From positions 514,121-578,120 of the forward strand of contig KL197729.1 in assembly GCA_000697665.1 (NCBI GenBank): a stretch of 64,000 nt of DNA, in the 5' to 3' direction. The position numbers and the translations under genes were made by a program. Positions within the stretch are counted from its first letter, which is position 1, and each line of letters opens with the position of its first letter. The notes under the pieces are model-generated. The model was not told the DNA's origin, did not search any database, and was given only the letters and a program-made list of their open reading frames with translations. Shown piece after piece: positions 1 through 64,000 of this stretch. Source of the stretch: Jaapia argillacea MUCL 33604. Taxonomy: Eukaryota > Basidiomycota > Agaricomycetes > Jaapiales > Jaapiaceae.

Positions 1-2810
1 GATCACCTTGGGGACCATTCAGGGAAAACCCTCTCTTTGTGCGACATGTGGAGTTTGGGGTTCTTTGAAATACCATTCATTGGCGAGTTGTCTTGTCATT
101 GCTACCTCGGCTGGAACTTACCAACAAGCGCTTCACGGCCCGTGATACGCTCACTAGTGCTGCAGCTCACTGAATTGCCACCCTGTACAGCCTATTGGCG
201 TGCGTTGATGGAAAACCGAAATGTTCCCTCAGTTTTCCAATCACCTCTCGCTTTCGGACGACACCCAATATTCCCGCCAGCATGCGACGATCCCGTTGTT
301 CCGCGTACATCTCGGGGCAACACTTTTGCCGTGATGTGGAGGGAATGTTTCAATTCCGAAAATCGAGGTATTACTCCTATCCTGTCACTATGATCTACGT
401 CCCCTCCGATATCTTCGAGCTAGAACCTTCTTAAGGTCTGGATTAGCTTCCCCAGGAGTTCCAAACACATCTCGAAGCATCTCGTCAGAATTCAAACGAG
501 AATAATATTGCTAGGCGGTAATGGTACGTCGAGAACTGCATACCTCGATAAAGTTACAGAACCTATTTTGGGTTCATTGGCGGCACATAGGTTTGCAAGC
601 CCAACTTCAACATCACGACCCTCGAATATATTCACATCCGGAGGTCGCTATGAGCGATATTTAGGCGCTCCTAGCTTCGAAATGCTGTCAGCCCTCAATG
701 CACCTTTATCGCATGTATCACTGATATCGACTGCGCTCAAACATATCTAACCTCTTTCTGGATTGAAGGGCTCGTTAGGATGGCGCACATACTGCAAACA
801 CGCGACGTCTCCCTGAATTCAGATCCAGAACAGCGTCGACACTGCAAAAAGGTTTGACACTGTTGCCTACTGACTCTGAGAAAGCCGACGACGATGACCA
901 AGAGGGTAGCTTGTGCATAGTGGAGATGTCCAGCAGGCAGCCTGTTTGTCCGGCGATTCACTGGCCTATTTTGGTTATATAACAGCTTTTCAGACCTTTC
1001 CCATAAACCCAGTCGCACATTGCCCATTTGGGCGAGAACATATGACCTCCAATGGCGCTTGTTCGAAGCTTTCCGTTCCCTATCTTCGGCCAACATGAAC
1101 GCAAGCGCCGACCTGCAATCAGTGTCTCTTCAGTGATGCGTCCTGCCAGCACCTATCCAGGCCCAAAACATACATGCTCTCATTTCATATCCTCCTGCCC
1201 CTTGGTGGTATGCCGTCTCCTGACCTGTACGCCACGAGCGTCCTTTGGTCTTCTAGGATTTATAGAGTTCATTGCCGTCGAGGATCAGATTCAACCCCCA
1301 GCTCACCCACCCATCCGCTCTTGGATCTAAGCGTCCTCCATGGCACCCACACTGAATGATTCGAATTCATCTTTGCTCGGCAATGGCCTCTCAGTTGATG
1401 ACAGGTGATTGAAAGGCTGTCTTGGTTGACTACTTGCGCAACCAACTAATTGTTATGCCCAGGTCGGATTATCCCGCGGAGCGCGAACGTGCAGCCGCAA
1501 CGACGTTGAATGACCCGCCAGCCTTGCATCTCCCTCCGCCGTTAATCCTTGCGCCGGTCCGGATTGCTATCGATTCGCCATTGTCCTTGGGAGATCAAGA
1601 TATATCCGAAATTTTCTCTGATTTTGGACCACCATACTATCACCATGGCGCCCTTGCCGAGTGGTCAATGAATTGTGAGGACCATTGTCCCATTCAGCAG
1701 CTTTGGTTCTTTCTAACCTTTATCTTAGCGTGTTACTTCGAATTCCCTCGAGACCACTTGGATCAGGGACCGACGCTCCATCCTACTCGGAATCTGCATG
1801 CCAATGATGACTTTTCCGAAATCAGCTCTCCCTCCACTTATCCTTCGTCGTCCTCCGTGTCACCATCGCCCGTTGGGAAAGACTGTGACAACTGGCCGCC
1901 AACCACTGATGACGCGGGCGTCACCCTCTCTCCTTATCCTAACGGCGATCATATGGCAGAGGGGCGTATGTTCAACCTTTCAGTCCCATCGACCGAGAGC
2001 CTCGTGGTTCCATCACTATTCGATCACGGCGGTAGTATAGCCGACAACTACTTCCCAATCGCACAGCCTTCCCCGATGATATCTGAGCCGCATCGAGGCA
2101 GAAACGAGTTTCTCGCTGTACACGGTGCTCCCGGCGGCAGGGTTAGGAGGAGTCGGAGTCGCGCCCTCTCGTCTGGCAGATCATCGCCCTATCCCAGCGT
2201 TCCTCCTAGTCCCGCTATGACTAGTGAGGCGAGCGTGTATACTAGATCGCCAACGCCGTCATACTCCAGTTCCTCCTTTCTGATGGTGGATGCAACTCTT
2301 CAGGTCCCTTCCTCCCCCGGCACCGCTATGCACCAAGTGATCACACCAGGCGTCAGGAATGCATCCGAAAGCAGGCGCAAGAATCCCCCTCTGGTTATCT
2401 GCCCCTTGTGCTTTGAGACTTTCACTCGGAAAAGTAATTTAGAGGGTACGCGATTCTGTCTTGGCTGTCTTCTGGTTTCTTATTGAACCGGTCCGCTTCC
2501 ATCCAGATCATTACCGAATCCATACCGGAGAAAAGCCGTATACCTGTCCAACCTGTAGTAGGCCTTTCACCAGGAACAGCGATATGAAGCGACACGAACA
2601 AAGACACCAACGACCGACGGTGCCTTGAGTCTCATCTTGTCTGACCGTGATTGATACTTTCGCACCGTTCCCTTGCATATTATCCGTCTTTTCAGATGTG
2701 AAGCCAGTCCTTCACATCAATCTCGGCTTCGAATCGTAAACATATATAATCCCATCCTTCGAATTGGTCCGTGACCAATGTCATGTAACTCTGCTATCAC
2801 AGATCCCGAA
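1..2810. repeat. Left copy of 2.8-kb segmental duplication
   Basis: This stretch matches about 6570-9400 in the same orientation. The match covers roughly 1.3 kb of upstream DNA, one complete C2H2 gene and about 180 bp of 3' flank. Matching landmarks are the opening bases (CTTGGGGACCATTCAGGGAAA here, CTTGGGGACCCTTCAGGGAAA at 6583) and the downstream motif TTCGAATCGTAAA in both. The upstream 1.3 kb keeps no shared open frame between copies, so it is most likely promoter or intergenic DNA. The left end runs off the window. Confidence 0.85.
1340..2628 (+). CDS. Two-finger C2H2 zinc-finger protein, copy 1
   Basis: Four exons give 371 residues: 1340-1404, 1463-1674, 1729-2445 and 2507-2628. The lengths sum to a multiple of three. 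The start ATG gives MAPTLNDSNS, and the paralogue at 7.9 kb has its start and first splice at the matching place. The body is Ser/Pro-rich and low in complexity, with a conserved [20 protein letters not shown] patch at about residue 245. Two C2H2 fingers lie at the C-terminus: [21 protein letters not shown] and, after a TGEKPY linker, CPTCSRPFTRNSDMKRHEQRH. Intron 3 is phase 1 and cuts finger 1 after the SNLE motif. A DNA-binding transcription regulator acting in the nucleus is likely from the fingers; the target is unknown. It is not recognisable as a named fungal regulator. Confidence 0.85.
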
Positions 2811-5800
2811 CACTATGAGCTTGGAGTCATCGATGTTAATGGAATGCGACCCATTTTGAGTGGGCCTTGTGTGATGAGTCAGTATGTGGTGCCATGGCAA
2901 TGATTGCGCCTCATGTTCACTTAACATTTCGTTCTGTAGTAGGTTATCCTGATTACGGCCTTCATCCGCCCGCCCGCCCAGCAATGGATGACCAGTCGCC
3001 GCTGTGATCTCCTGTGACCACGACATCGTAAAGCTTGCCCGCTGGTATGTTCCCATCACTGCGAAAACGTTCAGGGGTTGGCAGGTAGGTGTATTCCAGC
3101 ACAGTCCCGATTTTCGAATCTTGGTTTCGACCCTGCGATAGTGATATATATGATCGGAGATGGTCGAACGCAAGTCAGACGCGCGTTGAATTCATAGCAT
3201 TCTGATGCCAGCGCTATGATACTTAACTGCGCAAACGATGGCAGACCAGTCTGCCACAATAGCGACGTTGAGATAATGGAGTGGGTTGAGTGGGAACACC
3301 TTGTTCGTCCTTTCGATTTTCCCAAATCCTGTTTCAAGTGACCCGCTGAAATTTATTCGCTGAAGTGACGTTCAAATTCCACACCGTTTCGCTATACGAC
3401 CGTCCTTCCAAGTCGCATCAAACTTAGGTGGCATGGTTTTGATACGTGCGAATTCATCTTCACAACAACTTACATGTGAGAGACAGTTATCCCCCTCAGC
3501 TTCGGAAGTTTCTTTAGATCGGCTTGCATGCTCGTCAGTTCGGCTGGTATTTCAAAGATATGCAGGAGGGTCCACCTTGCGTATACGCTGATGCGCACCT
3601 CCTGATCTCGACGACATTACTATTTTTGTCCTGCTCGTGCGAAGTCCACCGACGCCCCGGTCAGGTTTATGCCACCGGCCCTCCTACCCACGATACAAGC
3701 TTTCAGTGACACCAAGTCCTATCATCATTCCCACAAGAGGCTTCGCAGGGGTCGCCTGACTCGACCGACCTGTCACCTGTCAGCTAAACCTCTTGCTTCT
3801 ACGAAGCAATTCACGGAACGTCATTGAGGCTTGGGGACACCAAATCCCCAGGGATTGCAGTATGACAATTCCGGCGTGGAGCGCCATCTTGACCAGCTCA
3901 GCTCATCGGCGCGTCGGTGCCACCCAGATCTAAGATGGTTGTGCGGACAGACTTGATCAAGCTTGAAAGCAACACCAGAGGAATCCTCTCCATCGGAGCC
4001 CTCATTCTTTTCTATGTCAAGTCGGATATCACAATTCCCGCCGACTTTCTCTTTCGAAAGTCCTTATCTTCGACAAGCCTTTGCCAGCGAGGATGCCATA
4101 AACAAGATCTTTTCCCACCACTCCTGCCGCCTAGGCCGTACTGCCCTACCGCGCTTTGGAGAAGGTGACACCGATCTTGACTCTAACATGCGTTGTGGGT
4201 GCTACACTAAGTTCTGCTAGAGACCTTGGAATCTCAGAGGGTATCACGGCAAGCTTTGATTTTTGTAAATCAGACCCCTTCGCGCTAAACCAGGATGCCC
4301 TCGTTCCATCCTTGCCCTTTAGGAAAGCTCTTCTAAGATCCGTCTGTATCACAGGCAAGCATCCGCTTTTGCGGTGTTTACTACGATGGAGTAGTCATTC
4401 GCGATACCGTGTGAGATTTTTCTGCCTACACTTTGGAGATATTGACCAAAGGAAATTGTAACATCTACGAACCACAGCTTGCAGACTGAAGAGTGAAATG
4501 AGGTAACATGCTTCACCGCCAAAAAAACATGAGTTCTACGATTTCCAAACGAAAAGGCCACTCCAAATCCATAGCACTACTTGGAGAGCAACAACGGTCT
4601 CTGACTAATTCCAGCCACCAAGTGAATGCTCTGTTCTCCATGATGTCCGCGGGATGGGGCCCTTGTCACCATGGCGGAGCTCGGTCGATATGCGACATGT
4701 TCCGATGTGAAGTGAGATGAGGAGTGTATTTGGCGAGGCACTGCATACACAGCCCTGCTTTCAGAGTCGATTAAGCGCGAAGAGTTCACCACAATGGGAG
4801 ATCAACCCTCTGTCCTCCGGTCTTGATCGCGAGCCGTCCTCCGCCGACGAGGCAGGTTTAATTTGCCTGAATGGTAGCGTCAATCGAGGAGTGCCAAGCG
4901 GGTGAGTTTGCGCATAAAGGAGGTCAGAAGAGGCAACATTAGACGCGGAAACGGGTGAGCGCTCAGCGGTGGGATGTGGGGCAAACCTTGATGGGATAGT
5001 GATACGTTCCAGGATTTCAGCTATCGCTCACAGTTCATGTTTCGCGTGGACCGAATTGACTGGAAACAATGGTATGTGAAGGCGGGGGTATTTGCGTTGT
5101 GAAAACGACCAAGACCGCAGTACAGAGCAACCAATTGTCAAGAAGGAACCTGGACTAATCCGATCGGGCTAAGTCAAAATGGTGCATATTCTCAAACGCC
5201 TCCTTCAAACAGAAATTTTTGCCGCAAGAAACTCGAAGACGTACGCGAACGGGATTTGGAGAGACGAGAGTACGGATCTAAGTATTCCGCGGTGAATTTC
5301 CTGATAAACGACGAGATTTCATGGCTCTGAAACCTCGATTGTGGTCACATTCGGAGCTGTTTTGACAAAAGTGGCTTTGGGGTTCGGGCACTGGAGGGCT
5401 AACCGAATATTCCATCAACACACAGTAACTTTGCTAAGAGGCTTTACCTTTTGTCGGTAAAGTCACTCTGATTCCTTTGACGGTGGAACTCTGCCCTGAT
5501 GGTAAAATATCGGGGGATGGCAAGGAGCTTTGGGTCGACAGATGTTGGATGTGAATGGTTCTGACTTTACCCGTTGCGAAATGGATACGGAGATAGATAG
5601 ATACGGCACTGGCCCGGGTACGGCGTGCACAATCGTGACGAGCAGTGACATGTGACATGTGACCGTCGCTTCAGTCGTCTCATCCGGACACCGAAAAACA
5701 GTCCATCCTCGAGTTTCCTCGCCTGCTGTGAATTTCAAGGAACTCCCAATTTCGACGCTCGTATATTGCAAGATGTTCGATTGGAGTATTCTAACAGGGT

Positions 5801-6569
5801 CGTCTTCCAGACCCTTCATTACAACAAAAACGGAGGAACTTGGGTACCACCTCCGACGGACCGAAACGCCAAAAAACACCATCCGCATTTCAATCAGTCA
5901 ATCAGGTCAACGTGGATTCGGCGTGGAAATGTGCCAAACTCCACTGTATCGATTTGGCATCGATTGCGAACGCTATCGCCATGACTTTCGTCCCGGTCAA
6001 CGTCCAATACGACAAGCAAACATGCAGGGACTGAGTCCTTTGGTTCATGTCATTGCGGTCGTCTGGGTCGTCTTCGTGGGGATGATTCATGATCCGACTC
6101 TCACTATCTGAAAGTGAATGCCCATATCGACCGTCCAATTCATCCTAGGGACGAGGATTAGAAGTCGGAAGTCATAGCCGTCCGACGTGTAGGTGAGCCT
6201 TTCGTTTGGCAGCTCATTGTCTATCCATTGTTCACTCCGCTTAGCCCGGGATTGCACAACACTCCTGTGCGCATGGCTTACACGCAACTGGTTTGTGACC
6301 ATGGTCTCTATTTGGGAAGAGTGCTGTTGAACCCGTGTTCGGCCAAAGTATGATGCGTACACCCTCACATCTCATGGATGCTTCCTCCTATTGTGTCGAT
6401 TGTAGGAGGATCGTCTCAAACCTTCCCTCCCCAGATCGTCAACATTGAACTCATTCCAACGCAAGTCAGACCGGGGCGGGGTTGAGCGGTTGCGCATGAG
6501 GGAGTCACCTGAATGGGCATGAGTTGTTTCCATTCTTTCCCCGACCGATATCATGTCCTCCTCGTGCGC
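2811..6569. other. Intergenic stretch between the duplicated blocks
   Basis: I could support no gene here. Open frames are short, overlap on both strands and lack convincing splice chains. The longest (5463-5888 minus, 5659-6111 plus) have no recognisable motif. The only structured part is the 0.2-kb dispersed repeat at 3395-3612. Confidence 0.5.
3395..3612 (+). repeat. Dispersed repeat, member 1 (inverted relative to 30.4 kb)
   Basis: The stretch is nearly identical to the reverse complement of 30345-30560. About 80 bases around 3524-3600 differ at only about two sites. Read on the plus strand it encodes a fragment containing HARQFGWYFKDMQEGPPCVY; the partner reads HARQFGWCFKDMQEGPPCVY. The reading frame is kept across part of the repeat. 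It could therefore be a fragment of a gene or of a mobile element whose full copy lies outside the window. I do not recognise the peptide. Confidence 0.75.
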
Positions 6570-9400
6570 TCACGCGATTTGTCTTGGGGACCCTTCAGGG
6601 AAAGCCGTCTCTGTGCATAACATGTGGAGTTTGCAGTTCTTTGACTTGCTCTCTATTAGCAAGTTGTCTTGGCATCGCGCCCTCGGCTGGATCTCAGCGA
6701 GCGCTTCATCCACGGTCCGTGATACGACTCATTAGTGCTAGTGCTCACTGAATTGTCACCCTGCAGAGACTATTGGGGTGCGGCCATGGAAACCCCAAAT
6801 ATTTCCTGTTTTCTATCATCTTCTTGGCCGCTTTAGGTCATTCGTTGCTCGTCGCTTTCCGTTATCACCCGAGATTCCGACCAGCATGCAAAGACTTGTT
6901 CCGCCTACACCTAGGTGTCACACATCTACCGTGATTGGCAGGGACCGTTTCAACTTCCGAGGGCCCAAGATGACGGAACCAGGTTGTTACTCACTATCTT
7001 GTTGCCAGGATCTGCGTCCGCCCCTCCAACGTCTTCCGGCCAGGAGCTTCTTACGAGCCGGATTCGATTGCTCAGGTGGTTCAAGCACGGTTCAAAACCT
7101 CGACTCAAAATTGAGAACGAGGCTGTGGTTCTTTCGAAGCGATCATGGTACGTCGTCAACCTAGTACCTCAAAACAGTCATTGAAGCGTGAATGGGCTCA
7201 TTGGTGGCTTATTAGCTTGCAAGATCCGATTTGGAGATCATGACGTTCGATCACATTATCCTTCTGGAGGTGGCGGTGAAGAACCTTGGTCTCCCCCAAC
7301 TTCTTGATGCTGTAAGGATTCAACACGCCTTTATCGCATGCGTAGCCTGCGCTCGAACTTCTCCGACCTCCTTCTAGCTTGATTATCTTCCCAGGATGGC
7401 GTTTACATTACAAAAACGCGGCATCTCGATGGATTCAGATCGGCTTTGCCGTAACAGAACCACGTCGACACTCCAGCCAGATCCTCATCCATCGGTTTCT
7501 GACAACACCGTTGGCCAGAGGGTTTGCATTGTGGAGACGCCCTGCCAGCTTCAGCCTGCTTACCCGGCAATCCGCTAGTCTACTTTGGTCAGATAAGAGT
7601 CTCGTTTTCCTTTTTGGTCAGGCCAGATGACCAGTGCGCGCTTGTTCGTCGGCGCTCGCATTCACGTCGACCTGCAATCAGTGTCCACCATTGATACGTC
7701 CTGGCAGCACCTACCCAAGCCCAGAGCACACATGTTCTCATTTCACCTTGCCCTGCCCTCAGGTTGAATGGCTTCTTGTGACCTGTACGCCACGAGCGTT
7801 GTTTGATCTTTTAGTACTTATACAACTCATTTTCGTCCCAAGGTCAGATTCAAGCCCCAATTTACCCGGCCAGCTACTCTTAGATATACGTCTCCTCTAT
7901 GCAACCGTCATCTTCATTGAATGATTCGGTTTCGCCTTTACTCAGCGATGATTTCGCGGCAGACGGCAGGTAATTGAAAGGCTGTCTCAGATTACTAGTT
8001 GTGCGACCAACTGAATTTGATGTCCAGTACCAATTATCCCTCAGAGCGCGAAGGCGCAGCCTCAACGACGTTGAACGGCCCGCCACACTTGCGGCTCCCT
8101 CTGTCGATAATTCTTGGGCCGGTCCCTATGATTATCGTTGATCCGCCAATGCGCTCGGGAGGTCAAGAGATGTCCGATATCTTCTTTCCTTTGGGACCAC
8201 CATACGACAATCATGGAGCCCTCGCCGAGTGGTCTCTGAATTGTGAGCATCCTTGTCCCATTCAGCGGTTTTGGTTCGGTCTAAGCTTTATGTTGTCGAG
8301 CCTGCCCCTCCGAATTCTTGGATCAACCACCGGATCTGAGCCTGCCACTTTATCCGGCTTGGAATCATCTCGCCAACGATGACCTCTCCGAAATCAACTC
8401 TTCCGTCCCCTCTGCTTATCCTTCGTCCTCCTCCTTGTCTGCATCACCCATTAGACGACGCTGTGACAACTGGCCGTTCAGCACTTGTGACGCGGGTGTG
8501 ACCATCTCTCCCTATCCTAATGGTGATGGTATTGCAGAGGGGAACATGTTCAATCGTCCAGCCGCTTCCACCGAGAGCCTCGTGTTTCCATCACCGTTCG
8601 ATCACAGTGGTAGTCCAGCCGACGAATACTCCCCAATCGCACAGCCTCGCCCGATGATCCCCCAGTCACATCGAGGCAGAAGCGAATTTCTCGCGGTTCA
8701 CTCTGCACATGGCGGCAGGGTTAGTAGGAGTCGGAGTCGCGCCCTCTCGTCCGGCAGATCGTCGCCCTATCCCAGTGTTCCTCCCAGTCCTTCAGTGGCT
8801 AGTGAGCCGAGCATATATTCAGGATCGCCAAGCCCGTCAGACTGCGATCTCTCCCATCTGACGGTGGATCCAGCGCTGGCAGTCCCTCCCTCCCCAGCTG
8901 CCGCTGAACACCAAGTGATTGCCGAACGCACCAAGACTGCAGCCCAAAACAGACGCAAGAATCCGGCTCCGTTTGTCTGTGCCTTGTGCAGTTTCACTTT
9001 CACTAGGAAAAGTAATTTAAAGGGTGCGCGATTCTCTTTTGTTTATCTTCTGGCTTTTTGCTGAACGCTATCGCTTTGATACAGATCATCACAGAATCCA
9101 TACTGGGGAACAGCCGTATGCCTGCCCGACCTGTGGTAGGCCCTTCACCCGAAGCAGCGACATGAAACGTCACCAAGGAATACACGAATGAGCGGTGTCT
9201 CGTATTGACCATCGCTGGACGCGATGATAGGCTTTGTGCTTACTTATTTGATGGCTCCACTTCGTACACTCGAATATCGTCCGTCTTTGCAGATACGGAG
9301 TCGGTCCCTCCCATCGATCTCGCCTTCGAATCGTAAAAATGTATACTCTCATTCTTGCAGTTGGTCCGGGACCACTGACAGGTAGTACTGGTTGTCTGAT
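6570..9400. repeat. Right copy of 2.8-kb segmental duplication
   Basis: This is the direct-orientation partner of 1-2810. Copies begin to diverge just after the shared TTGGTCCG motif downstream of the zinc-finger gene (2764 and 9361). Small indels and many substitutions separate the copies, so the duplication is not recent, yet both genes remain open at exactly 371 codons. Confidence 0.85.
7899..9191 (+). CDS. Two-finger C2H2 zinc-finger protein, copy 2
   Basis: Four exons (7899-7969, 8028-8242, 8301-9023, 9085-9191) give 371 residues, the same length as copy 1. Introns 1 and 3 are the same size in the two copies (58 and 61 nt). Intron 2 is 58 nt here and 54 nt in copy 1, so only here does it interrupt the open frame. 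The protein has the Ser/Pro-rich body and the [20 protein letters not shown] patch. Its fingers are [21 protein letters not shown] and [21 protein letters not shown], joined by TGEQPY. Finger-contact positions differ slightly from copy 1, so binding preference may have drifted. The role is inferred as a nuclear DNA-binding regulator; the target is unknown. Confidence 0.85.
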
Positions 9401-9889
9401 CTGTATCGCTCTCTCGATGTTGATATAAATATAAATTCGACGCCATGCTCTCATTGGCAGAGAATAATTCCGAGCAAAAGTGACCTATATTACAAGTCGC
9501 TCACTCCAGAACAATCCCCGCCAAATTCAACAACTGTCGCGCCCTCACTTCGAGACAAACGGTCGTCCATAGGATTCCTGACCAGCCTCAGGCAGAACGT
9601 TCGCAAATCTACCACAGGTTGTTTTCCTTCGCAAATGATAGGCAGTGGCGAAATTTTGCAAAGTGACGAAGGCGTGAATGGTAGGGTACCGGCCTATCGT
9701 TGGGCGAGGTGAATAACAGATAAAATCAGAAGGAAAACACAGGCAAAGAACTCACCGACGGAAAGTCTCCTTATTTCACCCGAGCCTTCTAAGGCTTACA
9801 GGACATCCTCCATGTTTGCGGTAATATCGAATCCACCCGAGGAACACCTGCCGACTGGGAGGATGCCTCATGACGGTCGCCTCCCGGCC

Positions 9890-10230
9890 CTATTTCATGG
9901 GGGGCGGGTTCCAAGGGGTAACAAAAGCCGTTTTGAGGACGTGGTCCCCAACGAGCAAGGGATTGTGCTTGATCCAGTCTCGTCGATGAAAGATCGTGCT
10001 TGTTCGACAGTGGGCAAGTCCACAAAAGCAGTGTACGACTTCGATCCCAATGCCATGAGGCAGGAAAAGCTGTGAAGAACGTATAACCGAATATGCTGTA
10101 CTTACTGATGTTGGAACGAACGTTGATACGCTTGACATCATCGGACTTGACCAAAGTCACTTTTCGAGATGAAGAAGTTTTAATGTAGGCCAGAGCGACG
10201 GATAAGTTCACCAACGAATGGCAGCTGCAA
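9890..10230 (-). other. Unresolved possible gene fragment (minus strand)
   Basis: The minus strand holds a coding-like segment (VTLVKSDDVKRINVRSN at about 10140-10190) that ends at a good GTAAGT donor. A second segment reads SYTAFVDLPTVEQARSFID at about 10000-10060 and resembles the strand-helix part of an RRM fold. I could not join the two with consistent phase, and no start codon is clear. It may be a small multi-exon gene or a remnant. I saw nothing supportable in the rest of 9400-10318. Confidence 0.2.
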
Positions 10231-10318
10231 GGATAGCGGATAGAATCATACGAGAAAGAAGTTCACGATAGCACCAGGAATTTCCGCGCCGCTCTTTGAG
10301 TTCTGCAAAAAGGCTTTA

Positions 10319-10881
10319 CAGTGTCTTCGGAAAACCTTGACATTGCGTGCTTTTGTTTTCTGAAAAATAAAATTCATAAAGGGCCACTGCTCAACTCAAT
10401 TGCCCGATTTCAGGCTAACATGGCATTGCCGGCGTCAGAGAAGTTGATGTGGCTGAAGTCCTGCCCAGTGGCCATGGACGGCCATGGACCAACTTGGTCT
10501 TTGTGGGACTGTAGTGTGCAGACGAAAGGCCCTTTGCAAAACGGCGCAAAACGTGTATAATCCTTGTGTAAAATTACACGTCATTGATCTAGGATAGAAA
10601 CCAGAGCTACTATAATTTTTTGAGAGGCTATAAGTGCAGCAATAGTCAACCGTGGATAGTTTACTGTTTACTGGGAACCCAGCCACAGGTCCTGCGGACG
10701 TCCACAACGTCTCTTCGCTTACTCGCCTTCTCGTAACCGTTGCTGTCAGCGGATGTCAGCTCTGACAGCGGCAATACCTCGCTAGCGTGGAATTGGGCAG
10801 TCGAGTTGACCAGCGGCCCTTTATGAATTTTCTTTTTCAGAAAACGAAAACGCGCAATGTCAAGGTTTTCCGAAGACGCTG
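10319..10881. mobile_element. Non-autonomous TIR element (MITE), Tc1/mariner-like
   Basis: Long terminal inverted repeats of about 130 bp face each other: 10319-10447 and 10753-10881. They begin CAGTGTCTTCGGAAAACCTT on the left; the right end reads CAGCGTCTTCGGAAAACCTT on the other strand. A TA dinucleotide flanks both ends (10317-10318 and 10882-10883), as expected for a TA target-site duplication. The 563-bp element has no transposase. Tc1/mariner (Stowaway-type) is inferred from the TA site and the CAGT/CAGC terminus. It lies downstream of the H+-ATPase gene, about 600 bp from its stop. Confidence 0.75.
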
Positions 10882-11315
10882 TAACTTGCAAGGACACGGT
10901 CGTGGAACAACGTAACTACTAGTGACAACAATCATTCCCATGACTTCGGTCGCCAACAGCTTACAAGGTACCAGAGTGAAGTATTCGTCGAAGAGAGTGA
11001 TGTAGAGAACATGATGGCTTCATCACCACTTCAGTTGGCGTCGACTTCGAAAAACGGAATGCAATGGAACGGATATCCAACATGCTTTCTATTCAGGATT
11101 CTTTATTTTGGACCTGCTATGTAATTAAGCGAGATGCTACTACAAACGCGCACCACCGCAACTCATCGTCAAGTATACGTGTTCAGATAAGAAAAAAATG
11201 TCGTGATACGACCTCAGACCTCAGAGAAAGCAAGCAAAGGAAACGACATGGCGAACGTAACCAGAACCAGAAACTCCGAACCCGACGACAAGAGGAACTC
11301 GTGCGATCCAGTGCC

Positions 11316-11330
11316 ATGATGATGATGATG
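11316..11330 (+). repeat. Short ATG trinucleotide repeat
   Basis: Five tandem ATG units lie in the 3' flank of the H+-ATPase gene, followed by a short poly-A run at about 11345. This is a simple microsatellite with no inferred function. Confidence 0.7.
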
Positions 11331-11478
11331 GTTTAATAGAAAGAAAAAAAAAATGTGGGGTACGATGTGTGTGTGATGGATGCCAACGAAGGATATAAAT
11401 GATCGGACACCGGATCGTGCAAAGGTCTTGTCTAAATACCGGGTATGATACAGGGGTCGTGAAGGGAGTGAGCGTCGT

Positions 11479-14400
11479 CTAGGCACCAGCGACACGGCTG
11501 GGATGGCGTGCAAGAACCTGGCCCGTCTGCTGAGCCTGGATACTGCTGAAACGTTGAAGCTCGGCGGGGTTCATCCTGATCTTCTGACCGAACCCAACCT
11601 TGCGGGCGGCGCGCCTAATGAAGGAGACACGATTGGAGTACAAGGACTCGTGGATGGAAGCAACGCGAGATTGAGTGCGAGTGAGAGGAACGCCTGAGGC
11701 ACCTTGCTTGATCTCTTGCATGGCGGCCTGTTGATGACGGTCGCGGAGGCGCTTGATGACAGTAGCCTTCATGGCGAACTTGATCCAGTCAAGAGGAATG
11801 AACCAGATGATGTTCTATAGAATTAAAGGTGAATACTAGTAAATCGTTGATGATAACAAAGCGACATACCCAGATCCAGACAATACCGATCCAACCACCC
11901 TCGATAGCATGGAGGCCGGTGAAGCCCCAGTTGCCGTACGCAGCGATGATGGTAGAAATGACCTGAGCAACGACGAAGGCACCCAACAGAGCATACGAAG
12001 GTCGCTCCATGAAGAACAGACCGTGCGAACGGGTGACGAAGATCAAAGCCTGAGAAATGACTGCAACTTGCAAGTAGACGATGGCGTGCAATTGGGGATC
12101 ATTGGCATGTGTAGGGTAGGGCCAGTTACCAGAGAGCGAGACATGGAACTTGTCTTGGAAGAAGGTGGTCTTCAAAATGATGGCGACAAGCGCAACGCTA
12201 GAACCAAAAAAATAAGTTCATATTCGACGAGGGAATTGTGAGGCACTTACGTGGATGCAGTGAGCCATAAGCCGTAAGCAACGGCATACGCAAAGATCTC
12301 AGACAGATCCCAACTATCGGGTGTCATCGAGGGCAAGACACGGTCAACGGAGAGGGTCATGATGGTACCGTCGTTGAGAAGGGCAATGACTAGGACCATG
12401 AAGGGAGGGAAGTCGAACTTGAAGGCAAACGCGAGAATGGCGAAGCAGACGACGATACGGATGGTGACGGCGCAGGCATAGATGGAGTAGTTCCTCATAC
12501 GTTGGAAGATGACACGAGATCCTCGAATGGCGTGAACGATGGTGGAGAGACCGGGTTCCGTCAAGACGATATCGGCGGCACCACGAGCAGCGTCAGTAGC
12601 ACCCTCGACAGCGATACCGACGTTGGCGCGGGACAAGGCAGGAGCGTCATTGGCACCGTCACCAGTCATGGCGCAAAGGTGACCAAGACCCTGGAGACGC
12701 TTGACAATCTCGTACTTGTGTTCGGGGAAGACTCCAGCGAAACCATCGGCATCCATAATCATCTCGTCGAGCGAAGCGTGCTTGGTTCCAGGGGCAGGTC
12801 CCTCCTTGAGAACCTTCGCAGGGTACATGTGGTCACCCAAACCAAGACGACGACCAGTCTCCTTAGCAATAGCGAGCTGATCACCGGTAACCATCTTGAC
12901 TTTGACACCGAGAGCGAGGGCATCGTCGATAGTCTGCTTGGTATCCTCGCGAGGGGGATCGAAGATGGCGAGAAGACCGATGAGTTCGAAGCCGTTACCC
13001 TCACCCTCAGGATCCTCTCCATCAAGCTCCTCGTAAGCAACTGCCAAGGCACGGAGACCACGCATAGCGAACTCCTCAACATCAGCCTCAAGTTTGTTCT
13101 CCAACTCCTCAGTCTTGTTGCGAGAGCAGAGCTCGATAACCATGCCGGTCATACCCTTGGTGACACGCTTGAGCTTGCCAGACGACTCCTCGCGGTAGGT
13201 GATCTCAGTACGTTTGTCGACGGGGTTGAAAGGCTTAAAATCGAGGAGTTTGATACCGGCACGAGCGCGACCGACATCACCGAGAGCGCCAACAACGCAC
13301 TGATCGATGGCATCCTGGTTCTCGGTACGGGAAGCGTAGGCGGCGAGGAGGATAACATCCTCAGCAGAGAAGGGGCCGTAAGTCTTGACGGTGGTGCGAT
13401 CGATGGTGAGCTTGTTGGTGGTCAAAGTACCGGTCTTATCGGAGCAAAGGATGGTGACACCAGCCAACTCTTCGATAGCGGTGATACGGGTGACGATGGC
13501 CTTGTGCTTGGCGAGCTGCTGAGCACCAACGGCGAGCGTGACGGAGAGGACGGTGGGCATGGCAATGGGAATACCACCGATCAAAAGCACCAGGATGTTG
13601 TCAAGACCGCGACGGTAGTTATACCTGAAACCAGCGTACAAGACGAGGATTTCGGCAATGACGAAAATACCGATGGAAACGAGACAGAAAGATCCGATTT
13701 GAGCGAGAATCTTCTGCAAGTGGCCAGTGGTATCGTCATCTTGACCGACGAGACCGGCAGCGCGACCGAAGAAAGTGTTAGGGCCAGTCGAGATGACGAC
13801 ACCCTCAGCTTCACCCTGCTTGCAAGTGGAGCCACTGAAGGTGATACAATTAGCCACGGCGTGGCGTCCGATCGAATAAGAGGAACTCACGAGAAACATT
13901 GATCTCCGGACTTCTTGCCTTGGGGCAACGACTCTCCAGTGAGAGCAGCCTGATCGATCGACACGTTGATAGCCTCGGTAAGACGACAATCGGCGGGGAC
14001 GATATCACCAATTTTGAACGAGATCATGTCACCAGGGACTAACTCAGCAGAGTCAACCTCCCTCCAAGTACCGCCACGCCTGACTTTGGCCTTGGGGGCG
14101 AGCGAGTCCATGAGGGCCTTGACAGCGTTACCAGCATTCCTCTCCTCGTAGAAACCGATAGCCGAGTTGACGAACAGTAAGAGGATGATACCGACGAAAT
14201 CCTCCCAATCCGGGGGACGGTGCTCGCCGTTCGAAAGAACGATAGCGACAAGGGCAGCACCTTCCATCACCCAAGACAAGGGATTCCACATGAAACCCAA
14301 GAACTATGGCGCCACATGAGACAAAGTTGATAGGGAACTGAAACAGGTCTCACCTGGAGGAACGCATTCTGCTCCTCGCTCTCGAGCTTGTTAGGACCGA

Positions 14401-14839
14401 AAATTTCCAGGCGGCGGGTAGCCTCCTGATCATCCAAACCATTCTCATCGCACTGAAGAAGTTTGAAGACGTCTTCAATGACGATGTTCTCCAAATCCAC
14501 CTTCTCCTTATCGTAGAGATCCTCCGCCTTCAGCTCAATCTAGATCAGGGGAGAGGAAAGCTCCCGTCAGTACCTGACCCTAGCATAGAGCGATTGAACG
14601 GATGAAACTCACCTGCGACATATCGACATTCGCATCTTTGGAGTGGCGCGAATATTAGCAACCTCATGACGTCAGGTCCAGTTGAAAGAAGCAGACTCAC
14701 GCGTAGCTTTTGTTTCCTCATGACCAAAGTCCTTGTACTCTCTCTTCTTCTTTTCTACAGTAGGAGAGATAGGGTCTTGCTCAGTGGGAGAGTCACCCTG
14801 GGCAGAGCCGGCCTCCTTTTCAGCGATGGGTTCCGACAT
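11479..14839 (-). CDS. PMA1: Plasma-membrane H+-transporting P-type ATPase
   Basis: Seven exons (14701-14839, 14613-14635, 14354-14539, 13891-14303, 12251-13834, 11870-12197, 11479-11814) give 1002 residues, the length expected for a fungal Pma1. The enzyme pumps protons out of the cell using ATP and powers nutrient uptake. The family motifs are all present: the actuator TGES, the phosphorylation site SDKTGTLT and the hinge [10 protein letters not shown]. Several hydrophobic membrane segments flank them. The N-terminus is acidic and charged ([12 protein letters not shown]). The C-terminal tail after the last membrane segment is basic and Gln/Arg-rich, ending HPSRVAGA; in relatives this tail is the auto-inhibitory region. 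A tiny 23-nt second exon is notable. A second Pma-type paralogue elsewhere cannot be excluded, so the symbol is by family. Confidence 0.95.
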
Positions 14840-17128
14840 ATTTGAGACTGCTGATACGGTGTACTGAGTTGGTGTCCGAGGAAGGGGGGGGGGGACGGGC
14901 GGTAGGGGGTAAACCCTTGGTGCACGATAGTCTTTCGCTAAAAAGCGAGGTAGACGACGGAGACGACGACGACGATGGAGGTGGTGGGGGAGGATGAAGA
15001 GTGGGAATTAGAGGTTGTTCACAGGTGGGTATTTATTCGAACAGGCCAAATGTAGGTTCGATCAAAAACCAAATATAGAACAACTGTAAGCCGCGGCTCG
15101 GCCGGATATCATTTCAAACACAGAATTTGCATGTCAGCCTTCGCATGTCCGAAAATCAGTCTGGAAATGACACAGCGCAATACGATCCTCCCGGGATTCG
15201 ATACGTTACAGGTCGGTAGAACACGTCTCGGGCACTCTCGTATCCATCTTCCATCGTCTTCGGCACCAGCCACCCTATCCCCGACTCTCATCGCCCCCCC
15301 CTTCCACCCTCAACATCCACCGCGCTCAAAGCAGTCAAGCCAACAGCGATAAATGATGCTAAAGCGGGTGTAGACTCGGCATTTTTCTTTATCCACATGG
15401 GTCCTAATGACATCGCAGGGGAGTCCATATATTCATTCGTGGGGCGGGCGTTTTCGAGTTTCGCTGCATTCGTAGCCGTATCTTCTCTTGACCCACAAAG
15501 GTACCAGTTGATTCGGATATCTGTTTCGCAAGCGATGATCACTTCGCAAATGTACGGCTCAGAACACGGGCATGAGAGTCACACGAGTTCCCTAGATTAA
15601 AACAATTCTCATATGGATACTCGCCACACCACGCAGCATTCTGCGCTATGCCACCACGAGTCCAAACCCTTTCAGCAGGCACCCTCTGCGGATCGAAACG
15701 GATCGTTGAAAGACCATGCAGGCTTGACAGAAGCGCCTTCGGCAAGCAAGCCAACCATGGTCCTCTTACATTGGGTTGCTCAGTCAGATTCGGTCACGAC
15801 TTCTCTCAGCAGCGAGGGATATTCGGAGACAACTATCCCAAACACCACCTATCGCACATGCCGGGCCCTTCCGCTACTGATCCGTTACTGGCATCCCTCG
15901 GCTGAGCTGGAATTTATCCTCCTGAGCTCTTTTCGCTGTACGTTTCCGCAACATCTCCTTATACCTGGCATCGTCAAGCTACATTGAGACCCTTGACTAC
16001 GGAGGGGGGTTGTAAGATTCGCGCCGGTTATTACCTAGCTATCAGCCATATATGTTTTGAACTGAGAAGGAGTTCGATCGCGGCTATATTCACCCCCCGA
16101 CTTCAGGTGCCTCGGCATCGGTCCAGTTCGCCACCCCAAACGACAACCGCCGTCCAAGACACTGCCATGCAAAGCAACTAGGGTGGCGTCTCCATTGATT
16201 CAATAAACCTAGTACATGTCCAATCGCAACTGGATGGCGAGGTACCCAAGGACCGACCATCCGCGTATCGTTTTCAAAATCTAGAAAGGGTATGTTCGAG
16301 ATTGACTCCAGATCTCCTTTTTCCATCACAACGAAAACCTCACAACGAGAAAAAAGACCCTCCATGCTTTTGTTTTGTTCTGGTTGTACGTTGTTCGTCT
16401 CGACCTTCCAAGGTCGAGGCGAAGGATGGTACTCCGTCTTTCCTTGCTCTCCCCATCGTTCAGGTATCCTCCGATGCAAGACAGGAAGATCGGGCCGGTC
16501 GAATTGTGGGAATTGTACCGGCTCGAGTTTAGGATGACGGTGACCTCATGCATGATGGAGCGAGAATCAAGCTCTTCTCTGCCCCGACTTCAAATCCCGC
16601 GATTTTGACCGCATTTCCCTTGCTCTTCGGCGGCGAGCGTGAGAGGTGCTGCGATGGAGGTGAGTGGGACGGACCCTTAGGAAGATATCGTACTCTGCAT
16701 TCCAAAACATCCATTCCGTCGATGTGAGTGAGCGGCCCGGGAGCAGTGAGTGAACCCTTGAGAGACTTTTTGTTGTACTTTTTGTGTTTCATGCGTGAGT
16801 AATCGCAGAACCAAGCATCGCTGCGATTTTATCTCCGACTGCGGCTTGTGGATCCTTGCCCAGGCCAAAAGCGCTCAAGATCGCTGTTCTTCGGCATTGA
16901 GGATGGTGAGGCCGGTGAGCTTGAATACAGAGGACGGCTCGAACTCCCTGGCCAATCGTTTAACATCGGTATCCGCCCCGACGTTAACGGCAGAAGCGGG
17001 GTTCTCAGTATCCCACCACAAGGCCGACGAAGGACGTGTGAAGCTAAACCCTTTCTTCCTCAATCTTTCACTCCTCGGCTGGCATTGCTTAGTTCAGGTC
17101 AAACGGCAACCCGTCATCCAATCGCAGA
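14840..17128. other. Divergent intergenic region between H+-ATPase and M20 genes
   Basis: This 2.3-kb region must hold the promoters of two divergently transcribed genes. Near the ATPase start it is rich in GACGACGAC-type purine repeats and short C/G runs. One minus-strand segment (16875-17063) has fairly coding-like codons, for example LAREFEPSSVFKLTGLTIL. It has no start, partner exon or recognisable domain, so I do not call it a gene. Confidence 0.5.
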
Positions 17129-19548
17129 ATGAGTCAACAAGCTGGATGTTTCAGTGGTTTGTTCAGATGGAAGCCGTCTAGAGCTTCCACGAGCCACGAG
17201 CAGTATACAACATCAGGGTCCAGTGAACGAGCTGCAGGAGGACCAGTGTTGGATATCAAGAATGACGAGGAGGAGAAGCATGACCATGTCCTCGTATGTT
17301 TTATTTTCTTCTCCACGTTCATATCAACATCCCTATCACCATTGCGGTGCACCCCTCCAACCCATCATATGATTGACTCATCGACTACGTTAAGATTGAC
17401 TCGATGATTTTTGCCTTTCCATCTTTTATTAGGCTGGATGTATCCACTACGCTTCATCCTGCGACTTCTCTGTCAAGAACGGGGCAGGACCACAGTGGTT
17501 ACTCCAAGGAGACGAGTCGGAAGTGCCTTTGCCTTTGTACTCGGAGCTGAATGAGAGTGGTAGGGATGATATCTTTAGGCCGGAGGTGATGAAGACTATT
17601 GAGGAGAGGATTGATGAACTTAGTCCGGAGTTGAGGAAGTTGAGTTTGCAGATCCATGGTGCGTCCAGTGTTTCGCTCTGGTAGGAGTATGGCTGACGAA
17701 CCTCAATTCCAGACCATCCCGAGATCATGTTCCAAGAAAAGTACGAGTTTCATTATCATCCTTGCCCGCCAATCCTAAACTGTGTCGCGTCAGATACGCC
17801 CATGACACCCTAACGGCGTTCATGTCTTCACACGGCTTCACCGTCACAAAACACTTCTGCTCTCTCCCAACTGCATGGCGAGCCGAGTATACCTACAAAA
17901 CAGGTGGACGGACCCTCGGTATCAACTCCGAAATGGACGCCTTACCAGAGATCGGACATGCATGCGGACACAACCTTATCGCCATCTCTGGCGTGGGTGT
18001 TGCACTCGCTGTAAAAACCGCACTGGAGAAACATGATGTTCCTGGAAGGGTGGTCTTACTCGGAACCCCTGGTATGCTACTCTCCTTCAAACTTGTACAA
18101 GGCGCGTGTTGATAAATGTTGCGTAGCTGAGGAAGGTGGGGCTGGTAAGGTCATCATGATCGAGGAAGGAGGGTATAAGGGTTTGGATGCTTGTATCATG
18201 TACGTTTACCTTTCTCGACTTCACCCTCGTCTCGTATTAATCTTCGTATAGGTGTCACCCAGGACCAGGACCAGCCCATTCAGTCGGCCTAGGATCATCT
18301 CTCGCAGTTCAAAACATCGAAGTTGAATATTTCGGTCATACGTAAGCACTCCTTATTCCTGTGCATATAGTCACTGAATATCGAATTGGTCCCTTATAGG
18401 GCCCATGCAAGTGCAGCACCTTGGGAAGGAACGAACGCTCTGGACGCTGCATTCTTAGCATACTCGAGTATCTCCGTGTTGAGACAACAAATCAAGCCAA
18501 CTCATCGTGTTCATGGGGTCATCAAAGGGAAAGACTTGGCAGCGAATGGTAAGATTATCCTTTCCCCACCCCTCCTATCTTTATTTTCCCCACTCGATAC
18601 TCAACCTTGTCTTGTGATGGACAGTGATACCGGATTACACAAAGATGCTATGGTTAGTCCGGGCACCAACTTGGGCGGAACTGGAGATCCTTCGGGAACG
18701 GGTTAAAGCTTGTCTCGAGTGAGTTTTACTTGTTCGCCTCTCATTCGGAGAGTTATTTCTGACGTTGATCGTGTTATCTAGGGCCGCGTCCCTAGCTACC
18801 TCATGCAAGATAGCGATGTCGTTTGGCCGAGGGACTTATGACCTTCGCCAAAATAGCGTACTCGGTGAGGGATTTACCTATCATAGTATGTCGCATGATG
18901 GGTTCCTGATCCCTTCTTTTTCCCCCTGCCACAAATCTTCCAGCCAGTAGTTTCGGAGATACTATCAAGGCGAGATACGGATGGTCTACAACCGACGCTG
19001 AAGGTGCCATAGGAGGATCCACAGATTTTGTGAGTTATTTCCAGTCTTTTTATCATAGTGGGCCTTGTCGCTTAACATCCAACTTCGCGGGAAGGGAAAT
19101 GTCACTTACGGTACGTCCTCGGCAGAATTATCTGATAAGTATTCCCTACTCACTCCTGGCATAGAAATGCCCGCGATTCATCCGTCATTTGGTAAGCTTC
19201 CTCACTTCCCCTCGTGTTTCGTACCTTGAGTACACCGTACCGGTGTTCTCGTGTAAGGTGCTTCCATGGACCCTCGCTGAACTTCTTGCACATGCACAGC
19301 TATTCCCACGGAACAAAATGGTGGTAATCACACTCGCGGCTTTACAGCAGCTGCTCGGACAATAACGGCTCATGAGATTTGTCTCACCGTCACTAAATCT
19401 CTGGCGTTGACTGGGTTCCGAGTTATTAACGACGACACTTTCTTCCACGGGGTGGGTCATTCATCTTTCTTGGGGGGACCATCAAAGTACTGACGACAAG
19501 GGTGTCCGCGTTTCTGGCCAGGCCAAACAAGCATTCGAGAATAGCTAA
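17129..19548 (+). CDS. M20-family metallo-amidohydrolase (PM20D2/AmhX-like)
   Basis: Fourteen exons sum to 1515 nt (504 residues), with every junction in phase: 17129-17293, 17433-17658, 17713-17740, 17794-18071, 18127-18199, 18252-18341, 18400-18548, 18625-18718, 18782-18864, 18944-19029, 19095-19110, 19165-19191, 19300-19451 and 19501-19548. The family hydrolyses amide bonds of N-acyl amino acids or dipeptides with a two-metal centre. Metal-binding landmarks are visible: [14 protein letters not shown], then AEEGGAGK, then the dimerisation-domain [16 protein letters not shown], and late NGGNHTRGF. An N-terminal extension of about 100 residues, Ser-rich and acidic, precedes the domain; no clear signal peptide is seen. 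One exon is only 16 nt. The gene converges on the RING gene, with about 310 bp between stops. The substrate cannot be told from sequence. Confidence 0.88.
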
Positions 19549-19856
19549 AGGAGATCGGTTGATCGAGCCGTGGAGTGTACAGGACATTTGTGTTACTACA
19601 TACACGTGTATATATGCACTTGGGAGATGGATGGATGGAGTGTGCGATAATGATGCGATAACAGAACAGATCATTGTGGCGGAGGATTTCGGGATACAAA
19701 TGGAGCACATAGAAAACGTATATCGTAGGGAATTTCTGCGGGGCGATGCGGAGGAAGATGCGAGAAGGAAATCAAGATGCTACAGTCTGGCTGGAGGGAT
19801 ACAAGAGTACAAGGGGAGAAGATGTCCGCGATAATAGGGTTGCGATGGCATTTCAT

Positions 19857-22800
19857 TCAAATTTCGGATGACAGAGAAGCTCGACAGAGAGGACAAGTCT
19901 GGCTCCTGGCAAGCCAAGGCCGTAAGCATCGTTCATGGAACCTAAGGAAGGAACACGAGACCTGGGGTTAGAGTGAGTCGTCGGCTAAGAGATAAGGGGA
20001 ACTCACGGGTGCGAGCAAGTTGATCCCATGGCCGCCCATTCCGACTGCTTGAACTGCGACAGACATATCCCACATCTATCAACGGAAATACCCAGTAACG
20101 ATAGTTTGACCTTGACACGTCCGTCCCTCGTCACGCGACGATGCTGAAGCTCGACCTTTCCAATCAAAGGAGCCATATCTGTCGCCCTAGGACGACCTTG
20201 CGCCCTAAGCCGGGGACTTGCAGGACCAAGTACATCCGAAACCAGTAAAAGAGTCTGTTTTACGAAGAATGTTAGATGTCATCTGTTCCAGACGAAACAG
20301 AATCAATCGAAGAAATACTTGCTTCGTAGTCCGACCCTGGTCTACCATTGTCGTCGCTCTCAAGGCGAGACACGAGGAGGTCAAGATCCGTGTAATGCGA
20401 GTAGCCGGTCGGCTGATGATTTCGCATCTGCATCGGAGGAGGGGGTGATGGATAACGGAACTCCCTCGGAGGGCTACGAGCAGCGGCCCGCGCTGCGTGG
20501 GGAGCTCCGAGGAATGCATGAGGTCCCAAGGTTGGAGGATCTTCGTCTACTTCCCCTGGATATCGAATTGATTCTGCGACGGGACTGCGAGGAGGGCTCA
20601 TGCTTCCAAAGATGTCCATCTGAGTAGGAGGTGGCGGAGATCGAGCTCGCATAAGGTTATACAAGGAAGGGTTGAACGGGAGAGGAAAAGGATCCGTCGG
20701 TCTTTGCGGACGTATAGTCCCGCTTGGAGAGATAGGAGGACATGGTAGCGGTCTACCAGGGTAGTGATAACCTCCTGTGCGAGTCGGTGAAGAAGGTGGG
20801 ATACTCCGTGCAGTCTGGAAAGAGGAAGCGGGAGAAGCAGGTTCATCAGAGACTGACGATTCTGAAGAAGGGCTGATGGGAGTCGGAGGACGAGGTGTAG
20901 CGAATGAGCGAGGTGGTAAATAGAATACAGATGACGATGGAGGTGGAGGTGGCTGCGGAACGCGAGAAACATGCGGCACAGGTGAGGAGGGCAGGTTAAA
21001 GGGTATGGGCCTTGGGGTACGATTGGAAGGAGCAGTGCTGATAGGTTCTCTGATCGTACTAGTTGGACTCATAGGGACACCCTCCTGTTCTGACGAACGA
21101 CGACTATCGATACTGCTATCCGAGGATCGCGTGATAAGCGATTCAGGTGAGTGACCAACACTATTTCGTTCGGGCTTAGATTTCTTCGAATGTCGTGGTG
21201 GGATAGGTGGAGGAGGCCCCTTCGACCTTCGACCTCTCTGCTCCGCACCTGGCTTCGCATCAGAGGATATCGAGGAACTTGATAAAGTAGTGGTGGATGC
21301 TGCGGCGTGAGGTTGTGACATACCCGCAGGATGGGAAGGGGGAGGCACAGGTGGCGGCGGCGGCGGTGGACGAGGCGGCTGTGCCAATACAGGGGGAGGA
21401 GGAGGTGCAGGCCTGTCTCGCATCGAACCAGTGTGTCGCAGAGCAGATTTGAGCGCTGGAGACCCACGTGGTGGACTAACTGATTTCCTAGCTTCTGAGC
21501 CTGCAGAAGGAGAACTCTGACTAGTACGACTGGAGGATGACTTTCCGGAAGTCAACATCCTTCTGAGCTTCGAAAGCCCCGGAGTAGATGAAGAAGTGGG
21601 GGAGGTAGGGGGAGAGGTAGGAGGAGATGTCGGCGGAGATGTCGGAGGTGTCATATAGGTTGATGGGGATGGAGACATCGGTCTCGGAGCCACCTTCTGG
21701 TCCGAGAGATGGTACTCTGGTGGCGAAGGGAACTCGAGGGTCAAGTCGAGAGGAGGTTCATCCTGAACGACCTCCCACGAGTCTAATGATTCTGGGTCCG
21801 ACGGATCCTTTTCCTTTTCCTTCTCTTTCTCCTTCTCCTTGCCCTTCCCCTTTGGACTATTAAATAGATGGAGGGAAGGAAAACTCTTCTTTCGTCCAGG
21901 AAATGGGAACGACTTGACCGTATTGGACGGGCTCTTCGGTCGATCACTGGGTCCTGGAGTAGATGGCTGCGATGACAGCCCGAATTGAAGGGAGAAAAGC
22001 GATGGAGATGACAGCGGTGATGAAGCACCGCTAAGATGGCGAGATGGTGATACAGATTTCTTGTTCAGATTCAAGCGCCGATTTACCAGAGGCGGCGTCG
22101 TGGAAGGAGCCCGAACACTTCTAGCATCCGAAGGGGTACCGGGGGCACCCATTGAAGCATCCTCCGAGCTTGAGTTCTCCTGAAGAGTGTCGGGAGATTG
22201 AACGGTGCCACAATGCCCGCATCGTCGCGCCAATTCATCCCGAGAAAGGCTTGCGGAACGACAAGATCCCATGTTTGAGAAACTTCGTTCCACCCCAGTT
22301 TGAAAGGATAGGACAGATTCACTCGCGACATGCCTCGCGAATTCTCTCTCCACTCGTTCGGGAAGGGGTACGCCCATCTGTCGGTCCTCGTCCCACTGGG
22401 TTTGCATAGCGTTAAGCGTCAATGTCTCGATACTCTCGTCATCCGACTCGGACTCGGAGGTGGAGTCTTGGGAAGATGATGAATGAGGGTTCGCAAGAGA
22501 CGATGGTCGACGAGATGAGAAAAACTCCTGACGAGTTGCAGGTGCTGAGTGTATTGTATTGGCTAGCGAGGCGGTAGATTGCATCCGTGAGAACGGAATG
22601 GCAAGGTCCGAAGCCGAGCCATTCGGTGAAGCTTCAGTTGGCCTAGAAGAAGGAGCGGCAGAGATAGCTTCGAGGAACGAAGGTGGAGGAGAGTCCGGGA
22701 TGGCAATACCTAACCAAAAGTGCATTAGAATATGAATGAAGGGAAGAAGGAAGGAAAGTAAAGGGATGTCCTACTCACTCTCGCACAAATCTCGAGGCCT

Positions 22801-23142
22801 CCACGTATCTTCCCTCGTTGCATGCGCCCGAACTGCATCAACACCTGGATCAGGAGCAACTACCTGCGGCGACGCAAGGCTGGGGGATGTCATGGGCGAC
22901 ATTGCGCGCCCCCTGTCCGATTGGGTGGATCTGACCCTTTCCATCCTAAGCTTTCCCTTCCCATCCTTCTTCTTCCCATTTGCCTTGCGCACCCTCCCGG
23001 CATTCTCTGGCGGTATGAGAGTTATCTGACCATGGTGAGCAACCTGATGGGTGAGATAGGGGGCAACTTGAATAGGATCTGGAACTCTTGGAGAGTTCTG
23101 CGCTGAACGACGAGGGGATTTGGTGGACTGCGCTGGAGACAT
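19857..23142 (-). CDS. Large Pro/Ser-rich protein ending in a RING-H2 finger
   Basis: Four exons (22779-23142, 20299-22709, 20007-20254, 19857-19941) sum to 3108 nt, or 1035 residues. The first 925 residues are low complexity: Ser/Pro-rich, with a PPTSPPTSPPTSPPTS tract, a KEKEKEKEKEK run, and polyproline stretches of the SH3/profilin-ligand type. An isolated CGHCG pair lies near residue 300. A 44-nt intron (20255-20298, acceptor AAAACAG, branch ATCTAAC) removes an in-frame stop and joins in phase to the last two exons. These encode a RING-H2 finger: CGICLSQF, then CSHPFHERC, then CPLC. RING-H2 proteins are usually E3 ubiquitin ligases; that role is inferred. Without this splice the message would end at 20272, so alternative splicing could make a finger-less form. 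Confidence 0.8.
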
Positions 23143-24465
23143 CGTCGCAATGAGGCAGGTGCCCAGCAGCCACACATGCTGATCGAGGATGGTCAGTATT
23201 GATGTTTGTACTTGTTTCAATTTTGACGGAAATGGAATCCACGCGTCGATCCAAGAATTTTTGGAGCATCTATCGAGCGTCCATTTTAATTTTTAATCTT
23301 GTCGACGTCCAGAACGCCACGATGACCCGGGATATAGCTGAGAGAATTGAACCATCAAGTCATTTTGCACAGGAAGCCTGAGGGTGGGAGGCCTGCCATT
23401 ATCGAGTTGGCCAGGTGCAGCTCTATTCGCATACAGTGGGTTCGGTACGAAGGTAAGGGACACCACATCGTCGGCCGAGCAGGAAATATGCGTATGTGGT
23501 TCAGAGTTCAGAGGCTCTGGGATATGAACACGGTTGGTAGGTCGTGAAATCGGCAGGTCATAGTAGCAGGAGAACGTGGGTTTAATTCCGTTGACCGACC
23601 ACTTTCAAATTTATCTCGGCGCTCCCTGGACCATCATGAACTTGCCAAACTTTTCGACAGGCTCGCTCATTGGTGAGCCTCCACCTGCGATTGTCCTCAC
23701 GATTCATTCAACCGATACACAAGAATCAGCTTCGGTGAATGTTCAATCCAACGAGGCTCACACTGCGCATGTAGACTGCTCTTCCGAGCCTTCAACGCCT
23801 CGTTCAAGGGCGATCAGAACTCGCCTTTCGCACAACTCACTGCTGCCCGCGAAGGCTCGAGTTGCTCGAAGACAACCTCTCTCTGTATCTGCTGCTGAGC
23901 CTTGGCGCGTATCCCTGCCATTGCGCAGTTCTTCGAATCGATGCTCCAAATCTTTGATCAGGTTATCGTCCTGAATTAAAGTATATCGTTACTCGAGTGG
24001 AGCAATGTTTTTCCTCGCCTCATCATCTAGGCTTAGGCTGGAGATTCCGAGATATGATGACACTGCGATCTTTCCCTGCGGAACCCCTTCCTTGAACCCG
24101 ATCCAGTCCGTGACTTTCATCCTCTATGGCTATAAAAGGCTTGTTCTGCGCTTCGAAAACACCATCGACGACCCAGCCCTCCCAAAAAGAGGTGTTGGTG
24201 GATGCACCACCCATCTTTTCTTGCCAAATATCTCGAATCCCACTCGAATCATCTTCTCGCTAAGGCATCTCTCGGTGGTCGCTCCAAATGGAATGTCTCT
24301 TTTCGACCACGAAACCCTGGCAAAACGGGCGGCTCGAAACTTTCCTTTCCTTGTGCTTTCGCTGAATTGCGCAGTGAGGCAGAGGATAGGGTATGGGTCT
24401 ATCTTCTTTCAAGGAGGTAAGGTTCGACCCATGAAGAGAGGGCGACGGAGTGACTCTGATTAAAC
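23143..24465. other. Intergenic stretch upstream of the RING gene
   Basis: No gene is supportable here. A minus-strand piece near 23760-23960 (EHRFEELRNGRDTRQ) looks charged and helical but lacks start, splice partners or homology that I recognise. The part next to 23142 is presumably the RING-gene promoter. Confidence 0.4.
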
Positions 24466-24965
24466 GGGTGGAGAGGTTGACTTTCTCGGAGATTCCGCTC
24501 ATACGATGCCACCCTGCTCTGGACAGCACCAGCGGATTCCTGTACTCTGGCAATTCTTCCCGGACATTATTTCACTCGCATCCCTGATCGCGCTCGTGCC
24601 AGGAGAGCGGCGCATACAGAAGCGATGAAACTCCCTCTTGAAGACTACTCTGCCATTCGACAGTGGAGGATTGAGAGTGTAAGTAGCGGCGATGGCTAGG
24701 AAACGAGGTCATGGGAAGGAGGAGGTAAGCTCTCGGCAGTGCCGGGTGAGAGATTGGGCGGTTTTGGGAAGATATAATTCGATGCCTGAAAGATGGGGAG
24801 GAATGATGAATGGGTACAATGTGGAGGAGGATGTTGAACGCAAGCGGAACTATACCTCCTCGTAGAGGATGACGTCACATCTATTGGTTAATTCTTTCGT
24901 CGTCTCCTTTTGTCCTTGATTTGAGTATCGTACTGGTAAGTCCAAGTAGTCGTAACCATCTCAAA
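24466..24965 (+). repeat. Orphan copy of the unit-A 3' flank
   Basis: This stretch matches 29815-30330 (the DNA just after the unit-A zinc-finger gene) in the same orientation. Shared landmarks include GGAGATTCCGCTCATACGATG against GGAGATTTCGCTCACACGATG, and CAGCACCAGCGGATTCCT in both. It is followed after about 300 bp by unit A. It looks like the 3' end of a further, now lost, upstream unit. Confidence 0.75.
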
Positions 24966-25391
24966 CTGCATCAATATTCTCCGAGTACACCGAAGGTAAG
25001 TACAAGAGCTCAACCAAATCCGACCTGGAGGTTGAAACTTGGCCGTCGTTCCTCCGACCCTCTTTCGTGTCCTTTTTCAATCACCTTCGGCCCTCTCACC
25101 GCCTTAGGTTCTTTGTGCAGAGCTTACCTCCCAACGTGAAGCAACTGTCGGCGCCTTCACCGCCAATATGTTGCAATATCCAAACCGGAGCCCGAGTGGC
25201 CAGGGACTCACGGAAGGCTCAGCCACGTGACATAGCCTGCTCTGGTCATTTTCGAACACGTCGCCGCATCGCATCGGTTCTGGAATATCACCGTGCTGGC
25301 AGCCTGGTCTGCCTCCGGAGTTAACGTCTTCTTCAGGTTGAGCCAACTCATAAGTTATAACTTGTCTGGAGGACCGTTCCTCAGAGTGATC

Positions 25392-26259
25392 ATGCCCATC
25401 ACCCTTGCCAGTCCTTTGTCCCTATACTCCATCTTGGGAGTATGGCTGACCGGGTTTTATCCAATCGTGAGAAGGGTACAGTCCAGTAACTATGTTGGAT
25501 TATCAATATCTTCTGATTTTTCTTCACCGTAACAGACGATTTTGTTGAAATCTCTGACTGGTTTCAACAAGTCAGCTTCCTCGACTCTTCGTCTCCCCAA
25601 CGCGTGTCACTGATTTATATCCAGTGTCCAACCCCGTGCAAACGTCAATAGGCTGCGCGAGAAATACCCTGATATCGCTGCTCGAGCAGAGAGGATGGAA
25701 GGAGCGAACGCCGTGAGTCACACCGCAGCTAACTTTGAACAATATAGAGTACCACGTTATCTCCACCATCTAAAACGGAAACGAGATTCTACCCCTATGG
25801 GTGGGAGCCATCGTGAGTCACTCCCAGTACAGCTTTAAGAAGAGAGCCGCGCGTTCTACTCTGGCTAACCCCTGCTTTTCACCAGCTTGCCACCAACTAT
25901 GTCGGTCTGCCCAACGAAACTTGAACTTGTTTTCTCTCGCATTGTGGGTCGGACCACTTCTAGTGATATATGCTTCTCCCTGTTTCATCGCTTTCTTTTC
26001 AGCATCGCAATGCGAATGTTATACAACTACATCTACATGAGTCAGACAACACAAGCTCAAGGTGATCTCAGGTAGGGTTCGCCCTGTCCTAACTCTTCTT
26101 ATGCTCAGATATATGCGCGGCAGAACCGTTGTGTGGACTGTAGGCACTAGTAAGTTTACCAGTCAATCATCGCCCCACCTTCACTCACTCGTAATGGCAG
26201 TTATACCCGCGATTCTTATCGTCAAGTCTGGGAATGCTGCCCTTGCGGCGGCGGTCTAA
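25392..26259 (+). pseudogene. MAPEG-family gene, unit A, decayed
   Basis: Start, first three exons and final exon match the intact unit-B gene (for example RANVNRLREKYPDIAARAER and the ending LIVKSGNAALAAAV). The acceptor of exon 4 has changed from CTAG to CTAA at about 25774. One base is missing in the exon that encodes the conserved GLPNETLN segment at about 25920, shifting the frame. Either change alone would spoil the product. It is a recently broken copy. Confidence 0.8.
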
Positions 26260-27757
26260 AGACCTCCTAATGTATCCCCGTGCTCCTCGTTAACCATGAT
26301 GACTCCTTCTCAGAAGCAGAACTTGGTCGCATCTCTGCTTCCCTTGGTACAACCACGGAACCACCTTCAATCCGCAGCCTCGACGGCTAATATACCGTCT
26401 CCTGGTGTTACTGGACTGTTCACCGCTTCGATAAAGAAGTCATAACGCAAGTTGTTCCGTCCATCTGTTGCTTCTCAAGGAAGCCTACAAGACAATGTCA
26501 TTGCAACCACTTCCACCCTCCATGACCTCCCTCTCGACCCTCACGTTCCTTGGTTTCGTTCACTGTTCCCGACTCAACTATGTACTAGGACAAATTTATT
26601 CTCCTCGGTGAGTAATGATTGACTCCATCTTTGAGGACCGACGACAAAATCCATTGCCACGACAACCCTAACCCAAATATCCACGTTCATCCTGGTCTTT
26701 CCTCATCATTTGGGGTGGTCTTGATTTCGATGGAAAACGCTCCGCGGAGGCCCACATTGCCGAGGCCTATATTTGTTCCAAGTCGGGATCGTCGCCGTCA
26801 CCTGCTGTCCTCTGGGCCCTCTAACTCCGAGAGAACCTTATGGCATCGATTACGTTTGATTTGAAGCTCGGGCGCGGACTGGAGATCATGGGCGATGTTC
26901 GTGCATTGCCCACCATGAGGAAGGTATGTACGACAGGGTATCCGCGCAATGTAGAGCCTCATTGCTGGGTATGTCTGTGTCGGAAACTGGTCCGTCTGAA
27001 TGGTACCTGGGCCTTACTTTAGTGTGGGAGTCTTCTTTCATTGTATCAATGATGGTTTACATCACAGAGTTGACACAACTTTATCCCCCTCCGATGACAA
27101 CGCTGATATTAATCCAGGTCGACCAAATCGTTCCTCTTTCACTCCCCATCGTTCAACCCCCTCCAGAAATTGCATCGTGGTTGTTCCATCCGTCCCATAA
27201 TCCCCACATACCCTTCGCTCAGCCTCTCGATCGTTCCGTTCAAATTTTATGATTGGGATTTCTGGAAACCAGATATGCACAGCCCTTGTCGTCGGACGGG
27301 AAGAGTTGGCTTCCTCCTCAGCCTCGTCAAGGTCGCTTAACAGCTGGATCCTTATCCTCTCGCATATGCTGGCCGTGTACACCTCTCCAGCATTACTGCC
27401 AATTTCCCTCCCTCCTCGTTAGCGCCCCCTCGCCATCCCCGCCTTCCCACGACACAACCGACTTCCCTCTGCCGAGCATGACGCCTATCGAAGCGCCCAA
27501 GCTGGTGCTGCACAGCCGTTCCACTTTCAAACAGGTGGTCCCTCAGTCTGATGAGGTCCCTGCGACTCCGGAGACCCGAGTCCTCGCTGGCCAAGTCATT
27601 GGCCCATGGCACTGCGCTGAAAAGCTTATTTTGCATTATCTCGCGTGGTTGGCTTGGTCTCCTGTTCTATAGTGTTGGCGCTCCAATCCCTCACTCCCAC
27701 CCTCCATCTATCTCTTTAGTTTAACGCTCTCTCCTTTTGACGCCTACCGCTACCCAT
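26260..27757 (+). other. Conserved spacer of unit A
   Basis: This DNA is shared with the spacers of units B (33280-34748) and C (37303-38773). Short pieces keep a common frame, for example LLLKEAYKTMSLQ near 26480 and LTPREPYGIDYV-like codons near 26820-26850, but frames shift between pieces. It may contain remnants of a third gene of the unit, or a long 5' region of the C2H2 gene. Confidence 0.5.
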
Positions 27758-29808
27758 ATGGATCGCAATCAATTCATTGGAGATAGCCCACAATATGGAC
27801 AAGTGCCAGAAGCTATGTGCGTAGATCCTTCATTATCCTTTTCCCGTGTTGTGAAGCCTAAGTGGTCGCCAACAGTGGCATCACTCTCCGGGTGATAGGC
27901 AGCACTCCCCCGCTACCTGAAAGTGGCAATGCCCTCGCCGACGGTTCCTACGAGTTATTGCGCCACGAAGCCAACCGCACTCAAAATCTTGATTTTACCT
28001 CGTTGATGCAGTCGGTGGCGGATGCGGATCCATCGTCCCAACTTTTCAGAGAATGGTCGGAGTTCGAGAGCTTATACGCTGCTTTGTTTCTGTCGACGGA
28101 TAGTGGAGTCGCGAGCGAGCTAGTTTCAATCGCAGAGTTTCAAGGAACTGCTGCCAACGCCACTGGTCCCAGTGGCCCTCGTATGACCCCGGCTCCTTCC
28201 ACATATCCTCCCGCCAGCGTTTCCACATCGCCCCAGGATTTGGCAAACCAGCGAGATAACGAGAACCCTTCAACTGTGTTCTCCAACGAGGCTTTCATTG
28301 CGTACAGCTTTCTTCCTCCCGACAACTCTATCACTCGGTCCAACCATCAGCACGCGGTGACGCACTATTCTCCCATTTGTTCGAGTTCGACGGCGTTTCC
28401 TCCGCCTGTCATTGCCGATGGCAGCTCGCATAGGCATTGCCGCAATACCTTTACCCCATCCCTTCATCAAGAGCGGAATGTGAACATGGATCATGACCTG
28501 ACGCTAGCCTCCTATCCACCCTCCGCCTATCTTGCCATCCCTCTACATAATCGCCTTGAGGGCGGGAACCGGAGCGCCCGGCGTCCCCACCTCGACGTAG
28601 GGAGGGTCAGAACTTCGGAGGGGATGGCTGGAATGGACGCAGAAAACCTTCGGCTCACCGGCCACTTTTCAGAGGGTGCGCTTCTCCTTATTACTATCCA
28701 ACGTCGTTTCGCTGACCGGCTTGAACTAGATAACGAGACTTCCTTGGACGGGAGGAGCAAGCAGCCAGGGTATTTCGCAGACACGCACTCCCTCAACACC
28801 AACTCGTCGCAACCAAGTTCCCAAGAAGATTGTAGCCTGCCAACGAGATGCTCCTCGCCCAGTCACGAACTTCCAATGGGGGGAGCCCTACTTTCTCGCC
28901 GCCTCTCAGCACCAGAAGCCGAGCAGAGACGCTACGGCGGGGGCCTCTTTTTATCCTGCCAGTTGGATGAAAGCTTCGGCATCAGCGATGTTCGTCGCAC
29001 CCTTCGGCCCTTTCGCTCCTTGGAGTATATTTCCGCTCCTTCGACCTTGTCAAATGGCATCCGACATCCCTTCACAAACGAGTTCGCTACCGTCTCACCT
29101 CCAGAATTCAGCCATCAGAGTAACGCCGAGCCATCGAGATCTGTCGAAGTGAACCATGGTTTGAAACCCCCCGACTCTGTGTGGACTGCCTACCGGAATG
29201 GAGGCCTCCTCGCTGCTCCGACATCGCCGGCGTACTCGACGGACACACCAAGTGATTACTCTTACGGGACCGATTCAAGTCCGATGTCGGGAACTCCAGC
29301 CTCTGTCTTCGCTGGGGACGAGTTCCCCGCAGCCTCCACATCTCATTCACCTTACGAACAGTCGACTCAAGAAGGCGAAGGTGACAGAATTTTCAACAAT
29401 GGTCAGGAGAACCGAGAACCAAGGTCCGATGTAGAAATGACCACCATGCAGGCTGAGCGTCGAAAAGGCAAGAGGTCCCGATCTCCTCGAGCAGGCTCCT
29501 CTGTGGCGTTCGATGTGGGTACCGATGCTGTTGGCGACGCAGCAATCAAGAGGAGGAAATACCCTCCAAAGTGGAAGTGCGAGGCTTGCCAACGAACATT
29601 CACGAGGAAGGCCAATTGGGATTGTGAGTGCGCTGTCTGACAAACTCGCTATCAAATGATTCAATCCAAGTTTCGTTTAGACCATATGCGTGCCCATAAT
29701 GGGGAGAAACCGTTTGACTGTACCGTCGCGGGCTGCTCCAAAAGCTTTGGACAACGCCAAGATCTGAAGCGGCACCGAACTTCAGTTCACCGCGGCCTGA
29801 AGGTTTGA
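27758..29808 (+). CDS. Two-finger C2H2 zinc-finger protein, unit A
   Basis: Four exons (27758-27816, 27876-28675, 28730-29623, 29681-29808) sum to 1881 nt, or 626 residues. The start gives MDRNQFIGDS and matches the unit-C start. The body is Ser/Pro/acidic low complexity with blocks conserved among the three units (SLDGR, TPSDYSYGTDSSPMSGTP). A basic patch, RRKGKRSRSPRAGSS, precedes the fingers and could be a nuclear signal. Finger 1 is CEACQRTFTRKANWDYHMRAH and is split by a phase-1 intron; finger 2 is of CTVAGCSKSFGQRQDLKRHRTSVH type. Unlike copies B and C, translation stops at the start of what is the last intron there, so it lacks the short basic tail ending in RS. Confidence 0.82.
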
Positions 29809-31181
29809 GCAAGCTGGTGGAGACGTCGTCTTTGTCGGAGATTTCGCTCACACGATGCCACCCAGCACCAGCGGATTCCTATGCTCGAGCTATCCTTCCC
29901 GGACATTACTACTTCCCCTGCATCCCCGATCACACTCGTGGCAGGAGAGCAGCACGAACCCAAGTGATGAAGCGTACTCTTGAAGATTACGCCGCGATTC
30001 GAAAGCCGATAGCGTGGTGGTGACGGATTCAACGAGCTCATGGGAAGAACTTGAAGGAGGTGAGCTGTGGGCATGCTGGGTGCGAGATTGGGCGTTTTGG
30101 GTGTATGTAATTTGATGTCTGAAGGATGGGGAGGGAATGACGAATGGTTTGGGTACAAATTGGAAGAGGATGTCGAACGTTACTTCCTCCGAGTGGCTGA
30201 ATGCGCCTATGTAACATAGTATGTTCGTTCACATCTGTTGGTTTCCTCATTCTTTCGCCGTCTCCTGTAGTCCTTATGTAAGCTAGGAATCGTACTAGTA
30301 AGTAAGTCCAACTTCAAGTAGTTGTAACACACTCAGCCTGCGCCAATAAGTACCCTCCGAGTACGCAGGAGCGCATCAGCGTATACGCAAGGTGGACCCT
30401 CCTGCATATCTTTGAAACACCAGCCGAACTGACGAGCATGCAAGCCGATCCAAAGAAACTTCCGAAGCTGAGGGGGATAACTGTCGCTGACATGTAAGAT
30501 GAATTCGCACGTATCAAAACCATGCCACCTAAGTTCGATGCGACTTGAAAGGCGCACGCCCCGACTTGAAGTCAAGATAGTCAGAGGAGCATGGCTGAGG
30601 AGTGATGGTGGATGGTGATTCGAAGTTATGAGCTCAATAGTTGAAGGCGAGTCGTATGCAAGTCCGATACGAGGAGTTCAAGCGAAGCATAGAGAGAGGT
30701 TTCGAGGAAACATGAGGTGGTTATTTGAGTGTCTATACAGTAGTTTATATAGGTGGCAGTAGAAAGGACAGATACATAAAAAAATGTGAAGATAGTTGAA
30801 TACGATGTTATAATAGCAAGAAGTAGCCTCGGGGTGATAATAAGGAGAGGTGCATGAGTACGATAAAATGGATAGATGTGAACAAGCGAAGGAGAAGAGA
30901 AATAAAATAAAAGAATGAAAGAATAATGTGACGATCTCGGTAATGACTTGCGCGCAAAGTCGGTCCCCAGTTGACACAGTGCACGTAAGCGTGGGTACAG
31001 GGAAGACGAAAATGCGAGATGAGTAGTGTTAGAGGATGACAGTGATGTCGATGCGGGATTGGAGAACTAAGGTGCAAGTGGAGCGAAACTTGACGGGGGA
31101 GGGACACCCTGCTTCTAGCACTTGATAAAACCACAAGAAAGGACCAAGCCATCGAGCCTGACAACTGATCTGGAGTAGCCG
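29809..31181. other. Intergenic region between units A and B (convergent)
   Basis: The first 500 bp is the unit-A 3' flank, also found at 24466-24965. The next 215 bp is the inverted partner of the 3.4-kb dispersed repeat. The rest (about 30600-31180) is AT-rich and weakly similar to the 3' flank of unit C. No gene is supported. Confidence 0.5.
30345..30560 (-). repeat. Dispersed repeat, member 2 (inverted relative to 3.4 kb)
   Basis: The reverse complement nearly equals 3395-3612. On the minus strand the frame is longer here (PPQLRKFLWIG then HARQFGWCFKDMQEGPPCVY). It sits in the 3' flank of unit A; the orphan flank at 24.5-25.0 kb retains only its very edge. Identity seems higher than between the surrounding units, which hints at a more recent copy event. 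Confidence 0.75.
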
Positions 31182-33279
31182 TCAAGAACGGTTTGGTTTT
31201 GGGCGCTTCTGAGCATGGAGTAAGTACTTGAATAAACGGTGAAGCATCACATATGATAAACGGCACAAACCTTTTCATGCACCTTTTTGTGGTGACGCCG
31301 CAAATCTTGCCGCTGTCTGAAACGACTAGCACAGTGTGCAACCTGACAAGGAAACGGCTTCTCTCCGTTGTGAGCAAGCATATGGTCTACAATAAGTTAG
31401 ATTGGATTTCTTTGATGGCGAGTGTGAGATGGAACCCTCACACTGTAAGTTCGCCTCCCTTGTAAATGTTTCTGGACAGACCTCGCAGCGGATGTTTGCA
31501 TCACATTTCCTCCTCTTAGATGCTGCACCGCGAACAGCGGGGGACGCAACACATTCCGATTCAGAGGGCCCGGCTTGACCTGACCTGGGTCTCTTTCCGT
31601 TTCGACCCCTACCGGTGGCCACCTCCTGGCTGGGCCTTTGCCCTCGCTTCTCGCGGTCAAGATCTACAATCCCTGCAAAATGGCCACCTTCGCCTTCTGG
31701 AGTCGTTTGTCCGTAAGAAGATGGAGAGACTGGAGGGAACTCGTCCCCAGCAGAAACGGAGGATGGGGTTACCGACATTGGACTTAAAGCAGTCCCGTAA
31801 GAACAATCACTTGGTGTATCCGCCGTGTACACCGGCGATGTCGCAGGAGGGAGGAGGCTTCCATCCCGGTAGGACCACATGGAAACGGGGGGTCCGGAAC
31901 CATCATTGACCTCAAGAGATTCAACATTGCTGGGATGGCTGAATTGACGAAGAGGTATGGGAGCGAAGATGCACGGGACTAGAGGTCGGGCATCATTGGA
32001 CAGAGTCGAACCAGCGGATATAGAATCCAAGGAACGAACAGGCCGAGGTGTGCGATGATGAACGTACCCGCTGCCGGAGGCTTCGTTCATCTGTGTGGAG
32101 AAGAATCCACTACTGGTGCACCTTGTACTCTCGGCATCTGATGCCGAGAGACGACGAGGGTGTAAGGTCCGCTCCACTGGAAATTCTTCCCCCGACGAGG
32201 AGCTCGCCGAATGGCTCCGAATATCTTGGGTGCTTAGTTGCCACGAGTCAAAATTGAAGTAGTCTGGCCGGTTGGTTCTTCCATCTGAAAAAGAATCGTC
32301 ATCTAGTATCAATGGGTCAGTAAACTGGGTGCTAGGTAGTCATAAGGAGTAGCGCACTCTCTGCGAGGTGGCCAGTGAGTCGAAGGTTCTCTGCTTCCAT
32401 CCCGAAAGAAACATTCGTCGAAGTTACGAGTCCCCCGAGGTTAGTACGTCGAGCGCGTCGACTTCCTCTCGTAAGATGATCACGTGAAGGACTGGCAAGA
32501 TAGGCGGAGGGTGAATACGAGGGTGGCGTCATGTGATGGTCCATATTCACATTCGTCCCTTGACGAAGGGATTGGGTAACGGGATAACTCTGTGAGCTGA
32601 GGTCGGCAATGTCAAACGGATTATATGCCGTCGAATTCGAACACTCGGTAGGATGGTGCGCCACCGCCTGTTGATGAATGTATAGAGTGGTAGTGCTGTC
32701 GGGACATAGAAGGCTGTGTCCAATGGAAGCCTCGTGGGAGGGCGCAATTGAAGGAACCTGAAATCTGTGTTCCAGCTGGTCTGCCGAAACCTGAGACGAT
32801 GGGTACATGTCGGTGGGAATGTATGTGGAGGGACCCAGGGCCATGAGGGGTTCATAGGTAACAGTGGCGTCGACGGAAGCGGTTTCTTGAAACTGGGGTA
32901 TAGGAACTCGCCCACTTGACACCCCGCGATCCGTTGACAGAGGTAAAGTAGGAGATAGGCACTCCGTCCCTCGCCAGGACCCCGCCACAGCCTGTGGCCA
33001 AGGGATAAACTCCAGATTTTGACTTCGGTTGCATGCCAGGTGCGATGACTGGTCCGAGACATCAGCGACGGTGTCGCTTCGTCCATATGGCGGGGGAGTG
33101 CTGATAATCAAACGAAAAAGAATGCCACTGTCGGTGGCCCTATCAGATTCGAGGATATGAAATACGGAATGTGAAACATCCACGCACGAGCCCTCCTGTA
33201 GTTCTCTATCTTGTTCGCTCTGTCCACCGAATTGATCACCATCAATACCCGTAGAATAGGCGTTAAAAAGAAAGGCCAT
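31182..33279 (-). CDS. Two-finger C2H2 zinc-finger protein, unit B
   Basis: Five exons (33188-33279, 32358-33127, 31442-32302, 31271-31386, 31182-31208) sum to 1866 nt, or 621 residues. The first ATG (MAFLFNAYST) is eleven codons upstream of the position used in A and C, because the ancestral ATG reads ATT here. The body shows the conserved TADTPSDCSYGT block and basic RGRNGKRPRSGQ. Fingers are CEVCPETFTREANLQYHMLAH and CQVAHCASRFRQRQDLRRHHKKVH. Finger 1 is cut by the family's phase-1 intron. The last small exon encodes a basic tail, KRPKPNRS. A nuclear DNA-binding regulator is inferred. Confidence 0.82.
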
Positions 33280-34748
33280 CAAACGGAAAGACGGATGGGG
33301 GTGTTGTGTTTGAAGAGTTTGCAGCGGTGATGCCAAACCAACGGGGTGCGATGCCGAAGCCACTTGGGCCAAACAATGATAACGAGCATTTCACTGCAAG
33401 GGGACATGGGGAAAGGACTTGGGTCTCCGGGGACCTCATGAACCAGCGGGGGGATCGGTTTGAGTTGGTACGGCAGTGCGATCCAGGTTGGGCGCTTCCT
33501 CTGGCGTCATGCTCGGTGAAGGGAGGTTGGTTGTCGTGGGAAGGTGGGTAAGTGTCGATGAGGTGCCAGGGAGGGTGGTAGCAAGGGTAAGAAAGTGTAC
33601 ACGGCCAGTGTATGCACAAGGACAGGAGTTTTGGCTGTTAAACGACCTCAATGAGGCTGAGGAGGAAGCAGACTCTTCCCATTCGACGATACAGGCTGTG
33701 CATATCTGATTTTCCAGAAATCCCCATCATGAAATTCGAACGGAACGATCGTAGAGGCTGAGCAAGGAGGATTTGGGGGTATGGGATGGATGGAACGGAT
33801 GGAACGAGTCGCAGAACAACAACCCGCTTCTTGTGAGAGGGCGGTCAGCGGGAGGTAAGAGGGTAACAGTCTAGTTGACCTGGATTGATTATCAGCGTTG
33901 TCATCGGAAGAGAATAAAGTTGCGTCAACTGTGCGATGATGTAAACCATCATTTCTACAATGAAAGAAGACTCCCACACTAAAGTAAGACCCAGGCATCA
34001 TTGTCGGTCGGACGGTGTAATTTCCAAGGAAGGAACACAAACATACCAAGCAATCCGACTCTCCATTGCACGGATATGTCGGACATATTATCTTCATGAT
34101 GGGCAACGAAAGAGTGAATATCGCAGACGATATCCAGTTCGCGCCTGAACACCAAACGTAATCGATGCCATAAGGTTCCCTCGGAGTTAGAGGGTCCCAG
34201 AGATGGCAGGTGACGGTGAGGATCCCGACTTGGAACAAATATAGGCTTCGGCAACGTGTGCTCCCATGGAGCGTAACCGTTGCAACCAGGACCACCCGAA
34301 ATGAAGAGGGAAAGACGAAGATGGACCCGGATATGGTTAGGGTTGTCGTGGCAATGGATTCTGTCGTTGTTCCATGAAGATGAAGTCAATCATTACTCAC
34401 TGAAGAAAAAAAATTCGTGTGAGAACATAGTTTGAGTCGGGGACCGGGGACGAAATCAAGGAACGTGAGGGCTGAGGGGAAGGTGGTTGAGAGTAGAAGT
34501 ATTTGCAGAGGCACGGTCTCGCAGGCTTCCGTAAGAAGCAACAGATAGATGGAACAACTTGCGTTATAATATCTTCATCGAAGCGCTGAACACTCCGGTG
34601 ACACCAGTAGAGGGTGTATGAGATGTCGAGGCAGCGAATTGTGAGGTGGTTCCGTGATTTTACGAAGTGAGGCGAAGATGCAACCAAGTTGCTTCTGAGA
34701 AAGGGTCACCATGGTTAAAGAGTAGCACGGGGATAGATTAGGGCGCTT
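33280..34748 (-). other. Conserved spacer of unit B
   Basis: Homologous to 26260-27757 and 37303-38773. This copy has the longest uninterrupted minus-strand frame of the three, 33648-34295, including LTPREPYGIDYVWCSGANW and hydrophobic stretches. It is the best place to look for a third gene in the unit. The frame is not conserved in the other copies and no family is recognised. Confidence 0.45.
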
Positions 34749-35627
34749 TTAGACCGCTGCCGCGAGGACTGCATTCCCAGACTTGACGATAAGCACTGCC
34801 GGAATAACTGCAATTACGAGTGAGTGAAGGTGGAACGATCATTAACTGGTAAGCTTACTGGTTCCTACAGTCCACACAGCGCCTCTGCCGTGCATATATG
34901 TGAGCTTGAGGAGAGTTAGGGCTGGGCGAAACCTACCTGAGATCACCTTGAGCTTGTGTCGTCTGTTTCATGTAGATGTAGTTGTATAACATCCGCATTG
35001 CGATGCTGGAGAGACGGAGATGAAGTTCGAAGAAGCTCAAATCACTAGTAGTGGTCCCACTTACAATGCGAGCGAAAACAGGTTCAAGGTTTCGTTGGGC
35101 AGACCTGCATAGTTAGCCGCAAGCTGGTGAAAGAAAGAGATTTGAGGCGAAGTCGACGCGCGGCTCTCTGTTCAAAGCTGTACTGAGAGTGACTCACGAT
35201 AGCTCCCACCCATAGGGATAGGATCTCGTTCCCATTCTAGGTGATGTAAATAACGTGGCACTGTACATTGTTCTTCACCAATGAAAGTCAGCGGCAGTGT
35301 GACTCACAGCATTCGCTCCTTCCATCCTCTCTGCTTGAGCGGCGATATCGGGGTATTTCTCGCGCAGCCTATGGACGTTTCCACGGGGTTGGACACTGGA
35401 CATAAATCAGCGACACGCGTAGGGGAGACGACTCCGGGGAAGTTGACTTGTTAAACCCAGTTTTAGATTTCAACAGAACCGTCTAATTTGGCCAAGAAAT
35501 ATCAGAAGATGATTCATAAACCAACATTGTTAATGGATCATACCCTTCTCACGATGGGATAAAACCCGGTCAACAATACCCCCAGGATGGAGTATAGGGA
35601 CAAAGGACTAGCAAGGGTGATGGGCAT
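34749..35627 (-). CDS. MAPEG-family membrane protein (intact copy)
   Basis: Eight small exons (35544-35627, 35448-35482, 35308-35395, 35198-35236, 35065-35123, 34937-35005, 34859-34884, 34749-34807) sum to 459 nt, giving 152 residues, the usual MAPEG size. MAPEG proteins are small four-helix membrane enzymes that act on glutathione or lipid substrates. Seen here are a first helix near SLYSILGVLLTGFYPIV, then AERMEGANANGNEILSLWVG, GLPNETLNLFSLA, RMLYNYIYM, and a final helix before the end at LAAAV. The family's Asn/Glu-rich cytoplasmic signature is recognisable but loose, so glutathione transferase activity is not certain. It is divergent from the unit-C remnant and co-directional with the unit-B C2H2 gene. 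Confidence 0.8.
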
Positions 35628-35760
35628 GATTGTTCTGAGTAACCGTCCTCCCGTAAGTTTTAACTAGCCCTACTTTGAAGAACGCGTAAGCTCTGTCGGC
35701 AGGGTGCCAGCACAGTGACATTCAGGTATTGAGAAAGCGGACTCCGATGCGTGCGCCAAC

Positions 35761-36330
35761 GTTATTGGCTATCCCACGTGGTCAATATAACATTCCCTTA
35801 GTCTGGCAAACGACTCGGGCTTGAACTCGGGTATTATACGATGGTGGATGGCGCTGACTGTTTTTGTTCAAGTTGCAAAGTTATTCAGTTCTATATAGAG
35901 TGCCTGAAGGCAGTGATTGGAAAGCACGAAAAAAGAACCCGAGGGTCTGAGAAACGACGATAAACCGGTGCGTGTGAACTCGTATCGACGACTCACTTGC
36001 CCGCGACTTGCCTTCAATTAATGACTTAAGCTTACAATTTCGAATCGCTGGCAACCATCATCACTCCTCCTCCTCCTATCTGGACTTCTTTCCTCCGAGT
36101 CTAACCGAAGTTTCGTGCCCTAATGACTCCTTGGAGAAATTCGGCGACAATAACATGCTCTAATAGGATTACTCGCCTTGTAGTGGCAAAACAGCCTGCT
36201 CATCAACCAAGACGGGGCGCGCGCAAGGCAGCATAGCCCGCCTTGATTCTCGGTGATGAGGGAGCCCCGGCGTTTCTGTTCGATGACAGAGCAACGTGAC
36301 AAATGGCAACAGCCCGTAACATCATTTTTG
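35761..36330. other. Centre of the B/C inverted duplication
   Basis: About 570 bp separate the facing promoter ends of units B and C. The arms do not match across this spacer, and no gene is visible. It is the likely place where the inversion or duplication joined. Confidence 0.5.
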
Positions 36331-36469
36331 AACACATCGCCATATGCATCGGAGCCCGGTTGCCCGATACATAGATATCACTGTGCTGCAGCCTGTCCGC
36401 AGGGCTGACGTGTTCTTCAAAGTATATAAGGCACTTTCTACCCCAAGGGAAGACTGTTTCTCAGCAACC

Positions 36470-37302
36470 ATGCCCATACCGTTGCCAGCCCTTTGTCCCT
36501 CCCATCCATAGTTGGGGGTTTTATCCTCTCTTCAGAAGGGTATGCTTCATTCTTATGTTGAATTATCGATCATCTTCTGATATCTTGAACATATTAGCTG
36601 ATTTTGTTGAAAACTAATACCGTCTTCAACAAGTCAGCTTTCCTCAAGTCGTTTCCCTCGCCGTATAACTGACATATGTCCAGTGTCCAGCCTAGTGGAA
36701 TATCCGGAGGTTGCGCGAGAAATACCCCGATATCGCCGCCCAAGCAGAGAGGATGGAATGAGCGAGCACTGTGAGTCACACCGCCGCTGACTTTCGTTGT
36801 AGAAGAGCGAAATGCAGTGTCAAGTTATTTGCATCACCTGGAATGGGAGCGAAATCCTACCCCTGTGGGTGGGAGTCACCACGAGTCAATATCAGTACAG
36901 CCTAGAACAGAGGGCCGCGCGTCGAACCCGGCTTCCCTCTGTCTTTCACTATTCACTAACTTGCGGCTAACTATGCAGGTTTGCCCGCGAAATCTTGACC
37001 TTTTTTGTTCTCGCATCGTACGTCGTACCACTCCTAGTGACTTGTGGTTCTGCCTGCTTCATCGCTATTTCAGCATAGCAATGTGAATGCGATATAACTG
37101 CGTCTAACATGAGGAGACTTCAGGTATGTTTCGCTTAGCTCTGACTCGGCTCAAACTCAACTATACGTGCGGCAGAACCGTTGTCTGGGCTGTAGGAACT
37201 AGTAAGTGTACCAGTCAATTATCACTGTAGCTTCACTCACTCACAATTCCAGTTCTACCCGCTGTGCTTATTGTCAAGGCTGGGAATGCAGTCGTGACAC
37301 CC
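36470..37302 (+). pseudogene. MAPEG-family gene, unit C, heavily decayed
   Basis: The ATG and several exon-sized blocks still align with the unit-B gene, for example the YPRYRRPSRE region against YPDIAAQAE at the DNA level. A deletion in exon 1 brings an early stop. Both splice sites around exon 4 are lost (acceptor CTGG; donor ACGAGT), and the final exon no longer ends in frame. It has clearly lost function. Confidence 0.8.
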
Positions 37303-38773
37303 ACCCAATGTATCCTCGCACTATTTGTTAACCGTGTTGACTCTTTTCTCAGAAATACCAGTCGTCGAAAACTTCCCCGAATCACTTAATTCGACTCTTC
37401 AGCGCTCATCATACCCTCTCCTAGTGTTACCGGATTGTGTCTCGCATCGATGAAGGGACTGCGATGCAATTTCTTTCTCTATCTGTCGCTTCTCAAGGAA
37501 GCCTGCGAGACTGTCTCTACGCAAACACTACAGTCCTCGATTACCCCTTGCCAGCCCACACGATCCTCGACCTCGATCACTCTACACTCTCAAGGGAATT
37601 TGCTTCTTCGGTGAGTCATATTGACCCCGTCTCTCAAGGGTAGCAACGGAATCCATTGGCACGACAACCCTAACCCAAATATGTGCGTGGTCCTTCGTCT
37701 TTCCTCTCATTTTGGGTCGCCTTGGTTTCAACGGGCAACGCGTCAAAGAAAAGCACATTGCTGTCTTTGTTCTAATTGGGGATGATCCACGTTCAACCTG
37801 TTATATCTGGGTCACTCTAACTCCGAGGGAACCTTATGGAATCGATTACGTTTGAGGTCCCGGCGCGGACTGGAGGTTGTTCAGTGTTCATTATTTCGTT
37901 GCCCATCATGTTGAAGATATGTACGACAGGGGATCTCGTGCAATGTCGAACCCCGTTGTTTGGTATGTGTTCCTTCCTTGGAAAATGTACTGACGGGCAA
38001 TGATGTCCAGGTCTTATCTTAGTGTGGGAGAGTCTTCTTTCTTTGTATTAATGACGCCTTTACATCATTGAACGTTATATTGAACAGTGACACAACTCTA
38101 TATGCCTCCGATGGCAACGCTGATAATCAATCCAGGTCAACCAGACGACCCCTTTCCCACCTCCCATTGACCAACTCCTCACAGAATCCACCTCATTGTT
38201 GTGCTATCCGTATCGTCCGTTCCATCCATCGCATACCCCGACATCCCCTTTGCTCAACCTCTATGATCGTTCCATTCGAATTTCATGATGGGATTTCTGG
38301 AAAACCAGATATGCACAGCCAGTGTAGTCGAATGGGAAGCGCCTGCTTCCTCCTCAGCCTCATTGAGGTCTTTTAACAGCCAAAACTCCTGTCCTTGCGC
38401 ATACTCTGGCCATGCACACCTTTTTACCCTCACTGCCAATTTCCCTCCCGTCCCATCGACCACTCCCCGTCATCATCGACCTTCCCACGACCAAATCAAC
38501 TTCCCCTCGCCGAGCATGACGCCCAAACTGGATCGCACAGCCGTACCAACTCACGAACCGATTCTCTCCCGGTTCATGAGGTCCCCTGGGACTCCATCAG
38601 ACCGAAGTCCTCCTCCGTTCAAGTCATGCCATGTGGCCTTGCACTGAAAGCCGTTTTGGCGGAGCTGGATTCGGCATAGTCGTGTTGCCCTGATATTGTT
38701 CCTGCAGACCCTCCAAAGCTCCAACCCGTCTCTTCGTTTGATAGCCTTTCCATCTGGCGCCTACTCAACGAAT
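37303..38773 (+). other. Conserved spacer of unit C
   Basis: Homologous to the spacers of units A and B, with deletions. A short shared coding-like piece, LLLKEACETVSTQ near 37495, survives. Frames are broken elsewhere. Confidence 0.45.
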
Positions 38774-40885
38774 ATGGATCGCCATCAATTCAGCGAGAAG
38801 AGCGACCAAGCTAGAGGAGTACAAGAGTATCAGTACGCGGATCTTTCATTTTCCTCATTCCTCATCGTGAAAGCTTAAGCGGCCGCCCACAGTTGCATCA
38901 CATTGCGCTTGACGAACAGCACTCCTCCGCCATGTCAAGGTGGCGATGGATTCCTCGAGCAATTGCAACGCGAAGCCGACCGAGTTCAAGATCTTGACTT
39001 CTTCCTGTGGACGCAGCCTGTGGCGGATGTGGGTTTGTCGTCCCACCTTTCTGGAGAAGGCTGGCCAGAGGTCGAGAACATATTCCCCGATTTGTCTCTG
39101 TCGATGGATAGTGGAGTGGCAAGCGAGCGACTTCTAATACCCGAGCTTCAACAAAACACTTACGCCAACGCCACCGCTCCCAATAACCCCCTTGTGACCC
39201 TGGCTCCCTCCCCATCCATTCCCACCTATATTTCCCAATCATCTCAGCATTTGGGAGACCAGCTGGCCAACAGATACCCGTTGCCTTCAAGTCCGTTCTC
39301 CGACAAGGGTTCTATTGGGCACAGCTTCGCGCGTTACCACAACACCACAACACCCTCTACTCGGCGTATGGTGGCGCCGTATTCGAGTCCGACGTTGTTC
39401 GCTCCGCCTGTCATTGCCGACGTCAGATCGCAGAGGTATCACCACAATCTAATCACCCCATCACCCCACCAAGAGACGAATGTCAATATGGACGATTATT
39501 CGATCCCGCCCTCGTATCCACCGTTCGCCTATCTTCACGACCCTTCACTTGATCATCGCGGGGGAGGAAACAGACGCGCCCAGCGTACCGACCTCAGGAG
39601 ACTTACAACTTCGACGAGTCTTTCTGCTGGGACGGACGCAGAAAACTATCGGCTCACTGGCAACCTCCCTGAAAGTACGCTTCTCCTCAGTTCCATTCGC
39701 TATCCTCTTGACTGACCTATTTCAACTAGATAAAGAGACCCCCTTGGACGGGAGAACCTACCGGCCAGACTACTTCACAGACCCACACTATCCCAACAGC
39801 GGCTTGTGCCAACCGAGTTCCCAAGGGGTTTGGAGTGATTCGACAAGTTTCTCCTCACCACAGCTCGAATTTCCAGTAGAGCGAGCCCCGGTTACTCGTC
39901 GTCTCTCGGCATCAGATGTCAAGCAGATATGTTGCGGTAGTAGCGGCTTTCTACCCACACAGATGGATGAAGGCTCCGGCAGCAACGACGTTCAGCATCA
40001 CACACTTCGTCCTGTTCGCTCCTTGGAAGGTGTTTCCACCCGTTCGACATCAAACGGCACCCGATATCCCTTCCCAAATGAGTCTTCTCCCGTACCGCTT
40101 CCCGCATTCAGCCCTTTCAGCAACGCTGAGGCTCCAAGATCCGTCGAAGCCAACAAAGTTCTGAGACCCCTCGATTCCATCTGGACGGACTACCGTGATA
40201 GAGGCCTCTTCCCTCCTCCTGCATCGCCGGTGTACACGGCGGATACACCCAGTGATTGTTCTTATGGGACTGCTTTAAGTCCGATGCCGGGAACCCCAGG
40301 CTCCGTTTTTGATGTGGACGAGTACCCCGCAGCGTCTCCGTCTCATCAATTTTGCGGACAAATGATTCAAGAAGGCGAAGGTGGTTATCATGAAGGGCTT
40401 ATCGACTTTGACCAGGAGAAGCGAGAGCCAGGATCTGGTCGGGAAATGACCACCATGCAGGGTGAGGGCCGAAACCGAAAGAGGTCTCGATCACCTCAAG
40501 CCGCCTCCTCTGTGGCGTCCGACGCTGTTCGCGGTGCAGCAATCAAGAAGAGGAGATGCGTTCCAAAGTGGACCTGCGAGCTTTGTCCAGGGACATTCAC
40601 GAGGAAGGCCAATTTGGAGTGTGAGTACGCCGTCTGACACACTCACTATCAAGTGATTCAATCCAATTTCCTTCAGGCCATATGCGTTCTCATAGAGGGG
40701 AGAAGCCCTTTTCCTGTACCGCCCCAGACTGCCAAAAAAGCTTTGGGCAACGTCAAGATCTCAAGCGACACTTCAAATCAGTTCATCTTGGGCTAAAGGT
40801 ATGGGCAATTTATCATATATGAGGCTCTGCCGTTCACTCAAGAGACTTTCTGCTACGACAGAAAAATCAGGCAACGCGTTCTTGA
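38774..40885 (+). CDS. Two-finger C2H2 zinc-finger protein, unit C
   Basis: Five exons (38774-38832, 38893-39674, 39730-40620, 40677-40798, 40862-40885) sum to 1878 nt, or 625 residues. The start is MDRHQFSEKS. The low-complexity body contains the family blocks TPLDGRTYRPDYF and TADTPSDCSYGTALSPMPGT, plus a basic GRNRKRSRSPQAASS. Finger 1 is CELCPGTFTRKANLECHMRSH, split by the phase-1 intron; finger 2 follows GEKPFS and is CTAPDCQKSFGQRQDLKRHFKSVH. The last exon encodes KNQATRS. The 55-nt second intron shifts frame, so it must be spliced for a full product, which supports a functional gene. Confidence 0.85.
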
Positions 40886-41297
40886 CCGCCACTCCAGTTA
40901 CTATCGGCCGTCAGATTTCAGACTCGACGACATAGTTTTATTCTGTCATTTAATCAGGCGGCTTGAAACAAGCATTCCTTTCCTTCCTCGCCCCCTTCGA
41001 GCGTCGTCCCACTTGTTTTCCCACCCCGCATCCATTACTTATTACCATCCTCTAAGGATACATAACTTTTCGCCGACACCTCATAATTTTTTCCCCCCCT
41101 ACCTATGCTTACGTAAACTAACGACTTGTAACGTGCCCCGGCTATGCAACTATTAACTCCTCACCTTGCAATGGTATAATGGCCTGCGCTTTCATTGACC
41201 ACGACGGGGCGTGTCAAGGTTTCATCCCGACGGTCATGGGTCACTGAGCTTGTGGCACCTTGAACTCTATCAAGAAGAGTACTTAACATTGCGCGAT
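40886..41297 (+). other. Unit-C 3' flank and CHAT-gene leader
   Basis: Pyrimidine-rich DNA with a run of T and C near 41085. It is weakly similar to the flank downstream of unit B. It probably holds the terminator of the C2H2 gene and the promoter of the TPR-CHAT gene. No element can be pinned down. Confidence 0.4.
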
Positions 41298-44200
41298 ATG
41301 CAGCCTGATGACGTTGACCAGTCGACGATACACCGAGTAGAGTTGGATAGGACTCCGGTTGCACACTCGTCGACCTGGCGAGGACCACGTTGGTTGGGCC
41401 AAGTTCTTGTTTGTGCTGTGGGGAGTGTGAGGTTTTACGGTGTGTCTGCCTCAACCGTAATTTCATCATTTGTACTTACCTATCTCTCTCAAGTCGTCGG
41501 GGCGACCTTCTGGGTCACCTATTGTCGGACAGATAACGTTGAACATCTCCATCGATGTATTTCCAGTTGGCAAAGAGCTCATCAACTCGCCATGACGAGT
41601 CACTTGGGCCGTAGTCTAGTGACAACCCCCCTCGCACGAGCGCTCCAGTGTCGATACGAGATCAGTGGTGTCACCGCCGATCTGGACAAAGCTATCCAGC
41701 TTTATGAAGATAGCGTTTCCTCGACCCCGATCGGAAGTCCATCCCGCGTACGACACCTCAATTGCCTTGGATCTTCCCTCCTTCTCCGCGCGCAGAATCA
41801 AGAGCAGGCTGATGATGCGGCTCTGGCCGCAAAATTGCATGAAGAGGCACTTGGGATTTCCAGAGATCGACAATTCCCCTTTCTTTCCATCATTCACCGA
41901 CTCTTGCCCTTGTCTACCCGCAAGTTCGTTCTTTCATGGATGAACCGTGACCTGCTTTCCTCCTTTCGGGGACTTGCCATGGCTTTGACAGAACACTCGA
42001 GGATGGTGGAAGATCGAGTTGAGATGCAGAAAGCCATCTCTTACCACGAGCAAGTGCTGCACTTGGGCTCATCGGACCACCCCGACCACTTCGATCACCT
42101 CGTAGGGCTCGCATCCGCACTCCATACCTCGTTTCTCACCTTTGAGGACCCAGAGGATCTCCGTCGATCCCTCGATGCTTTCCGCCTTACACTTGAGTTG
42201 TCACCACCAGGACATCCCGACAGATTCGCAGCGACGAGCAATGTAGGGAGAGTGTGCAGAGAGTACTTCGCCTATTCTGGCGCCGTTTCTGACCTCGATG
42301 AGAGCATCAGCCTCTTAACCGAAGCTGTCAGTCTTCAACCAGAGAACTACGACCCCCACCTTGGTCTCGCGGACTCGATTTTACGACGCCACAAGGAATT
42401 GGGATCGGAGGAGGATGTGGAACACGCCATTCGATTATACGGGGATGCTCTGCTTCGGTGCCGACAAGGTGGGCAAGAGTATTACGAAGTACTCCATCAC
42501 CTTGCTATGGCATATGCTTCCCAACATCTGTTGAGAGGCGATATTGAGGTCCTCGAAAAGGCTATACAACTGTCGCGAACTGTGATAGTCGGTGGTGCTC
42601 AGGGGGACCGATGCTCTGCGATGTTGAATTTGGCAAATTCCCTCATGGCCCGCTTTCAATTTCGGAATTACATCGAGGATCTCGACGAATCGATCGAGAC
42701 ATACGAGCAAGCACTGCAGCTTTGCAAGGCGGGGAGTAGACAGTGGGCTCTCGCTGCTGTTCCCCTTGCCGCTGCCTTCCTATCTCGTTACGGCGTAATC
42801 TATCGAAACTCTGATCTAAAGAATGCGTACCAACTGGCGAGCGCTGCCTTTGAACTCCCCGCGAGATACACCGATCGACCTGCAGTCGCAGCTGTCTTCG
42901 CAGACGTCTTATTCCTTCGGTATCATCGGTTTCGTGAAGCCGCAGATCTCGACAAGGCTATTCAAGTTTTGTCCGAGACACTTGATGCAACCCCAGCCAA
43001 ATACTCTGGTCGGCCCCGCCTCATGGAACTACTCGCAGGCAATATGTCTGTACGCTATTCCAATTCACGAGAGATATCCGACCTTTCGGCGACAATCCAG
43101 TTGTACCGTGATGCTTTAGAGTCGTCGATCCCACGCCGAGGTCTCGCTCAGACCATCAGAAACCTCGCCGATTCGTTGCTCTCTCGTTACGAGCTCACTA
43201 ATGACGAGCACGACCTACGAGCTGCTTTGGAACTTTACCCTCGAGCCATTGGAGACCCCCACTCCGTCCATGCTCAACGCCTGGCAGCTACTATGGCTTG
43301 GGTCGAAGCAACTCGGAAATACGACCCGGGGGCTCTATCGTCTGTTTATAGCACTGCTGTAGCTTCACTCGTCTTTGCAACATTTGATCGTCCACGCATG
43401 GACCTCAAAGGGATTTTTTGGAGTCAATTAGCTCATGATGCAGCCGCTCACGCCCTAACAGTCTCGGACCCCAACAAGGCCGTTGAGTTGCTGGAGCAGG
43501 GTCGAGCAATAATGTGGTCACTAATGTACAAGATTCCCCCGTCTACCCCTCATGTCGCCGACCCAAAAAAGCAGTTCAGCCCGCAATCCTTCAAACCTGA
43601 AGATCTTGGACGCCATCGCGGCGACCATGTCGAGGAAACCTTTTTGAGGCCTTTCGCTGATCTTGTTGTCGTGTCCAAACGTGGCCCAGTCGTTATACTA
43701 TTGGCTAGCCAGAATCATGGGTGTGGCGCAATCTTGATCCGCTCCCCCGAGCATGATGCGGAGCACATTCGTCTGCCAAATGTCACGACTGGTTCAGTGA
43801 TACAGATGTCAACCCAGTTCCAACGCATTGCCGAGATAGGTTCGAGGGATGCTAATTATATCCCCAACGAGGAGGAGCTCGAGACCATCGGGTTGGAAAG
43901 AAAGATGGCCTACAAGACCATCAGAGTTCAAGCTTCTCAAGACGAGCTCGAGGTCGTTCTCAGCCGTATCTGGGATGATATTGCGTGTCCCATTATCAAG
44001 GCATTGGGAGTGCAGGTATGTGGCCATCGCAAATCGAAGCGCACTTCAACTCATCAATCTATCCACAGAAGGCAGACGGACGTCTGCGACCTCGCCTTTG
44101 GTGGTGCCCTACGGGATATTTTGAAAGTTTGCCAATCCATGCCGCTGGCATCCGTTTCCGTCGAGCTGACTCTGAATCGCTGGACGATTATGTTGTGTCA

Positions 44201-44949
44201 TCATACATCCCAACGCTTGGCACTCTCTCCCGAGCACGAGCTGCCTTCGATGACACCGACTTGAGGCCTCTACTCCATATGAAAGCTCTCGCGCTCGCTC
44301 AGCCAACCACCCCTGGACTCCCGTCGTTGCCCAACGCCGCCGGGGAACTGGACCTTCTGCAGAAAGTCCTCCCTGATAAGATGTTGCTTAGACTCCACGA
44401 AGGCGCTTCCGACGACCTGTCGAGCACAAACACCCATGTTCTCGTCTCTCAAGTTCTGCAAAAGTTGCCAGAGGCGTCAATATTACATTGCGCATGCCAC
44501 GGTGATTCGCCTGACTTTATGAATCCTAGAGGACATGGGTTTTTCTTGGAGGACGGAAAGTTGACGGCCGAGCAACTGATGAACCTCCACCTCCCATATG
44601 CGGTTTTTGCCTTCCTTAGTGCTTGCCACACGGCAGAGGGTGACACGGTCATGTCTGTCAATCCTGGAACCCTTCTACTATCGGCTGGGTTTAAGACGGT
44701 CATTGGGACTATGTGGTTAGTCGTCATTCCCTTTCTTTCAGTCTTTAGTGGATCTGAACGCAACTTTCTAGGCCCATGAATGACCGAGATGGTCCAATTG
44801 TTGCAAATACCGTCTATGGCCAACTCTTGAAATCGGATGCGTTCGATCCGGATATCATTGCTTATGCTCTGCATGAAGCTGTGCGATCCTTGAGGGATCG
44901 TAGTGTACCGCCTAGTCGCTGGGCTCCTTATATTCACCTGGGTATCTGA
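41298..44949 (+). CDS. TPR-repeat protein with C-terminal CHAT protease-like domain
   Basis: Three exons (41298-44015, 44069-44715, 44772-44949) give about 1180 residues. Tandem TPR-like helices fill the first 750 or so, with repeated motifs such as DLDKAIQLYEDSV, DLDESISLLTEAV and DLDESIETYEQAL. The CHAT domain follows. It has the His of a HCACHG motif and the Cys of an FLSACHTAEGD motif, the two catalytic positions of this caspase-like fold, and the usual GFKTVIGTMW ending. The start is uncertain: the frame is open upstream of the chosen ATG, and a further intron may lie near 41430-41490. Basidiomycetes carry many such genes. Their roles are mostly unknown; some bacterial relatives are proteases in defence. 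Part of this gene is copied at 62.9 kb and 63.7-64.0 kb. Confidence 0.85.
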
Positions 44950-45228
44950 TTGTGTATTCTTCATGTCCGTTTTGGCGAAGACGCTCTCATACTTGGACTG
45001 GCGAATCTGACCCATCTCCTCACCACTGGATTGACTATTTATCCACACCCGAGCTCTTGTATATTTTGTAGTACTCCTATGGTAACGCCGTCATATGCAG
45101 TAGATCTCACAGGCAAAATGGCAACAAGTCAGGTCCGCGGTGAAATCCAAACTGTTGGTTGATTAACTGTCCGTAATGTACACTACGATTCGGTTCCCCA
45201 GAGGCACATGAAATTGAGGATGCAACGC

Positions 45229-46634
45229 TCAGACTCCGAGATCCTTCAACACCCTTTCTGTCGTATCCCATAACTCTTTGGCCAGCTCATCGCTCTGCGC
45301 AAGCCGACTTGGCTTCGAAATCTTACCCACAGGCATCAAGTATGCGCCCTTGAACTCCGTTGACTTTGATCGGACTACAGGGGAAACCGCAGCAAACACG
45401 GAGTTATATGCTCCTTCGGAGGGAGGTGTACAAACGAGCCGAGGAAACCAGCCCATATGGTAACGTTTCCACAAGTTAATCTGGGTTTCTAGACAGAAGT
45501 CGGTTGAGCATGGAGAGGAAGCAGAAAGGAGTGAGTAGACGGACCACTTCCGACGAATCCTGGACTAACGGATGTTACGATGATGGATGCACCTTCTGCA
45601 TCCATATGTTTCTGTAATTCTCTTGTGAAGAGAATGTTGGCAAGCTTCGAGTATGCTGGGAGTGTCAACGTCGATTTGGCGGTTGTTCTCCAGCTGGTGA
45701 AGAGAGTCGTAGGTATTCACCGTCTCGAAACACCCGAGGGAAGAAAGTATCTTCGAAGTCTTTGTTCATGTCGTCGAGCGTCAAAAAGTGGATATCGCCT
45801 CTGATCATGACATGCCCGGCTGAAGTCAACTAAAGGGGCATGTTGTCGTCAGCATTGGAGGCTAAATCATCGTTAGAACAGCAAATATAGGGACGTACGT
45901 TCACAATCCTGATATCTGCTCCGAGTTGACTGGCGGTTTGGATAAGGAGTGGAAGGAGTGTTTGAGTGAAGACAAATGGGCCGATATGGCTGTGTCTCAA
46001 CATATTACTACATCCATCTTGGAGAGGATCCGCTCAGCTCACTTGACCATCATAGTTTCTGTAATACCTGACCGAGGACGATATGAAAAGAGAGGGATGA
46101 TGAGACCCAGAATCAGAACGTACCATCTTGAGACTTGGCAAGAGGTGGGAGCCATCTACAAGTAATGGACAATGAATGGGGCGGAAAGGAATTGATAGGG
46201 AGAGAACTAACCTAGCAGCATTGTTCACTGAGGAAACATATAGTCGACACTCAAGTGACACGTTCTAAGTCGAGGAGACTCACCGAGAACATCCAATCTA
46301 CTCTCCCTCTTCATGAAATCTTCCGCACTCTGCTTCGCAACCCTCGGATCACTCAAGTCTAACTTCAGCCATAAAATCTCGCCATTCCCAGGGCCCAGCC
46401 CTTCAGTCTGAAGACGAGATATAGCCGCTGTCGCCCTGCCTTCGTTGCGAGCTGCGAGATAGACTTTGGCTCCATGACGTGCGAGATGCTGGACGGTGGC
46501 AAAGCCGATCCCGGCACTGAGAAGTGTGGATGAGATTGCGGACCAATAGCAGTAGAAATGTTGTGAACGTACTTGCCACCCGTCACTATGATGACCTTGC
46601 CTTTGAGGTCGGGAAGATCCTTCAATGTTGCCAT
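45229..46634 (-). CDS. Short-chain dehydrogenase/reductase (SDR)
   Basis: About eight exons assemble into a protein of roughly 310 residues. Exon 1 (46573-46634) and exon 2 join to give the NAD(P)-binding motif TGGNAGIG. LDVLVNNAA follows, with its NNAA split over small exons, then the active-site Ser region LTSAGH. The usual Tyr-x-x-x-Lys is altered: the Lys is in PAYSKLANILF, with Tyr two residues before it and Pro at the normal Tyr position. The last exon carries SPVVRSKSTEFKGAYLMPVG, typical of fungal SDRs that resemble WW-domain oxidoreductase or retinol dehydrogenases. The substrate is unknown. It lies next to and co-directional with the P450, a pairing common in fungal secondary or xenobiotic metabolism. 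Confidence 0.82.
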
Positions 46635-47160
46635 CTGGTTAATGAGAGAGTATGTGTCGATTGGGGGTTGCGTCAGCTAATGCCGGGTTACATACTTAAA
46701 TCCGCAACCAGTGCATATTGGCTCCGGGGATACTTCTGCAGAAGGGTAGTAGCTTGCAGAGATTCAAACAGAAGGTACAGAAGAGGATGGCACACAACTT
46801 ACGGCTACGAACGAGTCGTGCAAAACAATGACGCAAACGAAGAGGCGCGACAATGTTTCTATTACTGCTCAGCTATAACATCTCGAGCACAAACAACGTG
46901 TCGAGTTTGCAGTCGTATTTCGGGCTGATATGGCAGGTCTAGAGGAAATTCGTGGTCGCGTAATGGAGACCATCTCGCAGCAGTTGATCGCATTCATATT
47001 GGGTTCTGGGACGCTGACCATCTCTCCCTTGAAACCGACTCGGAGCATGGAATAAGCTGGGGATTAAGGAGAACAAAATTCCTCATGTATAGTACTGCAC
47101 ATCAAACAAACCAGTCCGAAGAAAATGGAAAATAATCTGAGAGCAAGTCCCAATCGATAT
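46635..47160. other. Short intergenic region, SDR to P450
   Basis: About 525 bp lie between the SDR start and the P450 stop. It should contain the SDR promoter and P450 3' end. No gene is seen. Confidence 0.5.
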
Positions 47161-49045
47161 CTACTCAACGACCCGCTTGAACTCCAAATAGCAAGGATCG
47201 CCCACTGGTCTCGCCTGCGATATTAAACCAAGCATCAACAACGAAACTCAAGATAGACGAGCAACATGAATACCCACCTGTTGGATATCGTTCCTATCAG
47301 GCTTGGGGAACGGGTTAGGGAACTTGCCCTGCCCATCCACAAGCTCATACTCATACCCAACCAAAAACATCGCCACAATCATCTTAATCTCCAACTTGGC
47401 AACTCTCATACCCGTACAAGGATGCCTTCCAACACCCCACCCAAGATACCTCATCGAACCCTTCTTATCTTCCTCCCTCCCAGCTTCATACCTGCCAGGA
47501 TCGAACTTCTCAGGATCAGGATAGAATTCAGGGTTCATATGAGCGTCGCCGACGTTGTAAGCCATGAAGGAGCCTTTTTCGATAATGTGAGAGCCGACGC
47601 GAAGGTCGCCGTGAATGTTGCGACGGAGGGTTGTACCGTTGGAAAGAATGATACGGATGGTTTCGCGAATGACCATGTCCAAGACGGGAAGGGAGTCTTC
47701 CCAGGCTGGGACGGGGATGGTCGATAGACGTTTATGGAGAGGGTCTGAGGATGTCGGATCGGTATGCTTGTCCATGAGCGAGTTGACTTCTGCGCGAACT
47801 TTAGATTGCCAGTCGGGATTGGCGGCAAGGAAAAGTAGGATCCAGCAAGCTATACGAGAGAAAACGATCGGTCGAAAAGAATAGAGGAAGATGGGGAATC
47901 GGGAGGACATACAGTTCATGCCGGTGTTGACAACACCTGCGAAAGTTACACCCATAACGAACTTCGCAGCGGTCAGGACTCACAGGGAGATGGTAAAGCA
48001 GAGCGGAACGCACTTGAATGATCGTCTCGTTGCTGTCTCCCTCCGCAATTAACATATCAAGCGCATCGCTTCCCAGATCATCGGCCTTTCTCCTGTTTTC
48101 CACATACTGATGCAACATTACGAACATGTCCCTCGTTGCCTGTTCTTTCGCTTTCTTAGCGGGGCTGGGCAACCAGGGCAAGAGGAGAGCGGTAGGTGTA
48201 GCAGACTTCTCAAGGATCCAATAGAGCTTGTGCAACCGTTTGACAGCATCGATGTCGTTGGACAGATCTTGGCATGTGGCCATACGTACGGTCATTTGGA
48301 AGACGAGCTGTGAATGTCACAATTAACGACATAGAGAACAGTGCATAAGGAGAGCGTACGTCGTAAACGTTTTCAAAAGGGTTTATTTTCCCTGAAGTTC
48401 CCCACTCATCCATGCGTCGTTGGATATCATTAAACAAGCTGGGTAACACTGCCGGGGGCGCTGATCAGTATGGGCCTCATACACTAGGCAAGGAAATGCG
48501 CTCGCCAGCTTCAAGCCGTTCCTTGCGGAGCAATGTCGCCAAGCGTTTGTTAAACCACGTCACCGAGGTGTCGTCCACGTCTCGTTCCACTGCGATATCG
48601 TCCAACCTCGGGGCTCCGCCCATGAGGATCTTGTATCCTTCAGTGAAATCCAAATTCTTATCCGTGAAGAAGACTTTGCGCCCTTCATCGCCAGACAAAG
48701 CGACGATTTTGTGCTGGATAAACCAAATGTAGGACGTGAATATTTGAATCGTCGTTGCAACACTGGCATTCCCAAGCCACTCACATTCATGACCCAAAAT
48801 TGGAATATTCCTCTCTTTTTGAAATTCTCCCTCAAAAAATCGCACCTTCTACTGAAGAACGTCCAAGCGTTCAAAATCGAAAACCCGCCAACCTCGTAGA
48901 TGGCCCCCTTCTTGGGGAAGATCATCGGGTATGCATAGTACGCAGCAGCAACAAGGGCACTGCCCAATGCAGCGGTGGCTGGAACCGACCAGGGGCCTTC
49001 AAGAGAGTCGGAGATCGCTGGTGGTATGTAGGACTCGTTCACCAT
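47161..49045 (-). CDS. Cytochrome P450 monooxygenase
   Basis: A multi-exon gene starting MVNESYIPPAI at 49045. A hydrophobic anchor (ATAALGSALVAAAYYAYPMI) suits ER insertion. P450 landmarks follow in order: I-helix FAGVVNTG, K-helix ExxR as RETIR, the PERF-like DPEKFDPGRY, and the haem-binding WGVGRHPCTG with the Cys ligand and His where many families have Arg. The His variant and the overall pattern recall CYP51/CYP7-like clans; the family number cannot be assigned by eye. The final exon (ARPVGDPCYLEFKRVVE) ends at 47161. The enzyme would hydroxylate a lipophilic substrate using O2 and a reductase. Confidence 0.9.
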
Positions 49046-51013
49046 GGCACTACTTGGTGGGAGAGGGGCAATAAGGCAGGACGGTTGGTTCCAAATCCGA
49101 ATTTATATGGTGGGTATTTATATCGCGCCGCAGTTGCTTGGGCGGGTGTGACGGTGTGCCTATGTGGGGTAGGAATGATGGAGAGGGCGGTTCTTGATTC
49201 CTGAAGGGGATGAGAAGTAACATGCTTCTATACGTCCATGGAGAGATCCGTCCACCGCATCGTCAGATATTCGTGGTATCGTCGGTATCGATACCTTCAT
49301 ATCGTTTGACTTCCATCTCCATTTCGTCGGCAATTCTCACCAGCATCCGGTAATTTCGGCCCTTTGTCTGTACCACAGGATCGTTGGAGGCTCAAACCCA
49401 GCCTTGAAAAATCAGCGAGCAGCCTTGAGCCACGTGGGAAACGCGTAAGAAAGAGGGTGGAACAGGTCTCTCAAGGAGCTCCAGCGTTCTGCTGCAGCTG
49501 ACCAGCAAGGTAATTGCTCATTCTGCTGCTTTCAAGCGGCAAGGGAGGCGAGGTAGCATCTTGGTGGCGTCGTAGGTGAATTAAACTATGCCAACCAATC
49601 CGGTCGCGATTTCTGATCAAAGTACAGTATGTAATGACCAACATTACAATCAATTTCCGTTCTTCGGCCAGATCGCCTTTGCTCCCGAACAGGGTCTCCT
49701 CCTCGAGGCCCTAGCTCGGGCTCGTCGGGCTTCAAGCTTCAAGCTTCAAGGACGACCCCTCGTATCTTCCTCAGCTGCTGCATTCCCTTGTAAGTAATGA
49801 GTCCCATTTTTCTGTCAAGCCGTTATTTTAACGGCACGATGGACAAATAAACGACTGCCCAATGAGAGCTCCTGGTGCAGCGCTCGTCCGGCATGTCATA
49901 AGCCATGGGCGGTCGGTATGACAGCAGTATGGGGCAACACGTCGATACTCTGCCGTTACTGTTAGGTGCCGCCGAATGCCCTATGGTTGGGCTCGCCGCG
50001 AGGTGGAACTGCGTCTTCTCTCCCAGTCTCCTTTCACGTTCCCGGTTGGCCTTACTCTCGCTCGCCTGCCTATATACTAACTATTCATCGACGCCAGTGA
50101 TTCACCCATGGTTCATGCTCATCCCCTCCACTCAGCCAACAATGACAAGAGGGGTTCTGCTTTTATTTGGTGTGGAGAAGGGAAAACGGAAGGTGAGGTC
50201 ACCGTTGCAACACATATAGCTATTTATCACTATTGGTGGTGCCTTACATCGATGCCTTGTCCGTTACATCCTTCAACCATTGCGCTCCCAACTTGAACCC
50301 AGCGATTCGTCGTAGTTGGGACCACAGCAATCAACTCTGAAACTTTCAGATCCACTATCCACACCCAGATTATACGGTGACTACTACCTACCCCTGATGC
50401 CCAAGCTCGTACCACATCAACCTTGCACGACCTGTGATTTCACGAAGGGCGAAAGGGGATCCAACGGCCCGTTTCCAGGCTGGAAGTCGCTCACTGGTTT
50501 CCGGTAATCAAAGTTCCAATCTTATACTCTGTAGCGCCGTGATCATCAAATATCTCTCTCTTCTTTTCTCGTCGACCTTCTCTTGTGTGATCCTTTTGAT
50601 TGGCTGCCCTCTAGCTCCTTCCCTGACAACGTGCGGTGGAATTCAGGACGATTTCCCACCACGTTCGCTGGAGAAGCGTTATTGTCGTGGTCCTCCTGAA
50701 ATCGGCCCACTTTCCATCGTCTCGATAATACTAACCTATTACTGCTCAAGTTGATCAGCTTCATGATACGATTTTTCAGGGGTAAAGATTCGGTGAACAC
50801 ACCTCGAATACCAGGTCAGATGTCGCATCCGAACACCAAAGACATACTGCTCTGACGAATTGAGAGCAGACGTACGACATGTATGTTTTTCTCAGAACAA
50901 GCAAATTGACTTCGGAGGAGATCCTAGGCTAAGGCATAATGAATCGGTAAACGAACAACTACATGATATCCAACGGTTGCAGTCAATAAATAGAGCCATC
51001 AGAAGTACACCCC
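49046..51013. other. Intergenic stretch, P450 to condensin gene
   Basis: No supportable gene in 2 kb. Short open frames overlap on both strands without motifs. A small direct repeat (TCAAGCT units) lies at about 49730-49752. The P450 promoter should lie in the first few hundred bases. Confidence 0.5.
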
Positions 51014-54000
51014 CTAATCATCCAGCATCTCACCCACAACATCCTCCTCAGCAGAATCTGAATCCATAATCGAATCCGAAGGTCCATCCGAATCCAAAAG
51101 ATTATCAATCTCAGCATCCAATTTCGCTTCCTCTTCGCCTCTCTTATACTTGGTCTTGGTGGGCTTTATCGAGCTAGGAGGGAAGAACGTCAGCGATGGT
51201 GGATGTGCTGAATATGGATGCATACCTTCTACCCTTCCTCGAGGCAGGTCCCGGTGTTGATTCCTCGTCCTCCTCGCTCTCGTCCTCAGCTACCTGCTGA
51301 ACCCTATAGCTAGGCTTCTTCGCGCTCCTGGAACCAAGCGGTCATTTGGGAGGCTCTGTGAATAACGAGAAGACTGGAACATACGCAGCTCTCTTGGGCA
51401 CTGATCTCGACGGAGCCGGAGGAGTAGCGGCCTGAGCACTACCTCCCTCTTCCGTATCATCGTCTGACTTCGATACTCGTCTCCTCCTGTATCGATCGTC
51501 AAAAATTTGACAAATGTTGAGTGAGATTGATACGCACTTCGCCTTGCTCTTGCCTTTCACTCGTGAAGGTCCAGCAGTTGCGGTCCCTACACTATCGGTC
51601 TCCGCACCCGTGGTCGCTCCGGACACCACGCTTTCCGATCGTCTGCAAGCAAACTTTGTTAGAGAGATTGAAAGTACCCGGCCACAAATCTCGACATACC
51701 GTTTCCGTGTCACTTTCTTCCTGGGAACGTCCGAATCATCCGAGTCCAAAGGTATGATATCATCCAAGAAATCAAACTGTTCCTTGAGTGATTCCAACTC
51801 TCGATACTCTTCCTCGTTGAAACCTTCCAGCTGCTTCTCGAATTTTTTTGAGACAGAGGTTTCGAATTTGTTGAATGCATTCTTCGATGTGGTGTCATGC
51901 AACGGTCGACGCTGGAATTCCGTCTCCGTGGTTAGTTCATGTCGTAACTCTTTGCGAGAAGGAAGAAAGTACGGACAGAGGTTAGGTTGTGCATGAGCAG
52001 CTTCAAAGTTCGGATCTTATCATCGTCGATGACTTCTGGAATGTGGAGCTTGGAAAGACACTGGCAGACAACCTTCTTGTCCTCCTCTACTCATCCCACC
52101 AAATGAATCAGGAATTTTCGCCCAGGAGCAATCGTAGCAACTCACTAGTCATATCGTCACTGAACAGTGCCTTTGTGATGTCCGTTGCAAGGTCAATATG
52201 GATCGTATCATCAGCCACCTGACCTCGAACCTCCCTACCACGCCAAAAAAGTTTTAAATCCACGATAGACAACGCAGTGTGTCTGGAGGAACACTCACAC
52301 AGCCTTTTGAGGATCGGTCCAGTCCACAAACATAGCCGCAATATTCGAAGGTGCAACTACACCCGGTTCATCCTCCATATCCTTGTACGCTTGCACCAAG
52401 TCTCGATAGATCGGTATGAATACCTACCAACCCCTCATCAGCCATCCAACCGGCAGGCGTAGAGAAAATATGGGAAAATGAGCGGCTCACCTTTTGCATC
52501 CTCCTCTGATTGACCGGGCTCGAATAACAATAAACAGGCAAAAAGTACGACAAGCATTGTCTGAGTTCTTGGTTCCCAGCTGTGTCGGGTGATACGTAGG
52601 CAATCACGAGACATTTCAAGACCTACACATGAAATGGTGGATAGCTGCATCAGAAGGAGGAAATACGGCAAATGGAGGTAAACGTACTCGTTCATCAGCA
52701 ATCATACCCGACAACATCAACTTTGCGATGCCAACGCATAGCAAGGCTTGGACTTTGTCCGATTCCTCGCTATCCCAGATGTGGAGGAGGAACTCGACTA
52801 TGCGATCGCCCTTGAAAGGAATGCATCAACATATGAGTGGTAAGATGAGCAAATTAAAGACGGACAGCGACGGTATCCTTGGCCAAGAAATCTCGATCAT
52901 GCACCATCAAAATATCAAACACGACCTGCAACACCCTGATCTTAAGGACTTCAGGCGCTGATTGTACTTGACTCAAGAACAATTGGAACGAGTTCAAGGC
53001 CATTCGCTAGAAATCCGATTCAGCATCGATTAGTCACGACGAGCAGGGGCAATGAGGGAAGAGGAGCAATAGGAAGAGAAGACGTACGCGAGCGATTAGG
53101 CAACACAGCCCAAGACTGACCAACCCCTTCTCCCTCAACGCCAACTCCTTCCTCTTAACAGCCGGGATGATCAACTCGCCTAAAATACCTTCCAAAGTGG
53201 AATTCTCTTCAAAAGTCTAGAAAGCGGGCGTGAGCCCAAGGTCTCGAGGGTGACGAAAGATAGAAACCACGGAAATGAAGAACGCAACGCACCCCGTTAA
53301 CTCTCTCCAACATCCCGATACACAAACTCAAACACCTCAAATCCATAGCATCCTTCTGCGCCTTCTCTTCTGGCGTCATATCCGTCGGATCTTTCTCCTT
53401 CGCCTTATTCTGCCCCGGACGGTTCGTCTTGGCAGTGATAGGCGTACCAAAGTTAGTCTCCGTATCATCTCCAGGTTCCCTCTACAGATCCATCAAATAT
53501 GAGTACTCGTATGGGCGCGATGTGGAAACACCTACCTGTTCGTTGTCTTCGTCGTCATCCCCACCGTCTCGAAGTTCGTGTACGACTTCTACTACGACTC
53601 TGATCAAATCCCGTTCGTTGGGGCTTAGTTTCCGAAGAACGTCGAGACATTTCGAGACGAGAGAATCAGGGAGTGATTCTTGCGATATCATGTCACCTGT
53701 GGAGGACGTGTCAGCCGCGAGTAGGAAGTAGGGGGAGAGGAAGGAAAAGACGTTACTCACGAACCAACCCAAACATCTTCCTCCTCCCGATCTCATCTCC
53801 ATAATCCAACCAAACCGCAACTCTCAACATCTCACCAATAACAAACTCTCTCTCCAACCTCTCTTCTTCCTTCCTAGCTCTCTCTTCCTCGTCATCCAAA
53901 GCCTTCACTCCGCCTAAACATTCACAGGTGGGTCACATGATCGACGGGGCAAGGAGCGAAGGTAAGATCGGAGGGGAAAGAGGACAAAGAAAACAACGAA

Positions 54001-56236
54001 CCATTCAACAAAATCTCTTCCTCCTCCCTCTGCATCCCCTCAACCAAATCATTATAAGCCCCCTGTATCCTAAACGCAAGCGCAGTAACAACAGGTAGCG
54101 CCTTCTCCAACTTCGCCTCACTCAACACCCTCTCATTCTCATCTTTAGCTCCTAATATTTGACAATGATCGACGAAAACACGGAGGAGGAAGGCGCGGGC
54201 TGGTGTTAGAGGCGTGTAGAATTCATCTATTGAGTCGAGGTTGAGTGAAAGCCAAGGAGAAGTGAAAGGAAGGCAGGGAGAGGAGGGAACGTACCGTCAA
54301 ACTCCGCTTCCACTCCAGCTCCTACGTCCTCCTCAAGAACCTCCCTCAAAGCATCCTCCGCAACTTTCTCCCCCTCGCTCTCCTCATTGGTAAAATCAAA
54401 TAGATCGATAAAGGCCAACAAATCTTGAACCACACTCTTCTTCCCTCCCTCCTTCTCGTTATCTTTATCGCCTTCACCTCTCTTGATTCCCTCAGCCTCT
54501 TCCCCATTTCCCTCGCCGCCTCCCCCACCCTCTCCCCGTACCTCATCCGAAGCTCCGACAACTCTCGCCCAAACTCCAACCAACTTGCCAACAGCAGCTT
54601 TAACACCACTCTCCCTATCGCCGAGTCCATTCCTAATAATAAGCTCACGTTGGGCGATCGTTAGGAGACGCGGGTGGGTTGGTCCATAAACTTGTTGGGG
54701 ATGGGCTGGGGTGTGGCCATGAGTGTGAGTTTAGAAACGAGAGGCGGGATGAGACGAGATAGAATCAGAAAAAAGAAAGAGAATGTTGAGAACGAGGGGA
54801 AATCAAACACGAGACATATTCACCCCGAAGAACTGGGGTATATGCATCAGGGCCGAGGACCAGGATTGTAAGCTCGTTTGTGCCACTCCTCGAACACGGG
54901 TATATGCTCCTCGAACGAGTATACCCACCGTGAAATCGAGGATATCAACCGAAAATCGCACAGTGAAGCTGTGTATATGCGCCGCAATGTTGCATATATG
55001 CGTCAGTAACGCGAATATATGCATCACCAATTTGGTATATGCGTCACCAACTGGACTATATGCACCGCGAATTGGCGCATACACCTCCGAAATTCAAAAC
55101 CAAAGACACCACTCACTTTTAGGCTTTCCTTTGCCAACACCTGAACCTCCACAAGCAGCCTCCAAGACTGTATAAACGAGTTTGCGTACGCTGGGGTCTA
55201 CATCCCTCGTCCTCGCCAATATATGCGGGATGATGGTAGGCGAGAGGGGGAGGGAGAGGAGGGTTGCTCGTCGAACTTCTCTGTAGGTTGATCAGTTTGA
55301 GGATATAGAACGGGCGAAATGAGCAACGAAGCAACGAAGAGAATGGTCGAATCACAATGAACACGAAGGACGACTTACGCAGACGGGTCCCCACTCAACA
55401 CTTCCAACAACACTTCCAACACATTCACTTCATCATCTTCGTCAGGAGTGATTAACTCGGTAGCGCAGAGTTTGGAGAGAGCTATGACTGCTTGGACGCG
55501 GACAGAGGGTTCTTTGTCGTGTGTTCGAGCAAGGAGGGATGTCCGGAGGGATGTATAGATGTCTTCACTAAATCGCGAGAGATACGTTAAGGACAGTAAA
55601 ACGAAGAGGAGGACAAAGGGCGGAGTGAGAAGGACTTACTCGAGTTCACCTAAATGGCTGACCATCTCTGCAACGAACTGTGCGACTCTATACCTCACAG
55701 TTTTGTCTTTCGCCTCGAAACCTTTCAAGAAGAACTTGAGGAGACGGGATATGAGTCGGGACGAGGGTGTCTCCTCATCTTCGTCCTCTTCGTCATCTTG
55801 GGGTTTGTTCTTCCGGTCTTCAGCAGCTGTTGGACCATCGGAGATCACAGATTAAAAAATCCATACATCAGATATTCACATAAATATGCAACGACGTGCC
55901 TTTCTCGTTTAAAAATTTGACATACCCTCCAAAAAATCTGACCACCCTATCTGCAACGCCCGTACCCTTCTTACACCCACAAACGCGAATCACAACGTCT
56001 AACACGGCATCTTGAAAAGCCTTCTCGCCAACTAACTTGACCTCCTTTCTCCCCTTGACACTTTCTACGACTTCGGAGGATGAGAGCTGGAGTTTGTAGA
56101 GAGCAATAAAGTTCTTTTGGTGGTTGGCGGATGTAGATTGGACTTGGTCGAAGATCTTGGGCAGAAGAGTGGGTAGTGATGGGATGATCGATGCGTTAGG
56201 TGTTGGAGGGGCCTTGGGTTTGGTCAGTGCAGGCAT
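51014..56236 (-). CDS. Condensin complex subunit 3 (CAP-G / Ycg1 / Cnd3)
   Basis: A long multi-exon gene (about 20 small exons) starting MPALTKPKAPP at 56236 and ending DVVGEMLDD at 51014. Cnd3 is the HEAT-repeat, DNA-anchoring subunit of condensin, needed for mitotic chromosome compaction. Supporting segments: the N-terminal KIFDQVQSTSANHQKNF and GTGVADRVVRFFGGYVKF, HEAT-type LISRLLKFFLKGFEAKDKTV, and the C-terminal VVAPSNIAAMFVDWTDPQKA and LKEQFDFLDDIIPLDSDDSD. The tail is acidic, with a Lys/Arg patch. Intron 1 appears to use a GC donor (AAAG|GCACGT), which joins in phase to AAEDRKNKP. I did not settle every internal exon. The C-terminal third is copied, introns included, at 63.04-63.65 kb. 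Confidence 0.88.
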
Positions 56237-56425
56237 GGTCGTATGAAGCAGAGGAGACGTGTGTGGAGGACGCGTTCGTTGTTTGGATTGGTCACGTGCT
56301 AACGCGTCGTGGTCCGTGCGCACAGAAAGTACATCCCTCACTGCTGCCTCAACGTATATCTTTCTCCAGGTACATGATAGTAGAAACCTCGAAAGCAATA
56401 CTTGGTATGATGTACGGCCACGGGC

Positions 56426-56785
56426 TTATTCTTCTTCTGGCGCCAGGTAAAAGGGATCTGCAACAGTCACATAGCGAACATCCACAATCCCAATCCTCTC
56501 AAACTTCCTCTTCAGCCCCCTATCGTACTCCCTCTCCTCAAATTTTTCATAATTCGGGTCCACCCTCCATTTACCATCATCCTTCTGCTGCGTGACCCAG
56601 ATATTCCAGAACTCTCCCTCGAACTCAACCCCAATAAACGGTTGGCTCAAACCTCGGCCCATGTAATGTGCGTTGACGACGATAGACGGGAGTGACTCTT
56701 TCGTAGGCATTCGTATACCAAGCTTTTTGGCATAATGCCGGACTTGATCGTTTGTGAGGATGTAACCGCCGCACAGCAGAACCAT
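56426..56785 (-). CDS. Small conserved-looking protein of unknown function
   Basis: A single open exon encodes 119 residues from ATG at 56785 (MVLLCGGYILTNDQVRHYAK) to a stop after the acidic end PEEE. A splice acceptor lies just upstream (CTCCCTCGCAG at about 56805), so an earlier exon is possible and the true start may lie further out. The protein is mixed alpha/beta in look, with YDRGLKRKFERIG near the end. I recognise no family. It sits 190 bp upstream of the condensin start, on the same strand. Confidence 0.5.
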   Translation of the reverse strand: MVLLCGGYILTNDQVRHYAKKLGIRMPTKESLPSIVVNAHYMGRGLSQPFIGVEFEGEFWNIWVTQQKDDGKWRVDPNYEKFEEREYDRGLKRKFERIGIVDVRYVTVADPFYLAPEEE

Positions 56786-56805
56786 CTTGGCGTCGAATTT
56801 ACCTG

Positions 56806-57486
56806 CGAGGGAGAGTCAGCCACCACTTATTGGCAGCGAGAACTGGAGGAGTGACCGACGTTACTAGTTTACTATCCACGATGAGCAAGAAGCTGAATCC
56901 TCTTCAGAATAGTCAAGGAGGGGATGAACAGTGCTTGGAAAGGTCACGATGGAGACACCAATGCTGCACAATCCCACCGATCGACCACTGGTCGAGTCTA
57001 CGAAACCTTATTCAGACAATACAGATGGGCGTCGACGGTTGAACCTGTTCTCTCTGCTTCATCGACTTGGATATGCCTCATATTCTAATCCCGCCGCATC
57101 TCGAATATCCGTTTCTCAAGTCTGTGGGGAAACGTAACCCGTTGAAACCGAGGAAAGCTACTAAGTTAGTGGGACTCCTTCCCTCCAATCTTACGGTTCT
57201 CATGAAGCCCAATGCAATAATCAGTTCAGCTAGATATCCAGTCGTGCAGCGTACGACTGCCACCTTCCCCTTTCTTCCTTCGTCATGTCGTCAGAGTTCA
57301 CGCGTTCGCGGTGGTTCCCGATGTCAACTTGGGTTTGTTGGGCGCCTTTCTTAGATTCTCAGCGTCTGGAGATGCAGTGCTGCTCTGCTATGCCATCAGC
57401 CACTGCCCCACTGAAGAGGGTCTGATAAGACATGAATAAACCACAGCCCTCCTCATTTCCCTCCTCCTCACCACTCATCTCACTTC
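56806..57486. other. Intergenic stretch upstream of the CP-family gene
   Basis: I saw no supportable gene here. Short open frames with no motif lie on both strands. It should hold the promoter of the gene starting at 57487. Confidence 0.45.
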
Positions 57487-58889
57487 ATGGCCGCAAAAAT
57501 CTATGCCGAACAGCTTTGGACCATCGGGGAAGGACACGCACTCTGGGAACCTCACCCTGGCCGTCAAGAACCAGTTACAATCGGGGACGTCGGATATATA
57601 CGCGCGGGTTTCCTCCACCGCCTATTCAACATCCTCCTCCCCCCTCCTAATCCACCTGATCACCGAAAGGTTCCCCAAGATTTCGTACAATTGAAGTTAC
57701 CCAACCACGACATCAATTGCAGGGATGATATTGCTCGCAGCGGGGACGTCGAGCTCTTGACCCCTTTAGGCCCTGGTGTTTTTCACTCCGAGAGCGTCGC
57801 CGCGTCGGCTTCAGGGATAGAGGTGTCCGGGTGAGTCAACTATCCTTCGAAACCCTGGCACTTAGCTCACTTCATTCTAGGGGTACCGATGTTGCTCGTC
57901 TCAATGCCGGACTATCTTTCCAATGCACCGAGAGTCAAGGCGCGGCCTTGGTGTTGATGAAACCCGCATACCGCACCGACGTGACCGCTCTTGGGGAGAT
58001 TGAGGAATACATTCGTCGCCACTACAAAACTTGGCTTTCCTTCGCTAATGATGTCCATGGACGTGGAATACAAATATCGGATCTCCTTGTCGTCACAGGG
58101 TGCGATATGACATCCAAATGGGCCATGGCTGCATTCAAGAGGTCTGCCGTGCATCGATACATGTCCATTGGTGCGAGTGCTCCTGGCGGTTTTTCTGCCC
58201 AATTTTCCCATAATCATGGGTGGTCATCTGGACGGTTTGTCCCCCATCACCATGGCCCCCAGCCCACTCAACCACCCAGCCCTTTCGACTCACTGAGTCT
58301 ACACGATCACCCATCCCGGGTACCAGCAGAAGCAATGAGGAGTTGCAGTCTACGGGTCCTGAACCCTTCGATCAATGTGTTTTCTTTCGGAGCTTTCGGT
58401 TGAAGGAGAGACTTCTTGGCACACTCGCACCCAAAATAATCAAGGCTGCTGCTAGACCTAGAGACCTGGGTGGTCCCAGCAGGGACGATGGTTTCACTGG
58501 GGGCCCGGTCCTGAGCTCTGAGAGCGAAGTTGAGATCCTCTCTGACGTTACGGAGGTACGTCGTTTTGACAATCTCGGGTTATGATGCTCATGTGTTTAC
58601 TAGGATGCCAACATACTCAATCCAATTTTGGAGTATATCCTCATGGTCAGTCCACTCCGACACGCTTGAACCATCACGTCATTGATGGCCCTCCTCACAA
58701 TACAGGCATCTAATGTGAATTTGGCCATCGCTCATGACTACGATATTCGACCGTTTATTGGGGTAAATTATGCTCTCTAGTACAGAGGGAAATATTAGGC
58801 TAACTTCCAAATGTAGAAAGCGACGTCATTGGTGCAGATTCGCTCTGAATTAAAATCTCATCGGCCTGCCGTGGTGGTAAAAGATGGAG
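57487..58889 (+). CDS. Basidiomycete conserved protein of unknown function
   Basis: Exon 1 (57487-57830) starts MAAKIYAEQLWTIGEGHALW; the second begins at 57881 in phase. Later exons are 58604-58645, 58706-58762 and 58817-58889. I recognise the pattern from an abundant uncharacterised mushroom family: AEQLW..G.G.ALW.P, GDVGYI..G.FHRLFN, TxGCDMTSKWAMAAF, a middle DQCVFFRSFRLKERLLG, and a late PILEYIL with AIAHDYDI. Between about 58220 and 58360 the frame changes. An intron of about 95 nt from a GTTTGT donor at 58235 to an acceptor at 58329 would repair the phase; a real frameshift is the alternative. The 3' end is not settled and could run towards the zinc-finger exons. Confidence 0.65.
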
Positions 58890-58948
58890 GTAAGGCGTTC
58901 TCAGTCATCAGTTCACCTAGTTGTTGACCATCTGATCCGTGGCCTCAA

Positions 58949-59736
58949 GTGGGGAGTTTCGGCGAATCCCAGAGGTCCAGCAATGATAGGAGCAAGATTC
59001 AAGGGCCTCCCAAGGCCCCATACCGTTCGAGTTCATTTGGCGGCAGTTCTCATGAAGTCTCCGGTTACATCCCGACCCAACCGGCAATGTTCTCTGGTGA
59101 AGCTCGACCTCAGCGATCGCGTGCGTCAGAGACAATTACGAGTCCGGCATTGAACTTCGAGCGCCCAGGTGTCGCAGCTGAAGGAGACGGTAAGTGGTGA
59201 GCCGGTATCCTGATCGACATTACTAACAAGCCACAGTTGACATGAACTCTGAGATCGATCCGAGAGTATCACGAGTTCTACCCCCCAGATTTATTTATTC
59301 AGCCCCGTATGAACTACATAACGGTGAGTAGCATTGTCCCCGCCGAGAGTCTTAGTTGGGTTCGATGGTCTTGATCATCTAGCGCATCTCCCAGGGCCAC
59401 AAGCAGCTCAATTCCAGGAGCCAGTGTACCCTCATCCACTATTATTTTCGCCTCCTTCCGATGCCACAAGCAGCGACAACAGTTCGTCCCAGGGAAGACG
59501 CCAGCAGGACGCTCGGTTCCATTGCGATCGGTGTCCGGAAACCTTTACGAGGAAAGTTAACTTAGAAGGTATGCAATTCCCGCGGGCGTCTTCGTTCGTT
59601 GCTTGATGATTCTCGTCTCTTTGATTCAGCTCACTACAGAGTTCATACTGGAGAAAAGTCATACTGTTGCTCTACCTGTGATAAGTGTTTCAGTCATAGA
59701 AGCGACATGTTTAGGCACGCAAGAGCCCGGCATTAA
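58949..59736 (+). CDS. Two-finger C2H2 zinc-finger protein, sixth member
   Basis: The 3' exons are clear: up to 59189, 59237-59323, 59383-59568 and 59630-59736. The 59-nt (59324-59382) and 61-nt (59569-59629) introns join in phase. The body before the fingers is Ser-rich but much shorter than in the other members. Finger 1 is [21 protein letters not shown], cut by a phase-1 intron at the same place as in the other five. Finger 2 after TGEKSY is [22 protein letters not shown]. The start is unknown; 58949 is only where the frame opens, without an ATG. It may be a truncated gene, or be fused to the preceding conserved gene. Confidence 0.65.
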
Positions 59737-59808
59737 TCGCCAGAAAGTAGTCCTCATAGGTCTTACTCTGATGCACTTGATTGAACTACGAGTATTGTAA
59801 TCTCGTTG

Positions 59809-60075
59809 ATGGACCCCTCTGACGATCTCAATTTTCAACTGGACGATCAGTCGTCTTCTCCTAGTGCCGTGGCCGGTCTGAGACAGCTCTTGTGTACACC
59901 GGCAGTTGCAAAGACTGGTACTTTATTTTTTCTCTGGCATTGACGTTGAATGGCGTAATGTATAGAAGGTGACGGTGAAATCAGGCTATTTACCGTCAGC
60001 GATACTGCTTGGGACCGAATCAAACACGTGCTAAGACATTACTCCATCTCCTTCCAGGCGAACCTTTGCGAATAG
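59809..60075 (+). CDS. Small hypothetical protein
   Basis: Two exons (59809-59917, 59966-60075) give a 72-residue protein starting MDPSDDLNFQLDDQSSS and reading EGDGEIRLFTVSDTAWDRIK across the splice. The 48-nt intron has standard GT-AG ends and restores phase. It begins only 73 bp after the zinc-finger stop. No family is recognised, and it could be part of a longer transcript. Confidence 0.35.
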
Positions 60076-60375
60076 CTATCAGTGGCTCACATACGAGTTG
60101 GTTGCTGGAAGGCATGTTCATGCACATCGTAAAAACACGTACATCAAGATACAACTCGGGGCAACACAAATCGAACAACAAATCTTCGAAAGAGGGGAAT
60201 ATTTGTCAGAAGGACAGTCGGCAACATTCAACACAAGAAGCTTCGTAAAACGCCGTAGTCCTGAAGTTTAGAGGCGTCAGCAAACTACGAAATGCAGGAC
60301 AGAATGTAAATGAACCAAAATGATGACCCATATGACCTACCGATGTGCGGAATACGTCAGTGTGCCCATTCAAGC

Positions 60376-61131
60376 TTAGACGGGAGGGCGAATTCCAGAG
60401 GGCCTCCAGACACCGAACCCATCAGTACCATTGACATGAGAGGCGAACCCAGTTCCTATGAAGTTGGGAAAATGATCAGGAAAAATCGTTCAACTATCGG
60501 ACGAAACCCATCAACCACATCCGTACTCACCGATAAACTAGTATAACAACAAGAAAGAGTAACGCAATTGAGTTCCAAGGAAGTTCGATAATCAAATTCC
60601 ATTGAACGACTCACGATTGCATCGATGCGAACGGGGTCGTTGATATACTCTTGTTCATCTGGTTCGTCGCCTGAGTCTAGTTCCTCCTCTCCAGGGAGCC
60701 TGGGGTCCCTGATGAGGCGCTTCCTGAATAGTATGGTGGTGCGCTCTTGAGTGAGGGAGACCTTGATCCTATAGAACCCTCGGAGGGGGCGCCGAACCAA
60801 GACAACTCCACGGCTCTCCCCTAAGACAACAATTCAAATTGAGTGCCACCAAGAGCATATTACAGCAATGTGATGCACCTTCAACGGGAGGGCGGATCCT
60901 CCCATCGAACTCTTCACCGCCAAGCGGGAAAATCCCGGGTTTCAATGGGTCCAACCTGATGGTGACGATGGGTCCTCTGAAAATGGCGACGGCGGGGATA
61001 CGCTGGTACGGCGGGCCAATGATAATTCGGCTAAGTTCGGTGGAGACTGCCTCTTCGTCACTGGAAGAGGAGAGAACTTCCTGAATGCGCTTCTGGAGAG
61101 CGGGGTCGAGTCCGAGAGTATCGCCAGACAT
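60376..61131 (-). CDS. Unknown 181-residue protein with a possible 7-nt microexon
   Basis: Exons 60879-61131, 60615-60820, 60531-60537 and 60376-60455 sum to 546 nt (181 residues) with all junctions in phase. It starts MSGDTLGLDPALQKRIQEVL. Exon 1 encodes a helical stretch, then a beta-rich IPAVAIFRGPIVTIRLDPL. Exon 2 encodes VVLVRRPLRGFYRIKVSL and an acidic EEELDSGDEPDEQEY segment. The third exon would be only seven bases (TTTATCG), flanked by a TACTAG acceptor and a GTGAGT donor. The last exon ends GVWRPSGIRPPV. I do not recognise the family; the microexon needs transcript evidence. Confidence 0.6.
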
Positions 61132-62852
61132 GATTGATTGGATTGCGTCGAATGTGGGATGATGTTTTGGACTCGGTGGATGGGGGATTATATAGGTTTT
61201 TGGGACCGGGAGATGCGAAGGTGCGCGAAAAGGCGTGATGATGGTCCCATAGTCCAACACCCCAAAACCTTAGAGCCACTCAATAGCAAGCTACAACCGG
61301 GACCGGGATAAGTGCGATACAGGGTCCAACTTTGTCCTCTCGACGTGCGGTGCCTTCCCAGTCGGCGAAAGGATGCACCCTTATGGGCAAACACTCATTT
61401 TAGAGTGTAAAGGCGTCAGTGCGAGTTGGAAATTCCAGACTTCCAACACTCCACCTGAGTAGTCCACGGTCAGGAGGGTGGCGATCATCCTACCATACGG
61501 GAATATAGCAAGAAGGTATACCAGAGGGTTTCCTCTTGCCCATACTCTGTATATGGGCGGTAATATGGCAGTTCTTGACTCGAAACGAGCTCTCTACTCG
61601 AACGTAAGCGCCGCCATATTGCGCCCACCTTCCATCGGAGCATTCAAGAACGTCCTATTCAGAAGGAACGCATAAGGACTTGAGCTTGGTGTACCAAAAT
61701 TATAGTCGTGGACGTACGTTTCCAGGTCTATTGATAAAGCAGGTTATATCCATTCGGTTCACCTTCTCGATTTCTCAATATAAGTCGGACTCTCGAAGTC
61801 GCCGCATGAGCAAGTTGCACACAGAACAAGTTGGTCACGCCTCCGCAGCATCCCCGCAGGGGGGTATCATAGGGCCATACGGTTTCTCGGTTCCATCCTC
61901 GTGATTATGACCACCACCGCAATAATGGCGAAGCACAAGATGACAGCGGTCGAGCTTCGATGCCGAATTCCACCTTCTCCCAACTTCTACACGTTCGAGA
62001 GGTTACATGACAGGCGCAGTGTTGGACTCGTTTCAGGGTGCAAACCATAGGTCCAGATGGCGTCAGGTGTTGCATTGTATGAAGGACGAGTACGCAAAAT
62101 GAACCCTCAAAGGCATCATGACCTGGACAAGATTTCGATCGGTGGGTCGAGAGTTCCTTCGTTTACAGTTCCAAATCGTTGGGTCTCCAGGAACGAGGAC
62201 ACAGAGAATGTTCAAGACGATCATGGGACGGGGATATTGGTCGGGTTGTTGCCTGGAGAACTTCGAAAACTGAGCGAAACAAGAGCACATCAGCCAGCCA
62301 TGTAAGCAAAGTGGCACCGGGATGCTGCGGACCGGGAGGCAAGCTGTTGGACATGCGTTCAACTTTGGGACTCGAGGAGCGCCTGCGGAGCAGGCACAAA
62401 CCTGGCGATATGGCTTGGAACAAGGGATATTGTATTCTCAAATGTCGTCCCAGACGCCTGGTGCAGTGGCATGCGACGATTACTGCAAGTGTAACTACTC
62501 AATACTACTCGACGACTGGTGTGTCAAATCAGAGGGCAGGGAACGTATTCCTTCGAGGAGAGTGAGTTTTAAATTGAGGGTTGACGAATTATGAATTTCT
62601 GTTGGTAGACTAGTGGTGTAGATATGTATGGTTTATGAGTGTATCTGCCGAGTTCGAGGAGGAGGGGCAGGTGTGGATGGAAAGGTCCATGGGAGTCCGG
62701 TCGGATGGTCTAGATGAGGCTTCGTGCACCGTGGTTGTGCTTGAGTGGTCATTCCATTGGTCGAGGACCGTTCTCCGTGTGAGTTTTCCTGGACCACCGG
62801 ATGTCCATCCCGGTAAAGTTTCCCTCCCGCAGAGACCTAACTATCGCCAGTA
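61132..62852. other. Intergenic stretch before the mosaic region
   Basis: No supportable gene. Several overlapping open frames at 62.05-62.6 kb on both strands lack motifs and splice logic. The first part is presumably the promoter of the minus-strand gene ending at 60376. Confidence 0.45.
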
Positions 62853-63037
62853 ATCAGTGGAGTCTCTGTCAATCTGGACAAAGCTATCCAGCTTTATGAA
62901 GATAGTCTTTCGTCTACTCCGATCGGAAGTCCATCCCGCATACGATACCTCAATTACCTTGGATCTCCCCTCCTTCTCCGTGCACAGACTCAAGAACAGG
63001 CTGATGATGCGGCTCTGGCCGTAAATTGTACGAGGCT
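62853..63037 (+). pseudogene. Fragment of the TPR-CHAT gene (TPR part 1)
   Basis: Matches 41670-41840 with the same strand and few changes (LDKAIQLYEDSLSSTPIGSP reading). It is cut off after GCGGCTCTGGCC, where the parent reads on into the next repeat. Confidence 0.85.
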
Positions 63038-63655
63038 ACAGAGACTCGGTTCAAGCGTACAATGATATGGAGGATGAACCAGGTGTAGTTGCACATTCGA
63101 ATATTGCGGCGATGTTTGTGGATTGGACCGATCCTCAAAAGGCTCTGAGTTCTTCCACCGTCGATTTGAAACTTCTTTGGTGTGGTAGGGAGGTTCGAGG
63201 TCAGGTGGCTGACGATATAACCCATATTGAACTTGCAACAGAAATCACGAAAGCACTGTTCAGCGATGATATGACTGGTGAGTTGTTACGATTGCTCCTG
63301 GGCGAGGAAATTCCTGATTCAGTTTCTAGAAGTCATTGACGATGATAAGATCCCCACTTTAAAGTTGCACATCCACAACCTGACCTCTGTCCTTACTCTA
63401 TTCCTTCACGTAAAGAGTTACTGGACCAACTGACCATGGGGACGCAATTCCAGCGTCGACCGTTGCATGATACCACATCGAAGAACGCATTCAGCAAATC
63501 CGAAGCCTCTGTCTCGAAGAAACTTGAGAAGCAGTTGGAAGGTTTCGGCGAGGAAGAGTATCGACAATTGGAATCACTTAAGGAACAGTTTGATTTCTTG
63601 GATGACATCGTACCTCCGGACTCGGATAGTTCGGATGGTCCCAACGGACACGGCT
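63038..63655 (+). pseudogene. Fragment of the condensin G-subunit gene
   Basis: Matches the minus strand of about 52400-51720, so it is inverted relative to its parent in this window. It reads EDEPGVVAHSNIAAMFVDWT and KLEKQLEGFGEEEYRQLESL in order. Sequence corresponding to introns of the parent is still present, and part of the middle is deleted. It lacks start and end and cannot make a complete protein. Confidence 0.85.
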
Positions 63656-64000
63656 CCAGCACAGGATCAGTACTCTCTGTACACTCTCCCGACGTTGCTC
63701 GTCGCTGCGAACCTGTCGGGGTGTCCTGGTGGCGACAACTCAAGCGTAAGGCGGAAAGTATCGAGGCATCGATGGAGATCCTCTGGGTCGCCAAATGTGA
63801 GAAACGAGGCATGGCGTGCGGATGCCCTACGAGGTAATCGAAGTGGTCGGGGTGGTCCGATGAGCCCAAGTCCAGCACTTGCTCGTGGTAAGAGATGGCT
63901 TTCTGCATCTGCCATGATCTCGATCTCCCACCATCCTCGAGTGTTCTGTCAGAGCCATGGCGAGTCCCCGCAAGGAAAACAGTCGGCCACGGTTCAACCA
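63656..64000 (-). pseudogene. Fragment of the TPR-CHAT gene (TPR part 2), inverted
   Basis: The reverse complement matches about 41950-42262, including HEQVLDLGSSDHPDHFDYLV against HEQVLHLGSSDHPDHFDHLV. It runs off the right edge of the window, so a larger paralogous copy may continue beyond it. Confidence 0.85.

What the first reader, a model, noticed from the sequence alone, without database searches (positions are those of the whole stretch)
1340..59736. Six C2H2 genes share a phase-1 intron that cuts finger 1 at the same residue
Genes at 1.3, 7.9, 27.8, 31.2, 38.8 and 58.9 kb all have a Ser/Pro-rich body and two C-terminal fingers. In each, a 55-61 nt intron falls one base after the FTRKxNLx motif of finger 1. 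Finger 1 exists only after splicing, so intron retention would give a protein with finger 1 cut short and the frame lost before finger 2. This looks like a lineage-specific transcription-factor family with a built-in splicing switch. The intron position and finger sequences are seen; the regulatory idea is inference.
Basis: partly seen in the sequence, partly recalled or inferred. Interest (0 to 1): 0.75.

Follow-up and report, generated by a model that had tools for sequence, protein, structure and literature searches.

The report
Fungal zinc-finger gene array, inherited intron
Six zinc-finger genes in this window do share one intron position, but they are part of an array of at least 24 duplicated regulator-like genes that most likely inherited the intron from a common ancestor, and the sequence gives no sign that the intron is a switch.

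Summary
All six introns are at the stated coordinates, all are phase 1, and all split the codon just before the first zinc-binding His of finger 1. Two corrections: g3's intron is 57 nt, so retention keeps the frame (an in-frame TGA ends it), and the exact FTRKxNLx motif fits four of six.

The six are a sample. The window lies in an array of at least 24 C2H2 genes (C21, 410-574 kb), all 24 with this intron site. Eleven more are elsewhere in the genome, two of them Crz1-like by recall. Of 57 C2H2 loci found, 35 have the site, 18 do not and 4 are unresolved. Shared ancestry is the simplest explanation.

The switch idea gets no support: in-frame stops inside the intron (23 of 34) match shuffled introns (21.3 +/- 2.5), and in 5 of 34 retention would keep the frame through to finger 2. 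RNA could not be tested.

The array itself is more interesting: repeated two-gene units pairing a member with both fingers and one whose finger 1 lost its second His.

The parts
1340..2628 (+). g1: two-finger C2H2 gene; ATG 1340, stop codon TGA 2626-2628
   Evidence: Read from sequence; fingers after splicing [21 protein letters not shown] and CPTCSRPFTRNSDMKRHEQRH; Pfam zf-C2H2 on the C-terminal 167 aa, E 2.6e-12
2446..2506 (+). g1 finger-1 intron, 61 nt, phase 1
   Evidence: stop inside on retention
9024..9084 (+). g2 finger-1 intron, 61 nt, phase 1
   Evidence: stop inside on retention
9087..9191 (+). g2 last exon from His1 of finger 1 to the stop codon
   Evidence: g2 shares a tandem unit with C21:508864 (1.9 kb at 89.7%)
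27758..29808 (+). g3: four-exon C2H2 gene model, 626 aa
   Evidence: Four-way comparison of the 4.4 kb duplicated unit; zf-C2H2 E 4e-7
29624..29680 (+). g3 finger-1 intron, 57 nt (3n), phase 1
   Evidence: frame kept on retention but an in-frame TGA ends it
31247..33279 (-). g4: C2H2 gene, same four-exon model; start ATG uncertain
31387..31441 (-). g4 finger-1 intron, 55 nt, phase 1
   Evidence: no in-frame stop inside, retention shifts the frame
38774..40822 (+). g5: four-exon C2H2 gene model
40621..40676 (+). g5 finger-1 intron, 56 nt, phase 1
   Evidence: stop inside on retention
59569..59629 (+). g6 finger-1 intron, 61 nt, phase 1
   Evidence: stop inside on retention
59632..59736 (+). g6 last exon from His1 of finger 1 to the stop codon
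25283..29715 (+). duplicated unit carrying g3 (about 2.5 kb upstream plus the gene); related units at 31352-35723 (inverted), 36448-40808 and C21:409.6-414.0 kb
   Evidence: self-comparison, 69-81% identity

Best explanation
The six genes belong to one paralogous family of two-finger C2H2 proteins, probably transcription factors, that expanded by local duplication in this fungus. The window is part of an array of at least 24 members over 164 kb. They carry the same phase-1 intron because they inherited it; two genes in the same genome that I recall as Crz1-like have it too, so it probably predates the array. The intron is an ordinary constitutive one: it is removed, finger 1 forms, and each protein binds a short DNA site through its C-terminal fingers while a fast-evolving Ser/Pro-rich body acts as effector. 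Shown: the shared site, the array, purifying selection on the second finger exon, faster change in the body. Inferred: DNA binding, the transcription-factor role, constitutive splicing, the age of the intron.
For: Same site in all 24 array genes found (23, the 24th) and in 11 others: C27 seven, C3:1123954, C10:785099, C11:1167824, C16:194756. Not at this site in 18 other C2H2 loci; 4 unresolved. The introns themselves align between close paralogues. Array stretches are local duplicates at about 64-90% identity. dN/dS of the second finger exon is 0.09-0.73, median about 0.24, in 20 of 21 pairs (one not computable); of the 300 nt before the intron 0.30-0.97, median about 0.5; the finger value is lower in 16 of 20. 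Helix contacts: finger 1 R(-1) in 33 of 34 and N(+3) in 26 of 34; finger 2 D(+3) in 27 and R(+6) in 32 of the 33 rows parsed correctly. Retention stops are at the shuffled expectation.
Against: Tree support is low (64 usable columns): the same-site rows need 2 label changes, one origin appears in 14% of 200 bootstrap trees, and g1, g2, 508864 and C10 fall on the side of the other C2H2 rows. The finger intron is less diverged than synonymous sites of the adjacent 300 nt of exon in 19 of 21 pairs (raw p against corrected dS, so not like for like) and than the 3' tail in 17 of 21. In g3 against g5 and 410020 it differs at 0.14-0.16 while introns 1 and 2 of the same genes differ at 0.31-0.37. This may be splice-signal constraint or local gene conversion, but mild extra constraint is not excluded. 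No expression data. 'Crz1-like' rests on recalled motifs only.
Confidence: 0.82

Rival explanations
1. Splicing switch: regulated retention of the finger-1 intron makes a protein without DNA-binding fingers, or a transcript for decay, and so controls the whole family.
For: In 29 of 34 members retention would remove or frameshift finger 2 (23 stop inside, 6 shift). Retention is the commonest splicing event in the mushroom S. commune, and its hom1 loses its homeobox this way (PMC5034255, abstract and passages); light-dependent splicing of corA is reported in Terana caerulea (PMC9603100, passages). The finger intron is somewhat conserved.
Against: Stops occur at the shuffled rate (23 against 21.3 +/- 2.5; reached in 33% of 2000 shuffles); intron lengths fall evenly on 3n, 3n+1, 3n+2 (10, 12, 12); in 5 of 34 retention would keep the frame through to finger 2. 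Eight array members have an altered finger 1 (seven in one group, and 444301, which lost a Cys) and still have the intron. An inherited position needs no switch.
Confidence: 0.06
2. Independent gain: the intron was inserted repeatedly at a preferred site (a proto-splice site) in separate C2H2 genes.
For: Bodies of the subgroups do not match each other (16 body groups among 34 genes, some compared over short stretches only), and the tree does not prove one origin.
Against: Same base and same phase in 35 genes, alignable introns among near paralogues, and not at this site in 18 other C2H2 loci.
Confidence: 0.04
3. The array is largely decaying: most copies are non-functional by-products of unequal crossing-over.
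For: A B-type body without recognisable fingers at 428.4-430 kb and a remnant near 481-482 kb; C21_444301 lost a Cys of finger 1; seven further members have an altered finger 1.
Against: Finger exons are open in the members scanned; dN/dS is well below 1 in the second finger exon for most pairs; exon indels among the g3, g5 and 410020 copies are all multiples of 3, though the g4 alignment also shows gaps of 1, 2 and 4.
Confidence: 0.08

Closest known systems
Basidiomycete C2H2 transcription factor expansions (30-species survey, PMC12295980, passages read)
   Same: Agaricomycotina show lineage-specific C2H2 expansions; tandem copies are reported (S. commune 10 tandem, Volvariella volvacea 23%, Pleurotus ostreatus 14%).
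   Different: The survey reports dispersed copies as predominant. Here at least 24 genes lie in one 164 kb stretch, partly in repeated two-gene units. The passages read mention no shared intron inside finger 1.
Crz1/Prz1 calcineurin-responsive C2H2 factors (recalled; not tested with reference sequences)
   Same: C11:1167824 and C27:202947 have FARQHDCKRH in finger 2, the start of a third finger, and the same intron site. Array genes share FTR.xNL-type finger 1 and mostly DxxR in finger 2.
   Different: Array genes show two fingers in the exons read and no RQHD in finger 2, and their bodies do not match those two genes at E<=1e-5.
KRAB and related zinc-finger clusters of vertebrates (titles and abstract starts in search listings)
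   Same: Tandem C2H2 gene clusters that grow and decay by local duplication.
   Different: Two fingers per gene; no domain other than zinc-finger models in the one full model given to Pfam (g3).
c2h2 of S. commune / A. bisporus and exp2 of C. cinerea (PMC4947489 passages; exp2 seen only as a mention and cited title in PMC11433517)
   Same: C2H2 regulators of fruiting in mushrooms; the exp2 title says two zinc finger domains.
   Different: No sequence of them was available here, so kinship is untested.

Membership tests
C2H2 zinc-finger protein (Pfam PF00096) | CX2-4C-X12-HX3-5H fingers scoring over the curated cut-off | tested here: met
   g1 C-terminal 167 aa 46.9 bits and g3 30.6 bits against a cut-off of 25.2; all six by pattern after splicing
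One paralogous family of this genome | Same phase-1 intron before His1 of finger 1 | tested here: met
   All 24 array genes found and 11 others; not in 18 other C2H2 loci; 4 unresolved
One paralogous family of this genome | Single origin on a tree | tested here: inconclusive
   2 changes against a shuffled mean of 6.6; one side of a branch in 14% of 200 bootstrap trees; 64 columns
One paralogous family of this genome | Homologous bodies | tested here: not met
   16 body groups among 34 genes at E<=1e-5, compared on the open stretch before the finger only; the kinship claim rests on fingers and intron
Crz1/Prz1 (for the array genes) | Crz1-type fingers 2 and 3 (recalled) | tested here: not met
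   No RQHD in finger 2 and no third finger in the exons read; calcineurin docking was not examined
Crz1/Prz1 (for C11:1167824 and C27:202947) | Crz1-type fingers 2 and 3 (recalled) | tested here: inconclusive
   FARQHDCKRH and the start of a third finger, but no reference sequence to compare; PDB search showed no fungal Crz1 among the 60 rows printed of 251
Lineage-specific expansion | Absent as an array in related species | not testable with these tools
   No other fungal genome is held; the own genome has no relatives here
Splicing switch | Regulated retention in RNA | not testable with these tools
   No transcript data; the sequence proxies give no support

The most novel reading that the evidence does not exclude
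The array may be a set of matched protein pairs. Between 427 and 474 kb the genes run A-(B remnant), A-B, A-B, A-B, then C-D, C-D, C-D: each complete unit holds one member of a type with two C2H2 fingers and one whose finger 1 is altered at its second His (R or L, or a shortened stretch) and whose body is longer. In the three D genes and 473605 a second intron appears to split the codon of the last zinc ligand of finger 2 and gives Cys after splicing (C2HC). Counting the remnant, the two-gene layout has been copied at least five times (A-B three, C-D two), while bodies change fast. On the boldest reading these are co-acting partners (a full binder and a half binder) with pair-specific bodies, a recognition-like repertoire comparable in layout to paired homeodomain mating genes.
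Probability: 0.1. Interest if true: 0.7.

Novelty: new member of a known kind. Interest (0 to 1): 0.34.

Why it matters
A fixed intron that splits a DNA-contact residue is a clean marker: it could let anyone collect this fast-changing family across fungi when bodies no longer align and finger sequences are too short for a firm tree. The array is a place to watch regulators duplicate, lose one finger, and perhaps specialise as pairs. As a splicing switch it would matter more, but the sequence gives no sign of that.

Tried and rejected
Alignment-profile searches of the own genome were not accepted; single exon proteins were used instead. Pfam on ten large window ORFs gave only a P450 and a TPR protein, so the neighbours do not explain the array. 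A PDB sequence search with the three-finger gene matched 251 sequences; the 60 printed are generic C2H2 proteins. A first tree lacked two rows (C21_452690, not yet found, and C27_345H, left out by me) and had one residue of the C11 row and the joins of one outgroup row (o_C7) set by assumption; one search repeats it with C11 spliced from its own sequence (the assumed residue was right), both rows added, o_C7 and o_C27c left out and o_C4_961 added. In one search the array rows did not form one group (5 label changes). In one search the finger-2 contacts of C11 were misread across its second intron and are not counted. The D-type 'stop after W' was at first taken as a truncated finger 2; a GTGAGT/GTGAAT donor there suggests a further intron; of the acceptors listed, those 62-66 nt on were chosen, and some others would not give Cys. 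Paper searches: with intron terms; on C2H2 expansion; on Crz1; on c2h2 of mushrooms. None of the listings or passages seen describes this shared intron, which is not proof of absence. Structure prediction was not tried: its description admits only proteins read letter for letter from the DNA, which spliced proteins are not.

Full report
Observation. The six introns are real as gene-structure predictions. At each stated place a GT...AG stretch of 55-61 nt interrupts the reading frame, and joining the flanks gives CX2C-X12-HX3H followed by a second finger. In all six the junction lies one base into the codon before His1 of finger 1. That codon is helix position +6, one of the four usual base-contact positions (position names recalled). 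Four of six match FTRKxNLx; g3 and g4 differ by one residue each. The 'frame lost' statement fails for g3, whose 57 nt intron keeps the frame but has an in-frame TGA. No transcript was seen, so the introns are inferred from sequence and from conservation among copies.

The window is part of a larger array. The window is C21:514121-578120 of a 43.7 Mb genome in 95 contigs; short introns and family content suggest a fungus, probably a basidiomycete (inference). Searches with the last exon of g3 and of g1 gave 39 and 45 matches, 22 distinct genes of them on C21. A splice-aware scan of fetched stretches found 23 genes with exactly this site between 410,020 and 573,752, including those 22, and printed none without it; a 24th at 452,690 had been missed by the scan pattern and has the site too. 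Parts of the stretch were not fetched, so 24 is a lower bound. Outside C21 the site occurs in 11 genes. Of 57 distinct C2H2 loci found and the scans (searches whose counts are lower bounds), 35 have the site, 18 do not (fingers read through, or intron elsewhere), and 4 could not be resolved (C2:132, C8:120, C8:324, C10:109). For the 18, only the finger or fingers within the fetched stretch were seen.

Kinship. On 64 usable columns the same-site rows need 2 label changes against a shuffled mean of 6.6 (0 of 500 as low), but single origin appears in only 14% of 200 bootstrap trees. C11:1167824 and C27:202947, with FARQHDCKRH and the start of a third finger, carry the site as well and lie on the side of the other C2H2 rows, as do, less closely, g1, g2, 508864 and C10. 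I read the two as Crz1-like from memory; no reference was available. So the intron is probably older than the array. The bodies fall into 16 groups that do not match each other at E<=1e-5 (34 genes): g1 and g2 go with 501782, 508864 and C10; g3, g4 and g5 with 410020; g6 stands alone. That comparison used only the open stretch directly before finger 1, which for g6 is 54 aa and for C3:1123954 45 aa, so a lack of match there says little.

Duplication units. Self-comparison shows local copies: a 4.4 kb unit with about 2.5 kb upstream and one gene (g3, g4 inverted, g5, 410020; 69-81%), a unit with g2 and 508864 (1.9 kb at 89.7%), and long repeats at 71-81% between 432 and 471 kb. Between 427 and 474 kb types alternate on one strand: A (427747, 433621, 438865, 444301) followed by B (a remnant at 428.4-430, then 436284, 441588, 447029), and C (449736, 457752, 465921) followed by D (452690, 460678, 468916), then 473605. 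B, D and 473605 form one group of seven (92/92; six rows 97/95); in six of them the second His of finger 1 is R or L, and in 452690 the stretch is shortened. The A member 444301 has itself lost a Cys of finger 1. In 452690, 460678, 468916 and 473605 a donor follows TG after His1 of finger 2; with acceptors 66, 66, 66 and 62 nt downstream the split codon reads TGY, Cys, giving C2HC. I chose these acceptors from several; some others would not give Cys, so this is a prediction.

Selection. In 21 pairs the second finger exon has dN/dS 0.09-0.73 (median about 0.24; one pair not computable) and the 300 nt before the intron, which include the first part of finger 1, 0.30-0.97 (median about 0.5); the finger value is lower in 16 of 20. 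Pairs are not independent, and three involve genes outside C21 or g6. For g5 against 410020, exon 2 differs at 28%, exon 3 before the finger at 11% and the upstream DNA at 15%, so the N-terminal part is more diverged than the surrounding non-coding DNA. For the other pairs of that group this contrast is weak or absent (upstream 20-28%, exon 2 30-31%, exon 3 25-31%).

The switch idea. If retention were the point, its outcome should be kept. In 34 genes 23 introns contain an in-frame stop against 21.3 +/- 2.5 in shuffled introns; 5 keep the frame without a stop (457752, 460678, C27_449283, C27_481514, C11) and 6 shift it; lengths are spread over all three classes. The 24th array gene was found later and is not in that count. 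Against my reading, the finger intron is often less diverged than nearby synonymous sites and 3' tails (19 and 17 of 21 pairs), and in g3 against g5 and 410020 less than the other introns of the same genes; in g5 against 410020 it equals intron 2, and with g4 there is no such difference. By my estimate about a quarter of a 57 nt intron is splice signal, and gene conversion is possible, so I do not take this as a switch, but it is not excluded. Regulated retention in mushrooms is documented for other genes.

How it probably works. Finger contacts are R(-1), N(+3) in finger 1 and D(+3), R(+6) in finger 2 in most members, with variation at +6 of finger 1 and -1 of finger 2. By the recalled recognition code this suggests a common short site whose two middle bases differ between members. 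No Pfam domain other than zinc-finger models was found in the full g3 model; g1, one B, one D and C27:202947 were given to Pfam only as C-terminal parts.

Known or new. Lineage-specific and tandem C2H2 expansion in Agaricomycotina is in print (PMC12295980, passages). Genome-wide counts are 28 in Polyporus umbellatus (PMC10115967, passages), 18 in Pleurotus ostreatus (PMC8742544, passages; 50 by PMC12295980) and 58 in Flammulina filiformis with clusters of two and five (PMC11433517, passages). An array of 24 or more with alternating intact and finger-1-altered members was not seen in these passages or in the listings. I file it as a new member of a known kind.

Noticed in passing
C21:427,000-474,000 (L069-L074): Alternating A-B and C-D units of C2H2 genes on one strand; the second gene of each complete unit has finger 1 altered at its second His.
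   Followed up: partly
C21:452690, 460678, 468916, 473605: A second intron inside finger 2 appears to split the codon of the last zinc ligand; with the acceptor chosen it reads Cys (C2HC) in all four.
   Followed up: partly
window 38774-39674 against L075 (C21:410,020 copy): Exons 1-2 of g5 and its closest copy differ at 28%, while upstream DNA differs at 15% and exon 3 at 11%: older divergence or gene conversion around a variable block. Seen in this pair only.
   Followed up: partly
window 41937-42289, 51722-52041, 52101-52404 against 63041-64000: Fragments of the 41-44 kb (TPR) region and of 51.7-52.4 kb recur side by side, inverted, at 63.0-64.0 kb (83-87% identity).
   Followed up: no
L073:4729-5826 (C21:462,729): ORF with DUF6589 (E 9.3e-33) inside the array.
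   Followed up: no
window 47248-47979 (-) and 41199-44264 (+): Cytochrome P450 fragment (E 1.5e-33) and a long TPR-repeat ORF between the C2H2 genes.
   Followed up: no
C27:345-346 kb, C21:444301, C21:428.4-430 kb, C21:481-482 kb: Family members with lost zinc ligands, or related stretches without recognisable fingers: signs of gene birth and death.
   Followed up: partly
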